Below are positions 1 through 64,000 of a stretch of 64,000 nucleotides of DNA, in pieces; position 1 is the first letter of the stretch, and each line of letters begins with the position of its first letter. Below the pieces are notes generated by a model. That model was not told the origin of the DNA, made no database searches, and saw only the letters and a program-made list of their open reading frames with translations. The translations under genes and the position numbers were made by a program. The stretch is from assembly GCF_009193255.1 (NCBI RefSeq), contig NZ_WACG01000007.1, positions 124,001 through 188,000 on the forward strand. The letters are read 5' to 3'. The DNA is from Arthrobacter koreensis. Its GTDB lineage: Bacteria > Actinomycetota > Actinomycetes > Actinomycetales > Micrococcaceae.

Positions 1-127
1 ACCCGACCCCGGGCCGTTTGACATGGCTAAGCTGCTGCCGGTGACGTACGTGGTCGCGGTGCTGCTCATGGGAATGGGTGCCCTGCTGATCTACGCGGAC
101 ATCGTGAAGCCCGTCAGTTTTTTCTAG
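1..127 (+). CDS. Site-2 protease (Rip1/RseP type), C-terminal end only
   Basis: The reading frame enters from the left edge and ends at TAG 125-127; about 41 residues are visible. They form one hydrophobic segment followed by a short tail (YADIVKPVSFF) typical of the last transmembrane helix of actinobacterial M50 zinc proteases, which cut anti-sigma factors within the membrane. The catalytic HExxH motif lies outside the window. The identity rests on this tail plus location: in Mycobacterium the order is dxr, rip1, gcpE/ispG, acetyltransferase, and here ispG and the acetyltransferase follow after a three-gene insert. The family call is therefore inferred. Confidence 0.6.
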   Translation, partial: PDPGPFDMAKLLPVTYVVAVLLMGMGALLIYADIVKPVSFF

Positions 128-141
128 TTTCAAATGAAACT
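126..141. promoter_or_regulatory. Palindrome of GTTTCA half-sites, candidate operator
   Basis: AGTTTCA-AA-TGAAACT is a perfect 7+2+7 inverted repeat. It begins on the stop codon of the upstream protease gene and lies just upstream of the promoter of the SatD-like gene. The stretch from about 119 to 190 is clearly AT-richer than its surroundings. Repressor binding is inferred from the symmetry only. Confidence 0.5.
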
Positions 142-189
142 GAAACCTATTTTGCTTGTAAATCTTTTTGCAATCGAATACGGTTTCAG
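140..189. promoter_or_regulatory. Inverted-repeat pair bracketing the SatD-like gene promoter
   Basis: CTGAAACC at 140-147 and GGTTTCAG at 182-189 are exact reverse complements. They lie on either side of the predicted -35 and -10 elements; the right arm overlaps the -10 box and the space before the start codon. This layout suits a looping or doubly bound repressor, plausibly the HTH protein encoded just downstream. Function is inferred. Confidence 0.5.
156..184 (+). promoter_or_regulatory. Promoter of the SatD-like gene
   Basis: TTGTAA (156-161), a 17-base spacer and TACGGT (179-184), followed by 7 bases and then ATG 192. The short distance predicts a transcript starting at or next to the start codon (leaderless). 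Confidence 0.5.
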
Positions 190-191
190 GC

Positions 192-824
192 ATGTTCGTA
201 CTGACGATCGACCAAAAGGACAGCCGCAAGACTGCTGACCGGGTGCCGGAGCTGCTCAACCTGCTGGGTTCCGAAGAACTGGAGCTTCCGTTTGAGCGGA
301 CCGTGGGGGACGAGGTGCAGGGCGTGGCCTCGTCTGCGGATGCTGCAGTGAACGCGGCCCTGGCGGCGCTGCGCCAGGGCGGCTGGTCCGTAGGAATAGG
401 CGTAGGCACGGTCGGACGGCCCCTGCCGGCCTCCTCACGGGAAGCCGGGGGAGAGGCGTTCATCGCCGCGCGCGCCGCCGTCGACCGCGCCAAGAAAACC
501 GGTGACCGTCCGCCCCTCGCCGTCGCCGCCGCGCCGGAAGCCGGTGAAGAAGCCGCTGAAGCGGCCGCGCATGCCGAGGCCGTGCTGGTCCTGATCGCCG
601 GGCTGGTCTGCGGCCGCAGCGAAGCGGAGTGGCGGATTCTGGAACACGTCGACCCGCACAAATGGGGAGCCCAAAGCGCCGCAGCACGTATGCTCGGGGT
701 CAGTTCCCAGGCAGTGAGCAACGCCGTCCAGCGGGCCAAATGGCAGGAAGAGTGGGCCGCCCGTCCCGCAGCAGCGGTGCTCCTCGACCGGGCGGACCGC
801 GCAGCCGGTTCTCCGCCGAGATAG
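192..824 (+). CDS. SatD-family protein with C-terminal helix-turn-helix
   Basis: 210 residues from ATG 192, chosen over the in-frame TTG at 168 because a -10 box ends 7 bases before 192. The N-terminal half has the SatD pattern: LTIDQKDSRKT near the start, then ERTVGDEVQG, then a GIGVGTV strand and a segment ending in ARAAVDRAK. The C-terminal part carries an HTH (AARMLGVSSQAVSNAVQRA) like that of SatD proteins and MarR-like factors. SatD belongs to the Streptococcus mutans sat (secretion and acid tolerance) locus and its biochemical role is not established. The next gene encodes a membrane protein resembling the usual SatD partner. The gene probably regulates itself through the inverted repeats upstream; this is inference. 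Confidence 0.65.
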   Translation: MFVLTIDQKDSRKTADRVPELLNLLGSEELELPFERTVGDEVQGVASSADAAVNAALAALRQGGWSVGIGVGTVGRPLPASSREAGGEAFIAARAAVDRAKKTGDRPPLAVAAAPEAGEEAAEAAAHAEAVLVLIAGLVCGRSEAEWRILEHVDPHKWGAQSAAARMLGVSSQAVSNAVQRAKWQEEWAARPAAAVLLDRADRAAGSPPR

Positions 825-890
825 CAGAAACTGCCCGTTACAGCGCCGAGACGTGCAGTTTCTGCCATCTCGAGGAAGACAAGGAGTTCC

Positions 891-1343
891 ATGGACCTGC
901 TCTGGATCGTGCTGGGCCTGGCGGCGGCTGCCGTCGGCGGATGGCCGGTCACCAGCGGAGTGCTGAAACTGGCGCGTGCGGTGGAAGCCGCCCGCCCCGG
1001 ACCTGACCCCGCCCGCGACCCGGCCGCGGACCAGGTCCATGACCTGGCCGGGGAGCCCGTGATTCCGCCGCTGCCCAGCCGCCCGCCGCGGCCGGCCGGG
1101 CCCGTGGTCCTTCGCGGCGGACTGGTGATTGGGTTCCTGGAACGGCTCGCCGTGGCAGCTGCCGTGCTCGCTGATGAGCCGGTTGCCATAGCGTACGTAG
1201 TCGCCATCAAGGGACTTGGCCGGTACGCCGAACTCAAGGAGACACCGGCCGCCGCCGAGCGGTTCATCATCGGAACCCTGGCCTCCATGCTCTGGGCCGT
1301 GGGCATTGCCGCCGCCGTTCGGGTGGCGCTGCTGCACGGCTGA
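891..1343 (+). CDS. Small membrane protein, SatE/DUF3307-like C-terminus
   Basis: 150 residues. A hydrophobic N-terminal helix (about 3-25) is followed by a proline- and acid-rich cytoplasmic stretch (about 30-75) and two further helices. The segment GLVIGFLERLAVAAAV...AIKGLGRYAELK...ERFIIGTLASMLWAV has the layout of the C-terminal part of DUF3307 membrane proteins that lie beside satD in Firmicutes. The ATG sits 66 bases after the SatD-like stop with AAGGAG nearby, so the two genes are probably co-transcribed. The function is unknown and the family link is my pattern match, not a search result. Confidence 0.55.
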   Translation: MDLLWIVLGLAAAAVGGWPVTSGVLKLARAVEAARPGPDPARDPAADQVHDLAGEPVIPPLPSRPPRPAGPVVLRGGLVIGFLERLAVAAAVLADEPVAIAYVVAIKGLGRYAELKETPAAAERFIIGTLASMLWAVGIAAAVRVALLHG

Positions 1344-1350
1344 CATCCCT

Positions 1351-1356
1351 TAGGGT
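1351..1356 (+). promoter_or_regulatory. -10 box of the YciI gene, leaderless type
   Basis: TAGGGT ends 7 bases before ATG 1364, the spacing expected for a leaderless transcript. Confidence 0.45.
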
Positions 1357-1363
1357 GGGAATC

Positions 1364-1657
1364 ATGAGTATTTTTGCAGTTGAGTACGTGTACGACGCCG
1401 AATCGGCAGCAGTGCGGGACGAGCACCGTCCGGCCCACCGCGAATGGCTTGCCGCGCTGGTTGAAGAGGGCAAGGTCCTGGCCAGCGGTCCGTTCACTGA
1501 CGGCGCCGGCGCGCTGCTCATCTTCACTGCCGCAGACGAAGACGAGCTGAACAACCTGCTGAAGCAGGATCCGCTCGCCGTTGGCGGCGGCATCTCCGGA
1601 CTCAAGACCACCGAGTGGAAGCCGGTCACGGGTGCCTTTGCGCACCTGGCGGGCTAA
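1364..1657 (+). CDS. YciI family protein
   Basis: 97 residues from ATG 1364; an in-frame GTG at 1355 overlaps the -10 box and is rejected. The fold signature is a ferredoxin-like dimeric alpha-beta barrel: a strand with VEYVYD, then DEHRPAHREWLAALVEEGKVLASGPF with the conserved His and the Gly-Pro turn, then a DEDELNNLLKQDP helix. YciI proteins are small, possibly enzymatic, and mostly uncharacterised. The gene has its own -10 box and is followed by a strong stem-loop, so it is probably a single-gene unit. Confidence 0.8.
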   Translation: MSIFAVEYVYDAESAAVRDEHRPAHREWLAALVEEGKVLASGPFTDGAGALLIFTAADEDELNNLLKQDPLAVGGGISGLKTTEWKPVTGAFAHLAG

Positions 1658-1671
1658 GCCCTGAGTGATAT

Positions 1672-1710
1672 TCCACCCGCCTGCGGCACAGCGTGCGGCA
1701 GGCGGGTGGA
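1672..1710 (+). terminator. Long perfect stem-loop after the YciI gene, no T-tract
   Basis: TCCACCCGCCTGC (1672-1684) pairs perfectly with 1698-1710 around a 13-base loop. There is no run of T after it, as is common for actinobacterial terminators. It also lies 72 bases before the ispG start and could act as a leader element. Confidence 0.55.
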
Positions 1711-1781
1711 TAATAGGACAGGCGCGCTTATCCCCGCCGCCGGAGACTAATGAACTGCCCGCAGGGCACATGGAGGATGTT

Positions 1782-2948
1782 TTGACCTCGGTCAACCTAG
1801 GAATGCCAGCAGCACCGCCGCCCGTCCTTGCCCCGAGGCGCAAAACCCGCCAGATCAAGGTGGGCTCCGTAGGGGTCGGGTCAGACTTCCCGATCAGTGT
1901 GCAGTCGATGACCACCACGCCCACCACGGACATCAACGCCACCCTCCAGCAGATCGCCGAGCTCACGGCGTCGGGCTGCGACATTGTGCGCGTGGCCTGC
2001 CCCAGCGCCGATGACGCAGCGGCGCTGCCCATCATCGCCAAGAAGTCGCAGATCCCGGTGATTGCGGACATCCACTTCCAGCCGAAGTACGTGTACGCGG
2101 CCATCGAAGCCGGCTGCGCTGCGGTCCGCGTGAACCCGGGCAACATCCGCAAGTTCGATGACCAGGTCAAGCAGATCGCCAAGGAAGCCAAGGACGCCGG
2201 CGTGTCCATCCGGATCGGCGTCAACGCCGGGTCGCTGGACCCCCGCCTGCTGGCCAAGTACGGCAAGGCCACTCCCGAAGCGCTGGTCGAGTCCGCCGTC
2301 TGGGAAGCCAGCCTCTTCGAGGAACACGACTTCCACGACTTCAAGATCTCCGTAAAGCACAACGACCCGGTGGTGATGGTCCGCGCGTACGAGCTGCTCG
2401 CAGAGCGCGGCGACTGGCCCCTGCACCTGGGCGTCACAGAGGCAGGCCCGGCCTTCCAAGGAACCATCAAGTCCGCCACCGCTTTCGGTGCACTGCTCTC
2501 CAAGGGCATCGGCGACACCATCCGCGTCTCCCTCTCGGCACCGCCGGTGGAGGAAATCAAGGTTGGCAACCAGATCCTTCAGTCGCTGAACCTGCGGCCG
2601 AGGAAGCTCGAAATTGTCTCCTGCCCCTCCTGCGGCCGCGCCCAGGTGGACGTCTATACCCTCGCCGAGCAGGTCACCGCCGGACTCGAAGGCATGGAAG
2701 TTCCGCTCCGCGTCGCTGTCATGGGCTGCGTAGTAAACGGACCGGGTGAGGCGCGCGAGGCCGATCTGGGTGTAGCCTCCGGTAACGGAAAGGGCCAGAT
2801 CTTCGTCAAGGGCGAAGTCATCAAGACCGTTCCGGAAGACCAGATTGTTGAAACCCTGATCGAAGAAGCGATGAGGATCGCCGAGGACATGGGGGAGGCC
2901 GATGGCGAGGATGCTGGCACGGGTGGCCCCATGGTTACCGTCGGCTAG
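1782..2948 (+). CDS. ispG: 4-hydroxy-3-methylbut-2-en-1-yl diphosphate synthase (IspG/GcpE)
   Basis: 388 residues. It performs the penultimate step of the MEP isoprenoid pathway, reducing ME-cPP to HMBPP with a [4Fe-4S] cluster. Expected motifs are present: [18 protein letters not shown], and the cluster cysteines C281, C284 and C316 followed by NGPGE. The start is TTG 1782 because GGAGG at 1772-1776 sits 5 bases before it and the resulting N-terminus (MTSVNLGMP) fits relatives; ATG 1770 would place the ribosome site inside the gene. The neighbourhood (rip1 upstream, acetyltransferase 10 bases downstream) is the conserved actinobacterial one, apart from the insert between rip1 and ispG. Confidence 0.95.
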
Positions 2949-2958
2949 GACGGAGAAG

Positions 2959-3810
2959 ATGCGCAGCGGAAACATGACGGGAACGCTGCGCATCCTCGGT
3001 GCGGCTGACACCCCGGCACTCACCGAACTTGCCGCCGCAGACCCGGTGGCTAACACGTTCCTGCTTTCGCACCTTGAAACCACCCGTACCGCTGCTCCCA
3101 CGGCGGCGGGCGGCCAGGTGCTGGGAGTGTTCGACGACGGAAGGCTCACCGCTGCGTGCTGGGCGGGAGTCAACGTTGTGCCCACCGGCGTCACTGCCGA
3201 AAACGGCCCGGAGATCGGTGCCTACCTGGCCCGTACCGGCCGCCGCTTTTCCTCGGTGTTCGGCCCGGCGGAGGCCGTGCTGTCCCTGTGGTCCGAGCTG
3301 CAGCACAACTCGCCGCGTCCCTTCGATGTGCGCAGCGACCAGCCGCTTCTGGAAATCGCCGGGCCGTCGCCGGTGACGCCGGCTCCCGGCCTGCGCCGGG
3401 CCCGCCCGGCTGACCTGGACCGGCTGCTGCCCGCCTGCACGGCCATGTTCGAAGAAGAAGTCGGCTACTCACCCGTTGCCGGCGGCAGCAGGCATTACCG
3501 CCAGCGGGTTCTCTCCCTGATCCAGAACGGCCACTCGCTGGTGGAGTTCGACGCCGCCGGACAGGTGATCTTCAAGGCTGAGCTGGGAACCGTCTCCAGC
3601 CGTGCTGTCCAGGTCCAGGGGGTCTGGATGAATCCGGCCTACCGCGGACGGGGCCTGAGCGCTGCGTACATGTCCGCCGTCGTCCGGTTCGCGCAGGAAC
3701 TTGCGCCGGTCACCAGCCTGTACGTGAACTCCTACAACACCCCTGCGCGGGCGACCTACGAATCCGTGGGGTTCCGCCAGGTAGGTACCTTCGCGACCAT
3801 CCTGTTCTAG
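2959..3810 (+). CDS. GNAT family acetyltransferase with N-terminal DUF4081-like domain
   Basis: 283 residues. The second half is a GNAT acetyl-CoA fold: VWMNPAYRGRGLSAAYMSAVVRFA contains the RGxG-type pyrophosphate-binding loop, and YVNSYNTPARATYESVGFRQVG is the typical last strand-helix-strand. The first half (about 1-135) resembles the extra domain of Rv2867c-like proteins. The substrate is unknown. The gene starts 10 bases after ispG with GGAG at 2952, so it belongs to the ispG transcript. ATG 2974 is an alternative start with a GCGGA site. Confidence 0.8.
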   Translation: MRSGNMTGTLRILGAADTPALTELAAADPVANTFLLSHLETTRTAAPTAAGGQVLGVFDDGRLTAACWAGVNVVPTGVTAENGPEIGAYLARTGRRFSSVFGPAEAVLSLWSELQHNSPRPFDVRSDQPLLEIAGPSPVTPAPGLRRARPADLDRLLPACTAMFEEEVGYSPVAGGSRHYRQRVLSLIQNGHSLVEFDAAGQVIFKAELGTVSSRAVQVQGVWMNPAYRGRGLSAAYMSAVVRFAQELAPVTSLYVNSYNTPARATYESVGFRQVGTFATILF

Positions 3811-3872
3811 CTGCCAGCGCCCAAAACCGCGGGTGCAGCGGCATCAGCCTTACCTTCCGTCCCGGCGCGCCC

Positions 3873-3878
3873 TAGGCT
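3873..3878 (+). promoter_or_regulatory. -10 box of the lipoprotein gene
   Basis: TAGGCT ends 9 bases before ATG 3888, predicting an almost leaderless mRNA with at most a few untranslated bases. Confidence 0.35.
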
Positions 3879-3887
3879 GGGACGACC

Positions 3888-4778
3888 ATGACCCGGGTCC
3901 GGTTCCTCTCCTGCCTGCTGGCCGCAGCCCTGCTGCTCCCAGCTTGCTCGGGCGTGCCCGGGGAAAGCTCCGGAGCGCCCTCGGTCACGGTGCCGGCGGA
4001 CCCCGGAGCGGGTGCACCGGCGGCACCTGCGCCGTCCCCGGCGCCGTCAACGGGGCAGGAAACCGGGCCGGAAACGGGGCCCGGCAGCAGGCCCGGCACG
4101 GACGCTGCCCGGGGCGCGGCGCCGCCCGGGTTCGCATCGCCGGGCGGAAGTTCCGGCAGCCCAGCGGGCGCTGGGAATCCCGAATTCAGTTCGGCACGGC
4201 TCGAAGCCGCCGTTGCCGCAGCCAACCGCTCCCTGGCACTGGACGGCCAAGTCCTCAGCGAGGCAGCACTGCGTGCAGTGCTGCCGGATACTGAGGCCGC
4301 TGCAGGAACCGAGGTGACCTTCGAACCTGCTGCCTGCGCGGAAATCGCCGCCACCGCCTCGGTGTCCGCGGTGCAGGATGCCTCGCTGGCCGGTCTCGCC
4401 TACGGCACGGACGCAGGGGCCGCGAGCGTCCTCAACGTAGCGGCCTACGCCGACGAATCCATCCTCGACACCCTCGACTACATTGACGAGGCAGTCCTTT
4501 CCGACTGTGCGGAAGTCCGCATGGCCGGTGACGGCGCTACCGTCACGGTGACGAACACCCGCCTGGAGGTCACTACTGCCGCGGAGCACATCCTGGCGCT
4601 GGACACCGCAGCGAGTTCCGCTGCGGGAAACACGCGCCTCGTGGTGGTCAGCGCCAGGACCGGGAACGTGCGCCTCGTCGCGTCGCTGCCGGCGCCCCGG
4701 GACGCGCAGCGGTCCGCTGAAGAAGCGGGCCTGCTCATCGACGCGGTCCTGACGGAACTGGGCCTGGCCTCCCGCTAG
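3888..4778 (+). CDS. Secreted lipoprotein of unknown function
   Basis: 296 residues. The N-terminus is a clear lipoprotein signal: basic start (MTRVR), hydrophobic core and lipobox LLPAC at about residues 17-21, so the mature protein is anchored by a lipidated cysteine. It is followed by a long low-complexity stretch rich in Pro, Ala, Gly and Ser (about 22-95), then an Ala-rich domain with alternating strands. A single further cysteine pair could form a disulfide. I recognise no family in the C-terminal domain. No gene overlaps it and it precedes proS by 120 bases. Confidence 0.75.
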   Translation: MTRVRFLSCLLAAALLLPACSGVPGESSGAPSVTVPADPGAGAPAAPAPSPAPSTGQETGPETGPGSRPGTDAARGAAPPGFASPGGSSGSPAGAGNPEFSSARLEAAVAAANRSLALDGQVLSEAALRAVLPDTEAAAGTEVTFEPAACAEIAATASVSAVQDASLAGLAYGTDAGAASVLNVAAYADESILDTLDYIDEAVLSDCAEVRMAGDGATVTVTNTRLEVTTAAEHILALDTAASSAAGNTRLVVVSARTGNVRLVASLPAPRDAQRSAEEAGLLIDAVLTELGLASR

Positions 4779-4898
4779 CCGGTGCCGCTAACGGCACCGG
4801 CCCTGCCGTGTCCGGCTCACCCGGCACCAGGGGCTAGATTAGTAGGGAGAAACTTCCCACTTTGGTGCAGCCTGAGGCTGCGGAAACGGATTCGACGC

Positions 4899-6698
4899 GT
4901 GGTCCTTCGACTTTCCACCCTTTTCCTGCGCACCCTGCGCGAAGACCCGGCAGACGCCGACGTCGCCAGCCACCGCCTGCTGGTACGTGCCGGCTACATT
5001 CGCCGCGCCGCTCCCGGCATCTATTCGTGGCTGCCCCTGGGCCTGCGCGTCCTGGGCAAGGTGGAGACCATCATCCGCGAGGAAATGGCTGAGATCGGCG
5101 CCCAGGAAGTCCACTTCCCGGCGCTGCTGCCGCGCGAACCCTACGAAGCATCCAACCGCTGGACGGAGTACGGGGACAACCTCTTCCGCCTCCAGGACCG
5201 CAAGGGCGCGGATTACCTGCTGGCTCCCACCCATGAGGAAATGTTCACCCTCCTGGTGAAGGACCTCTACAGCTCCTACAAGGACCTGCCGGTCTCCCTC
5301 TTCCAGATCCAGAACAAGTACCGCGACGAAGCCCGCCCGCGGGCCGGCCTGCTCCGCGGCCGCGAGTTCATCATGAAGGACTCCTACTCCTTCGACATCG
5401 ACGACGAAGGCCTGGAAGCGAGCTACCAGGCGCACCGCGGCGCCTACCTGCGCATCTTCGAACGCCTGGGGCTCGACGTCGTTGTGGTCTCCGCGGTGTC
5501 CGGCGCCATGGGCGGGTCCAAGAGCGAGGAATTCCTGCACCCGACCCCGGTTGGCGAGGACACCTACGTCCGGTCGGCCGGCGGCTACGCGGCCAACGTT
5601 GAGGCAGTGACCACCGTTGCCCCCGAGGCCGTCGACTACGCCAACGCGCCCGCCGCGCAGGTGGTGGACACCCCGGACACACCCACCATCGACACCCTGG
5701 TGGCCGACGTCAACGCACGCTTCGCCAAGGACTCCGGTGAATGGACCGCCGCAGACACGCTCAAGAACGTTGTCCTGGCCGTGACGCTGCCCACCGGTGA
5801 GCGGCAGATCGTCGTCGTCGGTGTTCCCGGGGACCGCGCCGTGGACCTGAAGCGCATCGAAGCGAACATTGGCTCGCACCTTGAAATGTCCGGCGAGCTC
5901 GGCGTAGAAGCCGCCACGGATGAGGACCTCAAGAAGCACCCCGGGCTGGTCAAGGGCTACATCGGCCCGGGGCTGAACCGGGACGAAGCTGTCCTGGGGA
6001 CGGAGTCCTCCACCGGTCTGCTGTACCTGGTGGACCCCCGTGTGGTTGCCGGCACCGCCTGGATCACTGGAGCGAATGAGCCCGGCAAGCACGTCCTTGG
6101 CTTGGTTGCGGAGCGCGACTTCGGTTGGGACGGCGTCATCGAAGCCGTTGAGGTCCGCGAGGGTGACGAGGCTCCGGATGGATCCGGCCCGCTCGAAGCA
6201 GCCCGCGGAATCGAAATGGGCCACATCTTCCAGCTCGGCCGCAAGTACGCCGAAGCGCTGGGCCTGAAGGTCCTGGACAAGAACGGCAAGCTGGCCACCG
6301 TGACCATGGGCTCCTACGGTGTGGGCGTCACCCGCGCCGTCGCAGCCCTGGCCGAGTCCAACCGGGATGAGAAGGGCATTATCTGGCCACGCGCCGTCGC
6401 GCCCGCGGACGTCCACGTTGTTGCCACCGGCCGCGGTGACGAGATTTTCGAAGCCGCTGCCAAGCTCTCCGGGGACCTCGAAGCAGCAGGCCTCGAAGTT
6501 ATTTATGACGACCGCCCCAAGGTTTCCCCCGGCGTGAAGTTCGGCGATGCCGAACTGATCGGCGTTCCCACCATCCTGGTGGTGGGCCGCGGCCTGGCGG
6601 ACGGCGTCGTCGAAATCAAGGACCGCGCTACCGGCGAAGCCGAGAACGTGCCGGTTGCAGAGGCCGTGGAGTACGTACTCCGCGCCGCCCGCGGCTGA
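4899..6698 (+). CDS. proS: Proline--tRNA ligase
   Basis: 599 residues, the bacterial class II form. Motif 1 (about 30-60), motif 2 with [21 protein letters not shown]-type sequence and motif 3 [11 protein letters not shown]-type sequence near residue 470 are visible. Between motifs 2 and 3 lies an insertion domain (about 225-410) that matches the editing (INS/YbaK-like) domain which clears Ala-tRNA(Pro); an anticodon-binding domain follows from about 500. The start is GTG 4899, giving [16 protein letters not shown] as in relatives; longer versions have no homologous N-terminus. proS near DUF4439 and rimP-nusA is the standard actinobacterial order. Confidence 0.95.
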
Positions 6699-6705
6699 GC
6701 CGCAG

Positions 6706-7503
6706 GTGGTCTCGGGGCTTGAGGACATAACGCTCGCCACCATCGCCCTCGTGGTGGTGGCGGGCCTCGCCGCAGGCTGGATCGACGCCGTGGTGGGCGG
6801 AGGCGGCCTGCTCCAGCTGCCGGCGCTGCTCCTCGTGCCCGGAATCTCTCCCGTGCAGGCGCTGGCGACCAACAAGATGGGGTCTGTCTTCGGGACCACC
6901 ACCAGTGCGCTCACCTACTATCGCCGCGCCCACCCGGACCTGAAAACGGCCCTGCCCATGGCCGGAGTGGCACTTGCGGGCAGCTTTGGCGGAGCGGTGC
7001 TGGCGGCTTCACTGCCGTCCTCGGTGTTCAAGCCGATCATCGTGGTGGCGCTGGTCGTCGTCGCCGTCTTCACTGCCACGAAACCCACCGTGGGGGAACT
7101 GACCAAGCTCCGGCACTCCGGGAACCGGCACTATGCCACAGCCGGTGCGATCGGTGCCGTCATCGGGTTCTATGACGGCCTGATTGGCCCGGGAACGGGC
7201 TCCTTCCTCATCATCGCCATGGTGACCCTGCTGGGCTATAACTTCCTGGCCGCCAGCGCCAAGGCGAAGATCGTGAACATGGCAACCAACATCGGCGCGC
7301 TGGCTTTCTTCCTTCCGCACGGCTCGCTGCTGTGGGGCCTGGGGCTGGTCCTCGGCCTGGCCAACATGACCGGCGGCTACATCGGGGCACGCATGGCGGT
7401 CACAAAGGGAAGCAGGTTCATTCGCATCGTGTTCCTGGTGGTGGTTGGCGCGCTGATCATCAAACTCGGCACCGACGTCTGGATGGAAAACTTCCAGGGC
7501 TAA
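6706..7503 (+). CDS. TauE/SafE family sulfite/anion exporter
   Basis: 265 residues with about eight hydrophobic helices and the family hallmarks: WIDAVVGGGGLLQLPALL at the first helix and ALATNKMGSVFGTTTSA in the next; the duplicated half shows FYDGLIGPGTGSFLI and KAKIVNMATNIGALAFF. Members of this family carry sulfite, sulfonates or other small anions; the substrate here cannot be told. GTG 6706 starts 8 bases after proS, so it probably shares that transcript. Its end is 10 bases from the convergent kinase gene. Confidence 0.9.
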   Translation: MVSGLEDITLATIALVVVAGLAAGWIDAVVGGGGLLQLPALLLVPGISPVQALATNKMGSVFGTTTSALTYYRRAHPDLKTALPMAGVALAGSFGGAVLAASLPSSVFKPIIVVALVVVAVFTATKPTVGELTKLRHSGNRHYATAGAIGAVIGFYDGLIGPGTGSFLIIAMVTLLGYNFLAASAKAKIVNMATNIGALAFFLPHGSLLWGLGLVLGLANMTGGYIGARMAVTKGSRFIRIVFLVVVGALIIKLGTDVWMENFQG

Positions 7504-7513
7504 CCGCGCGCCC

Positions 7514-8494
7514 CTAGGCGGCCGGCAGCTCATGTACCGGCGGAAGCCCGGGATGGGTCTTTCCTGCCACAGCCGCGGCGACCCACACCGAACGCTGCGC
7601 ATCGGCGGGCATTCCGTCGCGGAGATACTCCAGCGCGTTGGCTACTTCCCGCAGGATGCTCCACTCCGCTGCGGCGTCGGCGTCCAGACCGCCAGCCTCG
7701 CAGAGACCGTGCAGCCGCTGCACCAGGGAACGCTCCGGAGCACCCGGAGCGAGGTCTCCGAGCCGGTTCCACAGCATGGGGGCCACCGCGTACTCGGCCT
7801 CCCCGCACACAGCCTGCGGATCTATGGCAGCCCAGCCGCCACCGGGCCGGGCCAACACGTTGTCGAAATGCAGGTCCGCGTGCACCAGGACGTCACGGCT
7901 GCTCCGCCGGCCCACCACGCCGCGGGTCTGGCAGACAGCCAGTGCCTCCTCCAGCAGCCAGCGCTCAAAGGGCCGGCCCAGCGCTTCCCATTCGGCAGGA
8001 AGCTCATCGGAGAGCTGCTCTGCCCTTTCGGCGGCTGAGGGTATGCCGGCCCATTCCGGTTCTCCGGATTCGGGGATGCCCAGCTCACGGACCAGACCTC
8101 CCCAAGCCTGGACCGCCTCGGCGACGGGAACCTGCATCAGGCTCCTCTCCGGGTCCAGCCGTTCAAGCAGCAGGGCGGAGCCTGCAGGGTCCCGGTCCAG
8201 CAGGCGGACGGCGCCGCGGCCGGACCAGAGCTGCAGCGCCGGCGCTTCGGATTCAGCCTCCGGATGGGGGAACGGCAGTTTCAGCACTGCCGGGGAGCCG
8301 CCGGCGGTGCGGACCGGCAGCACCAGTGCTCCGTGGCCGTGCCAGGTTTCCACGACGGATTCATCCGGTCTCAGCCCGAAGGCATCCATTGCCTCGTCCG
8401 CGAGGCGCGGAAGGCTGTCGACCCAGCTTCGGCCTTCACGCGAGCGCAGGTAGCGCCTGCGCAGGGCTTCGGGAACTACGACGGCGGATGCCAT
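7514..8494 (-). CDS. Aminoglycoside/hydroxyurea kinase-like phosphotransferase (APH(6)-like)
   Basis: 326 residues. The catalytic loop HADLHFDN (H205-N212, D207 the likely base) and the metal-binding AIDPQ (D225) are the marks of antibiotic phosphotransferases of the StrB/APH(6) type; GxGALVLP and LKLPFPH supply the nucleotide site. Many chromosomal members have no known role in resistance, so the substrate is open. The start at 8494 has AGGAGG 9 bases upstream; a longer frame to 8566 is ignored. It is the downstream leftward gene after the DUF4439 gene, with a 116-base gap. Confidence 0.8.
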   Translation of the reverse strand: MASAVVVPEALRRRYLRSREGRSWVDSLPRLADEAMDAFGLRPDESVVETWHGHGALVLPVRTAGGSPAVLKLPFPHPEAESEAPALQLWSGRGAVRLLDRDPAGSALLLERLDPERSLMQVPVAEAVQAWGGLVRELGIPESGEPEWAGIPSAAERAEQLSDELPAEWEALGRPFERWLLEEALAVCQTRGVVGRRSSRDVLVHADLHFDNVLARPGGGWAAIDPQAVCGEAEYAVAPMLWNRLGDLAPGAPERSLVQRLHGLCEAGGLDADAAAEWSILREVANALEYLRDGMPADAQRSVWVAAAVAGKTHPGLPPVHELPAA

Positions 8495-8610
8495 AGGGGG
8501 GTGCCTCCTGCTGGCCTGGGGCCGTGACGGGCTGATGCTGCGGGCGTGGCGGCCTGCTCCTGCCACCCACCAAGCCTAGGGGCCGGATCCCGGCCATGCC
8601 AGTGGACTGC

Positions 8611-9657
8611 CTAGGCAGCAGCCCAGGGAAGGTGCGCCGGTTCGGCATCCAGGCCAGGAGCGGGCGGGACCTCTGCGGTGGAGTACACCAGGCGGGATGC
8701 TTCCACCAGGCGGTCGATGGCCCAGGAACGCACGGCGCCGTCGCTGCTTCCGGCCAGGTCCGCGTAGACGCCGGGGATGGTTGCTTCCAGTTCCTGGAGG
8801 CTGGTGACGGGATCGGCAAGGAACGCCGGATCCAGTGACCAGGCGGGCAGGGGAGTGACTTCCGGCAGGCACAGGTCCGGCAGCAGCCGGACGCCTTCCT
8901 CGCCTGCTTCCAGATGGGCGCTCCGGCGCTGGGCCGGCGGCTGCCCCAGGACCGTGAACCCGCTCCCGGCCTGGGCCTGGGCCACTTCGTAGCCGTACGC
9001 GGCTCCGTATTCGGCGTTTATGGCTGCTTGCAGGGATTCCGCGGCGCCGGGCCGGTCCTGCAGGACGGTCCGGTCCCCGCCGGAGCATCTCGGCTGGTCC
9101 TCGAGCACGGGAGTCCAGCCGGAATCCGGCAGCTGGCCCAGGGGATCCCCCAGCGCCTGTGCCGTCCGTTCGGCCAGCAGGAGCTGCCCGGTTCCGGCGG
9201 CGGCCAGCAGGCGCGCGGTTCCGTAATCAGCCCGGCCGGCCGCGGCCAGGTTCTTCCTGGCGGATTCAAGCAGCGCCCGGGGATAGGGCTGGACCTGTGC
9301 TGCGGCCGGCTGCCGGGCGGCAGCTGCGCCGCCGGGGCTGGTCAGCAGCAGCGACTGCTGGTTCAGGGTCTCGGCAGCGGCCCGCAGCTCGGCGGCAGGT
9401 TCGGCATCCAGGGAGCCGGCAAGGGACTCGGCCTGGGCAGCCAGCACTCGGGACGTGGCGAACGCCTCATTCAGCGCCTGTTCGGAAAAGGAGCGGGGCC
9501 GTTCCGGTTCGGCCCCGGTTCCAGCCGTCAGGCCCAGCGAGGCGACCACGCAGGCCAGAAGCCCCAAAGCGAGAGTGCGGCGGAAGAAGCCGGCGGCCGC
9601 GGCGGCCCTGGAAGGGCGTGCGGCGGGCCGCTGCAGGACGTTCGGGGGCTTCTCCAC
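8611..9657 (-). CDS. DUF4439 (ferritin-like) exported protein
   Basis: 348 residues. A single hydrophobic helix at about 25-48 (TLALGLLACVVASLGLTAG) acts as signal or anchor. The middle is Ala/Gln-rich, and the C-terminal 140 residues (from about 210, LQAAINAEYGAAYGYEVAQAQ) show the helix pattern of the DUF4439 four-helix, ferritin-like domain. The paralogue Rv2844 lies at the same place in Mycobacterium, beside rimP, which supports the call. Function unknown. GTG 9657 is the start; the gene diverges from rimP. Confidence 0.75.
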   Translation of the reverse strand: MEKPPNVLQRPAARPSRAAAAAGFFRRTLALGLLACVVASLGLTAGTGAEPERPRSFSEQALNEAFATSRVLAAQAESLAGSLDAEPAAELRAAAETLNQQSLLLTSPGGAAAARQPAAAQVQPYPRALLESARKNLAAAGRADYGTARLLAAAGTGQLLLAERTAQALGDPLGQLPDSGWTPVLEDQPRCSGGDRTVLQDRPGAAESLQAAINAEYGAAYGYEVAQAQAGSGFTVLGQPPAQRRSAHLEAGEEGVRLLPDLCLPEVTPLPAWSLDPAFLADPVTSLQELEATIPGVYADLAGSSDGAVRSWAIDRLVEASRLVYSTAEVPPAPGLDAEPAHLPWAAA

Positions 9658-9724
9658 AACACTCGATCATGCCACGAACGGGCCCCCACCTGCGGCGGTG
9701 ACCCGGAGGCCTGGGAAAAGTCGG

Positions 9725-9730
9725 TAGTCT
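9725..9730 (+). promoter_or_regulatory. -10 box upstream of rimP
   Basis: TAGTCT lies 33 bases before the rimP start, leaving a short leader with GGAGG. It is a plausible start for the rimP-nusA-ylxR-infB transcript; no good -35 is seen. Confidence 0.35.
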
Positions 9731-9763
9731 AGGAGCTACAACAACATCTAGTGGGAGGCAGTA

Positions 9764-10390
9764 ATGGCGGGTCGCCCCAGCCCTAAAAAAGACACGTCGT
9801 CTAACTACCGCAAGGACGCCCAGCGTGCCGAGGTAGCTGCGGAGACGCAGCGGCTCAAGGACTACCTGGCTCCCACAGTTGCCGGTGAGAACCTCTTCCT
9901 TGAAGACATCGAGATCAAGATTGCCGGTGCCCACCGGACCGTCCACGTAGTCGTGGATCTTCCGGAGACCGAAAGCGGCGGCGTGAGCCTGGACCGGATC
10001 GCGGATGTTTCCCGCGTCCTTTCGGACGCCATGGACGCAGATCCCCAGGATGACGGCCGCCCCTACAGCCTCGAAGTATCCTCCCCGGGCGTCTCCCGGC
10101 CGTTGACCGAACGGCGGCACTGGCGGCGCAACACCGGCCGGATGGTATCGGTGAGCCCGGTGCGCGGCGACGCCCTGACCGGCCGGCTCCTGGAGGTGGA
10201 CGATTCGGGCATCACGCTGATCCCCGAGATCGCGGTCAAGAAGGGGATGAAGCCCAAGCAGGGCGAGAAGATGCACCTTGCTTTCGACCAGATAGCCAAG
10301 GGACGGGTCGAGGTTGAATTCGCCCACCTTGAGGACGAACCGGCTGGCGAGGACGCCGACGGAATTAACAGCACAGCCGAGGAGGCCTAA
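9764..10390 (+). CDS. rimP: Ribosome maturation factor RimP
   Basis: 208 residues; RimP helps assemble the 30S subunit. The N-terminal alpha-beta domain carries VVVDLPE and ISDVSRVLSDAMD-type sequence, followed by YSLEVSSPGVSRPL, the most conserved RimP motif, and an SH3-like C-terminal domain. The N-terminus is basic (PSPKKDTSSNYRKD) and the C-terminus acidic. GTGGGAGG precedes ATG 9764. The stop touches the nusA start with no gap, so the two are co-translated in the nusA operon. Confidence 0.93.
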   Translation: MAGRPSPKKDTSSNYRKDAQRAEVAAETQRLKDYLAPTVAGENLFLEDIEIKIAGAHRTVHVVVDLPETESGGVSLDRIADVSRVLSDAMDADPQDDGRPYSLEVSSPGVSRPLTERRHWRRNTGRMVSVSPVRGDALTGRLLEVDDSGITLIPEIAVKKGMKPKQGEKMHLAFDQIAKGRVEVEFAHLEDEPAGEDADGINSTAEEA

Positions 10391-11362
10391 ATGGATATTG
10401 ATATGAGTGCGCTGAGGCTGCTGGAAGCGGAACGCGAGATTCCGCTGGACAAGCTGATCCCCACGATTGAGCAGGCGCTGCTTGTCGCCTACCACAAGAC
10501 CACGGGCTCGCAGGAAAAGGCCCGCGCAGAGCTGGACCGCAAGAGCGGACACGTGACCATCTGGGCGACGGAGCTCGACGACGACGGCGAGGCTGTTGGC
10601 GAGTTCGACGACACCCCGGCAGGATTTGGCCGCATCGCAGCCAGCACTGCCCGGCAGATTATCCTGCAGCGCCTGCGCGACGTAGAGGATGACAACATCC
10701 TGGGCGAGTTCAAGGGCCGTGAAGGCGAACTCGTGTCCGGGCAGATCCAGCAGGGCAACAACCCGAACATGATCCAGGTGAACCTGGGCTCGATCGAGGC
10801 GCTGCTGCCTCCCACCGAGCAGGTGCCGGGGGAGAAGTACCTGCACGGCACGCGGGTCCGGGCCTTCGTCGTCGACGTCCGCCGCGGCTTCAAGGGCCCG
10901 TCCATCACCCTGTCCCGCTCCCACCCCGGACTGGTTCGCAAGCTCTTCGAACTGGAAGTACCGGAGATCGCAGACGGCTCCGTGGAGATTGTTGCCCTGG
11001 CGCGTGAGGCCGGCCACCGGACCAAGATTGCCGTAAAGGCGAACGTCCCGGGCATCAACGCCAAGGGCGCCTGCATTGGCGAAATGGGATCACGGGTGCG
11101 TGCGGTGATGACTGAACTGCATGACGAGAAGATCGACATTGTGGACTTCAGCGAAGACCCGGAGACCTTCATCGCCAACGCGCTCTCTCCGTCTCGGGTA
11201 AACTCGGTCACCATCACCGACGCGGATACGCGTTCGGCACGCGTGGTGGTGCCGGATTACCAGCTCTCACTGGCTATCGGCAAGGAAGGGCAGAACGCCC
11301 GCCTCGCAGCGAAGCTCACGGGCTGGCGGATCGACATCGTTTCCGACGCGAAGTCCGCCTAG
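10391..11362 (+). CDS. nusA: Transcription termination/antitermination factor NusA
   Basis: 323 residues, the short actinobacterial form without the C-terminal acidic repeats of E. coli NusA. It has the N-terminal RNA polymerase-binding domain (about 1-125), an S1 domain (about 130-200 with [22 protein letters not shown]) and two KH domains, the first with [16 protein letters not shown] and the second with [19 protein letters not shown]. It binds polymerase and nascent RNA to control pausing and termination. It begins directly after the rimP stop. Confidence 0.95.
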
Positions 11363-11384
11363 CATCCCCGCCCGGCGGGCAGGG

Positions 11385-11810
11385 ATGAAGGCAAGAGAAG
11401 AGAAACGCGGTAGAATGTATATGGCCGGGTCACCGTCCGCCTTCCAGCAACCGCAGGAGCCCGTAGAATCGGTGCGGCCTGCGGCAGGATCGGCGCATGT
11501 TCCACAGCGGACATGCATTGGCTGCAGGAAGAAGGATGACCAGGCCGTGCTGATGCGGCTGGCGCTGGAATCAGATAACGGCAGCAATGCCGTCCTGGTA
11601 GATGAGAGCCGCCGCATGTCTGGCCGGGGCGCCTGGTTGCACCCCGACACAGCATGCCTCGCAACAGCTGTGAAACGCCGTGCTTTCGGCCGTGCCTTCC
11701 GGGCACAGGCCGATCCCGCGGCAGTTCAGCAGTGGTTCGAAGCTCAAGAGGCGGGTCCCACCCGGAACCCCCTCGAAACCGTCCAACCTGAAAGCGGGTC
11801 AGAAATCTGA
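11385..11810 (+). CDS. ylxR: YlxR family (DUF448) RNA-binding protein
   Basis: 141 residues if ATG 11385 is used; ATG 11415 and ATG 11421 are in-frame alternatives and none has a clearly superior ribosome site. The core is VPQRTCIGCRKKDDQAVLMRLAL, with the CxxC pair, then ESRRMSGRGAWLHPDTACLATAVKRRAFGRAFR, the signature of the DUF448 fold. YlxR proteins lie between nusA and infB in most bacteria and bind nucleic acid; a role in rnpB regulation is reported in Bacillus. The tail after about residue 118 is not conserved. Confidence 0.88.
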   Translation: MKAREEKRGRMYMAGSPSAFQQPQEPVESVRPAAGSAHVPQRTCIGCRKKDDQAVLMRLALESDNGSNAVLVDESRRMSGRGAWLHPDTACLATAVKRRAFGRAFRAQADPAAVQQWFEAQEAGPTRNPLETVQPESGSEI

Positions 11811-11942
11811 TGGAAACCCGATGAGTACCCAGCGATGAGTACTTTGTTGTGCTCTGTGATGGGCCCTGCTGCACCCGCAGCGGAAGCCCGCAGCAAATAG
11901 ACGGTTCGTGCCTGGCTCGGTGCGGACCGAGACAGGAGAAAT

Positions 11943-14801
11943 GTGGCCAAGGTCCGCGTACACGAGCTCGCCAAAGAGCTCGGCATTACCTCGAAGGACG
12001 CAGTCGCAAAACTGCAGGAACTGGGCGAATTCGTCCGGTCGGCGTCTTCAACCATTGAAGCGCCCGTAGTCAAGAAGCTCCGCGGGGCATTCCCTGACGC
12101 AGCGTCCAAGCCGGCGGCAAAGCCGGAAACTTCCGCTCCCCGCCCGGCTGCCCCGGCACCGGCAGCTCCCGCTGCGAAGCCTGCAGCAGAAGCTCCGGCC
12201 CCGGCTGCAGAGAAGCCCGCTGCTCCCGCACCGGCTGCCCCGTCCGCCCCCGCGGCGCCTGCTCCGGCGCCGAAGGCTGAGAGCAAGCCCGCGGCCCCGG
12301 CACCCGCCCCGGCTCCCAAAACCGAGGAAAAGCCCGCGGCCCCGGCCGCACCGGCTGAGTCCTCGTCAGCACCGCGTCCGGGTGCTCCCCGGCCCGGAGC
12401 TTCCGGACCGCGCCCCGGCAACAACCCGTTTGCAACGTCCCAGGGCATGCCGCGTCCCCGCGGCCGCGGCGAAGGCAGCGGCCAGGGCGGTCCCCGTCCG
12501 GGCAACAACCCGTTTGCAACGTCCCAGGGCATGCCCCGTCCGGGCCAGCGCCGTGACGAGTCCGAGCGCACCGGAACTCCCGGCGCAGCAGGTCCCCGTC
12601 CGGCAGCCGGCGCAGGCGGCCCCCGCCCCGGCGCACCCCGCCCGGGTGCACCGCGTCCCGGCGCTCCCCGTCCGGGTGCACCGCGTCCCGGCGGCGCCGG
12701 CGGAAACCGTCCCACCCCGGGCATGATGCCCAACCGCACTGAGCGGCCCGCAGCCCCGGCACGTCCGGGCGCAGGCGGACCCCGCCGCGGTCCCGGCGGT
12801 GCGCCGGGAACCGGTGGCGGTCCCGTTGGCGGCGGCTTCGGCAAGGGCGGCCGCGGACGCGGCGGCACTGCCGGTGCTTTCGGCAAGGGCGGCGCAGGAC
12901 GCGGCAAGCAGCGCAAGTCGAAGCGGGCAAAGCGGCAGGAACTGGAGCAGATGTCAGCTCCGTCGCTCGGCGGTGTTTCGGTACCCCGCGGCGACGGCAA
13001 CACTGTTGTCCGGCTCCGCCGCGGCGCGTCCATCACGGACTTCGCTGACAAGATTGAGGCAAACCCGGCAGCTCTGGTTACCGTGCTGTTCCACCTCGGT
13101 GAAATGGCAACGGCCACCCAGTCACTGGACGAAGAGACGTTCGGCGTACTTGGTGAAGAACTGGGCTACAAGATCCAGGTTGTCTCGCCCGAAGACGAAG
13201 AGCGCGAGCTGCTTTCCAGCTTCGACATCGACTTTGAGGCCGAGCTGGAAGCCGAAGGCGACGACGAACTCGAGGCACGTCCTCCGGTAGTCACCGTCAT
13301 GGGCCACGTGGACCACGGTAAGACCCGCCTGCTGGACGCCATCCGCAACACGAAGGTTGTTGAAGGCGAAGCCGGCGGCATTACCCAGCACATCGGTGCC
13401 TACCAGATTGCCTTCGAACACGAAGGCACCGAGCGGGCCATCACCTTCATCGATACCCCGGGCCACGAGGCGTTCACCGCCATGCGTGCCCGTGGTGCGA
13501 AGGTCACCGACATTGCTGTCCTGGTTGTCGCAGCGGACGACGGCGTTATGCCGCAGACCGTTGAAGCGCTCAACCACGCACAGGCAGCAAACGTGCCGAT
13601 CGTGGTTGCCGTGAACAAGATCGACAAGGAAGGTGCCAACCCGGACAAGGTCCGCGGGCAGCTGACTGAGTACGGTCTGGTTCCGGAAGAATACGGTGGC
13701 GACACCATGTTCGTTGAGGTTTCGGCACGCCAGAACCTGAACATCGACGCGCTGCTCGAGGCCGTGCTGCTGACCGCAGACGCAGCCCTGGACATGCGTG
13801 CCAACCCGGACAAGGACGCTCGAGGCATCGCCATCGAAGCGAACCTGGATAAGGGCCGCGGCGCCGTCGCAACCGTCCTGGTCCAGTCCGGTACGCTGCG
13901 CGTCGGCGACACGATCGTTGCGGGCACTGCCCACGGCCGCGTTCGTGCCATGTTCGACGAGAACGGCGACGCCGTAACCGAAGCCGGACCGTCGCGTCCG
14001 GTCCAGGTCCTCGGCCTGTCCAACGTCCCGCGCGCCGGTGACACCTTCTTCGTGACCGATGACGAGCGCACCGCCCGCCAGATCGCCGAGAAGCGTGAAG
14101 CCGCAGACCGCAACGCCGCACTGGCGAAGCGCCGCAAGCGCATCAGCCTCGAGGACTTCGACCAGGCTGTCGCTGACGGCAAGGTCGATACCCTTAACCT
14201 CATCCTCAAGGGTGACGTTTCCGGTGCCGTGGAAGCCCTGGAAGACTCGCTGCTCAAGATCGACGTCGGAGACGGCGTGCAGCTGCGCGTTATCCACCGC
14301 GGCGTTGGTGCCATCACGCAGAACGACGTCAACCTGGCGACCGTGGACAACGCGATCATCATCGGCTTCAACGTCAAGCCTGCCGAGCGCGTGGCTGACC
14401 TGGCCGAGCGCGAAGGCGTGGACATGCGCTTCTACTCCGTCATCTACGCAGCAATCGATGACATTGAGCTGGCCCTCAAGGGCATGCTCAAGCCGGAGTA
14501 CGAGGAAGTGCAGCTCGGTACCGCCGAGGTCCGCGAAGTCTTCCGCTCCTCCAAGTTCGGCAACATTGCCGGCTCGATCGTCCGCTCCGGAGTCATCCGG
14601 CGCAACGCCAAGGCGCGGGTCACCCGCGACGGCAAGATCATTGGCGAGAACCTCACCGTCGATTCGCTCAAGCGTTTCAAGGACGACGCCACCGAAGTCC
14701 GCACGGACTTCGAGTGTGGTATCGGTCTGGGGTCGTTCAACGACGTCAAGGAAGGCGACATCATCGAGACCTTCGAGATGCGCGAGAAGCCGCGGGTCTA
14801 G
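11943..14801 (+). CDS. infB: Translation initiation factor IF-2
   Basis: 952 residues from GTG 11943 (GGAG just upstream). IF-2 brings initiator tRNA to the 30S subunit and drives subunit joining with GTP. The first helical N-terminal domain ([24 protein letters not shown]) is followed by a very long disordered region, about 55-325, rich in Ala-Pro and then Gly-Arg-Pro, with the unit GAPRP repeated and [13 protein letters not shown] present twice. The G domain has GHVDHGKT at 454-461, [12 protein letters not shown] and SARQ. Domains II, C1 and C2 complete the protein. It is the largest gene of the rimP operon. Confidence 0.97.
12417..12535 (+). repeat. Direct repeat within infB
   Basis: A 35-base stretch occurs at 12417-12451 and again, identical, at 12501-12535, an offset of 84 bases (28 codons). 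It encodes the repeated [11 protein letters not shown] in the disordered IF-2 linker. Identity at DNA level, including third codon positions, suggests a recent duplication. Confidence 0.85.
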
Positions 14802-14811
14802 CACCCCGGCC

Positions 14812-14837
14812 AGGGGCCGCCGTCCGCGGTGGCCCCT
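14812..14837 (+). terminator. GC-rich hairpin after infB
   Basis: AGGGGCCGCC (14812-14821) can pair with GGTGGCCCCT (about 14828-14837) with one G-U pair. There is no T-tract. The 170-base gap to rbfA is otherwise GC-rich with no recognisable gene; the hairpin may be a processing or partial termination point. Confidence 0.35.
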
Positions 14838-14971
14838 GCCTGCGGGCCTGCCCGGCCCGCTCCGCCCCGGCCAGCGCGGCAGCCTGCGCTGGCCTGAGGC
14901 ATTTCAGCGCTTGGCGGCGGCCCCTGGCGGCCGCCGACCGAGCGACCCAGATCTTTAGCTAAGGAGAGGTA

Positions 14972-15448
14972 ATGGCAGATCCAGCACGCGCTGCGAAACT
15001 CGCTGACCGCATCAAGGTGGTAGTTGCCCAGGCGCTCGAGCGGCGGATCAAGGATCCCCGGCTGGGATTCGTGACCATCACCGATGCCCGCGTCACCAAC
15101 GACCTGCAGCATGCCACTGTCTACTACACCGTTTTCGGTGACGAGGCACAGCAGGCAGACACGAAGGCCGCCCTGGATTCCGCCCGCGGGATCCTGCGTT
15201 CAGAAGTGGGCAAGAACATCACCGTCCGGCTGACTCCAACCCTGGAATTCGTTGCCGACGAGATTCCGGTGAATGCCAGCCACCTGGAAGAACTGATCCG
15301 GGAAGCCAAGAAGCGTGACGAGGAACTCGCTGCGCTGAAGCAGGGTGCCGCCTACGCCGGCGACGCCGATCCCTACCGCAGGGATGACGACGACGACGAA
15401 GAGGACCTGCAGGACACACCGGCGGAGGACTCGGACGCCCGCAGCTAA
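14972..15448 (+). CDS. rbfA: 30S ribosome-binding factor RbfA
   Basis: 158 residues. RbfA binds immature 30S subunits and assists 16S rRNA 5'-end processing. The conserved KH-like core is present: ARAAKLADRIKVVVAQALERRIKDPRLGFVTITDARVTNDLQHATVYYTVFGDE, then the helix ending RSEVGKNITVRLTPTLEFVADE. An acidic tail with DDDDDEEDLQD follows, as in other actinobacteria. AAGGAGAGG precedes ATG 14972. It is the last gene of the rimP-infB block, closed by a strong terminator. Confidence 0.95.
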   Translation: MADPARAAKLADRIKVVVAQALERRIKDPRLGFVTITDARVTNDLQHATVYYTVFGDEAQQADTKAALDSARGILRSEVGKNITVRLTPTLEFVADEIPVNASHLEELIREAKKRDEELAALKQGAAYAGDADPYRRDDDDDEEDLQDTPAEDSDARS

Positions 15449-15477
15449 GGTTCCCCAGGCGCTCAACCACAAAAGGT

Positions 15478-15509
15478 GCGGCACCCCGTCTTGGGGTGCC
15501 GCTCTTTTT
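15478..15509 (+). terminator. Intrinsic terminator after rbfA
   Basis: GCGGCACCCC (15478-15487), 5-base loop, GGGGTGCCGC (15493-15502), then TCTTTTT. A perfect 10-bp stem with a T-tract, the clearest intrinsic terminator of the window. Confidence 0.95.
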
Positions 15510-15520
15510 GCTTGCCGGTT

Positions 15521-16672
15521 TTAGCCCACGCCCGGCGCGGGGAGCCGCGACACCCCGGACACCAGCTCGGCGCGTCCGCCGCAGAGTGCTATCCGGATCC
15601 AGCCCTCACCGATGGACCCGAACGCGGTACCCGGCGCAACCGCCACGCCTTCCTCCGACAGGAAGCGACCGGCCCAGTTCCTGATATTGCCGCCGGAAGC
15701 GTGTGAAAGGTCCGCCCAGAGGTAGAACGCGCCCTGCGCAGCCAGATAGGGAATTCCCTTGGAATCCAGGATGGCCGACGCCGCATCCCGGTTCCCGCGG
15801 TAATGCGCTGCGGCCTCCTGTACGTAGTCCTGCGGGCCGGTCAGCGCAGCCAGCGCAGCGTACTGGGAGGGGGAAGCGACGCAGGAGACGATCGACTCCA
15901 TGACCGTGCTCAGCTGTGCCTCCAGACCCGCGGGCGTTACGAGGGCGCCCACCCGCAGTCCGGTCAGCCCGTATGTCTTTGACAGGGTGTACGAGGCGAT
16001 GACCCGTTCCCCGCCGCCGTCGAAAGCCAGCGGGGAAACGTGCGGAACGTCGTAGGTGAACGCTTCGTAGCACTCGTCGGAGAGGATCCAGAGGTTCCGG
16101 CGCCGGGCCAGGGCCACCAGGTCCCGGGTCAGCTCCGGGCTGAAGACGGCCCCGAGCGGATTGGACGGTGAATTCACCAGCAGCACCCGGGTACGGGGCG
16201 TGATCCTCGCCTCAATGTCTTCGATCCGCGGCTGGAACCCGTTCTCCGGATGCAGGGGATACTCGACCGGCTCCGCGTGCAGCAGCCGCGCCGTCATGGC
16301 GAAGGTAGGGTAACCGGGATTGGGGATGAGGATTTCGTCCCCGGCATCCAGCAGCATGCTCATGGCCAGGTGCAGTCCCTGCTGGGCGCCGGATGTCACG
16401 AACACACGGGACGGGTCAACCGGGGTGCCCATCTGGGCCGCGACCCGCTCCGCGAACGCGGTGCGAAGCGGCGAGATGCCCGCGTTCGGGGTGTATCCGG
16501 TCTCGTCACGGGCCAGCGTGTCCTGTGCAGCCTGCAGCACATGCTCCGGCGTCGGGAACCCCGGTTCACCGATGCTGAGCACTACCGCATTGGGGGTGGC
16601 CCAGGCTGCCTGTGTTATTTCACGGATCTGGTTCGGGTCTACGGAACGCACATGGGCGGCGAGCTGCGACAT
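15521..16672 (-). CDS. PLP-dependent class I/II aminotransferase
   Basis: 383 residues, usual length for fold type I aminotransferases. The PLP lysine is K232 in SYTLSKTYGLTGLRVG; N172-P (NSPSNPLG) and SDECYEAF, with D199 and Y202, supply the ring contacts, and a C-terminal arginine in GWIRIALC binds the substrate carboxylate. The substrate cannot be told from the sequence; aspartate/alanine-type specificity is likely. It runs opposite to its neighbours and has its own -10 box 6 bases before ATG. Confidence 0.88.
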   Translation of the reverse strand: MSQLAAHVRSVDPNQIREITQAAWATPNAVVLSIGEPGFPTPEHVLQAAQDTLARDETGYTPNAGISPLRTAFAERVAAQMGTPVDPSRVFVTSGAQQGLHLAMSMLLDAGDEILIPNPGYPTFAMTARLLHAEPVEYPLHPENGFQPRIEDIEARITPRTRVLLVNSPSNPLGAVFSPELTRDLVALARRRNLWILSDECYEAFTYDVPHVSPLAFDGGGERVIASYTLSKTYGLTGLRVGALVTPAGLEAQLSTVMESIVSCVASPSQYAALAALTGPQDYVQEAAAHYRGNRDAASAILDSKGIPYLAAQGAFYLWADLSHASGGNIRNWAGRFLSEEGVAVAPGTAFGSIGEGWIRIALCGGRAELVSGVSRLPAPGVG

Positions 16673-16678
16673 AACCGC

Positions 16679-16684
16679 ATGCTA
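16679..16684 (-). promoter_or_regulatory. -10 box of the aminotransferase gene, leaderless type
   Basis: Read leftward, TAGCAT ends 6 bases before the ATG at 16672. Confidence 0.4.
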
Positions 16685-16769
16685 CAGCCGGGTTCACGCG
16701 CCGTCCCGGAGGCCGGGCCGGAGCAGGGAACGGAACCGGGCAGCGGAGTTTGGGCCCCGGCACCGCGCA

Positions 16770-16775
16770 TATACT
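16770..16775 (+). promoter_or_regulatory. -10 box of truB, leaderless type
   Basis: TATACT, one base from the TATAAT consensus, ends 7 bases before GTG 16783. An AAAGG stretch lies between, but the predicted transcript would begin at or within a base or two of the start codon. Confidence 0.55.
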
Positions 16776-16782
16776 GAAAGGC

Positions 16783-17697
16783 GTGAATTCCGGGCAGGTC
16801 CGTTCAGGACTGATTATTGTGGACAAACCGCAGGGATGGACCAGCCACGATGTGGTGGGCCGCCTGCGCAGGCTCGCCGGGACCAGGAAGGTCGGCCATG
16901 CCGGAACCCTTGATCCCATGGCAACGGGTGTGCTGGTGGTGGGCATCAATAAGGCCACCCGCCTGCTGACCTACATTGTGGGCACATCCAAGACGTACCA
17001 AGCCACTATCCGGCTGGGCCAGTCCACGGTTACCGACGACGCCGAAGGCGAGATTACGGCCGAAACCATAGCCGCGGCGGTAACGGACGAAGACATCCGC
17101 AGCGCCGTGAAGGCCCTCACCGGGGACATCCAGCAGGTTCCCAGCAGCGTCAGCGCCATCAAGGTGGGCGGAGAACGCTCCTACGCCCGGGTGCGCGCCG
17201 GCGGAGAGGTGAACCTTCCGGCCCGGCCCGTGACGGTCTCCCGCTTCGAGGTCCACGACATCCGCCGCGAGCACGGAGGCAAGCTGCGCGACGTCGACGT
17301 GACGGTGGAGTGCTCCTCCGGAACGTACATCCGTGCGCTGGCACGGGATCTTGGCGCCGCCCTCGGAGTTGGGGGCCACCTCACCGCCCTGCGCCGAACC
17401 TCCGTGGGGCCGTACTTCGAAGGCCAGGCTTCAACCCTGGACCAGCTCGCCGAAGACCTCCGGCTCCTGGACCTCAACGATGCGGCCCGCGCCCTCTTCC
17501 CGGTGCGTGAGCTGACCGAAGGCGAAGCCGCCGACCTCTCCCACGGCCGCCGCATCCCGGCCTCCGGGACGCCGGCAGGGGAGGATGCACCAGTTGCAGC
17601 CTTCGCCCCGGACGGAGAACTGATCGGCCTGCTCGCGGACAAGGGAGACACTGCAAAGGCACTTCTCGTCTTTGCTCCCGGAAACGAAAGGTCCTAA
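16783..17697 (+). CDS. truB: tRNA pseudouridine(55) synthase TruB
   Basis: 304 residues. It makes pseudouridine 55 in the T-loop of tRNAs. The catalytic aspartate is D44 in GHAGTLDPMATGVLVVG; the second motif SAIKVGGERSYARVRAGGEV and the RYIRALARDLG-type motif (SGTYIRALARDLGAALG) are present, and a C-terminal extension (from about 225) forms a PUA-like actinobacterial tail. GTG 16783 starts the homologous N-terminus SGLIIVDKPQGWTSHDVVG. The gene heads a run leading to ribF, with its stop touching the next GTG. Confidence 0.95.
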   Translation: MNSGQVRSGLIIVDKPQGWTSHDVVGRLRRLAGTRKVGHAGTLDPMATGVLVVGINKATRLLTYIVGTSKTYQATIRLGQSTVTDDAEGEITAETIAAAVTDEDIRSAVKALTGDIQQVPSSVSAIKVGGERSYARVRAGGEVNLPARPVTVSRFEVHDIRREHGGKLRDVDVTVECSSGTYIRALARDLGAALGVGGHLTALRRTSVGPYFEGQASTLDQLAEDLRLLDLNDAARALFPVRELTEGEAADLSHGRRIPASGTPAGEDAPVAAFAPDGELIGLLADKGDTAKALLVFAPGNERS

Positions 17698-18072
17698 GTG
17701 GTCATCGACCCCCTGTTCATTGTCGGCACGATCGTCTGCCTGGTCTCCACCGTGCTGTGCATCGGTGCGGCAGTGCTGCGCCACGGTCCGAACGATCTCA
17801 CGATCCTCTCCGTCGCCGCCGTCGAGCTGTTCCTGATTATTTACGCCGTCGCCGCCGTCATCCGGCAGACCGGAGGTGAAACCCTCAACGGTCCGGCCTG
17901 GGAGTTCTGGGGTTACCTCTTTACCGCCGCGGTGATTCCGATCGGCGCCGTCTGGTGGTCGCTCATGGACCGGTCCAGGTGGAGCAACCTGGTCCTGGGC
18001 GCCGTTGGCATCACCGTGTTCGTTATGTTGTTCCGAATGGAACAGATTTGGGATGGAGTGCCGCTGGCATGA
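17698..18072 (+). CDS. Small membrane protein of unknown function
   Basis: 124 residues, with four hydrophobic helices (roughly 5-27, 35-57, 68-88 and 95-115) and almost no soluble part. I recognise no family. GTG 17698 follows the truB stop directly and its own stop overlaps the next ATG by two bases (ATGA), so it is translationally coupled on both sides. Its position inside the truB-ribF interval suggests co-transcription with housekeeping genes but says nothing about its role. Confidence 0.75.
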   Translation: MVIDPLFIVGTIVCLVSTVLCIGAAVLRHGPNDLTILSVAAVELFLIIYAVAAVIRQTGGETLNGPAWEFWGYLFTAAVIPIGAVWWSLMDRSRWSNLVLGAVGITVFVMLFRMEQIWDGVPLA

Positions 18073-18512
18073 AAAAACTGATCAAGCCGCGTCCTGAGGC
18101 GGCATCCGCCGGACCGACCTCCCGCAACGCGGGCCCGGGACGGCTCATCGTGGCCGTCTACGGTGTCTTCGCGCTGGCCGCCACGGCCCGCGCCGCCTTC
18201 CAGATTGCCACCAAGTTCGATGAAGCGCCGGTGGCGTACCTGCTCTCCGCGTTCGCCGCCGTCGTCTACATCGTGGCCACCGTTTCGCTGGCCCGGGCCG
18301 GAGAGACCTCCTACAAGATCTCCGTGGTGGCCGTGAGCGTCGAAATGCTCGGCGTCCTTTTCGTCGGATTCTTTGGCCTGCTGGACCCGGCCGCGCTGCC
18401 TGATGACACCGTGTGGTCCGGCTTCGGCATGGGCTACGGGTTCGTGCCGCTGATCCTTCCGATCATCGGCCTCTGGTGGCTGTACCGGCACCGGGGCAGC
18501 AAACGCGCCTAG
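18069..18512 (+). CDS. Membrane protein of unknown function
   Basis: 147 residues from ATG 18069, which overlaps the preceding stop. A basic N-terminal tail (MKKLIKPRPEAASAGPTSRNAG) is followed by four helices; FALAATARAAFQIATKFDEAPVAYLLSAFAAVVYIVATV and a loop with SYKISVVAVSVEMLGVL are notable. No family is recognised, though such proteins lie next to truB/ribF in other Arthrobacter-type genomes as far as I recall. Probably part of the same transcript as truB. Confidence 0.75.
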   Translation: MKKLIKPRPEAASAGPTSRNAGPGRLIVAVYGVFALAATARAAFQIATKFDEAPVAYLLSAFAAVVYIVATVSLARAGETSYKISVVAVSVEMLGVLFVGFFGLLDPAALPDDTVWSGFGMGYGFVPLILPIIGLWWLYRHRGSKRA

Positions 18513-18606
18513 CCGCAGCGGGGTTTTTGTGCGCTGCCGGGCGTGAGACGATGTGGAAAACCGTGCCGTAACGGGCGCGGTGCCAAACCCAGCAGAGGGC
18601 AGGACC

Positions 18607-19278
18607 ATGAGCATTCCAACATCCGGGCCGGAAGAGAACACCCGAGGCGCCGCAGGAACCCCGCGTCCGCCGGCCAGGCAGTCTTTCCCAGTCCAGGCCG
18701 CCGGTGCGGGCCCCGAAGCGGAGAACCGTCCGGAGGACGGTTCCACCGGCCGGAAGGGCAGGCTCCGCGTCCGCGAGGGGAACGCCGAACCCAAGAAGGA
18801 GAAGCCCGGCGCTTCCTGGAAGAGCACCGATGACTGGGGCGTTTTCCGGGCCGTGGTAATCGCTGTTGGCGTGGTCATCGCGGCGATTGGCGGCTACTAC
18901 CTGATCACCGGCACAGCGGGCGTGGCCGAGACCGGCGGGGGACAGGTCAATGCCTCGCTGGAGAGCCAGTTCCGTTTCTTCTCCGCCATGATGGTGGGCG
19001 TCGGAGCAGCGTTCGTCGCTATCGCCATCAAGTTCCAATGGGCCAACATGCTGTGGCTGGTCTGCCTCATGGTGTTCCTGGGCGGGATCGGCCGGGTGCT
19101 GTCCTGGGCGTTCTCCGGCACTCCGCACTTCACCCTGATTATCCTGATGGTCGTTGAACTCGCGTTCCCGCCGGCGCTTCTGGTCTGGCACCGGTTCATC
19201 CTCAAGACCAGTGAGCTGCGGCGCGAAATCCACCATGGAGCCGGCGCCGCCAGCGCCGACAGCGGAGCGGGTGCGTAA
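18607..19278 (+). CDS. DUF4345-type membrane protein
   Basis: 223 residues. About 75 N-terminal residues are charged and disordered (Pro/Gly/Glu-rich with many Lys and Arg). Then come four helices; ASLESQFRFFSAMMVGVGAAF, with the polar F-R-F-F stretch, and GGIGRVLSWAF followed by ELAFPPALL are the DUF4345 features. Function unknown. ATG 18607 has an AGGA site; there is a 94-base gap from the previous gene. Confidence in the family is moderate because only the pattern of helices and a few motifs support it. Confidence 0.7.
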   Translation: MSIPTSGPEENTRGAAGTPRPPARQSFPVQAAGAGPEAENRPEDGSTGRKGRLRVREGNAEPKKEKPGASWKSTDDWGVFRAVVIAVGVVIAAIGGYYLITGTAGVAETGGGQVNASLESQFRFFSAMMVGVGAAFVAIAIKFQWANMLWLVCLMVFLGGIGRVLSWAFSGTPHFTLIILMVVELAFPPALLVWHRFILKTSELRREIHHGAGAASADSGAGA

Positions 19279-19310
19279 CCGGCACCGCTTATCCGCCATA
19301 ATGGATGAAG

Positions 19311-19340
19311 CCTTCCGCCGGCAAAGCTGCGGCCGGAAGG
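19311..19340 (+). terminator. Hairpin between the DUF4345 gene and ribF
   Basis: CCTTCCG (19311-19317) pairs with CGGAAGG (19334-19340). No T-run follows, and TAAGGAG of ribF lies 23 bases downstream, so it could be partial termination or a leader hairpin. Confidence 0.4.
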
Positions 19341-19375
19341 ATTCATGGATGACTGTCCGCTGGTAAGGAGCACGG

Positions 19376-20365
19376 GTGTATTACTGGAATGACCTTGCGG
19401 AGGTGCCGTCCGACCTTGGTCCGACAGTAGTGACAATCGGGAACTTCGACGGCGTTCACCTTGGCCACCAGCACGTGCTGTCTAAGCTGGTCAAAACTTC
19501 GCGTGACCGCGGCGCATCCGCCGTCGCGCTCTCCTTCGATCCGCACCCCGCAGCCGTGCACCGGCCGGAAAGCGCGCCGGTCCTGATCATGGGCCCGGCA
19601 GACCGCACCGAGGCGCTGGCTGAAACCGGACTCGACGGCCTGCTGATGGTGCACTACGACCTGGACCTCGCTTCCCTCAGTGCCGAGGAGTTCGTCCGTA
19701 CGTTCCTCGCCGAGGGACTGCACGCCGTGGCAGTTGTGCTGGGCCATGATGCCCGGTTCGGACGGGGAAACACCGGCGACCTGGACACCATGCGCGAGCT
19801 CGGAGCCGAAATGGGATTCGATGTCATCGCGGTGGATGACCTCGATGCCCTTCCCGACGGCCCGGGTGACACGCCCGGACGCCGCTGCTCCTCCACCTGG
19901 ATCCGTGAAGCCCTGGCATCCGGTGACGTCCGCACGGCAGCCCGCCTGCTGGGCCGCACCCACCGCATGCGCGGCACCGTAGTGCATGGAGCTGCCCGCG
20001 GACGGGAACTCGGTTTCCCCACCGCCAACCTCGCTCCCGAGTCCACCGGACTCATCCCGGCGGACGGCATCTACGCCGGCTGGCTGGTCGACTCGGCCGG
20101 TACCCGCTGGCCCGCCGCCATTTCCGTCGGATCGAACCCCACCTTCGACGGCGTCAGCCGCCAGGTGGAAGCACACGTCATCGACCGCCCGAAGGAGGCC
20201 GTGGAGGACTTCGACCTCTACGGGCAGGTCGTCGGCGTCGAATTCGTGGACCGGCTTCGGGGGATGGTTGCCTACACCGGACCGGAAGCGCTTATCGAGC
20301 AGATGCGCCTCGACGTCGCGCGGACCCGGGAAGTCCTTTCGACAGAAGGCACTGCGGACAGGTAA
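19376..20365 (+). CDS. ribF: Bifunctional riboflavin kinase / FAD synthetase
   Basis: 329 residues from GTG 19376 with TAAGGAG upstream. The N-terminal adenylyltransferase domain has TIGNFDGVHLGHQ, FDPHP and SSTWIREAL; the C-terminal kinase domain has GAARGRELGFPTANL and, later, EAHVID and DLYGQ-type strands. It phosphorylates riboflavin to FMN and then adenylates it to FAD in the cytoplasm. truB followed by ribF and rpsO is a common bacterial order, here with three membrane protein genes inserted after truB. Confidence 0.95.
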   Translation: MYYWNDLAEVPSDLGPTVVTIGNFDGVHLGHQHVLSKLVKTSRDRGASAVALSFDPHPAAVHRPESAPVLIMGPADRTEALAETGLDGLLMVHYDLDLASLSAEEFVRTFLAEGLHAVAVVLGHDARFGRGNTGDLDTMRELGAEMGFDVIAVDDLDALPDGPGDTPGRRCSSTWIREALASGDVRTAARLLGRTHRMRGTVVHGAARGRELGFPTANLAPESTGLIPADGIYAGWLVDSAGTRWPAAISVGSNPTFDGVSRQVEAHVIDRPKEAVEDFDLYGQVVGVEFVDRLRGMVAYTGPEALIEQMRLDVARTREVLSTEGTADR

Positions 20366-20368
20366 ACT
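20339..20368 (+). promoter_or_regulatory. Promoter of rpsO
   Basis: TCGACA (20339-20344), an 18-base spacer and TAAACT (20363-20368), overlapping the end of ribF. It leaves a leader of about 125 bases before rpsO, the sort of length in which S15 autocontrol is known in other bacteria. Confidence 0.5.
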
Positions 20369-20498
20369 GGACCAAAATTCGGCTGCGGTCCGTGGCGGCT
20401 GAATTTCTTTGTGTCCGCGGCGTTTGCGCCGGACGGGCACAGGGTTCCCGGCAGCGAAGTGCTGATTCGGGCCTCACGGCACAACTGTAGGAGTTACA

Positions 20499-20768
20499 TT
20501 GGCACTCGATCCCGCCGTCAAGCAGGCGATCATCAAGGAATTCGCACTCACCGAAGGTGACACCGGATCCCCTGAGGTTCAGGTTGCTGTCCTGTCCCGT
20601 CGTATTTCCGACCTGACGGAGCACCTGAAGACCCACAAGCACGACCACCACACCCGCCGCGGCCTGATGGCCCTGGTTGGTCGCCGTCGCCGCATGCTGG
20701 GTTACCTGCGCGAGACCGACATCACGCGTTACCGTGCGCTCATCGAGCGTCTCGGCCTGCGCCGCTAG
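20499..20768 (+). CDS. rpsO: 30S ribosomal protein S15
   Basis: 89 residues, the standard S15 length. The rRNA-binding pattern is complete: [52 protein letters not shown] 20499 is the start, placed by TAGGAG 6 bases before it; no in-frame ATG lies nearby. Followed by a strong terminator-type hairpin and then the pnp leader, the usual rpsO-pnp arrangement. Confidence 0.97.
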
Positions 20769-20777
20769 TTCTGCTTG

Positions 20778-20815
20778 AAGGGCGGTTCCTGCGCACCTGC
20801 GCAGGGCCGCCCTTT
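20778..20815 (+). terminator. Hairpin terminator after rpsO
   Basis: AAGGGCGG (20778-20785) pairs with CCGCCCTT (20807-20814); inside, CCTGCGC (20788-20794) pairs with GCGCAGG (20799-20805). Two stacked stems make a stable structure ending in TTT. In Streptomyces the rpsO-pnp interval carries an RNase III-processed hairpin at this place. Confidence 0.75.
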
Positions 20816-21084
20816 AGCGCAGGGTACACAGACGGCAGACATGGACACCGGCAAGCTCCGGAAGCGCACCTGTCCGATGAGGTACCGCAGCAGTAAAGAA
20901 AAACACATACAGGAGTCAGCCAGCATCGCAGCATTCGCGGTCCTCGGTAGTGGTCTCCGGGAGAAAAGCCCGTGGACCTCGATCGAAGACCGGGTGTTGG
21001 GCACCTTTCCCGCCAGCCCGGCGGGAAGGACCCATGGGACGATGCTGGGTTGCCTCCGAATCAACAGAACGGAGGTGACTCTCT
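20816..21084 (+). ncRNA. Structured pnp leader, candidate Actino-pnp RNA
   Basis: The interval from the rpsO terminator to pnp holds no convincing gene. It contains a hairpin with GGTCTCCGGG (20952-20961) pairing with 20969-20978 (one mismatch, 7-base A-rich loop) and a second with arms 21005-21014 and 21020-21029 around AGCCC. The pnp ribosome site CGGAGG follows. The Actino-pnp motif is a conserved RNA found upstream of pnp in Actinobacteria, so this leader is the expected place. I match it by position and paired structure, not by an alignment. A covariance-model scan with the Rfam Actino-pnp family would decide. Confidence 0.55.
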
Positions 21085-23307
21085 ATGGAGGGTCCCGAAA
21101 TCCAGTACTCAGAAGCAGTAATTGACAACGGCCGCTTCGGCAAGCGCGTTATCCGCTTCGAAACCGGACGCCTGGCCGCCCAGGCCGCAGGGTCCGCGAT
21201 GGTCTACATCGACGAAGACACCGCCCTGCTCTCGGCCACGTCCGCCGGCAAGTCCCCGCGTGAAGGCTTCGACTTCTTCCCGCTGACCGTGGACGTCGAG
21301 GAGCGCATGTACGCTGCCGGCCGCATCCCGGGCTCGTTCTTCCGCCGTGAAGGCCGTCCGTCCACCGAAGCCATCCTGGCCTGCCGCCTGATGGACCGCC
21401 CGCTGCGCCCCGCATTCGTAAAGGGCCTGCGCAACGAGGTCCAGGTTGTGGTCACCGTTATGGCGATCAACCCGGACGTGCTCTACGACGTGGTTGCCAT
21501 CAACGCATCCTCCATGTCCACTCAGCTTTCCGGCCTGCCGTTCTCCGGCCCGATTGGCGGCGTCCGTGTTGCCCTGGTCGAAGGCCAGTGGGTTGCCTTC
21601 CCGAAGCACTCCGAGCTGGAGCGCGCTGTGTTCTCCATGGTGGTTGCCGGACGCATCGCCGGTGACGACGTCGCCATCATGATGGTCGAGGCCGAAGCCA
21701 CGGACAACGCCTGGAACCTCATCAAGGAAGAGGGCGCCACCGCCCCGACCGAAGAGGTTGTCGCTGAAGGCCTCGAGGCTGCCAAGCCGTTCATCAAGGC
21801 ACTCTGCGACGCGCAGTCGGACCTGGCTGCACGCGCCGCCAAGCCGACCGTCGAATTCCCGCTCTTCCTGGACTACCAGGACGACGTCTACGAAGCCGTT
21901 GAGGCCGCTGCAGCCGCCAAGCTGGCAGAGGTCTTCGCGATCGCTGACAAGCAGGAGCGCGACGCCGCTTCCGACGCCCTCAAGGACGAAGTCAAGGCCG
22001 AACTGGCCGAGCGCTTCGAAGGCCGCGAAAACGAGGTTTCCGCAGCTTTCCGTTCCGTCACCAAGCAGGTTGTGCGCCAGCGCATCCTCAAGGAGCAGGT
22101 CCGCATCGACGGCCGCGGACTGACGGACATCCGCCAGCTGACCGCCGAGGTAGAGGTTCTGCCCCGCGTGCACGGTTCGGCGATCTTCGAGCGCGGCGAA
22201 ACCCAGATCCTGGGCGTCACCACGCTGAACATGCTGAAGATGGAACAGCAGATCGACTCGCTGTCCCCGGTAACGCGCAAGCGCTACATGCACAACTACA
22301 ACTTCCCGCCGTACTCCACCGGCGAGACCGGCCGTGTGGGTTCGCCCAAGCGGCGCGAAATCGGCCACGGTGCCCTGGCAGAGCGTGCGCTTATGCCGGT
22401 TCTGCCGTCGCGTGAAGAGTTCCCGTACGCCATCCGCCAGGTCTCCGAGGCACTGTCCTCCAACGGCTCCACCTCCATGGGCTCGGTCTGCGCTTCCACG
22501 CTGTCCATGCTCAACGCCGGTGTGCCGCTGAAGGCTCCGGTTGCCGGCATCGCCATGGGCCTGGTCTCCGACCAGGTTGACGGCGAGACCCGCTACGCCG
22601 CCCTGACCGACATCCTCGGCGCCGAAGATGCCTTCGGCGACATGGACTTCAAGGTGGCCGGTACTTCCGAGTTCGTCACTGCCATCCAGCTGGATACCAA
22701 GCTCGACGGCATTCCCGCCTCGGTCCTGGCCGCAGCCCTGAAGCAGGCCCGCGAAGCACGCCTGCACATCCTCGGTGTCATGGACGCCGCGATCGACACC
22801 CCGGACGAGCTCTCCGAGTTCGCGCCGCGGATCATCTCGGTGAAGATCCCCGTGGACAAGATCGGCGAGGTCATTGGCCCGAAGGGCAAGATGATCAACC
22901 AGATCCAGGAAGACACCGGCGCTGACATCTCCATCGAAGATGACGGCACGGTCCTGATCGGCGCCACGGACGGCACGTCCGCCGAGGCTGCCCGGGCCGC
23001 GATCAACGCGATCGCCAACCCGATGGTTCCCGAACTGGGCGAGCGTTACCTGGGCACGGTCGTGAAGACCACCACCTTTGGTGCCTTCATCTCCCTGACC
23101 CCGGGCAAGGACGGCCTGCTGCACATCTCCGAGCTGCGCAAGCTCTCGGGCGGCAAGCGCGTGGACAACGTTGATGACGTCGTTTCCGTGGGCCAGAAGA
23201 TCCAGGTTGAAATCACCAAGATTGACGACCGCGGCAAGCTGTCGCTCTCGCCGGTTGTTGCTGATGACGACGCCGAGGGCGAAGCGGCTGCCGAGACAGC
23301 AGAGTAG
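21085..23307 (+). CDS. pnp: Polyribonucleotide nucleotidyltransferase (PNPase)
   Basis: 740 residues. A trimeric 3'-to-5' phosphorolytic exonuclease of the RNA degradation machinery, which also degrades structured RNA. Two RNase PH-like domains flank a helical domain; the second core has FPPYSTGE and [24 protein letters not shown] domain ([32 protein letters not shown]) and an S1 domain ([28 protein letters not shown]) end the protein. Its stop is followed at once by the M16 peptidase start. Confidence 0.97.
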
Positions 23308-24702
23308 ATGCCTGAAAACACTGCAGACAGCCGTTCCGGCGCGGGATTCTCCCGCACCGGGACGGTTGTCCCATTTCCCCTGACATCCCGTGCGGGCGAT
23401 CCGGTGCTCGAAATCGGTGACCCGGCCGGCGCCGTCGTCCGCCGTTCCGTTCTGCCCGGCGGCGTGCGCGTCCTGACCGAGTCGATGCCCGGCCAGCGAA
23501 GCGCCACGATAGGTTTCTGGGTGGGCGTTGGCAGCCGTGACGAGGCTGAGGGCCGCCACGGTTCCACGCATTTCCTGGAGCACCTGCTGTTCAAAGGCAC
23601 GTCCCGGCGCAGCGCCATGGACATCGCCTCCGCATTCGACGAAGTGGGAGGAGAATCCAACGCCGCGACGGCGAAGGAGACCACCTGCTACTACGCACGT
23701 GTCCTGGACACTGACCTGCCAATGGCCATTGACGTCATCGCGGATATGGTGACGTCCGCCGTGCTGGACGCGGAGGAGCTGGAGCAGGAACGCGACGTCA
23801 TCCTCGAGGAAATCGCGATGGATGCCGACGATCCGGCTGACCTGTGCCACGAGAAGTTCGCCGAGGCAGTCCTGGGCGACCACCCGCTGGGCCGTCCCAT
23901 TGGCGGCACTCCGGAGGCGATCAAGGCCGTTCCGCGTGCAGCCGTGCTGGAGCATTACCACCGGCACTACCGCCCTGAGACCCTCGTGGTCACCGCAGCC
24001 GGCGGACTGGAACACGAGATTGTTGTTTCGCTGGTGCTTGATGCGCTCAAGCGTGCCGGCTGGGAACTGGACGAGGCCGCCGAACCGGCGCCGCGCAGGG
24101 ACACCACGCCGGCGCAGATCACCGGCAGCGGCGGGGTGCACGTCATCAACCGTCCGGTGGAACAGGCCAACATCGTGGTGGGCTGCCCCTCACTGACCGC
24201 GAAGGACAGCCGCCGGTTCGCCATGAGCGTGCTGAACACCATCCTGGGCGGAGGCATGTCCTCCCGGCTGTTCCAGGAGATCCGGGAAAAGCGGGGACTG
24301 GTCTACTCGACCTACTCCTTCTCAGCGTCCTACACCGACGCCGGGTACTTCGGCATGTACGCGGGCTGCTCCCCGACGAAGACCCGGCAGGTCATCGACC
24401 TGCTGCAGTCCGAGCTTGGGCGCCTCGCCGCGGACGGCGTCGCGCCGGAGGAACTGGCCAGGGCCCTGGGGCAGATCTCCGGGGGACTGGTGCTGGGCAT
24501 GGAGGATACCGGTTCCCGGATGTCCCGCCTGGGCAGCGCCGAGCTGGTCCGCGGCGAATACGTGGACATCGAAGAGTCGCTGGCCCGGATTCGTGCAGTT
24601 ACTGCCGAACAGGTCCAGGAGCTGGCCGCGGAACTGGCAGCAGCCCCGCGCACCATCACCGTGGTGGGTCCCTTCAGCTCTCCGGCGGACCTCGGTTTCT
24701 AG
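23308..24702 (+). CDS. M16 family zinc metallopeptidase (PepR-type)
   Basis: 464 residues, somewhat longer than the usual 420-440 because of a 40-residue N-terminal tail. The inverted zinc motif HFLEH spans 88-92, with the second glutamate of the motif region about 75 residues on. The two-domain M16 fold is complete, and the C-terminal half has GGGMSSRLFQEIREKRGLVYSTYSF. The homologue in Mycobacterium (Rv2782c) also follows pnp. ATG starts directly after the pnp TAG, so the two are translated from one mRNA. A large repeat-hairpin ends the unit. Confidence 0.9.
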   Translation: MPENTADSRSGAGFSRTGTVVPFPLTSRAGDPVLEIGDPAGAVVRRSVLPGGVRVLTESMPGQRSATIGFWVGVGSRDEAEGRHGSTHFLEHLLFKGTSRRSAMDIASAFDEVGGESNAATAKETTCYYARVLDTDLPMAIDVIADMVTSAVLDAEELEQERDVILEEIAMDADDPADLCHEKFAEAVLGDHPLGRPIGGTPEAIKAVPRAAVLEHYHRHYRPETLVVTAAGGLEHEIVVSLVLDALKRAGWELDEAAEPAPRRDTTPAQITGSGGVHVINRPVEQANIVVGCPSLTAKDSRRFAMSVLNTILGGGMSSRLFQEIREKRGLVYSTYSFSASYTDAGYFGMYAGCSPTKTRQVIDLLQSELGRLAADGVAPEELARALGQISGGLVLGMEDTGSRMSRLGSAELVRGEYVDIEESLARIRAVTAEQVQELAAELAAAPRTITVVGPFSSPADLGF

Positions 24703-24718
24703 CCTGCGTTTCTTTTAT

Positions 24719-24774
24719 CGAGAGGCCAGTTACGGCTCGTTTCAGCCCTGAAACAAGCCGTAACTGGCCTCTCG
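24719..24774. repeat. Long palindromic element, copy 1 (bidirectional terminator?)
   Basis: CGAGAGGCCAGTTACGGCT at 24719-24737 is perfectly inverted at 24756-24774. Inside, after one mismatch, a further 7 bp pair (GTTTCAG with CTGAAAC) around CC, so almost the whole element folds as one stem. Its outer 19 bases recur unchanged at 46257-46275. It lies between convergent genes and is followed by GTTTGTT, so it could terminate both. Confidence 0.8.
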
Positions 24775-24793
24775 TTTGTTATTGGGGGAGGGG

Positions 24794-25054
24794 CTAGCCG
24801 CCGGCGAAGGGTGGAAGGATGTCTACGGTGTCTTCGGGGGCCAGCAGCCGGGAATGGTCCCGCGCAGCGACCTCGTTGACCAGGAACGTGCTCCGTCCAA
24901 TCACGGTCTGCAGGACCGGGGTTCCCTCCGGGGCGTCCGGATGCAGCGCGGCCAGCTTTTCCAGCAGTTCCCCGAGCTGGAGGGGACCGGCGTCGAGGGT
25001 TTCTTCTTCAATGCCTGCCGCTGCCTTCGCAGCGCCAAAATAGCGGATCAGCAC
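24794..25054 (-). CDS. moaD: Molybdopterin synthase sulfur carrier subunit (MoaD/ThiS family)
   Basis: 86 residues ending in the Gly-Gly needed for thiocarboxylation (FAGG). It has the ubiquitin-like pattern LIRYFGAAKAAAG...FLVNEVAARDHSRLLAPEDTVDILPPFAGG. It donates sulfur to MoaE to form molybdopterin. The GTG start follows the moaA stop with no base between (TAAGTG), so the two are translationally coupled on the leftward strand. The ThiS alternative is less likely because moaA, moaE and moaC lie nearby. Confidence 0.9.
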   Translation of the reverse strand: MLIRYFGAAKAAAGIEEETLDAGPLQLGELLEKLAALHPDAPEGTPVLQTVIGRSTFLVNEVAARDHSRLLAPEDTVDILPPFAGG

Positions 25055-26155
25055 TTAGCCACCTATCGCACTCATGGTTCTGTCGGGCTGCACATAGTCG
25101 GGTGCGCCGAGTCCGGCATGGTCCATGCCGTGGGCTTTGGGTTTGCCCCACATCGCCTCCTGCCAGCGGCGGGCGACGGCGGCGTCGTCTCCGGTGCTGC
25201 GCAGCAGGTCCAGGAGGTCGGTCTCTTCGTGGGAGAACAGGCAGCTGCGGACCTTGCCCTCCGCGGTGATGCGGGTGCGGCGGCAGTCGGCGCAGAACGG
25301 CTCGGTGACGGAGGCAATAATGCCTACGACGCCGGCAACCTCCTCCGGCGCGGACCGGCGCCGCACCTGCCAGCGTTCGGCCGGAGCGCCGTCGCGGTTC
25401 CGGGGATCAGGGGTCAGGATGAAATCTTCTTCCAGCCGGGCGCGGATCTCGGCGGCGGTGATCATGCCGTCCCGGGTCCACCCATGGTCAGCGTCCAGGG
25501 GCATCTGCTCGATGAAACGCAGTTCGAATCCGTGCTCAACGGCCCAGGCCAGCAGCCCGGGTGCTTCGGCGTCGTTGATGCCGCGCATCAGCACTGCATT
25601 GATTTTGATCAGGCCGAGCCCTACCCGGGCTGCCTCTTCCACTCCGGCGAGAACCCGGTCAAGAAAGGGCCGGCGGGTGAGCTGCGCAAAGGTGCCCGGA
25701 TGCAGCGAATCCAGGGAGACATTGATCCGGCTCAATCCCGCTGCCTTCAGCGCCGCGGCCTTCTTGTCCAGGCCCAGGCCGTTTGTGGTCAGCGACACCG
25801 GGAGGTCTGGATGGTTCGCGCGGATGCCGGCCACGATGTCCACCAGGTCAGCGCGGACCAGTGGCTCGCCGCCGGTCAGGCGCAGTTCGCGCACGCCCAG
25901 CGAGTCGACGCCGATTCCCACCAGCCGGATGATCTCCCCGGCGCTGAGGACCTTGTCCTTGGGCAGCCAGTCCAGGCCTGAGGCCGGCATGCAGTAGGTG
26001 CAGCGCAGGTTGCATTTGTCGGTGAGGGAAAGGCGCATGTCCGTGGCACGGCGGTCGAAGCGGTCCACCAGGCCGTCCAACCGCGCCGGGGCACCGGATG
26101 CCCCCACGGCAGACGGTTGCCGTGCGATCGAGGGCATGCCCAGCTCAATTCCCAT
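25055..26155 (-). CDS. moaA: GTP 3',8-cyclase MoaA
   Basis: 366 residues. A radical SAM enzyme that starts molybdenum cofactor synthesis from GTP. The first cluster motif is C48-x3-C52-x2-C55 in DKCNLRCTYCMP; the second cluster cysteines lie in FCADCRR and RSCLFS near 280-300. The protein ends in SAIGG, the C-terminal double glycine that is functionally important in MoaA. A -10 box lies 6 bases before ATG 26155. The remaining moa genes lie 3 kb away on the other strand. Confidence 0.95.
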   Translation of the reverse strand: MGIELGMPSIARQPSAVGASGAPARLDGLVDRFDRRATDMRLSLTDKCNLRCTYCMPASGLDWLPKDKVLSAGEIIRLVGIGVDSLGVRELRLTGGEPLVRADLVDIVAGIRANHPDLPVSLTTNGLGLDKKAAALKAAGLSRINVSLDSLHPGTFAQLTRRPFLDRVLAGVEEAARVGLGLIKINAVLMRGINDAEAPGLLAWAVEHGFELRFIEQMPLDADHGWTRDGMITAAEIRARLEEDFILTPDPRNRDGAPAERWQVRRRSAPEEVAGVVGIIASVTEPFCADCRRTRITAEGKVRSCLFSHEETDLLDLLRSTGDDAAVARRWQEAMWGKPKAHGMDHAGLGAPDYVQPDRTMSAIGG

Positions 26156-26161
26156 CCCCCG

Positions 26162-26167
26162 AGTGTA
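26162..26167 (-). promoter_or_regulatory. -10 box of moaA, leaderless type
   Basis: Read leftward, TACACT ends 6 bases before ATG 26155. Confidence 0.5.
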
Positions 26168-26298
26168 GGCCGTTTCACACGCCGTCTCTAGGAAGGCCTG
26201 GCAGGGCAGGGCAGCAACCCCCGCCCGGTCCTGCCATAATCGAGGAAACGCCGGTGCCCGCCGGCGCGGCGAGCCGCCTGCGGCAAAGGAGCTTGGAT

Positions 26299-27819
26299 AT
26301 GCCAGGAACCCGCTGGTTCTCCGCTGCGGCGGGAGCAGTGGCGGCCGGAATCGCGGCCGCGGCAGGCGAACTTGCCGCAGCCGCGCTCAGCCCCTCCCTC
26401 TCACCGGTCACTGCCGTGGGATCGGTAGTGGTGGATGCCGTTCCAGCCCCGGTCAAGGACTGGGCCATCGCCGTCTTCGGCACCTCGGACAAGACCGCGC
26501 TGCTGGCTGGCATGCTGCTCCTCATCCTGGGTCTGGGAGCACTCTGCGGCCTGCTGGAGTCCCGGCGGCCGCCGTGGGGATCCGTGCTCCTGGCCAGCTT
26601 CGGGATCCTTGGTGCCGCCGCAGTTCTCACACGCGCCCAGTTCAGCCCGCTCGCGCTGCTTCCTCCGCTTGTCGCCGGCCTTGCCGGCGTCCTGGTACTC
26701 CGCGGACTCACGGCGCGGATCCGCCGCTACGGGCAGTCCACCGAGACGGGAGCCCGACGACGGGACGTCCTGATCGCGGTTGGCGGGGGAGCCGCCGTGG
26801 CTGCGGTGGGCGGCGGCCTGGCCGCGGCAGCGCGCAGCTCGCAGGTGGCTGTGGATGACCTGCGCGCGAACCTGCAGCTTCCGGCACCCGTGCAGCCTGC
26901 GGCGGCCGTTCCTGCGGGTGCGGAATTGGGTGTTCCGGGCGCCGAACCACTGATCACTCCCAACCCGGACTTCTACCGCATCGATACCGCGTTGAGGGTG
27001 CCCCTGATTAACCCGGACAGCTGGCGGCTGCGCGTTACCGGGATGGTGGACCGGGAAGTCGAGATCTCCTACGCGGACCTGCTGGCCAAACCGCTGCAGG
27101 AGAGCTGGGTGACCCTTGCCTGCGTCTCCAACGAGGTGGGCGGATCGCTGATCGGCAACGCCAGATGGCTTGGCTGGCCGGTGCGGATCCTCCTCGCGGA
27201 AGCGGGCGTGCAGCCTGGGGCGGACATGGTGCTGTCGCGAAGCGAGGACGGCTGGACAGCCACCACGCCGCTCGAAGCGCTTACGGATCCGCGTGACTCA
27301 CTGCTCGCTGTGGCCATGAACGGGGAGCCGCTGCCTCCCGAACACGGTTTTCCAGTGCGCCTCGTGGTTCCCGGACTGTACGGCTACGTATCGGCAACCA
27401 AGTGGGTGACGGAATTGACGGTTTCCCGCTTCGCGGACGAAACCTCGTACTGGACGGACCGAGGCTGGTCCGAACGCGGGCCCGTCAAGCTCTCCTCACG
27501 CATTGATACGCCCGCCAGGGGAGCGAAGGTCGCCGCCGGGAAAACCACGGTGGCGGGGGTGGCCTGGGCACAGCACACGGGCATCAGCGGCGTGGAGATC
27601 CGGGTGGACGACGGCGCCTGGCAGGACACGCGGCTGGCTGCCGGGATCTCGGCGGACACCTGGCGTCAGTTCGCGGCCGACGTCGACCTCCCGGAGGGCG
27701 AGCACACCCTCACGGTGCGGGCGATCGATGCCAAGGGCAACGTGCAGGACGAAGCGCAGCGTCCGGTGGTCCCGGACGGCGCAACCGGGCTGCACTCCAT
27801 CCGCGTCACCGCGGGCTGA
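26299..27819 (+). CDS. Membrane-anchored molybdopterin-dependent oxidoreductase (sulfite-oxidase fold)
   Basis: 506 residues. Four N-terminal helices (about 8-30, 67-88, 95-112 and 117-135) precede a fifth segment that begins with GARRRDVLIAVGGGAAVAAVGGG (151-173), resembling a Tat signal core. The exported part is a sulfite-oxidase-type domain with the molybdenum-ligand cysteine C275 in TLACVSNEVGG, then GNARWLGWPVRILL, and a C-terminal immunoglobulin-like dimerisation domain from about 400. It probably acts outside the membrane; donor and acceptor are unknown. GGAG precedes ATG 26299. Placement within the cofactor block fits a molybdoenzyme. Confidence 0.85.
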   Translation: MPGTRWFSAAAGAVAAGIAAAAGELAAAALSPSLSPVTAVGSVVVDAVPAPVKDWAIAVFGTSDKTALLAGMLLLILGLGALCGLLESRRPPWGSVLLASFGILGAAAVLTRAQFSPLALLPPLVAGLAGVLVLRGLTARIRRYGQSTETGARRRDVLIAVGGGAAVAAVGGGLAAAARSSQVAVDDLRANLQLPAPVQPAAAVPAGAELGVPGAEPLITPNPDFYRIDTALRVPLINPDSWRLRVTGMVDREVEISYADLLAKPLQESWVTLACVSNEVGGSLIGNARWLGWPVRILLAEAGVQPGADMVLSRSEDGWTATTPLEALTDPRDSLLAVAMNGEPLPPEHGFPVRLVVPGLYGYVSATKWVTELTVSRFADETSYWTDRGWSERGPVKLSSRIDTPARGAKVAAGKTTVAGVAWAQHTGISGVEIRVDDGAWQDTRLAAGISADTWRQFAADVDLPEGEHTLTVRAIDAKGNVQDEAQRPVVPDGATGLHSIRVTAG

Positions 27820-27834
27820 GCCGTGCCGGTCCGC

Positions 27835-27840
27835 TAGGGT
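27835..27840 (+). promoter_or_regulatory. -10 box of the tyrosine phosphatase gene, leaderless type
   Basis: TAGGGT ends 6 bases before ATG 27847. Confidence 0.45.
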
Positions 27841-27846
27841 CGGAGC

Positions 27847-28659
27847 ATGGCGATCCACAAGCTCGGGGGCACGTACAACTTCAGGGACACCGGTGGCCTG
27901 CCACTGGCCGACGGCGGCACCACAGCCTGCGGGGTCCTTTACCGGTCCGACGCCATCAGCTCGCTGACGCCGACGGGCCTGGCAGACCTGGCCGGCTCCG
28001 GAATCCGGGTCATTATCGACTACCGCACACCAGCGGAGCAGAAGATGGCCCCGGACCGCCTCCCGGCAGCCAGGGAGGTGGAAAAGGTGGACCTCCCGCT
28101 GCTCGAAGGAGCATTCACCGGGATGGCCGGGGAGGCCATGCAGCGTGCGGCGGCGTCGGGTGATCCGGCAGCCGCACGGAAGGCAATGGAGGCAGCGCTT
28201 GAACGGCTGCCCACCCTCGGCCAGCTCTACATCGGGATGCTGGAGCACGGCGCCGCCAACTTCGCACGCACCGCTGGAGAGGTTGCGGCGGGGGAGGGCG
28301 CAGTGCTGATCCACTGCACCGCAGGCAAGGACCGCACCGGAGTCGCCGCGGCCCTGCTCCTGGACGCCGCCGGCGCCGACAGGGACGCCGTCGTGGCTGA
28401 TTACGAACGCAGCGGGCAGGACCTGGCGGGAGAGTGGTCGGACCGGATGCTGGGAATGGTTGGGAGCATGGGCGTCCCGCTGACGGAACAGATAGTCACC
28501 CTGATTACGCGCGCGCCTGCGGAAGCCATCCAGTCCGCACTGGGCTGGGTCGAGGAGACCTATGGCTCCGCCGCCGCGTACCTCAGGGCCGGCGGGCTGA
28601 CAGATACTGAGCTCACCCGGCTGCGTGCCCGCCTGCGGCAGCCGCGCGCCCAGGCATAG
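27847..28659 (+). CDS. Tyrosine/dual-specificity protein phosphatase (PtpB-like)
   Basis: 270 residues. The P-loop is HCTAGKDRTG with C157 and R163 (CX5R). Like MptpB it begins NFRDTGGLPLADG and has YRSDAISSLTPTGLADLAGSGIRVIIDYRTPAE, the usual start of this bacterial family. Substrates may be phosphotyrosine, phosphoserine/threonine or phosphoinositides. No signal peptide is visible, so it is probably cytoplasmic, though MptpB-type proteins can leave the cell. It lies among molybdenum cofactor genes but carries its own -10 box, so the association may be chance. Confidence 0.85.
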   Translation: MAIHKLGGTYNFRDTGGLPLADGGTTACGVLYRSDAISSLTPTGLADLAGSGIRVIIDYRTPAEQKMAPDRLPAAREVEKVDLPLLEGAFTGMAGEAMQRAAASGDPAAARKAMEAALERLPTLGQLYIGMLEHGAANFARTAGEVAAGEGAVLIHCTAGKDRTGVAAALLLDAAGADRDAVVADYERSGQDLAGEWSDRMLGMVGSMGVPLTEQIVTLITRAPAEAIQSALGWVEETYGSAAAYLRAGGLTDTELTRLRARLRQPRAQA

Positions 28660-28689
28660 ACTCATGCGCAAAAGAAAGACTGGATACGG

Positions 28690-29940
28690 GTGGGAAACGT
28701 GAGTGCAGGCAGCCGGGTGCATCCCGTGGCAGAACACCAGGACACCGTCCGTGCGCTGCTGGCAGACAGCCTGCAGCAGCGCGTCCAGCAGCGCAGCCTC
28801 GTCGAAGCAGCCGGACGCATCCTGGCCGGTGACGTCACCGCGCCGCGCAGCCTGCCGCCGTTCGCCAACTCGCAGATGGACGGTTACGCGGTAAGGTCCG
28901 CCGAGCTGGCCGGACCGGACGGGAGCACCGTCGAGCTGCAGGCAGCAGCGCCCATCCCCGCAGGTGCTGCGGCCCCCGCGCTGCGCCCGGGAACCGCGGC
29001 CCCCATCATGACCGGCGCCATGCTTCCGGCCGGAGCGGACGCCGTCGTCCCGATTGAACGTGCGCAGCCGGATTCCTTCTTCGATCCCGCAGACCTCGCC
29101 GGGGCCCGTGTGCTCCTGCCGCGCGGAGTCCCGGCAGGACAGTTTGTCCGGACAGCCGGCAGCGATATTCCCTCCGGAACCCGGGCACTTGCCGGGGGCA
29201 CGCTGCTGGGACCGGCCCAGCTGGGCCTGCTGGCAGCCCTGGGTATTGCAGCCGTGCCGGTGCTGGCACCGGTGCGCGTGATGTTGCTGAGTACCGGGGA
29301 CGAAGTAGTTGAACCGGGCCAGGACCTCGCTCCGGGACAGATCCACGACGCCAACACCACCCTCCTGGCGGCCAGCCTCCGCGACGCCGGAGCGGAAGTG
29401 GTCCGCTCCCGGATTCTCGCGGATTCCCCGGCGGACTTCAGGAGCGCCCTGCGCGATGAACTCTCATCCGGCAGGGCAGACCTTGTGGTGACCACCGGCG
29501 GCATCAGCAAGGGTGCCTATGAAGTAGTGCGGCTTGCGCTGGAAGCGGAGGGCGTCGAGTTCTTCCCGGTGGCGATGCAGCCGGGCGGCCCGCAGGGTGC
29601 CGGCCGGGTTGACGGCGTCCCGTTCCTCGCGTTTCCCGGCAACCCGGTCAGCGCGCTGGTCTCCTTCGAGGTCTTCCTGCGCCCCGCGCTGACGGCGCTC
29701 ACCGGACTTCCCCGGCCCCGTCCCGCCCTCAGCGCGGTCCTGGACGAGACGGCGGACAGCCCCGAGGGAAAATTGCAGGTGCGGCGGGGACTCTTCCGCA
29801 ACGGACGAGTGGGGATGGTCGGCGGGCCCGGCTCCCACCTGGTCCATGCCCTGGCCGAGTCCAACGCGCTCGTCCTCGTCCCGGAAGGCACCGGACGGGT
29901 AGAAGCCGGCTCGGAAGTGACAGTATGGCTCTTGGAGTAA
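28690..29940 (+). CDS. moeA: Molybdopterin molybdenumtransferase MoeA
   Basis: 416 residues if GTG 28690 is used; GTG 28699 is equally possible. It inserts molybdenum into adenylated molybdopterin. Signatures are SLPPFANSQMDGYAV, the repeated P-G-x-A-A-P-IMTGAMLPAGADAVV region, STGDEV, DANTTLLAASL, the MPT-binding TTGGISKGAYEVV and FLAFPGNPVSALVSFEVFLRP. The four-domain architecture is complete. It begins the moeA-moaC-moaB-moaE run. Confidence 0.95.
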   Translation: MGNVSAGSRVHPVAEHQDTVRALLADSLQQRVQQRSLVEAAGRILAGDVTAPRSLPPFANSQMDGYAVRSAELAGPDGSTVELQAAAPIPAGAAAPALRPGTAAPIMTGAMLPAGADAVVPIERAQPDSFFDPADLAGARVLLPRGVPAGQFVRTAGSDIPSGTRALAGGTLLGPAQLGLLAALGIAAVPVLAPVRVMLLSTGDEVVEPGQDLAPGQIHDANTTLLAASLRDAGAEVVRSRILADSPADFRSALRDELSSGRADLVVTTGGISKGAYEVVRLALEAEGVEFFPVAMQPGGPQGAGRVDGVPFLAFPGNPVSALVSFEVFLRPALTALTGLPRPRPALSAVLDETADSPEGKLQVRRGLFRNGRVGMVGGPGSHLVHALAESNALVLVPEGTGRVEAGSEVTVWLLE

Positions 29941-29982
29941 GCCAACGCACAGGCTTAGAAGCACCATCGAAAGGACCCGAAC

Positions 29983-30477
29983 ATGTCCGGGGAAGAACGC
30001 TCCGGGGACGCACCGGCCCTCACCCACGTCCGCGCGGACGGCACCGCCCACATGGTTGACGTCTCCGCCAAGGCCGAAACCTCCCGCGAAGCCACCGCCC
30101 AGGCAGTCCTGAAGACCACCGAAGACGTGGTCCGGCTGCTCAGCGACGGAAACCTGCCCAAAGGCGATGCCTTTGCCGTATCCCGCGTCGCCGGGATCAT
30201 GGCCGCCAAGCAGACCTCGAACCTGATCCCGCTGTGCCACCCGCTGCCCATCACCAAGGTGACCGTGGACTTCGAGCCGCAGGAGAGCACCATCCTCATG
30301 AAGGCCACCGTGAAGACCAAGGCCCTCACCGGCGTCGAAATGGAGGCCCTGACCGCGGTTTCGGTCACAGCGCTGACGCTCTATGACATGGTCAAGGCCG
30401 TGGACAAGCATGCCGTGGTCTCAGACATCATGGTGCTGGCAAAGTCCGGCGGCAAGAGCGGAGACTGGAGCCTGTGA
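29983..30477 (+). CDS. moaC: Cyclic pyranopterin monophosphate synthase MoaC
   Basis: 164 residues. It completes cPMP formation after MoaA. Conserved residues are present: LTHV followed by [41 protein letters not shown] (with the catalytic His and Lys region), and [26 protein letters not shown] near the end. ATG 29983 has AAAGGA upstream. The stop overlaps the next gene in GTGA. Confidence 0.96.
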
Positions 30478-30974
30478 GCCGCCGCACCGACCCTGCGCCG
30501 CGCCGGACGGCCGCCATCCTGGTTGCCTCCACACGGGCAGCTGCCGGGATCTACCAGGATGAGGCCGGACCGCTGCTGCAGGACTGGCTGTACAGCCGCG
30601 GCTATGACGTTGTGCTCGCCGAAGTGGTTCCCGACGGCGAGCAGGTTGGCGCTGCGCTGCACCGCATGCTCGCCCTGGAGCCTTCGGTGTTGATCACCAG
30701 CGGCGGGACCGGCATCAGTTCCACGGACGCCACGCCGGAACAGACCCTGCCTCTGCTGGACCGCCAGGTTCCCGGGATCATGGAGGCGCTGCGTGCGCAT
30801 GGGCTGACCAAAACCCCCATGGCTGCGCTGACGCGCGGATACGCCGGGACAGCCGGGAGGACGTTCGTGCTGAACCTGCCCGGCTCGCCGTCCGGCGTCA
30901 CGGATTCACTGGAGGTCCTGGAGCCGGTTCTTGGACATATCTGCGGCCAGCTGGAGGGCATCAATGAGCACTAG
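30474..30974 (+). CDS. moaB: MoaB/Mog family molybdopterin adenylyltransferase
   Basis: 166 residues from GTG 30474, which overlaps the moaC stop. [17 protein letters not shown] is the signature of the MPT-binding fold and [25 protein letters not shown] the terminal motif. The family activates molybdopterin with ATP for MoeA. MoaB and Mog are hard to separate by sequence; I use moaB because actinobacterial moaC neighbours are generally so named. Confidence 0.9.
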
Positions 30975-31404
30975 CGAAGTAGTTGCGGCAACTGTCAGTG
31001 ACTCTGCCCTGGACACCGAAACCGCCTACACCGGGGTTTGGACGCCGGAGGCAGGCGCGGTTGTCACCTTCAGCGGAATCGTGCGGAACCACGACGGCGG
31101 CAAGGACGTGCGTTCGCTCGGTTACAGTGCGCATCCAACCGCCACGGCGGTGATCTCCGACGTTGCGGTCCGGATCGCCGCGAAGTATGACGGAGTGCGA
31201 ATCTGGGCAGCCCACCGAACCGGTCCGCTGGAAATCGGCGATGCCGCACTGGTGGCAGCCGTGGCCTCTGCCCACCGGGGAACCGCCTTCGCGGCGTGCT
31301 CGGAACTGGTTGACACCGTGAAGGCGGAGGTGCCCATCTGGAAGGAACAGGTCTTCGCTGACGGCACCGTGGAGTGGGTAGGCGTCAGTAACGCCCCGGC
31401 ATGA
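30964..31404 (+). CDS. moaE: Molybdopterin synthase catalytic subunit MoaE
   Basis: 146 residues from ATG 30964, which overlaps the end of moaB by 11 bases. Key motifs are VVTFSGIVRNHDGGKDVRSLGYSAHPTA, AAHRTGPLEIGDAALVAAVASAHRGTAFAACSELVDTVKAEVPIWKEQ, including the active-site lysines in VKAEVPIWKE. It receives sulfur from MoaD. The next gene, dapB, starts 17 bases later with its own -10 box. Confidence 0.95.
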   Translation: MSTSEVVAATVSDSALDTETAYTGVWTPEAGAVVTFSGIVRNHDGGKDVRSLGYSAHPTATAVISDVAVRIAAKYDGVRIWAAHRTGPLEIGDAALVAAVASAHRGTAFAACSELVDTVKAEVPIWKEQVFADGTVEWVGVSNAPA

Positions 31405-31408
31405 CCGG

Positions 31409-31414
31409 TAATCT
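31409..31414 (+). promoter_or_regulatory. -10 box of dapB, leaderless type
   Basis: TAATCT ends 6 bases before ATG 31421, just after the moaE stop. Confidence 0.5.
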
Positions 31415-31420
31415 GGATCC

Positions 31421-32179
31421 ATGAGCAATAAACTGCCCGTCGCGGTGCTGGGAGCCACCGGTCGCATGGGATCCGAAGCAGTTCAAGCCGTGGAAGCGGC
31501 ACCGGACATGGAACTGGTAGCTGCGCTTGGCCGGAAGGATCCGCTGCAGACCCTGGTATCCGCCGGCGCGCGGTACGTGGTGGACCTGACCGTTCCGGAC
31601 AGCACCGAGGCCAATGTCCGCTTCGCCGTCGAACACGGCATGCACGCGGTGGTGGGGACCACCGGCTGGGACGCCGGGCGCCTCGAGCGGCTGGACGCCC
31701 TGCTTGCCGGGCACCCCGAGACCGGCGTGCTGATCGCCCCGAACTTCGCCCTCGGCTCCGTGCTCGCCTCCGCGTTCGCGGCCAAGGCGGCACGGTACTT
31801 CGAATCGGTGGAAATCGTTGAGCTGCACCACCCCAACAAGGTGGATGCGCCGTCGGGCACCGCCGTCCGCACCGCGGAGCTTATGGCTGCCGCCCGGGCG
31901 GAGGCCGGTATCCCGGCGTCTCCGGACGCAACCACCAAGGAGGTCCCGGGTGCCCGCGGTGCCGACGTCGACGGCATCCGGGTGCACTCGGTGCGCCTTC
32001 GCGGGCTGGTTGCGCACCAGGAAGTCCTGCTGGGCGGCGAGGGCGAGCAGCTCACCATCCGCCACGATTCGTACGACCGGGCCTCCTTCATGCCCGGTGT
32101 CCTCCTGGGCCTGCGCGAAGTAGCTGCGCACCCGGGCCTCACCGTCGGACTCGACGGCTACCTCAACCTGAACGCCTAA
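31421..32179 (+). CDS. dapB: 4-hydroxy-tetrahydrodipicolinate reductase
   Basis: 252 residues. It reduces the DapA product with NAD(P)H in the lysine/diaminopimelate pathway that feeds peptidoglycan. The Rossmann motif is VLGATGRMGSEAV (9-21); the catalytic patch is ELHHPNKVDAPSGTA with H136, H137 and K140. C-terminal strands RHDSYDRASFMPGVLLGLR close the tetramer domain. dapA lies 1.8 kb on and dapF 16.6 kb on. Confidence 0.96.
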   Translation: MSNKLPVAVLGATGRMGSEAVQAVEAAPDMELVAALGRKDPLQTLVSAGARYVVDLTVPDSTEANVRFAVEHGMHAVVGTTGWDAGRLERLDALLAGHPETGVLIAPNFALGSVLASAFAAKAARYFESVEIVELHHPNKVDAPSGTAVRTAELMAAARAEAGIPASPDATTKEVPGARGADVDGIRVHSVRLRGLVAHQEVLLGGEGEQLTIRHDSYDRASFMPGVLLGLREVAAHPGLTVGLDGYLNLNA

Positions 32180-32190
32180 GGAAACCTGCG

Positions 32191-32673
32191 TTGTCCACTT
32201 TCTTCTCCGGACTGTTCCAAAACAAGGCCAAGATCGGCGTCCTGCTGGTCACGGTGCTCCTGGTGTTCTACATCCTGGTGGTCGCCCAGCGCGGCTGGCT
32301 GCTGCTGACTTCCGACGGGCTCGTGACGAAAGCGATGGGTGCGGCGTACTTCGTCCTGCCCGCGGTCGGTGTCTGGGCGCTGGTCCGTGAGCTGCTCTTC
32401 GGCGTGAAGACCGAGAAGATGGCCCGGATCCTCGCGGACGAGGGCGGCCTGCCGGTTGACAACCTGCCGCGCACCCCGGGCGGCCGGATTGTCCGCGAAG
32501 CCGCAGACGCCGAGTTCCCCAAATACCAGGCCGAGGTGGAGGCGGACCCGGAACAGTGGCGTGCCTGGTTCCGCCTCTCCTGCGCCTACGACGCCGCCGG
32601 GGACCGCAAGCGTGCCCGTTCGTCGATGCGCGAGGCCGGCAAGCTGTTCAGCGCCTCAGTTCCGGCCAGCTGA
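32191..32673 (+). CDS. Membrane protein with TPR-like C-terminus
   Basis: 160 residues. Two hydrophobic helices (about 14-34 and 48-68) are followed by a soluble part whose last 50 residues (EVEADPEQWRAWFRLSCAYDAAGDRKRARSSMREA) match a single tetratricopeptide-type helix pair. No specific family is recognised. TTG 32191 is the start (AGGAAAC upstream) 12 bases after dapB, so it follows dapB in one transcript. Its last codons lie within an 18-bp tandem duplication. Confidence 0.75.
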   Translation: MSTFFSGLFQNKAKIGVLLVTVLLVFYILVVAQRGWLLLTSDGLVTKAMGAAYFVLPAVGVWALVRELLFGVKTEKMARILADEGGLPVDNLPRTPGGRIVREAADAEFPKYQAEVEADPEQWRAWFRLSCAYDAAGDRKRARSSMREAGKLFSASVPAS

Positions 32674-32692
32674 CCAGTTCCGGCCAGCTGAC
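32657..32692 (+). repeat. Perfect tandem duplication of 18 bp
   Basis: CAGTTCCGGCCAGCTGAC occurs at 32657-32674 and 32675-32692. The first copy contains the stop codon of the TPR-like gene, so the second lies in untranslated sequence. Confidence 0.9.
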
Positions 32693-32740
32693 TCTTTCAG
32701 CCGGCTGGCTGGTTCCGCCGTCTTACCGCCGTGTGGGTGC

Positions 32741-33913
32741 CTAACGCCGCTCCCCGGTGAGTTTCCCATCCCGAGCCAGCCGTGAGGCACCCGAAGCCAC
32801 GGTCTCCAGCGGTCCGCGGGAACCGAGCTTGAAGAAGGCGATTCCGAGCAGCACTGCGGCAGCTGCCTGCGGCCAGAACACCCAGGACGGGTCCAGCGGA
32901 GGATCCTGCGCGTCAACTATCGCCATTACCCAGATGTGCATGCTGTAGAGCGTGAGGGTCATGGCGCCTGCGGCGGAGAGCGGCAGCAGCAGGTTCGGGC
33001 GTGCCCGGGTCAGCAGCAGGCAGGCGCCAACGACGGCGGCCGATGTGCCGCAGGTGTGCAGCAGGTCCAGCGTGGTTCCCGAGTGCGGTGCACTCACCGC
33101 AAGCCACCACCAGGAGCCGGATTGCTCGACGCCGGTGAGGTTGACCTCCAGCATCCGGCCGATCGGCCAGCGCCGGCCGGATTCCGTTGCCAGCAGTTCC
33201 GCGAAGCCGCCGGCATCGATGAGCAGGTAGGCACTGATGTACTTAGCGGCAACGGCAGAGAAGATTCCGCCGATCACCAGTCCCGCCTGCACCGGCAGGG
33301 ACCGGAGGTCCAGGCGCCCGATGACCATTCCCACCAGCAGGTAGCTCAGCCACTGCACGGTGGGATAGAAGCCGGTGAAGAACACGTCGGCAGCAAGGGT
33401 GGCCGGCTCGGCAAAGTGTTCCCAGGTGATGTTCCCGCCCACGTCCGGCGGGTTGAGGTTCTCCTGCAGCCAGGGCCGCACCAGGTACGCCAGGACGGGG
33501 GAGAGGCAAATCCACCCGCCTGCCCACGCTGCAAGCCTGCCTAGGGACATGGAGGTGAAGGGCAGCACCATCAGGAACAGCACGGCGTAATGGAACAGGA
33601 TGATGGCAATTGACGTGTCCAGCCCGCCCAGCAGCAGGCCCACCAGGGCGATCACCGCGGCACGGGCCGCAATGCCGCGCCGGCTGGCACCGGGCGAGCG
33701 GCCGGTTCCCGGGTTCGTCCCGCCGGTGAGCAGGGCAAGGCCAATGCCGGCTACGACGGCGAACAGGGCAGAGGCCCGGCCGGAGAAAGCCAGTGCCACG
33801 AACGTGGGTTCACCCGTCGCAGGATCATACAACGGGAAAATGTGGGTGGACATCATGCCCAGCAGCGCCACCCCGCGGGCCGCATCGATGCCCGTCAGAC
33901 GCGTTCTGCTCAT
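32741..33913 (-). CDS. Polytopic membrane protein, DUF418/HGSNAT-like acyltransferase fold
   Basis: 390 residues with about ten helices. The N-terminus RLTGIDAARGVALLGMMSTHI is the mark of the DUF1624/HGSNAT and DUF418 group, in which a helix-1 arginine-aspartate pair and a histidine take part in acyl transfer. LYSMHIWVMAI near 315 is the typical C-terminal DUF418-like motif. The substrate is unknown; surface polysaccharide or lipid modification is possible. It is transcribed away from dapA, with 89 bases between the starts. Confidence 0.75.
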   Translation of the reverse strand: MSRTRLTGIDAARGVALLGMMSTHIFPLYDPATGEPTFVALAFSGRASALFAVVAGIGLALLTGGTNPGTGRSPGASRRGIAARAAVIALVGLLLGGLDTSIAIILFHYAVLFLMVLPFTSMSLGRLAAWAGGWICLSPVLAYLVRPWLQENLNPPDVGGNITWEHFAEPATLAADVFFTGFYPTVQWLSYLLVGMVIGRLDLRSLPVQAGLVIGGIFSAVAAKYISAYLLIDAGGFAELLATESGRRWPIGRMLEVNLTGVEQSGSWWWLAVSAPHSGTTLDLLHTCGTSAAVVGACLLLTRARPNLLLPLSAAGAMTLTLYSMHIWVMAIVDAQDPPLDPSWVFWPQAAAAVLLGIAFFKLGSRGPLETVASGASRLARDGKLTGERR

Positions 33914-33989
33914 TCCAGAATCGTCTCACAGGGCCCGGACTGCCAGGGCTGCGAGGGTGTCCGTTTGTCCCAATCGCAGCTCCAACAGG

Positions 33990-33995
33990 TAACGT
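33990..33995 (+). promoter_or_regulatory. -10 box of dapA, leaderless type
   Basis: TAACGT ends 7 bases before ATG 34003. Confidence 0.5.
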
Positions 33996-34002
33996 TTTAC
34001 CC

Positions 34003-34923
34003 ATGGCAGACTCTGATATTCGTTCCCGTCCGTTTGGAACCCTGGTGACCGCCATGGTCACCCCTTTCACAGCAGACGGAGAAGTTGACTTCGACGCCAC
34101 TGCGTTCCTGGCCAACAAGCTGGTTGAGGATGGCTGCGACGGCCTGGTTGTTTCGGGAACCACCGGCGAAACCTCCACGCTTGAGGACAGCGAAAAGGAA
34201 GACCTTTTCCGTGTCGTGGCGCAGACCGTCGGCGGCCGGGCGAAAGTCATTGCCGGTACCGGAACCAACCACACCTCCCACTCCGTCGAGATGGCCCGCC
34301 GCGCCGAGCGCGCCGGCGCCGACGGCCAGCTGGTAGTGACCCCGTACTACAACAAGCCGACGCAGGCGGGCGTCATCGCCCACTTTGACGCGGTATCGGC
34401 GGCAAGCGACCTGCCCATCATGATCTATGACATTCCGGGCCGCGCCGGAATTCCCATCGCCACGGAGACGATGTTCCGCCTCGCGGAGAGCCCCAAGGTC
34501 CTGGCGCTCAAGGACGCCAAGGCCGATTTCGCGGCCGTAACCCGCGTCCTGGCAAACACCACGCTCGACGTCTACGCCGGTGACGACGGACTGACGCTGC
34601 CGTGGATGGTGGCCGGAGCGGCCGGCGTCGTCAGCGTCAGTGCCCACGTTGCCACCGGTGCCTTCCGTGCCCTCGTTGACGCGGCCGCCGCAGGAGATTT
34701 TGACAAGGCCCGCAGGATCCACTTCGAACTGGATCCGGTAGTGCGAGCCGTAATGACACACATACCAGGTGCCATTTCCGCCAAGCAGATCCTGAAGATG
34801 CAGGGAGTGATCCCCAACGCGGCCGTACGGCTGCCGCTGGTTGCTCCCGATGCCATCGAAATGGAAGCTGTCCTGGCGGACCTGGCCGAAGCAGGATGGG
34901 ACTTTTCCCAGGACAAGGCGTAA
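34003..34923 (+). CDS. dapA: 4-hydroxy-tetrahydrodipicolinate synthase
   Basis: 306 residues, a TIM barrel that condenses pyruvate with aspartate semialdehyde. The Schiff-base lysine is K170 in KVLALKDAKADF; TTGE at 53-56 and YYNKP at 115-119 (with the proton-relay tyrosine in YYNKP) complete the site. ATG 34003 is preferred to the longer in-frame version because of the -10 box just upstream and the match of MADSDIRSRPFGTLVTAMVTPF to relatives. RNase J follows 6 bases later. Confidence 0.96.
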   Translation: MADSDIRSRPFGTLVTAMVTPFTADGEVDFDATAFLANKLVEDGCDGLVVSGTTGETSTLEDSEKEDLFRVVAQTVGGRAKVIAGTGTNHTSHSVEMARRAERAGADGQLVVTPYYNKPTQAGVIAHFDAVSAASDLPIMIYDIPGRAGIPIATETMFRLAESPKVLALKDAKADFAAVTRVLANTTLDVYAGDDGLTLPWMVAGAAGVVSVSAHVATGAFRALVDAAAAGDFDKARRIHFELDPVVRAVMTHIPGAISAKQILKMQGVIPNAAVRLPLVAPDAIEMEAVLADLAEAGWDFSQDKA

Positions 34924-34929
34924 TAAAAC

Positions 34930-36621
34930 ATGATTGAAGCTGCGGGCAACGCTCTGCAAACCCCTCCCCGCCTCAAAGACGGAACGCTGCGAATCGTTCC
35001 GCTGGGAGGACTCGGAGAAATCGGCCGCAACATGGCCGTCTTCGAGATCGACGGCAAACTCCTCATCGTCGACTGCGGCGTGCTCTTCCCCGAAGAGACC
35101 CAGCCCGGCGTCGACCTGATCCTGCCGGACTTCTCCTACATTGAGGACCGGCTGGACGACGTCGTGGGCGTTGTGCTCACCCACGGCCACGAGGACCACA
35201 TCGGTGCGGTTCCCTACCTGCTGCGCCTGAAGAAGGACATCCCGCTGATCGGTTCGCAGCTGACGCTGGCACTGATCGAAGCGAAGCTGCAGGAGCACCG
35301 CATCAAGCCCTTCACCCTGACCGTGACGGAAGGCCAGGTCGAGCAGTTCGGTCCGTTCGAATGCGAATTCGTGGCCGTCAACCACTCCATTCCCGATGCC
35401 CTCGCAGTCTTTATCCGCACCCGGGCAGGCAACGTGCTGCACACCGGTGACTTCAAGATGGACCAGCTGCCCCTGGATGGACGCATCACGGACCTCCGCG
35501 CCTTCGCCCGCCTCGGCGAAGAAGGCGTGGACCTGTACATGGCGGACTCCACCAACGCGGACGTGCCGGGCTTCACCTCCCCGGAAGGAGCAATCGGCCC
35601 GGTACTCGAGGAGCTCTTCGGCAAGGTCAAGAAGCGCATCATCGTTGCGTCCTTCTCCTCGCACATCCACCGCGTGCAGCAGGTGCTCGACGCCGCTGCA
35701 GCCCACGGGCGCAAGGTCTGCTTCGTGGGCCGCTCCATGGTCCGCAACATGGCCATTGCGGAGAAGCTCGGCTACCTGCACGTCCCCGACGGCATCCTGG
35801 TGGACCTGAAGAACGTGGACAACATGCCGGACCACAAACTGGTCCTGATGTCCACGGGTTCGCAGGGCGAGCCGATGGCAGCACTGTCCCGCATGGCCAA
35901 CGGCGACCACCGGATCAGCATCGGCAAGGGTGACACCGTCATCCTCGCCTCATCCCTGATCCCGGGCAACGAGAACGCGGTGTTCCGTGTGATTAACGGC
36001 CTCATGAAGCTCGGCGCCGACGTGGTGCACAAGGGCACCGCCAAGATCCACGTTTCAGGCCACGCCTCCGCCGGGGAACTGCTGTACACGTACAACATCC
36101 TCAAGCCCAGGAATGCCATGCCCGTGCACGGCGAGACCCGGCACCTGATCGCCAACGGCAAGCTCGCGATCCAGACCGGCGTCCCGGAAGAGAACATCAT
36201 CCTGGCGGACGACGGAACCGTAGTGGACCTGGTGAACGGCAAGGCGAAGGTCGTTGGCGCCATCGACTGCGGCTTCGTCTACGTGGACGGCTCCAGCGTT
36301 GGCGAGATAACCGACACCGACCTCAAGGACCGCAGGATCCTCGGCGAGGAAGGCTTCATCTCAGTCATCACCGTGGTGAACCGCAGCACTGGCACCATCG
36401 TGTCCGGTCCGGAGATCCATGCCCGCGGCTTCGCTGAAGACGACGCAGTGTTCAACGAGATCAAGCCGAAGATCAGCAAGGCACTCGAAGAGGCTGTGAC
36501 CTCCAACCGGGACCATACTGCCTACCAGCTGCAGCAGGTGGTCCGCCGAGTGGTGGGAACCTGGGTCAACCGCAGGCTCCGCCGCCGCCCGATGATCGTT
36601 CCGGTGGTCCTCGAGGCCTAG
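34930..36621 (+). CDS. rnj: Ribonuclease J
   Basis: 563 residues. A metallo-beta-lactamase/beta-CASP RNase with 5'-exo and endo activity in rRNA and mRNA processing. HGHEDHIG (H85, H87, D89 and H90) binds zinc; AVNHSIPDA and the beta-CASP motifs STGSQGEPMAALSRMANG and HVSGHASAGEL are present. The C-terminal domain from about 460 completes the dimer. dapA followed by rnj is the order also found in Mycobacterium and Corynebacterium. Confidence 0.95.
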   Translation: MIEAAGNALQTPPRLKDGTLRIVPLGGLGEIGRNMAVFEIDGKLLIVDCGVLFPEETQPGVDLILPDFSYIEDRLDDVVGVVLTHGHEDHIGAVPYLLRLKKDIPLIGSQLTLALIEAKLQEHRIKPFTLTVTEGQVEQFGPFECEFVAVNHSIPDALAVFIRTRAGNVLHTGDFKMDQLPLDGRITDLRAFARLGEEGVDLYMADSTNADVPGFTSPEGAIGPVLEELFGKVKKRIIVASFSSHIHRVQQVLDAAAAHGRKVCFVGRSMVRNMAIAEKLGYLHVPDGILVDLKNVDNMPDHKLVLMSTGSQGEPMAALSRMANGDHRISIGKGDTVILASSLIPGNENAVFRVINGLMKLGADVVHKGTAKIHVSGHASAGELLYTYNILKPRNAMPVHGETRHLIANGKLAIQTGVPEENIILADDGTVVDLVNGKAKVVGAIDCGFVYVDGSSVGEITDTDLKDRRILGEEGFISVITVVNRSTGTIVSGPEIHARGFAEDDAVFNEIKPKISKALEEAVTSNRDHTAYQLQQVVRRVVGTWVNRRLRRRPMIVPVVLEA

Positions 36622-36635
36622 GCTCACAAGCCGGT

Positions 36636-36671
36636 TTCCTTCCCCGGACGGGTTCCTGTCCGGGGAAGGAA
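36636..36671 (+). terminator. Terminator hairpin after rnj
   Basis: Arms 36636-36649 (TTCCTTCCCCGGAC) and 36658-36671 are perfectly complementary over 14 bp with an 8-base loop. There is no T-run. The ftsK promoter follows 50 bases on. Confidence 0.8.
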
Positions 36672-36719
36672 GAGCGCCCGGTTGGCGCGTATATTCGCCG
36701 GTTTTTCCCCGCTGTCCGG

Positions 36720-36725
36720 TAGCGT
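36720..36725 (+). promoter_or_regulatory. -10 box of ftsK, leaderless type
   Basis: TAGCGT ends 7 bases before ATG 36733. Confidence 0.5.
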
Positions 36726-36732
36726 GGCACCT

Positions 36733-39582
36733 ATGGCGACTCGTACTTCCCCTGCCGCGCGCGGCAGTTCCTCCAGCCGGACTCCAGCCCGCGGCGGCGG
36801 GAAGTCCGCGCAGCGCGGGAAGTCTTCCAGCCGCACCCCGGCCAAGACCCAGCCCGAAGAGACGCTTCCGCTCCCGCTGCGGGCCGTGCAGGGCGCCTGG
36901 ATGGGCGTTGCCCGCATCGTCGGCGCCGGAATCCGCAAACTGGGCACCGACGTCGTGCCGGACCGGGAGATCCGCCGGGACGGAACCGGTTTCTTCCTGA
37001 TCCTCTCCGCACTGCTCATTGCCACCGTTGAGTGGTGGGCACTCCGCGGCCCCGTGGCCGATGTAATCCACGCCGGTGCCGCAGGCACTTTCGGCTGGAT
37101 GGCCGTGGTGCTGCCGTTTATGCTCCTCACCGCCTCCGTACGCCTCTTCCGGTATCCGGAACGGCACCGGGCCAACGGCCGCATCAGCATCGGCCTGACC
37201 ATCATGGCCTGCGCCGGGGCGGGCCTGACACACCTGATTGGCGGAGCGCCGGCCCTATCCGACGGGTTCGACCGCCTCTGGGTCTCCGGCGGAATTGTTG
37301 GATTCCTCGTCGCCGGGCCCCTCTCCGCCGCAATCACCCAGTGGCCTGTCATCATCCTGCTGTCGCTGCTGGTGTTCATCTCCGTCCTGATCGTCACCGC
37401 GACACCGTTCCGGCACATTCCGCTGCGGCTGCGTGCCCTGTATGAGCACCTCATGGGCCAGGACCTGGCCGACGACGATCCCGAAGCCCACGACCAGAGC
37501 TACCTCTACTCCACGGACCGCCCTGCCAAGCCGAAGAAGGAACGCCGCTTTGGCCGCGCCAGGAAGGAAGCCGAGCAGGAGCACAGCGACGGTTTCGCCG
37601 GGGACGAGGCGTTCGAGGCAGCCCTGCTGCGCGACGAGGAAGAGCGGGCCGAAGCCGCCGCCGCAGCCGAGCCGCAGGTACCGCCGGGCGTCCGCCGGCC
37701 CACCAAGTCCGAGCTCGCCACCCAGAAGCTGCGCCGCGACCAGGGCCTGGAAGACGCCGAGCCGCCCACGGAAGCCATTTCCCTGGTTCCGGAGGCAGCA
37801 GCCTCGCTGGTGGCCGCTCCGCCTGTTCCGCCGGTGCCTTCACGTCCCGTGGCCCATGTGCCGCCGTCGGCTCCTATCCCGCAGCGCACCGAACAGCTGC
37901 AGCTGTCCGGGGACGTCACCTACACGCTTCCGCCGTCGGAGTTCCTGCCCTCCGGCCCGCCGGCCAAGGAGCGCTCGGAAGCCAACGACGCCGTCGTTGC
38001 CGCCCTGACCCGCACGCTCGAGCAGTTCAACGTTGATGCCAAGGTCACCGGGTTCTCCCGCGGTCCGACCGTTACCCGGTATGAGATCGAACTGGGCGAA
38101 GGCACCAAGGTGGAGCGCGTGACGGCGCTGTCCAAGAACATTTCCTACGCCGTGGCCAGCTCCGACGTGCGGATCCTGTCGCCGATCCCCGGCAAGTCCG
38201 CGATCGGCATCGAGATTCCCAATGCGGACAAGGAAGTCGTCGCCCTGGGCGACGTGCTGCGCTCGAACGCGGCCCGCAAGACCGAGCACCCCATGGTCAT
38301 GGGCGTGGGCAAGGACGTTGAGGGCGGGTTCGTCGTCGCGAACCTGGCCAAGATGCCTCACCTGCTCGTAGCCGGTGCAACCGGTGCCGGTAAGTCATCC
38401 TTCGTGAACTCAATGATCACCTCGATCCTCATGCGTTCAACCCCGGACGAGGTGCGCATGGTCATGGTGGACCCCAAGCGCGTGGAACTGACCGCGTACG
38501 AAGGCGTTCCGCACCTGATCACTCCCATCATCACCAACCCGAAAAAGGCCGCCGAGGCGCTGCAGTGGGTGGTCCGGGAGATGGACACCCGCTATGACGA
38601 CCTCGCGAACTTCGGCTACAAGCACATCGACGACTTCAACAAGGCAGTCCGCAACGGCAACGTGGTCCCGCCGGCCGGGTCCAAGCGCGTCCTGAAGCCC
38701 TACCCGTACCTGCTGGTGATCGTGGACGAACTCGCGGACCTGATGATGGTCGCTCCGAGAGACGTGGAAGACTCGATCGTCCGCATCACGCAGCTCGCCC
38801 GCGCGGCCGGCATCCACCTGGTCCTGGCCACGCAGCGCCCGTCCGTCGACGTCGTCACCGGCCTGATCAAGGCCAACGTTCCGTCCCGGATGGCGTTCGC
38901 GACGTCCTCGGTCACGGACTCCCGCGTGGTCCTGGACCAGCCCGGTGCCGAAAAGCTGCTGGGCCAGGGCGACGCGCTGTTCCTGCCGATGGGCTCGAAC
39001 AAGCCGATCCGTGTCCAGGGCGCCTGGGTCACCGAATCAGAAATCCACCGCGTGGTGGAGCACGTCAAGAACCAGCTGCAGGCTACCTACCGTGAGGACG
39101 TCACCGTCACGGCGCCGAAGAAGCAGATCGACGACGACATCGGAGACGACCTCGACGTGCTGCTGCAGGCCACCGAACTGGTGGTGACCACGCAGTTCGG
39201 CTCCACCTCCATGCTCCAGCGCAAGCTGCGCGTCGGCTTCGCCAAGGCGGGGCGCCTTATGGACCTGCTCGAGTCCCGCGGCGTGGTTGGTCCCTCAGAG
39301 GGGTCCAAGGCCCGCGACGTGCTGGTGAAACCGGACGACCTGGCGGCAACGCTGGCAGCGATCCAGGGCGGGGAAGCGCTGGCCGGTCCGGAGGCCGCAG
39401 AGGTTGCGGCCCTGGCGGACAACGCCAACGTCAACCAGGGCTTCGAGTCCGGCGGTCCCGTGGACCTGGTGGCACAGGACCTGGACTCACGGCCGCAGGC
39501 ACAGGATTATTACGACGGCGCTGAAGGCTCCGGCGATGACGGCGAAGGATCCGAGGATGCCTGGAACCTCACCGGGCGCTGA
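36733..39582 (+). CDS. ftsK: DNA translocase FtsK
   Basis: 949 residues. It pumps chromosome ends at the septum and couples segregation to division. A basic Ser/Arg-rich tail (1-45) precedes four membrane helices (about 90-225), then a charged linker with long low-complexity stretches (235-420), the alpha domain and the beta motor with Walker A GATGAGKS at 548-555 and Walker B LLVIVDELADLMM. The C-terminal gamma domain (about 800-870, TSMLQRKLRVGFAKAGRLMDLLESRGVVGPSEGSKARDVLV) reads KOPS sites. An acidic tail ends the protein. Confidence 0.96.
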   Translation: MATRTSPAARGSSSSRTPARGGGKSAQRGKSSSRTPAKTQPEETLPLPLRAVQGAWMGVARIVGAGIRKLGTDVVPDREIRRDGTGFFLILSALLIATVEWWALRGPVADVIHAGAAGTFGWMAVVLPFMLLTASVRLFRYPERHRANGRISIGLTIMACAGAGLTHLIGGAPALSDGFDRLWVSGGIVGFLVAGPLSAAITQWPVIILLSLLVFISVLIVTATPFRHIPLRLRALYEHLMGQDLADDDPEAHDQSYLYSTDRPAKPKKERRFGRARKEAEQEHSDGFAGDEAFEAALLRDEEERAEAAAAAEPQVPPGVRRPTKSELATQKLRRDQGLEDAEPPTEAISLVPEAAASLVAAPPVPPVPSRPVAHVPPSAPIPQRTEQLQLSGDVTYTLPPSEFLPSGPPAKERSEANDAVVAALTRTLEQFNVDAKVTGFSRGPTVTRYEIELGEGTKVERVTALSKNISYAVASSDVRILSPIPGKSAIGIEIPNADKEVVALGDVLRSNAARKTEHPMVMGVGKDVEGGFVVANLAKMPHLLVAGATGAGKSSFVNSMITSILMRSTPDEVRMVMVDPKRVELTAYEGVPHLITPIITNPKKAAEALQWVVREMDTRYDDLANFGYKHIDDFNKAVRNGNVVPPAGSKRVLKPYPYLLVIVDELADLMMVAPRDVEDSIVRITQLARAAGIHLVLATQRPSVDVVTGLIKANVPSRMAFATSSVTDSRVVLDQPGAEKLLGQGDALFLPMGSNKPIRVQGAWVTESEIHRVVEHVKNQLQATYREDVTVTAPKKQIDDDIGDDLDVLLQATELVVTTQFGSTSMLQRKLRVGFAKAGRLMDLLESRGVVGPSEGSKARDVLVKPDDLAATLAAIQGGEALAGPEAAEVAALADNANVNQGFESGGPVDLVAQDLDSRPQAQDYYDGAEGSGDDGEGSEDAWNLTGR

Positions 39583-39589
39583 ATCCGGT

Positions 39590-39595
39590 TAGGCT
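39590..39595 (+). promoter_or_regulatory. -10 box of pgsA, leaderless type
   Basis: TAGGCT ends 6 bases before GTG 39602, directly after the ftsK stop. Confidence 0.5.
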
Positions 39596-39601
39596 GGTTT
39601 T

Positions 39602-40207
39602 GTGAGCAATTCTGGAACCGAGCGGGTCCCCACCCTCAATATCGCCAACGTCCTGACGGTCATCCGCATCGTCATGGTGCCCCTGTTTATCTGGTTCCTC
39701 GTGGCCGACGACGGCAGGGACGGGCTCTTCCGCTGGCTGGCCGTGGCCACGTTCGCCGTCGCCATCTACACCGATAAGCTCGACGGCGACCTGGCGCGCA
39801 GCCGCGGCCTGATCACTGACTTTGGCAAGATTGCCGATCCAATCGCTGACAAGCTGCTGATCGGCTCGGCGCTGGTCATGCTTTCCATCTTGGGCGAGCT
39901 CTGGTGGTGGGTGACGATCGTGATCCTGGTGAGGGAAATCGGCATCACCGTGATGCGGTTCGTAGTAATCCGCTACGGGGTAATGGCGGCGTCCCGCGGA
40001 GGGAAGCTCAAGACCGTCATCCAGACGTTCGCTATCTTCCTGTTCCTGCTTCCCCTCACGTCCTGGCTCGGGGACTGGGCCTGGTGGATCAGCGCCGCAG
40101 TGATGGCCGCCGCCGTCGTCGTCACCGTGGTGACCGGACTTGATTACGTGGTGCAGGCGGTCCGGCTGCGTTCCGGCGCCCGCAGGAACCCGGGGACGGC
40201 ATCGTGA
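39602..40207 (+). CDS. pgsA: CDP-diacylglycerol--glycerol-3-phosphate 3-phosphatidyltransferase
   Basis: 201 residues with about five helices. The CDP-alcohol phosphotransferase motif is complete: D-x2-DG-x2-AR-x8-G-x3-D-x3-D in DKLDGDLARSRGLITDFGKIADPIAD. It makes phosphatidylglycerol phosphate, the precursor of PG and cardiolipin. The position between ftsK and cinA/clgR matches pgsA paralogues of other actinobacteria; the substrate is taken from that context. It overlaps the next gene in GTGA. Confidence 0.92.
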   Translation: MSNSGTERVPTLNIANVLTVIRIVMVPLFIWFLVADDGRDGLFRWLAVATFAVAIYTDKLDGDLARSRGLITDFGKIADPIADKLLIGSALVMLSILGELWWWVTIVILVREIGITVMRFVVIRYGVMAASRGGKLKTVIQTFAIFLFLLPLTSWLGDWAWWISAAVMAAAVVVTVVTGLDYVVQAVRLRSGARRNPGTAS

Positions 40208-40677
40208 GCACCCCGGCGGAGCTGGTGGTAGCGGCCGCGGCCGCCACACGAACACGGATCGCAGCAGCGGAGTCACTGACCGCAGGCATGGTCGCGGCCG
40301 AACTGGGCACCGTGCCCGGCGCATCCGCGGTTCTCCAGGGGGGAGTGGTCGCCTACCAGAACTCCGTGAAGGAGAGCGTGCTTGGCGTGGACGGGTCCCT
40401 TCTACAGGCAGCCGGTTCAGTGGATGCCCGCGTGGCCGAACAGATGGCTGCGGGGGTGCGGCGGCTCCTCGACGCGGAGATTGGAATTTCCACCACGGGC
40501 GTGGCCGGACCCGAGCCCCACGACGGAAAACCCGTTGGTACCGTCTTCATCGGGGTCGCGGCAGCATCCGGCAGTAGTGCACGGGAGTTCCATTTCACGG
40601 GGGACCGGGCCTCGATCCGCAGCCAGGCCTGCGCTGCCGCCCTGGACCTGCTCGCCGTCGAGCTGGGTGCCGCTTAG
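40204..40677 (+). CDS. Nicotinamide-nucleotide amidohydrolase (CinA C-terminal domain, PncC type)
   Basis: 157 residues, only the C-terminal amidohydrolase domain without the COG1058 N-terminal part of full CinA. Motifs: RIAAAESLTAGMVAAELGTVPGASAVLQGGVVAYQNSVKESVLGV and STTGVAGPEPHDGKPVGTVFIGV. It deamidates NMN for NAD recycling. GTG 40204 overlaps the pgsA stop, so the two are coupled. The same pair precedes clgR in Mycobacterium. Confidence 0.92.
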   Translation: MSTPAELVVAAAAATRTRIAAAESLTAGMVAAELGTVPGASAVLQGGVVAYQNSVKESVLGVDGSLLQAAGSVDARVAEQMAAGVRRLLDAEIGISTTGVAGPEPHDGKPVGTVFIGVAAASGSSAREFHFTGDRASIRSQACAAALDLLAVELGAA

Positions 40678-40793
40678 CAGCTGCCGGAGACGGTGTCTGG
40701 AGGATCCGGAACGGGTACGGGAACAAATCCGCCGGGGCATGAGTTACTAGTATCAGGAACCACCAAGGTTTCCGGTTTAGGATCGTAGACATT

Positions 40794-40811
40794 CCGCGGT
40801 TCGAACCGCGG
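40794..40811. promoter_or_regulatory. Perfect 18-bp palindrome upstream of the ClgR-type gene
   Basis: CCGCGGTTCGAACCGCGG is its own reverse complement. It lies 124 bases before the clgR-type start, shortly before GATATAGGG, a possible -10. ClgR proteins regulate their own genes in other actinobacteria, but this sequence does not match the spacing of the CGC-N5-GCG motif I recall. An operator or a hairpin are both possible. Confidence 0.5.
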
Positions 40812-40934
40812 TCGGATCGATATAGGGAGCAGGACATACACATGGTGAAGCAACCCGTGTCCGTGAACGGCGTCATTCGCTGGCGGGATGTAGGGTTGGC
40901 GGAAGATGCACACCGGGAGCCTAAGGAGCGCAAA

Positions 40935-41267
40935 ATGGTAGTTCTACGCCACGAGATTGGTGATGTACTCCGTGATGTACGCCAGCGCCAGGGCCGTACC
41001 CTGCGTGAGGTGTCGCACAGTGCCCGGGTTTCGCTCGGTTACCTGAGCGAAGTTGAGCGGGGCCAGAAGGAAGCTTCTTCTGAACTCCTGTCCTCTATCT
41101 GCAGTGCCCTCGATGTACCTCTGTCCCTGATGCTTCGTGAGGTCAGTGACCGTGTGGCCAGCGCCGAAGGCGTTTCCATTCCCGATACTGTTCCAACGGA
41201 GTTCTCGCGCGAGTTCGCCCGCGAGTTCCCGGAGGACCTGGCTCGGGACCTGGCCCGCACGCCGTAA
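40935..41267 (+). CDS. clgR: ClgR-type XRE family transcriptional activator
   Basis: 110 residues. Helix-turn-helix of the Cro/CI type: [59 protein letters not shown] matches Corynebacterium and Mycobacterium ClgR, which activates clp protease genes under envelope and protein stress. ATG 40935 is chosen for AAGGAG 6 bases upstream; the open frame reaches back to 40842 but with unconserved sequence. The repeated [15 protein letters not shown] tail resembles the degradable C-terminus of ClgR. The symbol rests on homology and place after pgsA-cinA. Confidence 0.88.
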
Positions 41268-41311
41268 CAACCTCGGACAGCAGTGTGAGCTGTCCGCCCC
41301 AAAGACATACT

Positions 41312-41343
41312 CGAAAGACCCCGCCTCCGGGCGGGGTCTTTCG
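41312..41343. terminator. Bidirectional terminator between clgR and the MarR gene
   Basis: CGAAAGACCCCGCC (41312-41325) pairs perfectly with 41330-41343 around TCCG. The arms contain AAAG/CTTT, giving a short T-run on either strand; the flanking genes are convergent. Confidence 0.9.
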
Positions 41344-41357
41344 TCGTTTGGGGCAGG

Positions 41358-41834
41358 CTACTTGGAGCCCTCCGGCACCTGCGAAGCGTTGAGTTTGTGG
41401 AGCAGGAGGCTGAGGGTATGCACCTCGTCCTCGTCCCAGGAAGCCAGCAGGGCGCGGAAGTGCTTCTCGCGGGCACGCTGGGTGCGCGCGAGCTGCTCAC
41501 TTCCGGATTCGGTCAGGCTGATGGTCTGTGCCCGGCCGTCCTCCGGATCCGCCTGCTTCTCCACTAGTCCCAGGGACTCGAGCATGACGATCTGGCGGCT
41601 CACGGAAGGTTTGCCCACTCCGATGGCCGCAGCAACGTCCGTCAGGCGCAGCGGACCCCGCCGCTGCAGGAGGACGAGCAGGCCATAGGCTGCCGGCTCG
41701 AGGTCCGGGTGCACGGCCCGTGCCACACGCTGGGAGGCAGCGCGCGCCCGGCGCCACAGGACGCTGAGTTCCTGTTCGAGGTTCTCGATGGCCTGGTTCG
41801 AACTGGAAGCGGCTGCCGGGGGCTTGTCGGTCAT
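41358..41834 (-). CDS. MarR family transcriptional regulator
   Basis: 158 residues. The winged-helix pattern AYGLLVLLQRRGPLRLTDVAAAIGVGKPSVSRQIVMLESLGLVEKQADPEDGRAQTISLTESG is typical, with the wing DPEDGRAQ. A Ser/Ala-rich N-terminal tail and a C-terminal dimer helix frame it. The ligand and targets are unknown; no MarR-type operator stands out next to it. A -10 box TAGAAT lies 6 bases before ATG, so the transcript is probably leaderless. Confidence 0.88.
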   Translation of the reverse strand: MTDKPPAAASSSNQAIENLEQELSVLWRRARAASQRVARAVHPDLEPAAYGLLVLLQRRGPLRLTDVAAAIGVGKPSVSRQIVMLESLGLVEKQADPEDGRAQTISLTESGSEQLARTQRAREKHFRALLASWDEDEVHTLSLLLHKLNASQVPEGSK

Positions 41835-41840
41835 ACAGCC

Positions 41841-41846
41841 ATTCTA
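41841..41846 (-). promoter_or_regulatory. -10 box of the MarR gene, leaderless type
   Basis: Read leftward, TAGAAT ends 6 bases before ATG 41834. Confidence 0.5.
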
Positions 41847-41935
41847 GGCGGCGGAGGGCGGGCGGCCGGGCCGGAGCGGGAAGCACGGACCGGGTTGGGG
41901 AGCGGGGCGCCACCCGGGCGTGAGACGATTAATTG

Positions 41936-42160
41936 ATGCGTATCAGTGATTTCTGGCGGCTCATGGATGATGAATTCGGGTCTGCGTACTCCCGCGTGCT
42001 GGCGGCGGACCTCGTCCTGACCGGTCTGGGCGGCCGGACCGCGCAGCAGGCACTGGATAGCGGAACGGACCCCAAAAGGGTCTGGCTGGAGGTCTGCGAG
42101 ATGCAGGAGGTCCCGCCGGAGCGCAGGCTGGGGCGGGACATCAAACCCAAGCAGTCGTAG
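41936..42160 (+). CDS. DUF3046 protein
   Basis: 74 residues. MRISDFWRLMDDEFGSAYSRVLAADLVLTGLGGRTAQQALDSG and VCEMQEVPPERRLG are the conserved DUF3046 features. The family lies directly upstream of recA in many actinobacteria (Rv2738c in M. tuberculosis), and its function is unknown. TTG 41933 is an alternative start one codon earlier. The recA SOS box starts 20 bases after its stop. Confidence 0.9.
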   Translation: MRISDFWRLMDDEFGSAYSRVLAADLVLTGLGGRTAQQALDSGTDPKRVWLEVCEMQEVPPERRLGRDIKPKQS

Positions 42161-42179
42161 ACACGCGGGAGCGATCTAT

Positions 42180-42195
42180 TCGAATATCTGTTCGG
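42180..42195 (+). promoter_or_regulatory. LexA (SOS) box upstream of recA
   Basis: TCGAATATCTGTTCGG differs from the actinobacterial consensus TCGAAC-N4-GTTCGA at two positions. TATGCT (42203-42208) is a plausible -10 just downstream, so LexA bound here would block the recA promoter. The remaining leader up to 42371 shows no gene; AGAGGTGA before ATG is the ribosome site. Confidence 0.85.
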
Positions 42196-42371
42196 ATCCC
42201 GATATGCTCCTACACAGGGGCAGCAACTGGTCCGCCCCGCTCCGGCTGTCCACACCGGCACCTGGCCGCCGCGGCAGTGTCAGTGCCGTCGCATACGGTT
42301 CACAGTGAGCAACCGACAGTCGGCCCACGGGCCGGGAATATCAGCAACAGCCACAACAACAGAGGTGAAGA

Positions 42372-43421
42372 ATGGCCGCTCCAGACCGCGCCAAAGCACT
42401 CGAAGCAGCACTGGCCCAGATCGACAAGCAGTTCGGCAAGGGCTCGATCATGCGGCTTGGCGACGAGACGCGCGCCCCGATCGAAACAATCTCCACCAGC
42501 TCCATTGCGCTGGACATTGCGCTGGGCATTGGCGGCCTTCCCCGCGGCCGCGTCGTGGAGATCTACGGACCCGAATCTTCCGGTAAGACCACGGTGGCGC
42601 TCCACGCCGTTGCGAACGCGCAGAAAAACGGCGGTATCGCCGCGTTCATTGACGCTGAGCACGCCCTGGACCCGGAGTACGCCAAGAAGCTCGGCGTTGA
42701 CACCGACGCCCTGCTGGTTTCCCAGCCGGACACCGGCGAGCAGGCGCTCGAGATCATGGACATGCTGGTCGGCTCGGGCTCACTGGACATTGTGGTCATC
42801 GACTCCGTGGCCGCCCTTGTGCCCCGCGCTGAAATCGAAGGCGAAATGGGCGACAGCCATGTTGGCCTGCAGGCACGGCTCATGAGCCAGGCGCTGCGTA
42901 AGATCACCGGCCGCCTGAGCCAGACCAAGACCACCGCCATTTTCATCAACCAGCTGCGTGAAAAGATCGGTGTGTTCTTCGGCAGCCCGGAAACCACCAC
43001 CGGTGGCAAGGCACTGAAGTTCTACGCGTCCGTCCGTATTGACGTACGCCGCATCGAGACGCTGAAGGAAGGTACCAACCCGGTTGGTAACCGTACCCGC
43101 GCCAAGATCGTCAAGAACAAGATGGCCCCGCCGTTCAAGCAGGCCGAGTTCGACATCATTTACGGTCAGGGCATTTCCCGCGAAGGCGGCCTAATCGACA
43201 TGGGCGTTGAGCACGGGATCGTCAAGAAGTCCGGTGCCTGGTTCACCTACGACGGTGACCAGCTGGGCCAGGGTAAGGAAAACTCCCGCCGCTTCCTCCG
43301 GGACAACCCGGAACTGGCGGACGAGATTGAGCGGCGCCTGCGGGTCAAGCTCGGCGTGGACGTGCAGCCCGAAGAACAGGCAGCTGACGGCAAGGCCAGC
43401 GCGGCAGCAGCCGGCGCCTAG
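42372..43421 (+). CDS. recA: Recombinase A
   Basis: 349 residues. The strand-exchange ATPase and co-protease for LexA. Walker A is GPESSGKT at 66-73, exactly as in E. coli; the catalytic glutamate lies in DAEHALDP, and Walker B in [14 protein letters not shown]. The L2-loop region and [30 protein letters not shown] are intact and no intein is present. SOS control is shown by the box at 42180. recX follows 9 bases after its stop. Confidence 0.98.
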
Positions 43422-43430
43422 CCGAAACCC

Positions 43431-44003
43431 GTGCAGAATCGCCGCCGCAGGCCGGGGGGAGGGGGCCAAGACGGTCCCACCCCCGGCTCAGCAGCAGACG
43501 CAACGCCGGAAGCCGATCCACACTCCGTAGCGCGTGCGATTATCCTGCGCCAGCTGACGAGCTCCGCCAAGAGCAGGCAGCAGCTGGCGGACAAACTGGC
43601 CGAGAGGGATGTCCCCGAAGACGTGGCCAACGCGGTCCTGGACCGGTTCGAAGAAGTCCAGCTGATTGATGACGCCGAGTTCGCGCGCATGTGGGTCAGG
43701 AGCCGATCCCAGACACGGTCGCTGGCACGCTCCGCCATCCGGCGGGAACTGGCAGGCAAGGGGATTGATCCGGAACTGGCCGAAGAAGCACTGGAGCAGA
43801 TCAGCGCTGATGACGAGGTCGAGGCAGCCAAGGACCTGGTTGGGCGCAGACTTCGCCGTGCCGCCGTGCCTGCCGACCCGCAGGAACGAGACAAACTGGT
43901 TCGTCGGCTGGTGTCCATGCTCGCCAGGAAGGGCTACTCACCTTCGCTGGGCTTTTCGGTCGTCAACGACGCCCTAAGCGCACGCCAGGACGGTGGGCTG
44001 TAA
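43431..44003 (+). CDS. recX: Regulatory protein RecX
   Basis: 190 residues. RecX binds RecA filaments and limits their activity. Three-helix repeats are visible: ARAIILRQLTSSAKSRQQLADKLAERDVPEDVANAVLDRFEEVQLIDDAEFARMWV, then SRSQTRSLARSAIRRELAGKGIDPELAEEAL, then LVRRLVSMLARKGYSPSLGFSVVNDAL. A Gly/Pro/Asp-rich N-terminal tail of about 30 residues precedes them. GTG 43431 starts 9 bases after recA, so both respond to the same SOS box. Confidence 0.93.
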   Translation: MQNRRRRPGGGGQDGPTPGSAADATPEADPHSVARAIILRQLTSSAKSRQQLADKLAERDVPEDVANAVLDRFEEVQLIDDAEFARMWVRSRSQTRSLARSAIRRELAGKGIDPELAEEALEQISADDEVEAAKDLVGRRLRRAAVPADPQERDKLVRRLVSMLARKGYSPSLGFSVVNDALSARQDGGL

Positions 44004-44033
44004 CAGCCTTCCAGGCGTCTTGATGTCGTGCCG

Positions 44034-44039
44034 TATGCT
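44034..44039 (+). promoter_or_regulatory. -10 box of the first lysozyme-like gene
   Basis: TATGCT ends 9 bases before ATG 44049. The next paralogue has TACGGT at the same 9-base distance. Confidence 0.4.
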
Positions 44040-44048
44040 GTCATCACT

Positions 44049-45353
44049 ATGTTTACTGTGAGGCTGTTGGGGCGGAAGTTGCACAACCCTGCCCTGGCAG
44101 CTGTTGCAGCGGGCGTTTTGGGGGCCACCCTGCTGACCGGAATACCTTCGGCCGCCGCTGCGGAGTACCCGTCCTGGGACGACATTTCTGCGGCCAAGTC
44201 AGACACAGCTTCCACCGAGGAGCAGGTCCGGAAACTCGAAGACCTCCTGGACCGTCTCTATGACGAAGCGGGAAACCTGGGCAATGCCGCCGTGTCTGCG
44301 TCGAGCCGCTACGACGAGCTTCGGGCCGAAGTCGAGGCCAGTGACGCACGCCTGGCGGATCTGGCAGCACAACGCAGTGCCGCCTCAGCCCGCGCCGGTG
44401 AACTCCGGAACCAGATTGGGGCCTTGGCCGCCCAGACCTACAAGACGGGAGGGATGGACAGCACTGTCCTGTTCCTTCTCGATGCGGAGGAGGGCGCCGA
44501 ACATCTGGACCGTCTCACCACGCTCTCACTTGTCACCGAACGTACCTCCCGCCTCTATGGCGAAGCTGAAGCGGCCCGGAAAACGGCAGAGTCCCTCGAA
44601 GAAGCCGAGCAGCTGGAACGTCAGGCGCGGGGCAAGCTGGCGGCGCTGGCCGGAGAGCAGTACGAGGACGCCCAGTCCGCCACGCAGGCCGCAGAGAAGG
44701 CCGTACGTGAGCAGGAAGAGCGCAGCGCGGTTCTTGCCGCCCAGCTGGCAGAGCTGCGCAGTTCGACCGCCGAAGCGGAGCTCGGCCGGATCCAGGCCGC
44801 GCGGCTGGAGGAATCCGTCCGGCAGCAGGCAGAAGAAGCCCGCAAGGCCGCCGAGAATTCACCCGGCAGGGAGGCCGACGCGGTGATTAATCCCACAACT
44901 CCCAGACCTCCGGCAACGCCGGAAAACACCCCGGCGCCAGCCCCCGTCCCGGAACCAGTGCCCGCTCCGGCACCGGCGCCGGCACCGAATCCGCCGGTTC
45001 CCGCACCCCAGCCACCGCCCCCTCCGCCACCCGCCGCGCCAGTGAATGACCCGGCCGGAGCCCAGGCCTTCGCGGCTTCCATGATGGGCGGCTACGGATG
45101 GAGCAACGGCGAATTCAGGTGCCTCGTCGATTTGTGGAACCGGGAATCAAACTGGCTGACCAGCGCCATGAATCCCTACAGCGGTGCCTATGGGATTCCG
45201 CAGTCGCTGCCGGGAGACAAGATGGCTGCGGCCGGAAGCGACTGGCGCACCAACTACCAGACCCAAATCCGGTGGGGCCTCAGCTATATAGCGCAGAGAT
45301 ACGAGACGCCCTGCGGGGCCTGGGCCCACTCGGAACAAAAGGGCTGGTATTAA
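44049..45353 (+). CDS. Secreted coiled-coil protein with C-terminal lysozyme/transglycosylase-like domain (paralogue 1)
   Basis: 434 residues. The signal peptide runs to about 33 (ending IPSAAAAEYP). Two long coiled-coil stretches (about 40-120 and 155-265, rich in Glu, Ala, Arg) resemble RipC/PcsB-type proteins. A Pro-rich hinge (about 280-340, PAPVPEPVPAPAPAP) leads to a C-terminal domain of about 90 residues that is also found in the next gene. Its segment LVDLWNRESNWLTSAMNPYSGAYGIPQSLPG holds a candidate catalytic glutamate (RESNW) as in small lytic transglycosylases. It probably acts on peptidoglycan outside the cell. Confidence 0.75.
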   Translation: MFTVRLLGRKLHNPALAAVAAGVLGATLLTGIPSAAAAEYPSWDDISAAKSDTASTEEQVRKLEDLLDRLYDEAGNLGNAAVSASSRYDELRAEVEASDARLADLAAQRSAASARAGELRNQIGALAAQTYKTGGMDSTVLFLLDAEEGAEHLDRLTTLSLVTERTSRLYGEAEAARKTAESLEEAEQLERQARGKLAALAGEQYEDAQSATQAAEKAVREQEERSAVLAAQLAELRSSTAEAELGRIQAARLEESVRQQAEEARKAAENSPGREADAVINPTTPRPPATPENTPAPAPVPEPVPAPAPAPAPNPPVPAPQPPPPPPPAAPVNDPAGAQAFAASMMGGYGWSNGEFRCLVDLWNRESNWLTSAMNPYSGAYGIPQSLPGDKMAAAGSDWRTNYQTQIRWGLSYIAQRYETPCGAWAHSEQKGWY

Positions 45354-45419
45354 ACCGGCTTCGTTACCGGAACGCAACCCGGGCGTTACCTAAACGCGAC
45401 CTTGTTCAGGATCGATGTG

Positions 45420-45425
45420 TACGGT
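45420..45425 (+). promoter_or_regulatory. -10 box of the second lysozyme-like gene
   Basis: TACGGT ends 9 bases before ATG 45435, the same spacing as for the preceding paralogue. Confidence 0.35.
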
Positions 45426-45434
45426 CCCGGTCCT

Positions 45435-46241
45435 ATGAGCAACTTTCAGGGACGCCGTGAACAGAGGCAGCAGCGCGCTGCGCAGCGCCGCCGCAACCGG
45501 ATGAAGGTGGGCGCGGTCGCCGCTCTCGGTGGAATCATGGTGCTGGGAACCGCCGGTGCTGCCGCGGGAGAAGAAGACTTCCGCGCCACGGCAGGTATCC
45601 AGCTGGCGAGTCTCGCGTTGCCGCTGTTCACCGACGCCCCGGTGCCGGAAAGCGGCAATGCTTCCGGGCAGGAGTCCGCTTCGGAACCCGAGCCGAACTC
45701 CTCCGCTGACGCTGTTCCGCAGGCCGGCGGAACCCCCACGGGCCAGCCTGAGGCGGGGCAGCAGACGGACGGACAGCAGACGGCAGACCAGCACAGTGGT
45801 GAACAGGCCGAGGCAGAAGCCCAGGCAGCCGCAGCCCGTGAAGCTGAGGCTGCTGCGGCAGCACAAAAGGCTGCAGCAGACCAGGCGGCAGCCGAAGAAG
45901 CAGCCCGCATTGCAGCGGCCTCCGTGCCGCTGGATGATCCCGCCGGAGCCAAGGCCTATGCCGCTTCCGTCCTTGGCGGCCATGGCTGGGACGCTTCACA
46001 GATGACGTGCCTCGACACCCTGTGGAACAAGGAATCCGAGTGGCTGACCAGCGCAACGAACGCCAGCTCCGGCGCCTACGGCATCCCGCAGGCACTGCCC
46101 GGGACCAAGCTGGCCGCCGCCGGCAGCGATTGGCAGACCAACTACCGTACCCAGGTCAACTGGGGCCTGACCTATATCGAGTCGCGCTACGGCAGTCCCT
46201 GCTCCGCGCTGAACTTCCACTACGCCAACAACTGGTACTAA
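45435..46241 (+). CDS. Secreted protein with C-terminal lysozyme/transglycosylase-like domain (paralogue 2)
   Basis: 268 residues from ATG 45435. A basic start (GRREQRQQRAAQRRRNRMK) precedes a hydrophobic helix (about 23-43), so the protein is exported or anchored. A low-complexity middle rich in Ala, Glu and Gln (about 70-165) leads to the shared C-terminal domain: DPAGAKAYAASVLGGHGWDASQMTCLDTLWNKESEWLTS...GAYGIPQALPG, ending in NNWY. The candidate catalytic glutamate is in NKESEW. The domain is roughly 60 percent identical by eye to that of the gene before it; the rest of the two proteins differs. Confidence 0.75.
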   Translation: MSNFQGRREQRQQRAAQRRRNRMKVGAVAALGGIMVLGTAGAAAGEEDFRATAGIQLASLALPLFTDAPVPESGNASGQESASEPEPNSSADAVPQAGGTPTGQPEAGQQTDGQQTADQHSGEQAEAEAQAAAAREAEAAAAAQKAAADQAAAEEAARIAAASVPLDDPAGAKAYAASVLGGHGWDASQMTCLDTLWNKESEWLTSATNASSGAYGIPQALPGTKLAAAGSDWQTNYRTQVNWGLTYIESRYGSPCSALNFHYANNWY

Positions 46242-46256
46242 GCCCCGGCGAACCGC

Positions 46257-46312
46257 CGAGAGGCCAGTTACGGCTCTTCCCGGCGCTGAAAAGAGCCGTA
46301 ACTGGCCTCTCG
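46257..46312. repeat. Long palindromic element, copy 2
   Basis: The outer 19 bases CGAGAGGCCAGTTACGGCT (46257-46275) equal those of the element at 24719. Here the perfect inverted arms are longer: 46257-46278 pairs with 46291-46312 (22 bp), around a 12-base loop that differs from copy 1. It lies between two rightward genes, 15 bases after one stop and 33 bases before the miaB -10 box. Confidence 0.8.
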
Positions 46313-46344
46313 CGGGAAATTGGGGAGCGGCGCCCGGCGGGACG

Positions 46345-46350
46345 TACCCT
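46345..46350 (+). promoter_or_regulatory. -10 box of miaB, leaderless type
   Basis: TACCCT ends 6 bases before GTG 46357. Confidence 0.45.
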
Positions 46351-46356
46351 TGAAGG

Positions 46357-47898
46357 GTGAGCCTGTCTGTATCCCGCCCCGCACCCGAACCGCCTGCCGG
46401 CCCTGAGGCCCAAGAGCACCAGCGCACGTACCAGGTACGGACCTTCGGCTGCCAGATGAACGTCCACGATTCCGAACGGATCTCCGGCCTGCTTGAAGGC
46501 GCCGGCTACGTTCCCGCGGAAGAGGGGGACGCCGACGTCGTTGTCTTCAACACCTGCGCCGTGCGGGAGAATGCGGACAACAAGCTGTACGGCAACCTGG
46601 GGCAGCTGGCACGTGTCAAGGAATCCCGGCCCGGGATGCAAATCGCAGTCGGCGGCTGCCTGGCCCAGAAGGACCGCGACACCATCGTAGCCAAGGCCCC
46701 CTTTGTGGACGCGGTCTTTGGCACGCACAACATCGGTGCCCTGCCCGCCTTGCTGGAGCGGGCCCGGCACAACGACGCTGCGCAGCTGGAAATTCTTGAA
46801 TCCCTCGAAGTCTTCCCGTCCACGCTTCCGACCAAGCGCGATTCCGTCTACTCCGGCTGGGTTTCAATCTCGGTTGGCTGCAACAACACCTGCACGTTCT
46901 GCATTGTCCCGTCGCTGCGCGGCAAGGAACGCGACCGCCGGCCGGGGGAGATCCTCGCGGAGGTCCAGGCGCTGGTGGACGACGGCGCCATCGAAGTCAC
47001 CCTGCTGGGCCAGAACGTAAATTCCTACGGGGTCGGGTTCGGGGACCGGGGCGCGTTCGCCAAGCTCCTTCGCGCCTGCGGATCCATTGAGGGACTCGAA
47101 CGTGTTCGCTTCACCAGCCCGCATCCGGCCGCCTTCACCGATGACGTTATCGATGCGATGGCTGAGACGCATAACGTGATGCCCCAGCTGCACATGCCGC
47201 TGCAGTCCGGATCGGACAAGGTCCTCAAGGACATGCGGCGGTCCTACCGCTCCGGGAAGTTCCTCGGCATTCTGGAGAAGGTCCGCCGGCAGATGCCGCA
47301 TGCCGCCATCTCCACGGACATCATTGTCGGATTCCCGGGGGAGACCGAAGAGGACTTCCAGGCAACGCTCGACGTCGTCGAGCAGGCCCGGTTCGCCACT
47401 GCCTTCACCTTCCAGTACTCAAAGCGGCCCGGCACCCCGGCGGCCGAACTTCCGGACCAGCTGCCCAAAGCCGTGGTGCAGGAGCGTTACGAGCGGCTCA
47501 CCGCACTGCAGGACCGCATCGCCGCGGAGGAAAACGCCAAGCAGGTGGGCACAACGGTGGAGGTCATGGTCACGGCCGCGGCCGGCCGCAAATCCGAGGA
47601 GACCGGACGCCTTTCAGGCCGGTCACGCGACCAGCGGCTGGTGCACTTCTCCGTTCCCGACGGCGCCCCGGTTCCGCGCCCGGGAGACCTGGTGACCGTT
47701 CCGGTTACGTCCGCAGCAGCCTTCCACCTCGTTGCGGACCCGGCGACGCCCGCCGACTACTCGCTGCGCCGCTCCAGGGCCGGGGATGCCTGGGACCGTT
47801 CGCAGGCTGACTCCTGCGGCGTGCCGGCCCCAGCGGCCGACGGCGCCGCCCGCGCAGGCGTCTCCCTCGGCATGCCTGCCCTGCCGCCGCGCCGGTGA
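46357..47898 (+). CDS. miaB: tRNA-2-methylthio-N6-dimethylallyladenosine synthase MiaB
   Basis: 513 residues. It adds a methylthio group to position 37 of tRNAs after MiaA. The N-terminal cluster cysteines are C32 (FGCQMN), C67 (NTCAVRE) and C101 (GGCLAQK); the radical SAM cluster is C175-x3-C179-x2-C182. A TRAM domain follows at about 390-460, and about 45 extra C-terminal residues ([16 protein letters not shown]...) are a weakly conserved tail. GTG 46357 has a leaderless-type -10. The stop overlaps the miaA start. Confidence 0.95.
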
Positions 47899-48803
47899 CG
47901 GCCGCGCAGCTGCCCGTTCTCGCCGTCGTCGGTCCCACCGGAACCGGCAAGTCCGACCTCGGTGTCGCCCTTGCCCGGCACCTGGGCGGGGAGATTATCA
48001 ACGCGGACTCTATGCAGTTCTACCGCGGCATGGACATCGGCACTGCCAAACTGCCCGAAGCCGAACGCGGGGGAATTCCGCACCATCTGCTGGACATCCT
48101 GGATGTCACCGAAGACGCCAGTGTGTCCGCCTTCCAGGCCCAGGCCCGCGCGGCCATCGACCAGATCCGTGCCCGCGGCAAGTATCCGATCCTCGTGGGC
48201 GGTTCCGGACTGTACGTCCGCGCTGCCCTGGACGTCCTCGAGTTTCCCGGCACCGACCCGCAGGTGCGGCAGCGGATCGAAACTGAACTTGAGCGCGCCG
48301 GACTCGACGCGCTGCGCGGGCGGCTCGCGGCGGTTGACCCGGTGTCCGCCGGACGGCTGGGCGATGCCCGCCGGGTGGTACGCGCGCTGGAGGTCTACGA
48401 GCTCACCGGACGGCCGTTCAGTTCGTTTATGCCGGACCGCACCTACCACCAGCCGGCCATCCAGGTGGGGCTCGACGTCGACCGCCAGGTACTGCACGAA
48501 CGGCTCGCCCTGAGGGTGGACCGCATGGTCGCGCAGGGCCTGCTGGAGGAAGTCCGGAACCTGGACGCTGCCGGTCTGCGCACCGGACGCACCGCCTCAC
48601 GGGCTCTGGGGTACGCCCAGTTCCTGAAAGTCCTCGATGGGCTGTGGAGTACGGAACAGGCGGTTGAGGACACCGTGGTGGCAACCCGGCAGTTTGCTCG
48701 CCGCCAGCTCACCTGGTTCCGGGCCGATCCGCGCGTCACGTGGCTGGATGCCCTCGATCCCAACCTGCATGAGAAGGCGCTCACCGCTATTCTGGATCAG
48801 TGA
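47895..48803 (+). CDS. miaA: tRNA dimethylallyltransferase MiaA
   Basis: 302 residues. It transfers the dimethylallyl group to A37. The P-loop is GPTGTGKS (13-20); [43 protein letters not shown] and [13 protein letters not shown] are typical motifs. GTG 47895 overlaps the miaB stop by four bases, so the two successive steps of the pathway are translationally coupled. The last codons contain the dapF -10 box. Confidence 0.96.
48788..48793 (+). promoter_or_regulatory. -10 box of dapF inside miaA, leaderless type
   Basis: TATTCT ends 6 bases before GTG 48800. It lies within the last codons of miaA, so dapF can be transcribed on its own as well as from the miaB promoter. Confidence 0.45.
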
Positions 48804-49750
48804 GCACTACTTCCCCCGCTGCCCTGTCCGCCTCTGGTCTGCCCTCCGGCCTGGCCGGCCTCGCCTTCGCGAAGGGACACGGTACCGGCAACGACTTTGT
48901 CCTGGTTGCCGATCCGGACGGGCTGCGGGACTACGACGCCGGGGAGGTGGCAGCCGTGTGCGACCGCCACAACGGCATTGGCGCAGACGGCTTCATCCGT
49001 GCCGTGCGTTCGGAGCACCTTCCCGAAGGACAGGCACTGCTGCAGACCAACCCGGACGCAGAGTGGTTCATGGACTACCGCAACGGTGACGGCAGTGTCT
49101 CGGAGATGTGCGGCAACGGCGTGCGCGTATTCGTCCACTTCCTGCTGGAAGAGGGGCTGGCGCAGCTCGCCGAGGGCCAGGCCCTTCCGATCGGAACCCG
49201 CGCAGGACTGAAGACGGTGACCCGCACCGAAAACGGCTACGCCGTGGACATGGGCCCGTGGGAATTCATCTTTCCGGATCACGCTGCGGCGAAGGCCATG
49301 GACACAGTGGTGGACGCCGGCGGACTGGAAGTACCCCGGCCCGGCCTCTCAGTAAGCATGGGCAACCCCCACACCGTGGTGGCCCTGGCGGAACTGTCGG
49401 AACTGGCTGCGACGGACCTTAACACGGCGCCGTCGGTGGAACCCGTCCCCGAAGACGGGACCAACGTCGAATTCGTCGTTCCGGCGGAACCTCTGGTGGT
49501 CGACGGCGTGGGCCAGCTGACCATGCGGGTGCACGAACGCGGGGTGGGGGAGACCCAGTCCTGCGGCACCGGAGCCTGCGCTGCAGCCGCTGCGACCCGC
49601 TTCTGGGCCGGAGCCGCTGCCCCGAACAGCTGGAGCGTTGCCGTGCCCGGAGGTGTGCTGGGGATCCGTTTCCTCACCGGACCGGAAGGCCGCGAGCACG
49701 TAGAGCTCAGCGGACCCGCCGTGCTGGTGGCACGCGGAACCCTGCTCTAG
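48800..49750 (+). CDS. dapF: Diaminopimelate epimerase
   Basis: 316 residues, slightly long for the family. It converts LL- to meso-diaminopimelate for peptidoglycan and lysine. The two-cysteine site is present: [11 protein letters not shown] carries the base, and [18 protein letters not shown] the acid. [12 protein letters not shown] at the start and SMGNPHTVV in the middle are family motifs. GTG 48800 overlaps the miaA stop. The gene is convergent with the methyltransferase gene, 16 bases away. Confidence 0.95.
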
Positions 49751-49766
49751 CGGTTACCGCGGGGTC

Positions 49767-50378
49767 CTAGGCGGCGCGCTGGACCTTCAGGATGCGGAAG
49801 GACTTTGCCGTGCTGTGCCGGGACACGCCGAAATCCGCGCCCAGCGTCTCGTCCAGCCAGCGCTGAAGCGAATCGGACCCGAGGTTCTTCTGCACCACCA
49901 GCCAGGCGGTTCCGCCCGGAGCCAGGCGGGGAAGCCAGAGCAGCAGCAGCGCGTGCAGCTCGTCCTTGCCGATCCGGATCGGGGGATTGGACCAGATGGT
50001 TTCGAAGCGCAGGGACGGATCAACATCGTCCGGGAGGGACGCCCGCACGTTGGACAGGCCCAGCGCCGCAGCGTTGTCCCGGGTCAGGCCAAGGGAACGC
50101 TCGTTGACGTCCACCGCGTAGACCTGGGCCGCCGGGGACTTCAGGGCCATGGTCAGCGCGATCGGTCCCCAGCCGCAGCCGATGTCCAGGAGATTGCCCT
50201 CTGCTGCCGGATCGGGAATACCGGAGAGCAGAACCTGCGTTCCCTTATCAACGCCGTCGGGAGAGAAGATCCCGCCCGAGGTTGCGAGGGTGACCTCGCG
50301 TCCTGCAAGCGAGACGTGCAGCGGCCTGCGGACCTCCGGCGTTGCCGGCTGCGAACTGAAGTAATGCTCTGAACCCAT
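49767..50378 (-). CDS. Class I SAM-dependent methyltransferase (RsmC/RlmG-like, MTS domain)
   Basis: 203 residues. GNLLDIGCGWGPIALTMAL is the SAM-binding loop, VYAVDVNERSLGLTRDNA the second motif, and WSNPPIRIGK the NPP[I/F] motif of base N-methyltransferases such as RsmC and RlmG. It probably modifies guanine N2 of rRNA; the exact site cannot be told. ATG 50378 is taken as start; TAATCT lies 8 bases upstream of it, read leftward. hflX diverges from it. Confidence 0.85.
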   Translation of the reverse strand: MGSEHYFSSQPATPEVRRPLHVSLAGREVTLATSGGIFSPDGVDKGTQVLLSGIPDPAAEGNLLDIGCGWGPIALTMALKSPAAQVYAVDVNERSLGLTRDNAAALGLSNVRASLPDDVDPSLRFETIWSNPPIRIGKDELHALLLLWLPRLAPGGTAWLVVQKNLGSDSLQRWLDETLGADFGVSRHSTAKSFRILKVQRAA

Positions 50379-50515
50379 AACTACCAAGATTAGTGGCTGT
50401 CCGGGCTCCAGGCCCCATCGGGGACGGCCGCGAACCTTCTTGCACAACCTGCCGGGCGCCCCTCACAATGTGGGTCCACTGGCATACCATGGTTAACACC
50501 GCTTCTAAGGAGATT

Positions 50516-52084
50516 ATGACGATCAACAATTCCCGTCCTGCTGCCGGCTCGACGCCCACGGACCTCCAACCCGAAGAAATTCAGGGTGTCATTGACCGGA
50601 TCCTGGCCAAGGAAGACGCAGCTGCCGCCAAGCAGAGCGTCAATCCTGCCGGCGGATACCGCGGACAGGCCCAGGCGCTGTCATCGCAGGCAGCGGAGCA
50701 TTCAGATTATGACGGGGATCAGCAGGATCTGGCGGACCGCCGTGCCCTGCGCCGTGTAGCCGGACTGTCCACGGAACTCGAAGACGTCACCGAGGTTGAA
50801 TACCGGCAGCTGCGGCTTGAGCGCGTTGTGCTCGCCGGACTGTGGACGGAAGGAACGGCGGCGGACGCCGAGAATTCGCTGCGTGAACTGGCGGCACTGG
50901 CTGAGACTGCCGGTTCCGAGGTGCTGGACGGAATGATCCAGCGGCGCCTCAAGCCGGACCCCGGTACTTTCCTTGGCTCCGGCAAGGCCCAGGAGCTCAA
51001 GGACGTGGTGATGGCTACCGGTGCGGACACCGTAATTGTGGACAGTGAGCTTTCGCCGTCCCAGCGCCGCGGACTGGAAGACATCGTCAAGGTGAAGGTC
51101 ATCGACCGCACAGCGTTGATCCTGGACATCTTCGCGCAGCACGCAAAATCCCGCGAAGGCAAGGCCCAGGTTGAACTGGCGCAGCTTGAATACCTGCTTC
51201 CCCGGCTCCGCGGCTGGGGCGAATCAATGTCCCGGCAGGCAGGCGGCCAGGTTGGCAGCGCCGGCGCAGGCATGGGCTCGCGCGGTCCCGGTGAAACCAA
51301 GATTGAACTTGACCGCCGGAAGATCCGCACCCGCATGGCCAAGCTGCGCCGCGAAATCGCCGGCATGAAGCCGGCCCGGGAAACCAAGCGTGCCAACCGC
51401 CAGCGCAACGAAATTCCTTCCGTGGCGATCGCCGGCTACACCAACGCCGGCAAGTCCTCGCTGCTGAACCGCCTCACGGACGCCGGGGTCCTGGTGGAGA
51501 ACGCGCTGTTCGCCACCCTGGACCCCACGATCCGCCGCGCGGAGACCCCGGACGGCCTGGGCTATACCCTGGCGGACACGGTGGGATTCGTGCGGTCCCT
51601 GCCCACGCAGCTGGTCGAAGCCTTCCGCTCCACGCTTGAAGAAGTGGCGGACGCAGACCTCGTCCTGCACGTAGTGGATGCCTCCCACCCGGATCCGGAA
51701 GGGCAGATCGCGGCCGTGCGTTCAGTCCTGGCCGACGTCGATGCCCGCCGGATCCCGGAGATCATTGTGCTGAACAAGGCCGACGCCGCGGACCCGTTCG
51801 TCATTGAACGGCTGCGCCAGCGCGAAGCCCGTACCGTCGTAGTATCCGCCCGCACGGGGCGGGGCATCGACGAGCTCCTCCAAGCCATCTCCGAAGGTAT
51901 TCCGCGCCCGGGCGTTGAACTCGAGCTGCTGGTTCCTTACGACCGCGGCGATGTTGTTTCCCGCCTGCACAGCCAGGATGCCGAGATCCTGCAGCTGGAC
52001 CATGAGGAAAGCGGCACCCGGATACGGGTGAAGGTCCGCGATTCCCTGGCTCCGGAGCTGGAGCCGTTCCTTAGCCATGCCTAG
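50516..52084 (+). CDS. hflX: GTPase HflX
   Basis: 522 residues, with a non-conserved N-terminal tail of about 90. HflX is a ribosome-splitting GTPase used in heat and other stress. The N-terminal domain has RLKPDPGTFLGSGKAQELKD and the helical linker QVELAQLEYLLPRL; the Gly-rich GxGSRGPGETKIELDRRKI is diagnostic. Walker A is GYTNAGKS (307-314), then DTVGFVRSLP and NKAD. ATG 50516 has AAGGAG upstream; the frame extends to 50393 without a site. The stop overlaps the helicase start by 8 bases. Confidence 0.95.
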   Translation: MTINNSRPAAGSTPTDLQPEEIQGVIDRILAKEDAAAAKQSVNPAGGYRGQAQALSSQAAEHSDYDGDQQDLADRRALRRVAGLSTELEDVTEVEYRQLRLERVVLAGLWTEGTAADAENSLRELAALAETAGSEVLDGMIQRRLKPDPGTFLGSGKAQELKDVVMATGADTVIVDSELSPSQRRGLEDIVKVKVIDRTALILDIFAQHAKSREGKAQVELAQLEYLLPRLRGWGESMSRQAGGQVGSAGAGMGSRGPGETKIELDRRKIRTRMAKLRREIAGMKPARETKRANRQRNEIPSVAIAGYTNAGKSSLLNRLTDAGVLVENALFATLDPTIRRAETPDGLGYTLADTVGFVRSLPTQLVEAFRSTLEEVADADLVLHVVDASHPDPEGQIAAVRSVLADVDARRIPEIIVLNKADAADPFVIERLRQREARTVVVSARTGRGIDELLQAISEGIPRPGVELELLVPYDRGDVVSRLHSQDAEILQLDHEESGTRIRVKVRDSLAPELEPFLSHA

Positions 52085-54113
52085 GAAAGACACCGCCGGG
52101 GAGGTCCTGGACCTGCTGCAGACGGCCGTGACAGCAATGGGCGGCCAGCAGCGTCCGGGACAGCAGCAAATGGCCAGGGAGGTTGCCGAGTCAATCGACT
52201 CCGGCCGGCACCTGCTGGTCCAGGCCGGAACCGGTACGGGCAAGTCACTGGCATACCTGGTGCCGCTGATCCACCATGCGCTGCAGAGCAGCAAGCCGGC
52301 GCTGGTTTCGACCGCCACTCTGGCCCTCCAGGCGCAGATCGTTGGGCGTGATGTTCCGCGCCTGCTGGCTGCCCTGAAGCCCAAGCTGTCCCGTGACGTT
52401 GACGTCGCGCTCCTGAAAGGACGCAGCAACTACGTCTGTGTCCACAAGACGGGCGGCGGATTTCCCGACGACGATGACCCGGGGGCCCTCTTTACCCTCG
52501 GCGAGGAAAAGGCGGTGTCCCATCCGGCTCCTGCCGCGGGGCCGACATCGGCCCTTGGCCGCGAGGTAGTGCGGCTGCGGGACTGGGCTGAGGAAACCGA
52601 AACCGGTGACCGGGATGAGCTGCTGCCCGGCGTCAGCGACCGCGCCTGGCGGCAGGTGTCCGTCACGGCGATGGAGTGCCTGGGAGCCCAGCGCTGTCCC
52701 GTGGCCGAGCACTGTTTCAGTGAACAGGCACGTGCCAAGGCAGCCGTAGCAGACCTCGTGATCACCAATCACGCAATGCTGGCGATCAGTGCGTTCGAAG
52801 GACTCGCGGTGCTGCCGGACTATGACGTGGTGGTGATTGACGAGGCCCATGAGCTCCAGGACCGGGTGACCGGGGCAGTGACCGGCCAGCTCTCCGGAAC
52901 GGTCATCAGCGCCGCCGTGACAGCCGCACGCAAACACACTTCGGCTTCCGTGGAAGAACTGGCAGCAGCCGGCCGTGCCTTTGACTCGTCCGTGGAGGGC
53001 CTGCCCGCGGGACTGATGCCCTCCGGCCTCAACGAAGAACAGCAGCTGGCGGTTTCCCGGGTGCGCGAAGCCTGCCGGGTTGCCCTCTCTGATTCGAAGC
53101 CCGAAGGTGGGGACGCCGGCGACGGCGGACGGCAGATGGCCCGTTCACGGCTGCTCGCCGTGCTGGAACTGTGCGAACGGCTTCTTGAGGCCCCGGACTC
53201 AGGCGAAGTCCTGTGGTCCTCGCGGCCGAGCACGTTCTCCCCGGGCGAGGGATACTCCCCGGCGGACGACTCGGCGCCCGCGACCCTGAACATCGCACCG
53301 ATCTCCGTAGCCGGACGGCTCAGGGACGGACTCTTCGACGGGCACACCGTGGTGCTGACCTCTGCCACCCTGGCGATCGGCACCGAGTTCGGACCGGTAG
53401 CGGGCGGACTCGGCCTGAGCGGAGCCGGCGCCCCGGACTGGACGGGCACCGACGTCGGCAGTCCTTTCGACTATCCCCGGCAGGGTGTCCTCTACGTGGC
53501 GAAAGACCTGCCCAAGCCGGACCGCGGCACGTCACCGGCCCAGCTGGAAGAACTCGAAGCGCTCCTCAAGGCATCCGGCGGAGCCGCCCTGGGGCTGTTC
53601 TCGTCCCGGCGTGCTGCCGAGGACGCAGCGGCCGCCCTGCGCGACAAAGTGGACTTTCCCATCCTGTGCCAGGGCGAGTCCTCTATGTCCGCCCTGGTCA
53701 AGGAATTCGCCGAGGACGACGCGACGTGCCTGTTCGGAACCATGTCCCTGTGGCAGGGTGTCGATGTCCCGGGCGAAGCCTGCCGGCTGGTCGTGATCGA
53801 CCGCATTCCGTTCCCGCGCCCCGATGATCCGCTGATGACAGCGCGGACGAGGGCTGTGGCGAAGGCCGGCGGCAACGGCTTCATGAGCGTCTCGGCGACC
53901 CATGCCGCCGTCCGGCTGGCCCAGGGGGCCGGCCGGCTGATCCGTGCTGCCGGAGACCGCGGCATGGTGGCGGTGCTGGATTCGAGGCTGGCGACGGCCC
54001 GGTACGGAGGGTTCCTGCGCGCGGCGCTGCCGCCGTTCTGGTCGACCACGGACAGGTCCGTGGCGCTGGGCATCCTGGAACGGCTGAACGCCGGCCAGCG
54101 CGCGGAAGCCTAG
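52077..54113 (+). CDS. dinG: DinG/YoaA-type superfamily 2 DNA helicase with iron-sulfur cysteines
   Basis: 678 residues. Walker A AGTGTGKS (50-57) and the DEAH box (255-258) mark an XPD/DinG helicase. Four cysteines at 121, 201, 207 and 213 (NYVC; ECLGAQRCPVAEHC) fit the [4Fe-4S] domain. The C-terminal RecA-like domain has VLTSATL, GTMSLWQGVDVPGEACRLVVIDRIPFPRPDDP and QGAGRLIRAAGDRGMVAVLDSRL. It unwinds 5'-to-3' on R-loops or repair intermediates. No SOS box is seen upstream although lexA lies just beyond. Confidence 0.92.
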   Translation: MPRKDTAGEVLDLLQTAVTAMGGQQRPGQQQMAREVAESIDSGRHLLVQAGTGTGKSLAYLVPLIHHALQSSKPALVSTATLALQAQIVGRDVPRLLAALKPKLSRDVDVALLKGRSNYVCVHKTGGGFPDDDDPGALFTLGEEKAVSHPAPAAGPTSALGREVVRLRDWAEETETGDRDELLPGVSDRAWRQVSVTAMECLGAQRCPVAEHCFSEQARAKAAVADLVITNHAMLAISAFEGLAVLPDYDVVVIDEAHELQDRVTGAVTGQLSGTVISAAVTAARKHTSASVEELAAAGRAFDSSVEGLPAGLMPSGLNEEQQLAVSRVREACRVALSDSKPEGGDAGDGGRQMARSRLLAVLELCERLLEAPDSGEVLWSSRPSTFSPGEGYSPADDSAPATLNIAPISVAGRLRDGLFDGHTVVLTSATLAIGTEFGPVAGGLGLSGAGAPDWTGTDVGSPFDYPRQGVLYVAKDLPKPDRGTSPAQLEELEALLKASGGAALGLFSSRRAAEDAAAALRDKVDFPILCQGESSMSALVKEFAEDDATCLFGTMSLWQGVDVPGEACRLVVIDRIPFPRPDDPLMTARTRAVAKAGGNGFMSVSATHAAVRLAQGAGRLIRAAGDRGMVAVLDSRLATARYGGFLRAALPPFWSTTDRSVALGILERLNAGQRAEA

Positions 54114-54161
54114 CTTCGAAGACCGTCGAAGAGGCGGAGACCGGAGCGGGACCTGGGCTGG

Positions 54162-54902
54162 CTAGAGGGAACGCATCACTGAAACGACCTTGCCCATGAT
54201 GGTTGCGTGGTCGCCCATGATCGGCTCGTAGCGGGTGTTCTGCGGCAGCAGCCAGGTGTGGCCGTTGCGCTGCCGGAAGGTCTTGACCGTGGCCTCGTCG
54301 TCCAGCAGGGCGGCAACGATGTCCCCGTTTTCAGCAGTCTGCTGGCGCCGGACAACTACCCAGTCCCCGTCACAAATGGCGGCGTCCACCATTGAATCTC
54401 CGGAGACGCGGAGCATAAAGAGTTCACCGTGACCCACCAGCTGTCGGGGGAGCGGGACCATTTCCTCAACCACCTGCTCGGCCAGGATCGGCCCGCCGGC
54501 AGCAATCCGTCCCACCAGCGGAACCATTGCTGTGTCCACGGCGGTGGTCAGCTCCGTGACGGACGCCGCGGCTCCGGTCTCCGGGGTTTCCGGTGCGGAG
54601 CCGGAGGTCTCCTTGTGCATCAGCAGCGGTACCAGGATCTCCATGGCACGGGGGCGTTTCGGGTCCCGCCGGATATATCCCATCTTCTCCAGCTGGCTCA
54701 GCTGGTGCGTGACGCTGGACAGGCTGGCCAGTCCTACCGTGTCACCGATTTCGCGCATGGATGGCGGGTAGCCGTTGGCACTGACCGATGCCTGGATGGT
54801 CTCCAGGATCTTCTTCTGCCGCGGGGTCAGCGCCCGGGGGCGGGGGGAATCGACCGCAGCAGCGGCAGCCGAGCGGCCTTCGGAGTCTGTCCTACGGGGC
54901 AC
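54162..54902 (-). CDS. lexA: SOS repressor LexA
   Basis: 246 residues. The winged HTH ([65 protein letters not shown]) is followed by an unusually long acidic linker and the S24 protease-like domain: cleavage site A135-G136 in IAAGGPI, nucleophile S170 in SGDSM and general base K207. RecA filaments trigger its self-cleavage. GTG 54902 is used as the start. Box 1 at 55078, 176 bases upstream, suits autoregulation. Confidence 0.97.
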
Positions 54903-55077
54903 TTCGGCTTCCCTTCGAGCGTTCCGGGCTACCCGGAAGTGGCGGCAATGTCAGTGGCGGGTGTTTTCCTTTAGTCCGAACGCTGATGCCGGAAACGGTC
55001 CGCTCATCGAGAGGGCCACATCCAGCGGCTTTCGAAGGTTTCCGCTGGTACCACGCTAGGTGAGCGGAAGGTCATTT

Positions 55078-55093
55078 TCAAACATTTGTTCGA
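55078..55093. promoter_or_regulatory. LexA box 1 in the lexA-LysM interval
   Basis: TCAAACATTTGTTCGA matches the TCGAAC-N4-GTTCGA consensus except at one base. It is the box nearest lexA and probably its own operator. Confidence 0.85.
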
Positions 55094-55145
55094 GTGAGTC
55101 TCGACAGCGTTCGTAGATAGATGCTAGAAAAGGAAACAGCAGGAA

Positions 55146-55161
55146 TCGAATACATGTTCGA
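55146..55161. promoter_or_regulatory. LexA box 2, near-perfect, upstream of the LysM gene
   Basis: TCGAATACATGTTCGA fits TCGAAY-N4-GTTCGA exactly. It lies 85 bases before the LysM start. Confidence 0.9.
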
Positions 55162-55179
55162 TTCGAAGATGCCAACAGT

Positions 55180-55195
55180 TCGAATCCAGTTTCGA
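55180..55195. promoter_or_regulatory. LexA box-like site 3
   Basis: TCGAATCCAGTTTCGA keeps both half-sites with one change (TTTCGA for GTTCGA) and the right spacing. It is weaker and its use is uncertain. Confidence 0.5.
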
Positions 55196-55246
55196 AGCCG
55201 GGTGCGTGTGCCGGCGAAGAAAGGCTTCGATCCGGAAAGGTTTGCC

Positions 55247-55693
55247 ATGTCCGTTCAGTTTGCGGCAGCCCCCAGTTCAATGGGCTCCATCCGTCTCGCC
55301 TCCGCTGCCCGCCGCTCAGGTGCCAACCCCGCGGCCGCCCGCACCACAGAAAGCCGTTCCGGCAAAAGCCGCACCGCGCCGCAGGCTCCCTTGAAGCTCA
55401 CCCGCCGCGGCCGGCTCCTGCTGATCGGCGCTCCAGTGATGCTCGGCGGGGCAGCGCTGCTGACATTCATTGGGTTCTTCACCGCCCCTGCACTCGCCTC
55501 AAGCGGCGTCGCAGAGGTAACGCGGACACAGCAGGTGAGCGTGCACACGGGGGACAGCCTCTGGAGCCTCGCGGGAGAGTACGCTCCAGAACGTGACCCC
55601 CGCGCCGTCGTCGCGGACATCATGGAACTGAACAACCTCTCCGACGCCGTGGTCCCCGCCGGTGTCCAGCTCTACATCCCGGTGGCCGGCTAG
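55247..55693 (+). CDS. LysM domain protein, likely SOS-induced cell-division suppressor
   Basis: 148 residues. A basic, Ser/Ala-rich cytoplasmic tail (1-50) precedes one membrane helix (about 52-77) and a C-terminal LysM domain (about 96-147, VHTGDSLWSLAGEYAPERDPRAVVADIMELNNLSDAVVPAGVQLYIP) that binds peptidoglycan outside. The gene is divergent from lexA with strong LexA boxes in front, exactly the position of Rv2719c in Mycobacterium, an SOS-induced inhibitor of division with cell-wall activity. The role here is inferred from that. GGAAAGG precedes ATG 55247; the frame starting at 55121 overlaps the boxes and is rejected. Confidence 0.85.
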   Translation: MSVQFAAAPSSMGSIRLASAARRSGANPAAARTTESRSGKSRTAPQAPLKLTRRGRLLLIGAPVMLGGAALLTFIGFFTAPALASSGVAEVTRTQQVSVHTGDSLWSLAGEYAPERDPRAVVADIMELNNLSDAVVPAGVQLYIPVAG

Positions 55694-55760
55694 GCCCGTA
55701 CAGCACTCCGGGCTGCCGGTCACCGTTACGCAGGATTCTGCGGCGCGGCGGGCGGCGCCT

Positions 55761-55766
55761 TAAGCT
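55761..55766 (+). promoter_or_regulatory. -10 box of hisC, leaderless type
   Basis: TAAGCT ends 6 bases before GTG 55773. Confidence 0.5.
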
Positions 55767-55772
55767 GTAGTG

Positions 55773-56873
55773 GTGAACGAACAGCTGGAAAGACTCAACC
55801 GACTTCCCCTGCGAGACGACTTGAGGGGCCGGACCCCGTACGGAGCTCCGCAGCTGGAAGTGCCCGTCTTGCTGAACGTCAACGAGAACACCCATGGACT
55901 GCCGCAGGAAGTTGCGGACGCCATCGCCGGGTCTGTCCGCCAGGCTGTAGCCGGGCTCAACCGCTACCCCGACCGGGAATTCACTGAATTGCGTGAACGG
56001 CTGGCCTCCTACCTCGGCCACGGGCTGTCGGTCGAAAACATCTGGGCAGGAAACGGTTCCAACGAAGTCCTGCAGCACATCCTGCAGGCCTTCGGAGGCC
56101 CAGGCCGGACCGCCATGAGCTTCCCGCCCACGTACTCCATGTATCCGCTGCTCGCCAACGGGACCGGCACCGAGTACATCGCAGGGCACCGCGCCGCGGA
56201 CTTTACGCTCAGCGCCTCCTCGGCTGCAGACCAGGTGCGGGGAGCGAAACCGAACATCGTCCTGCTGTGCACTCCCAACAACCCCACAGGCACGGCTCTC
56301 GGGCTGGACGTCGTGGAAGCCGTCTATGAGGCGGGCAGCGCCAGCAACACCGTCGTGATCGTGGATGAGGCGTACGCCGAGTTCTCCCACGCAGGGACTC
56401 CGAGTGCGCTGTCCCTGCTCCCCGGACGCGAGCGTCTGATCGTTTCCCGGACCATGAGCAAGGCGTTCGCCCTGGCCGGTGCCCGCCTGGGGTATATGGC
56501 CGCGGCGCCGGAGGTTACCGATGCCCTGCGCCTGGTCCGCCTGCCGTACCACCTGTCGGCGGTCACGCAGGCCACCGCCAATGCCGCCCTGGCCCACGCG
56601 GCCGCCCTCCTGGCCAATGTGGAGGACATCAAGGCCCAACGGGACCGCATTGTCTCCGAACTGACCGAACTGGGCCTGCAGCCGGCGGAGTCGGACGCCA
56701 ACTTCGTCCTCTTCGGCGGACTCGAGAACCCGCGGAAGACCTGGCAGGGGCTCCTGGATGCGGGTGTGCTGATCCGCGACGTGGGTATCCCGGGGCATCT
56801 TCGTGTGACCGCCGGCACGGAGGCCGAAACCACCGCCTTCCTCACCCGGCTCCGTGAGCTGCTCTCGGCCTAG
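55773..56873 (+). CDS. hisC: Histidinol-phosphate aminotransferase
   Basis: 366 residues from GTG 55773 (GTG 55770 directly before it is less likely given the -10 spacing). A PLP enzyme that converts imidazole-acetol phosphate to histidinol phosphate. The PLP lysine is K230 in SRTMSKAFALAGARLGY; LNVNENTHGLP, GNGSNEVLQ, TPNNPTG and VDEAYAEF are typical. It heads the hisC-hisB-hisH-hisA run. Confidence 0.94.
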   Translation: MNEQLERLNRLPLRDDLRGRTPYGAPQLEVPVLLNVNENTHGLPQEVADAIAGSVRQAVAGLNRYPDREFTELRERLASYLGHGLSVENIWAGNGSNEVLQHILQAFGGPGRTAMSFPPTYSMYPLLANGTGTEYIAGHRAADFTLSASSAADQVRGAKPNIVLLCTPNNPTGTALGLDVVEAVYEAGSASNTVVIVDEAYAEFSHAGTPSALSLLPGRERLIVSRTMSKAFALAGARLGYMAAAPEVTDALRLVRLPYHLSAVTQATANAALAHAAALLANVEDIKAQRDRIVSELTELGLQPAESDANFVLFGGLENPRKTWQGLLDAGVLIRDVGIPGHLRVTAGTEAETTAFLTRLRELLSA

Positions 56874-56915
56874 CATGCAGCGGCGACCGGAGCGTCGGCT
56901 CCGGTGCGCAAACAC

Positions 56916-56921
56916 TAGACT
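56916..56921 (+). promoter_or_regulatory. -10 box before hisB
   Basis: TAGACT lies 35 bases before ATG 56957, with TAAGGAAC as ribosome site between. It may give hisB-hisA an additional start. Confidence 0.35.
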
Positions 56922-56956
56922 GGTAACCAGAGCCCCTTCTTCCTAAGGAACCTTTT

Positions 56957-57574
56957 ATGACCGTGGAGACCGCCACCGGCCGCACGGCCCGCCTCGAGCG
57001 GACCACCAGCGAATCATCCGTCCTCGTGGAACTGGATCTGGACGGCACCGGACAGTCGGACATCAGCACCTCCGTGCCGTTCTACGACCACATGCTCACC
57101 GCCCTGGCGAAGCACTCGCTGATCGACCTCACGGTCAAGGCGACCGGAGATACCCACATCGACGCCCACCACACGGTTGAAGACGTTGCCATCAGCATCG
57201 GTGAAGCCCTGAAGACTGCCCTGGGCTCCAAGGCGGGTATCCGCCGCTTCGGCGAGGCCACCGTTCCGCTGGACGAAGCGCTGGCCAACGCCGTCGTCGA
57301 CATCTCAGGACGCCCCTACCTGGTCCACTCCGGAGAGCCCGCCGGGCAGGAATACCACCTGATCGGCGGGCACTTTACCGGGTCACTGACGCGCCACGTA
57401 TTCGAGGCGATCACCCTGCACGCCCAAATCTGCCTGCACATGACCGTGCTCGGCGGCAGGGACCCGCACCACATCGTGGAAGCCCAGTTCAAGGCCTTCG
57501 CGCGCGCCCTGCGTGCCGCAGTCGAACCGGACCCGCGCGTAGACGGCATTCCTTCCACCAAGGGTGCGCTGTGA
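56957..57574 (+). CDS. hisB: Imidazoleglycerol-phosphate dehydratase
   Basis: 205 residues, the single-domain form without the histidinol phosphatase part of E. coli HisB. Manganese-binding histidine clusters are seen in [28 protein letters not shown] and [20 protein letters not shown], plus DISGRPYLV. It forms imidazole-acetol phosphate. The stop overlaps the hisH start (GTGA). Confidence 0.96.
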
Positions 57575-58206
57575 GCCGCAACGTCACGGTCCTGGACTAC
57601 GGATCCGGCAACATCCACTCCGCCGTGCGCGCGCTGGAGCGGGTGGGGGCCAACGTCACCCTGAGTTCCAAGTCCTCGGACGTGCTGGAAGCGGACGGCC
57701 TGGTGGTTCCCGGCGTCGGTGCCTTCGCGGCCGTGATGCAGGGACTGAAGGATGTCGACGCGCTGCGGATGATCGGCCGCCGCGTAGCCGGCGGCCGGCC
57801 TGTGCTCGGCATCTGCGTGGGTCTGCAGGTCCTCTTCGACGAGGGCGTGGAACACGGTGTCCGCACCCAGGGCATGGGCGAATGGCCGGGCGTGGTGGAG
57901 CGGCTGGCCGCGGATGTGGTTCCGCACATGGGCTGGAACACCGTCGAAGCCCCGGCGGGGTCCCGCCTTTTCTCCGGCCTCGAAGACGAACGGTTCTACT
58001 TTGTGCACAGCTACGGCGTGCAGAAGTGGGACTTCGACGTCACGCAGCCTGCCATGCAGCCGCCGCTGGTTACCTGGGCCAACCACGGCGGGCCCTTTGT
58101 GGCTGCCGTGGAAAACGGTCCGCTGAGTGCCACCCAGTTCCATCCGGAAAAGTCGGGCGATGCCGGCGCCGCGCTGCTTGAAAACTGGCTGAAGGGACTG
58201 GGCTGA
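57571..58206 (+). CDS. hisH: Imidazole glycerol phosphate synthase glutamine amidotransferase subunit
   Basis: 211 residues. A class I glutaminase with the nucleophile Cys in [14 protein letters not shown] and the His-x-Glu pair in [10 protein letters not shown]. It supplies ammonia to HisF, which is not within this window. [20 protein letters not shown] is the start motif. GTG 57571 overlaps hisB. Confidence 0.95.
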
Positions 58207-58209
58207 GCC

Positions 58210-58365
58210 GTGTGGAGCGTTGTCCTCATGGGTCTGGCCGGCCTGCTGATTGGCGGAGCCATCTCCTTCCGGCGGCAGGGCATGCCGCGCATGATCTCCA
58301 TCAGTTTCTGGGTGCTGGCAGGAATGTCCCTGCTCGGTGCCTACGTCCTTACCCTCGGCCTCTGA
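58210..58365 (+). CDS. 51-residue membrane protein between hisH and hisA
   Basis: GTG 58210 to TGA 58365, 51 residues starting MWSVVLMGLAGLLIGGAISF. Two hydrophobic helices (about 2-20 and 29-50) flank a basic loop RRQGMPR, a typical helical hairpin. It starts 3 bases after the hisH stop and ends 27 bases before hisA, so the gap is fully explained by it. I recognise no family. The intact frame, tight spacing and amphipathic layout argue that it is real; a role in histidine synthesis is not shown. Confidence 0.65.
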   Translation: MWSVVLMGLAGLLIGGAISFRRQGMPRMISISFWVLAGMSLLGAYVLTLGL

Positions 58366-58392
58366 GCCGGCCCCACCTCTGAAAGCAGGACC

Positions 58393-59142
58393 ATGTCCCT
58401 CACCGAAACACCCATCCTCGAACTGCTCCCTGCGGTGGACGTTGCCGACGGCCAGGCCGTGCGGCTGGTCCAGGGCGAAGCGGGCTCCGAGACGAGCTAC
58501 GGCGACCCGCTGGATGCTGCCATGGCCTGGCAGAACGACGGCGCCGAGTGGGTGCATCTGGTTGACCTGGACGCAGCTTTCGGCCGCGGCAGCAACCTGC
58601 CGCTGCTCAAGCGCGTGGTGGAAGAGCTTTCCATCAAGGTGGAGCTTTCCGGCGGTATCCGGGATGACGCATCGCTGGAGAAGGCGCTGGAACTCGGTGC
58701 CCGCCGGGTGAACCTGGGCACCGCTGCCCTGGAGAACCCGGAATGGACCGCCAGCGCGATTGCCCGCTACGGCGACGCGATCGCCGTCGGGCTGGACGTG
58801 CGCGGCACCACGCTGGCCGCCCGCGGCTGGACCAAGGAAGGCGGCGACCTCTGGGAGGTCCTCGCCCGCCTCGAAGATGCCGGCTGTCCTCGCTACGTCG
58901 TCACCGACGTGACCAAGGACGGAACCCTCCGCGGACCGAACGTTGACCTGCTGCGTGACGTGCTGGCACGCACCGACCGTCCGGTAGTGGCCTCCGGCGG
59001 CATCTCGAGCCTGGATGACCTGGCTGCGCTGCGTGAACTCGTTCCGCTCGGGCTGGAAGGCACCATTGTGGGCAAGGCACTGTACGCCGGCGCTTTCACG
59101 CTGCCCCAGGCATTCGACGTCGCCGGCCACCCGGAGCGCTAG
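58393..59142 (+). CDS. priA: Phosphoribosyl isomerase HisA/PriA
   Basis: 249 residues, a TIM barrel. [29 protein letters not shown] at the start, [41 protein letters not shown] and [11 protein letters not shown] are the family motifs with both catalytic aspartates. In actinobacteria this protein serves both histidine (HisA) and tryptophan (TrpF) synthesis when trpF is missing; that cannot be tested here. GCAGGA precedes ATG 58393. Confidence 0.95.
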
Positions 59143-59147
59143 TACCC

Positions 59148-59996
59148 GTGGCCAAGCGCGAACTTCCCGGACACATCGCCGCAGCACTGGCGGGGGCCGG
59201 AGGGCCGACGGACTCCGCCGGCGTGCCCTGGGAAGGGCGCAGCCTGGAGGGTGAGGGCAACCCGCTGCACCAGTTCGACAAGGACGACGGCCAGGCGGAC
59301 GCCGGGTACGCGGCTGCCGTGCAGGCCCTGGTCGCGGGAACCGGCACAGAGGCCGGGGTGGTGGAATCGCTTGCCACAGCCAGGGTCTACGTGGCGATCG
59401 TCGCGACCCTCGGTGAGGAAGCTACGTCGGACCACGGACTGACAGCAGACAAGGAAGCCGACCTGGCACTGGTGACCCTTACCGCGCCCGACGGGCGGAA
59501 GGCCCTGCCGGTCTTCTCCTCCGTGGACGCTCTTGCGCACTGGCATCCGGAGGCGCGCCCCGTGGCGGTCTACGCACCGCGGGCAGCCCTGTCCGCGGTG
59601 TCCGAGGAGGCCCAGCTGCTGGTCATCGACCCCGGCAGCGATGTGACGTTCGTGGTGCGCCGGCCGGCCATGTGGGCTTTGGCCCAGCAGCGGGAATGGG
59701 TGCCCTCCTACGAAGACGGCGGGCTGGCCGGGATCGTTGCCGAAGCCGCCGGCCAGGAGTCGGCGGTGCGCCAGGTGCGCCTCGCCGCCGGGGGTGGCGT
59801 AGCCTCCCACACGGCAGGGGGTACGCTGGTTTCCGGCGGGGGCGCAGGGCCGGAACTGAGAATTATTCTCCAACTGGCACCGGGACTCGACGCGGCAGGC
59901 GTCCAGTCACTCGCAGCAGCGTTCCAGCAGCGCCTTGCCGGCCATCCCGAATTCGTTGAGCGCGTAGATTCCCTGGAACTGAAAATCACGCGCTGA
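59148..59996 (+). CDS. SseB family protein
   Basis: 282 residues. The first half, about 1-160, has the SseB pattern: LATARVYVAIVATLG followed by DLALVTLTAPDGRKALPVFSSVDALAHWHPEARPVAVYAPRAALSAVSEEAQLLVIDPGSDVTFVVRRPAMWALAQ. The second half ends in a fragment of the SseB C-terminal type (ILQLAPGLDAAGVQSLAAAFQQRL). Function is unknown; the name comes from an enterobacterial gene and does not imply secretion. GTG 59148 starts 5 bases after hisA and the gene is probably co-transcribed. Confidence 0.82.
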   Translation: MAKRELPGHIAAALAGAGGPTDSAGVPWEGRSLEGEGNPLHQFDKDDGQADAGYAAAVQALVAGTGTEAGVVESLATARVYVAIVATLGEEATSDHGLTADKEADLALVTLTAPDGRKALPVFSSVDALAHWHPEARPVAVYAPRAALSAVSEEAQLLVIDPGSDVTFVVRRPAMWALAQQREWVPSYEDGGLAGIVAEAAGQESAVRQVRLAAGGGVASHTAGGTLVSGGGAGPELRIILQLAPGLDAAGVQSLAAAFQQRLAGHPEFVERVDSLELKITR

Positions 59997-60025
59997 CCGG
60001 CCCGAGCGGCCAGAAGAGAAGTGCA

Positions 60026-61333
60026 GTGAATTTTAGTGTCTACCGGGACCTGCTTGCCATCGTCCCGGTCCGGCGTGTGCTCCTGGTGGGCATGCTGGCC
60101 CGTTTCCCCCATGCTGCCGCCGGCGTGCTCCTGACCCTCCACGTAGTGCTCACCCTGGACAAGGGGTATGCCGCTGCCGGAGTCGTCGCCGCCCTTGTGA
60201 CCATCGGCATCGCCGTCGGAGCTCCGTGGCGCGGCCGCCGGGTGGATAACGTGGGCCTGCGCAAGGCGCTCATTCCCTCGGTGATTTCCGAAGCCGTGAT
60301 CTGGTCCGTGGCCCCGCACGTCAGCTACGAGTGGCTGCTGGTGCTGGCCCTGATCGGCGGGCTGTTCACGCTGCCCGTCTTCAGTGTGGTGCGGCAGTCC
60401 CTTGGCGTGCTCGCCAAGGGGGACAAGCGGCGGACAGCCTTCACGCTCGACTCGATCGGCACCGAAGTGGTGTTCATGGGCGGGCCGGCCGTAGGTGCCG
60501 TCCTGGCCACTTCAGTCTCCACCGCCGTCGGGCTGACCCTGGTGGGCATCTGCACTGCCGGTGCCGGGCTCTTCCTGATGTGGTTCAACCCGCCCACCAG
60601 GTCTGAATCGCCCGAGGCCACGGAGCACGACGTCGAAGCGGCCACGGCGGCCGTGGTGTCCTCCGCGCCGGCCCACCTGGGCGAACCGGCGGCTGAGCTA
60701 ACCGAAGCGGCCGGTGCCGCGGTTGAAGCGGAAGGCCAGAGCGGCGGACTGCTGGCCCGTGCAGCAGCAGGTTTCTCCTGGCTGACGGTCAGCGTTGCCG
60801 TGGTGTTCGTCGTGGCTGCAGGCGCGGGCCTGCTGCTGGCCAGCAGCGACGTCGGCATCGTGGCCCTGGTGGAGTCCTCTGGCAACCCGGGCCAGCTGGG
60901 CATAGTCTTCGCGGTCTGGTGCTTCGCCTCGCTCGTGGGCGGCCTGGTCTACGGCGCCATGAAGCGGCGTGTCTCGCCCATGCTGCTGCTGCTCGCCATG
61001 GCGGTGCTGACGCTGCCGATGTCCTTGGCAACCGACACGGTCTCCCTGGCGCTGCTTTCGATTCCCGGTGGACTGCTGTGCGCGCCTGTCCTTTCAGCGG
61101 CGTCCGAGCGCGTCGCGGACCTGGTCCCGGAAGAACGCAGGGGAGAGGCCATGGGCTGGTACGGGTCCGCGCTGACCACGGGTACCGCCATCGGTGCGCC
61201 GCTGGCGGGAATGGCGATCGACGTCGTCGGACCCTGGGCGGGTTTCGCCTTCGCCGGCACCGCAGCAGCGCTGATGGTTCTTCTCACGCTTGGCATTCGG
61301 GCCGTGGTGAACGCCCGCCGCACGCTGGTCTAG
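60026..61333 (+). CDS. Major facilitator superfamily transporter
   Basis: 435 residues with roughly twelve helices and an acidic cytoplasmic loop in the middle (about 190-245). The N-terminal half has LVGMLARFPHAAAGVLLTLHVVLTLDKGYAAAGVVAALVTIGIAVGAPWRGRRVDNVGLRKALIPS, with the D-x-x-G-x-R/K loop between helices 2 and 3; the C-terminal half has VPEERRGEAMGWYGSALTTGTAIGAPLAG. The substrate is unknown, probably drug or metabolite export. A large palindromic terminator follows. Confidence 0.85.
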   Translation: MNFSVYRDLLAIVPVRRVLLVGMLARFPHAAAGVLLTLHVVLTLDKGYAAAGVVAALVTIGIAVGAPWRGRRVDNVGLRKALIPSVISEAVIWSVAPHVSYEWLLVLALIGGLFTLPVFSVVRQSLGVLAKGDKRRTAFTLDSIGTEVVFMGGPAVGAVLATSVSTAVGLTLVGICTAGAGLFLMWFNPPTRSESPEATEHDVEAATAAVVSSAPAHLGEPAAELTEAAGAAVEAEGQSGGLLARAAAGFSWLTVSVAVVFVVAAGAGLLLASSDVGIVALVESSGNPGQLGIVFAVWCFASLVGGLVYGAMKRRVSPMLLLLAMAVLTLPMSLATDTVSLALLSIPGGLLCAPVLSAASERVADLVPEERRGEAMGWYGSALTTGTAIGAPLAGMAIDVVGPWAGFAFAGTAAALMVLLTLGIRAVVNARRTLV

Positions 61334-61334
61334 G

Positions 61335-61376
61335 CATGCATAAGGCCCGAAGGAACATCCTTCGGGCCTATGCATG
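61335..61376. terminator. Bidirectional terminator between the MFS and DUF1844 genes
   Basis: GGCCCGAAGG (61344-61353) pairs with CCTTCGGGCC (61359-61368); outside it CATGCAT (61335-61341) pairs with 61370-61376, with one bulge. The flanking genes are convergent. Confidence 0.85.
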
Positions 61377-61385
61377 TGCTGAAAC

Positions 61386-61811
61386 CTAGTTGACGGGTCC
61401 GGTGAATTTCTCGCCCGGTCCCTTTCCGGGAGCATCCGGAACGGAGGAGGCCTCGCGGAAGGCCAGCTGCAGGGAACGCAGCCCGTCACGCAACGGACCG
61501 GCATGCTGGCTGCCGATTTCCGGAGCAGCCGCGGTCACGAAGCCGGCCAGTGCGGTGATCAGCTTGCGGGCCTCGTCCAGGTCCTTGAGTTCTTCTGCAT
61601 CCGCACCTTCGGCCAGGCCGCACTTCACGGCGGCCGCGCTCATCAGGTGGACTGCCGCGGTGGTGATGACTTCAACCGCCGGGACTTCGGCGATGTCCCG
61701 GACGTGGTCCGACACGGGGCTATCAGAATGGGTGTGGGTTTCTTCTTCGGAGGTTCCGGGGAAGGAATGGCGGGCAGAATCGCCAGCCGGATTGCTCTGT
61801 GGGGTACTCAT
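61386..61811 (-). CDS. DUF1844 protein
   Basis: 141 residues from ATG 61811. After an acidic, Ser-rich N-terminal tail, VPAVEVITTAAVHLMSAAAVKCGL, then DLDEARKLITALAGFVTAAAPEIGSQHAGPLRDGLRSLQLAFREAS, show the two helix blocks of DUF1844. The family often lies beside infC in actinobacteria and its role is unknown. Longer in-frame versions reach 61934 across the infC promoter and are rejected. Confidence 0.85.
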   Translation of the reverse strand: MSTPQSNPAGDSARHSFPGTSEEETHTHSDSPVSDHVRDIAEVPAVEVITTAAVHLMSAAAVKCGLAEGADAEELKDLDEARKLITALAGFVTAAAPEIGSQHAGPLRDGLRSLQLAFREASSVPDAPGKGPGEKFTGPVN

Positions 61812-61821
61812 ACTGGTAAGC

Positions 61822-61850
61822 TTGTCACAGACCGACCGGTACACGTTATT
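61822..61850 (+). promoter_or_regulatory. Promoter of infC
   Basis: TTGTCA (61822-61827), a 17-base spacer and GTTATT (61845-61850). Transcription would start near 61857, leaving about 285 bases of leader before infC. Confidence 0.45.
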
Positions 61851-61856
61851 TGTGCC

Positions 61857-62143
61857 CAGCTCACCGACGTGATGAAAATCAGTGGAATGCTGGCGCAGGT
61901 AACGGGACCGGTATGCAAGCGGAGTCTCTCCCACCCGCGTCAGCCTGATTAAACCAGCCTCACGGCCGGATCAGAGTTGCCGGGTTCTGGTCGGCCCTTC
62001 CGGGGCATCATCTTCGGATGATTCCGGGAAGTGCACTGCAAAGCAGTGCCCGGCCGATCCCCGAGGCCTCCGATTGCGCGTGCAATTGGGGGCCTTCTTC
62101 AGTTGCAGGCGGTAGCCGTTTTGAGTCAAACAGGAGCTGCAAC
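61857..62143 (+). promoter_or_regulatory. Structured leader of infC with terminator-like hairpin
   Basis: No gene is seen in this interval. Three hairpins occur: CTTCC/GGAAG with ATCAT/ATGAT inside (61997-62031); GCACTGC/GCAGTGC (62033-62049); and a 13-bp stem with two G-U pairs (62065-62077 with 62082-62094, tetraloop GCGT) followed by TTCTTC. The last has the form of an intrinsic terminator 44 bases before the infC start. In Bacillus the infC-rpmI-rplT leader is attenuated by L20; the order of genes here is the same. Attenuation is inferred. Confidence 0.5.
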
Positions 62144-63172
62144 ATTAGCGAGCCAAGAATCAATGATCGGATCCGTGTCCCTGAGGTGCGGTTGGTAGGA
62201 CCGGCTGGGGAACAGGTAGGTGTGGTCCGGATCGAGGACGCCCTTCGCCTGGCAGCGGAGTCCGACCTGGATCTTGTAGAGGTAGCACCTCAGGCGAAGC
62301 CTCCGGTGTGCAAACTAATGGACTTCGGCAAGTACAAGTACGAAGCCGCAGTCAAGGCCCGTGAGGCACGCAAGAACCAGACCAACACGGTCCTGAAGGA
62401 AATCCGTTTCCGTCTCAAGATCGACACCCACGACTACGAGACCAAGCGCGGGCATGCCCTTCGCTTCCTCGGTGCGGGTGACAAGGTCAAGGCCATGATC
62501 CAGTTCCGTGGACGTGAGCAGCAGCGCCCTGAAATGGGCATCCGCCTGCTGCAGAAGTTCGCTGAGGACGTCTCCGAGGTGGGTGTGGTTGAGTCCAGCC
62601 CCCGCATCGACGGCCGGAACATGGTCATGGTGATCGGCCCCCTCAAGAACAAGGCAGAAGCCAAGGCTGAAGCCCGCCGCGCTTCCCAGCGCGCTGAGGC
62701 GAAGGCCGCCAACGAAGCCGCCAAGAATGGTGAAGCCCCGGCACGGGTCGACACCAGTGCTGACAAGGCACCCATGACGCAGAGCCTGGCAGATCTGCTG
62801 CCGGACGGTCTGCGCCTTGGATCTTCCGCAGCCGAAGCCGACCAGGCCCGTGCTGAGCAGGAACAGGCTGAGAAGGCAAAGGCAGCGCAGGCCGCCAAGG
62901 CTGCGGCGGACAAGGCTGCTGCCGATGCCCGCCGTGCGGAGGAAGCAGCCAAGGCTGCTGCCGCCAAGCCGGCTACAAAGCCTGCTGCGGCACCTGCTGC
63001 AGCAAAGCCGGCCGAAGCGCCCAAGCCCATGGCAGTGCCCAAGCCGACGGCCGTCAAGCCGTCCGCGCCGAAGCCCGCTGCCCGGCCGAAGCCGGCCGCC
63101 GCGCCCAAGCCTGCTGGCAAGGCACCCTCCCCGGGAGCCTCGAGCCAGAAGAAGCCTGGCTCAGCGGAGTAA
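62144..63172 (+). CDS. infC: Translation initiation factor IF-3
   Basis: 342 residues from ATT 62144, placed by the AGGAG site at 62132-62136 and by homology ([27 protein letters not shown]). No ATG or GTG lies at the family start. ATT is the classical rare start of infC, used elsewhere for autocontrol. The usual IF-3 body of about 180 residues ends near 195. It is followed by an extra region of about 145 residues rich in Ala, Lys, Pro and Glu ([31 protein letters not shown]...), seen in other Arthrobacter-type IF-3 and predicted disordered. Confidence 0.95.
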
Positions 63173-63275
63173 GCACCGCTAGAACGCCCAGGCGTCCCTA
63201 GGAAACCCCGGCACCGTTACAGGTGCCCATATCCCCGCGGGCTCGTACCGCGGAAACCAAAGGAGATCGGTTCCC

Positions 63276-63470
63276 ATGCCGAAGATGAAGACCCACAGTG
63301 GCGCCAAGAAGCGCTTCAAGCTGACCGGTACCGGCAAGCTCAAGCGCCAGCAGGCGAACCGCCGCCACTACCTGGAGCACAAGTCCTCCCGCCTGACCCG
63401 CCGTCTCGCCGGTGACAAGATCGTCACCCCGGGCGAGGCCAAGGTCATCAAGAAGATGCTCGGCAAGTAA
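63276..63470 (+). CDS. rpmI: 50S ribosomal protein L35
   Basis: 64 residues. [49 protein letters not shown] is the complete L35 sequence pattern. ATG 63276 has AAAGGAGA upstream. The second gene of the conserved infC-rpmI-rplT unit. Confidence 0.98.
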
Positions 63471-63587
63471 CCATCTTCCCCTGCGGTTCTGAGAAGGACT
63501 GCTCCATATTTCAACTAACTTTCCCGCGGCCCGACAGGGGCCGCAGCACCGGTAGTGTGCGCGGGACTATTTCTAAGGAGTACGCAC

Positions 63588-64000
63588 GTGGCACGTGTGA
63601 AGCGGGCGATTAACGCCCATAAGAAGCGTCGGGTAATCCTCGAGCGCGCCAAGGGCTACCGCGGACAGCGTTCGCGCCTGGTCCGCAAGGCCAAAGAGCA
63701 GCTGCTGCACTCGTACGTGTACAGCTACGGTGACCGCCGCAAGCGCAAGGGCGACTTCCGGCGCCTGTGGATCCAGCGCATCAACGCTGCGTCCCGCGCC
63801 AACGGTCTCACCTACAACCGCCTGATCCAGGGCCTGAAGGCTGCTGAGATCGAGGTTGACCGCCGCATGCTGGCCGAGCTGGCCGTCAACGACGCCAACG
63901 CTTTCGCCACCCTGGTGCAGGTTGCCAAGGACGCCCTGCCGTCCGACACTTCTGCTCCGGCCGCTGCTGCTGCAGCACCGGCTGCCAAGAAGGCTCCCGC
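63588..64000 (+). CDS. rplT: 50S ribosomal protein L20 (cut by window end)
   Basis: About 137 residues are visible from GTG 63588 (TAAGGAG upstream); the frame is open at the right edge. [83 protein letters not shown] is typical L20. L20 normally ends near residue 118-125; here an Ala/Pro/Lys-rich tail continues ([14 protein letters not shown]), as in relatives. L20 controls its own operon in Bacillus and E. coli. Confidence 0.97.

Follow-up and report, generated by a model that had tools for sequence, protein, structure and literature searches.

What kind of element places the same arm sequence, in inverted pairs, at separate sites of one genome? The question arises from a window of Arthrobacter koreensis DNA (the whole stretch analyzed, 64,000 nucleotides), in which the original prediction had marked two palindromes, here copies 1 and 2, with identical 19-bp arms in both orientations. 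The arm, CGAGAGGCCAGTTACGGCT, has four exact occurrences in the window, two per orientation, and all four predicted arms are exact (4/4, against 0.02 expected); shuffled versions of the window gave a mean of 0.02 matches at three or fewer mismatches, and four were reached in 0 of 100 shuffles. Both elements are 56 bp long, as had been proposed, and the neighbor genes confirm that copy 1 lies between convergent genes and copy 2 between codirectional ones (Table 1).

Table 1. Palindromic elements of the window, their arms and the genes around them (window coordinates)
Feature	Position	Strand	Remark
Left arm of copy 1	24719..24737	+	exact match to arm
Right arm of copy 1	24756..24774	-	exact match to arm
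Left arm of copy 2	46257..46275	+	exact match to arm
Right arm of copy 2	46294..46312	-	exact match to arm
Copy 1, 56-bp palindrome, arm type A (TTACG, positions 12-16)	24719..24774	.	between convergent genes
Copy 2, 56-bp palindrome, arm type A	46257..46312	.	15 bp past stop codon of upstream codirectional gene
Third member, 56-bp palindrome, arm type B (AAACT)	817..872	.	repeat search, wider pattern
M16-family peptidase gene	23308..24702	+	3' end towards copy 1
ThiS/MoaD-like gene	24794..25054	-	3' end towards copy 1
moaA	25055-26155		upstream of ThiS/MoaD-like gene
Gene with aggregation-promoting-factor C-terminal domain	45402..46241	+	stops 15 bp ahead of copy 2
miaB	46357..47898	+	downstream of copy 2

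A dispersed family of near-constant length

The repeat search returned inverted arms of 27 nt at 96% for copy 1 and of 22 nt, perfect, for copy 2. The third member had gone unmarked in the original prediction; the ORF at 168-824, upstream of it, has its end inside that element. As single-stranded DNA, copy 1, copy 2 and the third member fold with z scores of -11.5, -10.5 and -7.4, respectively. The proposal of a dispersed palindromic family was borne out by the search for further copies in the genome. The arm of copies 1 and 2 is present at 30 places, 28 of which are two-armed, spanning 56 bp in 27 cases and 62 bp in one. A wider pattern matched 88 places in the same genome, and the reversed control pattern matched 0. 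When a core pattern was permitted to span 52-60 bp in five genomes, 63 of 64 places measured 56 bp and one measured 55; in other genera the length is 56-58 bp. The elements end in CGAGA on both sides, most commonly with CAT before and ATG after. The copies are nonetheless individual, 139 of the 147 collected differing in sequence.

With a covariance model, relatives were detected in 61 of the 197 Micrococcaceae genomes searched. Plasmid and phage records gave no match to one 56-base query each, and in Rfam, searched with copy 1 only, the best match reached 27.2 bits, far short of the gathering score of 80. We found no paper with fragments of the arm sequences in the full-text literature, and no description of the palindrome family among the matches listed. 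The RepRanger paper (PMC12306157) tabulates Arthrobacter livingstonensis, with counts of 5,512 and 705.

Paired halves and lineage-specific arms

The members are near-perfect palindromes whose halves agree beyond their consensus. There were 706 half-to-half matches among 29 A copies, compared to 673.5 (sd 6.2) in shuffled halves, and 974 among 38 B copies, compared to 874.8 (sd 9.7). Among the A copies, the two halves match at the central positions 25-27 more often than shuffled halves do, and positions 19-24 show no pairing beyond their consensus (position 21, for example, matched in 11/29 copies against 9.6 expected). A set of 62 copies picked for diversity displayed double changes in 18 of 26 pairs and a covariation score of 0.378 against 0.131, the score being inflated by the mixture of arm types in this set. 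The inner parts of copies 1 and 2 had been described as different, with an unrelated loop in copy 2. They are in fact related, as the halves share one degenerate inner consensus.

The outer arms behave as a code of limited variety. They are genome-specific in five other genomes (five sampled genera), and positions 12-18 hold few letter sets in 68 copies collected without specifying those positions. The constancy of the arm within type A is partly a matter of ascertainment, since the A copies were mostly found via the arm; the conservation of C1, G2, C9, G17 and C18 across genera was partly built in by the model search, and our case does not rest there. We expect specificity to lie at positions 6-8 and 12-16, with about positions 20-37 held mainly by pairing. 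Agreement between arms is also expected of a double-stranded binding site that forms no hairpin.

Orthologous sites can carry different arm types. This was the case in 36 of 85 orthologous pairs, a share that is not a rate, given that sister-species loci were mostly retrieved with an A arm. In switched pairs the inner 18 positions retained 11.84 matches against 10.63 expected (15 sites, p 0.001-0.004), a modest retention of the core that is absent at several sites, that of copy 1 included. At one convergent gene pair an element is found in each of three genomes, which represent two genera, and every genome has its own arms there. Copies with chimeric halves also occur (e.g., G005 L241:3182). 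Arm types that differ at one site in sister species are predicted by neither REPs nor MITEs as such.

Siting at gene ends and transcription termination

The 66 placed copies are sited soon after stop codons, 32 of them between convergent genes, 27 between codirectional and 7 between divergent genes. Among background gene pairs the convergent share is 28 of 183, against 32/66 here (p 2e-7), and codirectional copies lie at a median of 19 bp from the stop codon. Among 227 neighbors of 115 elements no recurrent gene was seen; the largest cluster of neighbor genes (7) resembles ABC transporters on visual inspection of how the sequences begin.

A hairpin shortly past a stop codon is reminiscent of intrinsic terminators. 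The elements might accordingly be transcription terminators present in many copies, or hairpins at mRNA 3' ends that end or protect transcripts; at convergent sites they would act on both strands, and the shared letters would stem from an old duplication. The closeness to stop codons and the under-representation of divergent gaps would fit, as would the junction of copy 1, where 18 of 20 element-free genomes show another hairpin (by eye), some with T-runs. Convergent copies also have somewhat more T after the element (mean 2.18), with at least 5 T in the next 10 nt on 16 of 152 sides. In contrast, 49 codirectional copies contain 1.69 T in the next 10 nt on the sense strand and 1.67 on the antisense strand, and at least 5 T in only 1 of 49. 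Their non-Watson-Crick cells on the sense strand comprise 32 G.U and 31 A.C (p 1.0). With 63 cells in total, and with some of the copies orthologous to one another, this negative outcome is still compatible with weak RNA selection. The nearly equal numbers indicate no RNA-strand bias and favor DNA over RNA as the form that matters. The stem, up to 28 bp, far exceeds that of the usual terminator, in which stems are much shorter. Nor would termination need strict arm letters that are shared among copies and differ between lineages, and in G023 the miaB junction has no element at all. The original prediction had held that copies lying exclusively at 3' ends with T-tracts would amount to only a favored terminator; most are at 3' ends, but the codirectional ones lack the T-tract signature. 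We consider termination an unlikely explanation of the family.

Mobility, known systems and a possible recognition factor

The original prediction had likened the elements to REP or MITE families and pointed to a REP-associated tyrosine transposase. The likeness holds insofar as these are dispersed palindromes. No Y1_Tnp (RAYT) gene was detected in nine Arthrobacter genomes, comprising the own genome and eight relatives, with a control that was positive in 5 of 14 known genomes. Excerpts of two papers describe REPs and REPtrons with TnpA-REP (RAYT) as dispersed extragenic palindromes with preserved paired changes and lineage-specific sequences (PMC2817692, PMC8266576), and the present family, at 88 places and with gene-end siting in its placed copies, is likewise repetitive, extragenic, palindromic and of many copies. 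According to part of PMC1525189, REPs also often occupy the space between convergent genes and serve as targets for IS elements. Unlike the RAYT-associated REPs, which the excerpts present as stem-loops of 20-50 nt preceded on one side by a conserved tetranucleotide, in most cases GTAG, the present elements measure 56 bp and carry the same sequence at both ends. With MITEs, among which Correia and RUP elements are named in an excerpt of PMC2817692, they share a short, dispersed, non-coding, inverted-repeat form. In contrast, copies here are almost never identical, and no target duplication longer than 2 bp was seen in 147 copies, a MITE origin being no more than a possibility.

Non-autonomous REP- or MITE-like mobile palindromes, tolerated at gene ends only and served by a transposase now lost or unrecognized, could still account for subfamilies that are dispersed and differ in copy number by lineage. 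Site 3 of the L230 region would also suit such mobility: the element is present in G000, whereas G017, G023 and G024 have 54-55 bp less at the site, and the region in G018 has no element. In the 147 copies, per-position direct matches between flanks exceeded shuffles at 1-3 bp (z 3.3, 3.0 and 2.7); whole direct matches numbered 40 against 32.5 at 2 bp, 1 against 0.7 at 3 bp, and none at 4-12 bp. The slight excess leaves room for a target duplication of 1-2 bp. Mobility is argued against by the lack of Y1_Tnp in nine Arthrobacter genomes and of longer duplications in 147 copies, by the fact that almost every copy has its own sequence, and by orthologous retention, which extends across genera, with cores that partly survive arm switches. 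On balance mobility, too, is improbable, if not strongly so.

A pair of arms 1.3 kb apart in Edens01 was considered as the ends of a parent transposon and was rejected, the frame between them being an IS30-family transposase inside an A copy. The IS30-family element sits centrally in that copy, and a similar end sequence occurs in a second copy; this position identifies the palindrome as the target. A non-systematic look revealed no parent IS sharing the element ends, the IS between arms being this IS30-family insert. IS1655 belongs to the IS30 family. An excerpt of PMC1525189 names IS3, IS110, IS4, IS256 and IS5 as REP-targeting families, and IS1655 is tabulated as well, at a low ratio. An excerpt of PMC9333248 reports IS30 hot spots, one of them termed nearly palindromic. 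The Edens01 insertion resembles both precedents, but here the target is the present palindrome family.

In one region, missing gene blocks terminate at elements. Such element-bounded losses, the chimeric halves and symmetric pairing free of RNA-strand bias could all be mutational outcomes in a family that has neither recognizer nor function, replication template switching keeping the halves paired and ectopic recombination homogenizing the arms. These processes leave unexplained why the elements prefer gene ends, why they keep so closely to 56 bp and why positions 12-18 hold few letter sets in copies with diverged cores, and we regard a purely mutational origin as very improbable.

Near-constant length, halves agreeing beyond consensus, gene-end siting, lineage-specific outer arms and site-wise differences in arm type are established for the family. 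The function that we infer for the elements is that of REP-like DNA palindromes with outer arms recognized by a putative factor, which would make them neither classical REPs nor merely favored terminators; this reading is possible and is put forward tentatively. In each arm, the outer 18 bp would serve as the recognition sequence for a factor acting on the element at the DNA level, by binding or processing it, whether in duplex, cruciform or single-stranded hairpin form, and the inner part would be held mainly by pairing, clearly in B-type and more weakly in A-type copies. Where the preference of the factor shifts in a lineage, both arms would be re-lettered in place, by copy-to-copy conversion and the templating of one arm on the other, and part of the core may stay. 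That an IS30-family transposon lands in the elements and that block deletions end at them would be side effects. The lack of Y1_Tnp in the nine Arthrobacter genomes and of a recurrent gene around the 115 elements counts against a recognizer. A broader version, of Micrococcaceae-wide gene-end palindromes with a fast-changing arm code, a putative structure-reading protein, chromosome-wide re-lettering in place and blocks lost between elements, is rather doubtful.

REP-like palindromes are explained today via RAYT, and here is an abundant actinobacterial family with RAYT undetected in nine Arthrobacter genomes. The family spans genera and has remained palindromic and located at the ends of genes, while the arm letters change at fixed sites. 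As positions of specificity and of pairing can be separated by comparison, the partner of these elements is accessible to a direct search, through pull-down or phyletic patterns.

Anatomy, copy number and pairing

Both palindromes of the original prediction are present at its positions, with their arms exact in four places (0.02 in shuffles), and the window holds a third (table). Folded as single-stranded DNA, the three gave z scores of -11.5, -10.5 and -7.4. Each half-element reads CGAGA, three variable positions, CAG, a five-letter block that determines the type, GC and about ten inner positions; the main arm types have TTACG (type A), AAACT (type B) or AAAGT (type C) in this block.

Coordinates of the palindromes in the window and of a transposase inserted in a related copy
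Feature	Sequence	Positions	Strand	Remarks
Third palindrome	window	817-872		same build as copies 1 and 2
Copy 1	window	24719-24774		between convergent genes
Copy 2	window	46257-46312		upstream of miaB
IS30-family transposase	locus L131	4495-5694		inside A-type palindrome, Arthrobacter sp. Edens01

Copies beyond the two first noticed are plentiful. When up to two mismatches are allowed, the A. koreensis genome (G000; 15 contigs, 3.55 Mb) has the arm at 30 places, 28 of them two-armed within the same tolerance, the span being exactly 56 bp in 27 and 62 bp in one. The exact 17-base arm core was found in 37 stretches of a named genome collection; 29 belong to A. citreus, A. gandavensis, A. luteolus and Arthrobacter sp. 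Edens01, and the other eight, single arms in unrelated genomes, are as many as chance would give in 257 billion bases. This exact 17-mer is present in 6 of 99 genomes, all within the genus. A core pattern allowing 52-60 bp matched 64 places in 5 of 29 genus genomes, 56 bp long at 63 and 55 bp at one. The wider pattern CGAGA-N3-CAG-N34-CTG-N3-TCTCG, applied strictly, matched 61 places in G000, 47 in G005, 44 in G023, 34 in G024, 32 in G017 and 12 in G004 (G-numbers denote compared genomes), and one in each of six further genomes (12 of 148 overall); with up to two mismatches, 88 places were counted in G000 and none for the reversed control. The sequences are diverse (139 distinct among 147 collected copies).

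The two halves of a copy agree beyond what type alone gives. Half-to-half matches came to 706 in 29 A copies, against 673.5 (sd 6.2) with shuffled same-type halves, and to 974 in 38 B copies, against 874.8 (sd 9.7). In B the excess extends over most of the variable positions between 6 and 26; in A it lies at positions 4, 8, 11, 14 and 25-27, and positions 19-24 showed no agreement beyond shuffled halves in the 29 copies. Among 62 copies picked for diversity, with arm types mixed, 91.9% of cells were paired, double changes occurred in 18 of 26 pairs, and the covariation score was 0.378 (shuffles 0.131; slid controls no higher than 0.096). A palindrome family with gene-end location and maintained pairing is well supported; purely mutational upkeep is a remaining rival to the reading of DNA-level action given below.

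Location at gene ends and the form that may act

Genes were called by a simple codon-usage caller trained on the window. The 68 flanked copies of G000 comprise 32 convergent, 27 codirectional and 7 divergent placements and 2 at locus ends; among background pairs of genes, taken from 224 kb of that genome, the first three classes number 28, 127 and 28. Convergent placement is enriched over these pairs (p 2e-7) and divergent placement depleted (p 0.03, against gaps of at least 56 bp). Across all loci, 143 distinct copies divide into 76 convergent, 49 codirectional, 12 divergent and 6 unplaced, and in codirectional copies the element starts a median of 19 bp after the stop codon. The flanks of 147 copies are C-rich upstream and G-rich downstream, whichever strand is read, the commonest being CAT before and ATG after the 56 bp (both in 22 copies).

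Two side observations concern position along the contigs. On contig C1 of G024, with the origin set by a dnaA-like gene near base 260 (locus L372) identified by eye from sequence, the origin half holds 28 of 42 elements (p 0.04) and the last fifth before the terminus 1 of 42, among the matches listed. At the start of G000 contig C7 (L063:1-132), a diverged A copy begins at base 77 immediately after a C run, which suggests an assembly break beside a palindrome.

Selection on an RNA hairpin should make codirectional copies tolerate G.U above A.C on the transcribed strand. The 49 such copies carry 32 G.U and 31 A.C (p 1.0) and 56 other mismatches; G000 copies alone carry 17 G.U and 12 A.C. After codirectional elements the T count is likewise the same on either side (1.69 versus 1.67), so nothing in these copies points to the RNA form being the one maintained. 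Beside convergent copies T is a little more frequent (mean 2.18; at least 5 T at 16 of 152 sides), so some may end transcripts. That the elements are simply terminators, which the original prediction had named as one possible refutation, is a remaining rival: the gene-end location agrees with it, but no T-tract signature appears in codirectional copies. Action at the DNA level, together with a putative recogniser, is the best inference, held tentatively at somewhat short of an even chance.

Arm switching and block loss at orthologous sites

At the copy-1 junction, read by eye, the element is of type A in G000 and G024, type B in G005, G017 and G023, and C-type in G004, with decayed forms of the C-type element in G007, G011 and G020. 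Eighteen genomes have other hairpins there, some with T-runs, no hairpin was seen in G008, and in G010 no intergenic sequence separates the genes. Several element-free species (L173, L175, L177-L184) carry another, similar hairpin at this junction, AAAGGCACACCCGG or near it, perhaps itself a repeated family. The miaB junction has type A in G000 and G005, the arm AAGAA in G024, a decayed element in G017 and no element in G023.

Type was shared in 49 and different in 36 of 85 orthologous pairs; with a few loci added (90 pairs), 17 of 39 sites held more than one type, shares that are not rates because most sister-species loci were fetched by the A arm. Sites were linked by flank similarity, which makes the L230 region one site. 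In 33 of 40 cross-type pairs, from 15 sites, the inner 18 positions gave 11.84 matches where 10.63 were expected (p 0.001, or 0.004 with a single draw from each site), and the outer positions 25.64, with 25.41 expected for the types (p 0.23). Retention of the core is clear in G017 L128 versus G000 L214 (16 of 18) and G024 L085 versus G004 L276 (15 of 18); copy 1 showed none (10-11 matches, 11.6 expected). Two G005 elements, L241:3182 and L272:4646, have halves of mixed arm type or a core like that of a neighbouring G000 site, and may represent intermediate stages in arm switching or in recombination between copies.

In the L230 region, the gene blocks of G017 run a-b-c-d-e, and elements lie at a|b, b|c and c|d. 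G018 has a-b-c-d with about 2 kb extra between c and d; no element was found in this region of G018, nor was block e found next to these blocks. G000 and G023 are without c (12 kb), G005 without c and d, and G024 without b, and every new junction holds one element (that of G023 imperfect, seen by eye). Among 69 orthologous pairs, both flanks were kept in 51, one was unrelated in 15 (11 from this region) and 3 were shifted; in a rough control, homologous flanks continued for at least 700 bp in 113 of 120. Homologous recombination between copies would suffice for these block losses.

Spread across the Micrococcaceae and relation to REPs

A covariance model (E 0.001, up to 28 candidates scored per genome) matched in 61 of 197 family genomes and 20 of 32 genera, with none in 136 genomes. 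In five genomes, each of a different genus, two-strand matches numbered 58 (G007), 40 (G112), 36 (G242), 47 (G230) and 57 (G046), or about 18-29 elements per genome. Convergent placements account for 36 of 58 elements that we chose from 146 two-strand matches, codirectional ones for 16 and divergent ones for 4, with 2 unplaced; within each of the five genomes most of these copies share genome-specific arms. One convergent gene pair has an element in G000, G007 and G112.

Literature searches, including arm fragments in full text, found no description of this family among the results listed. No REP-associated tyrosine transposase, for which the original prediction had proposed to look, was found, Y1_Tnp being absent from nine Arthrobacter genomes with a working control; lost mobility is a remaining rival. 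REPs, in the passages available of PMC8266576 and PMC2817692, are 20-50 nt long, have a GTAG-type motif in front and are tied to TnpA-REP, whereas the present palindromes have both ends alike and no such motif. REPs are also described, in part of PMC1525189, between convergent genes and as IS targets, and in both respects the palindromes resemble them: an IS30-family element of Arthrobacter sp. Edens01 (L131:4435-5757) separates the two halves of an A copy at its centre, and similar end sequence lies between the halves of a second copy. By the tests made the family is no member of the REPs, yet it works like them in several ways.
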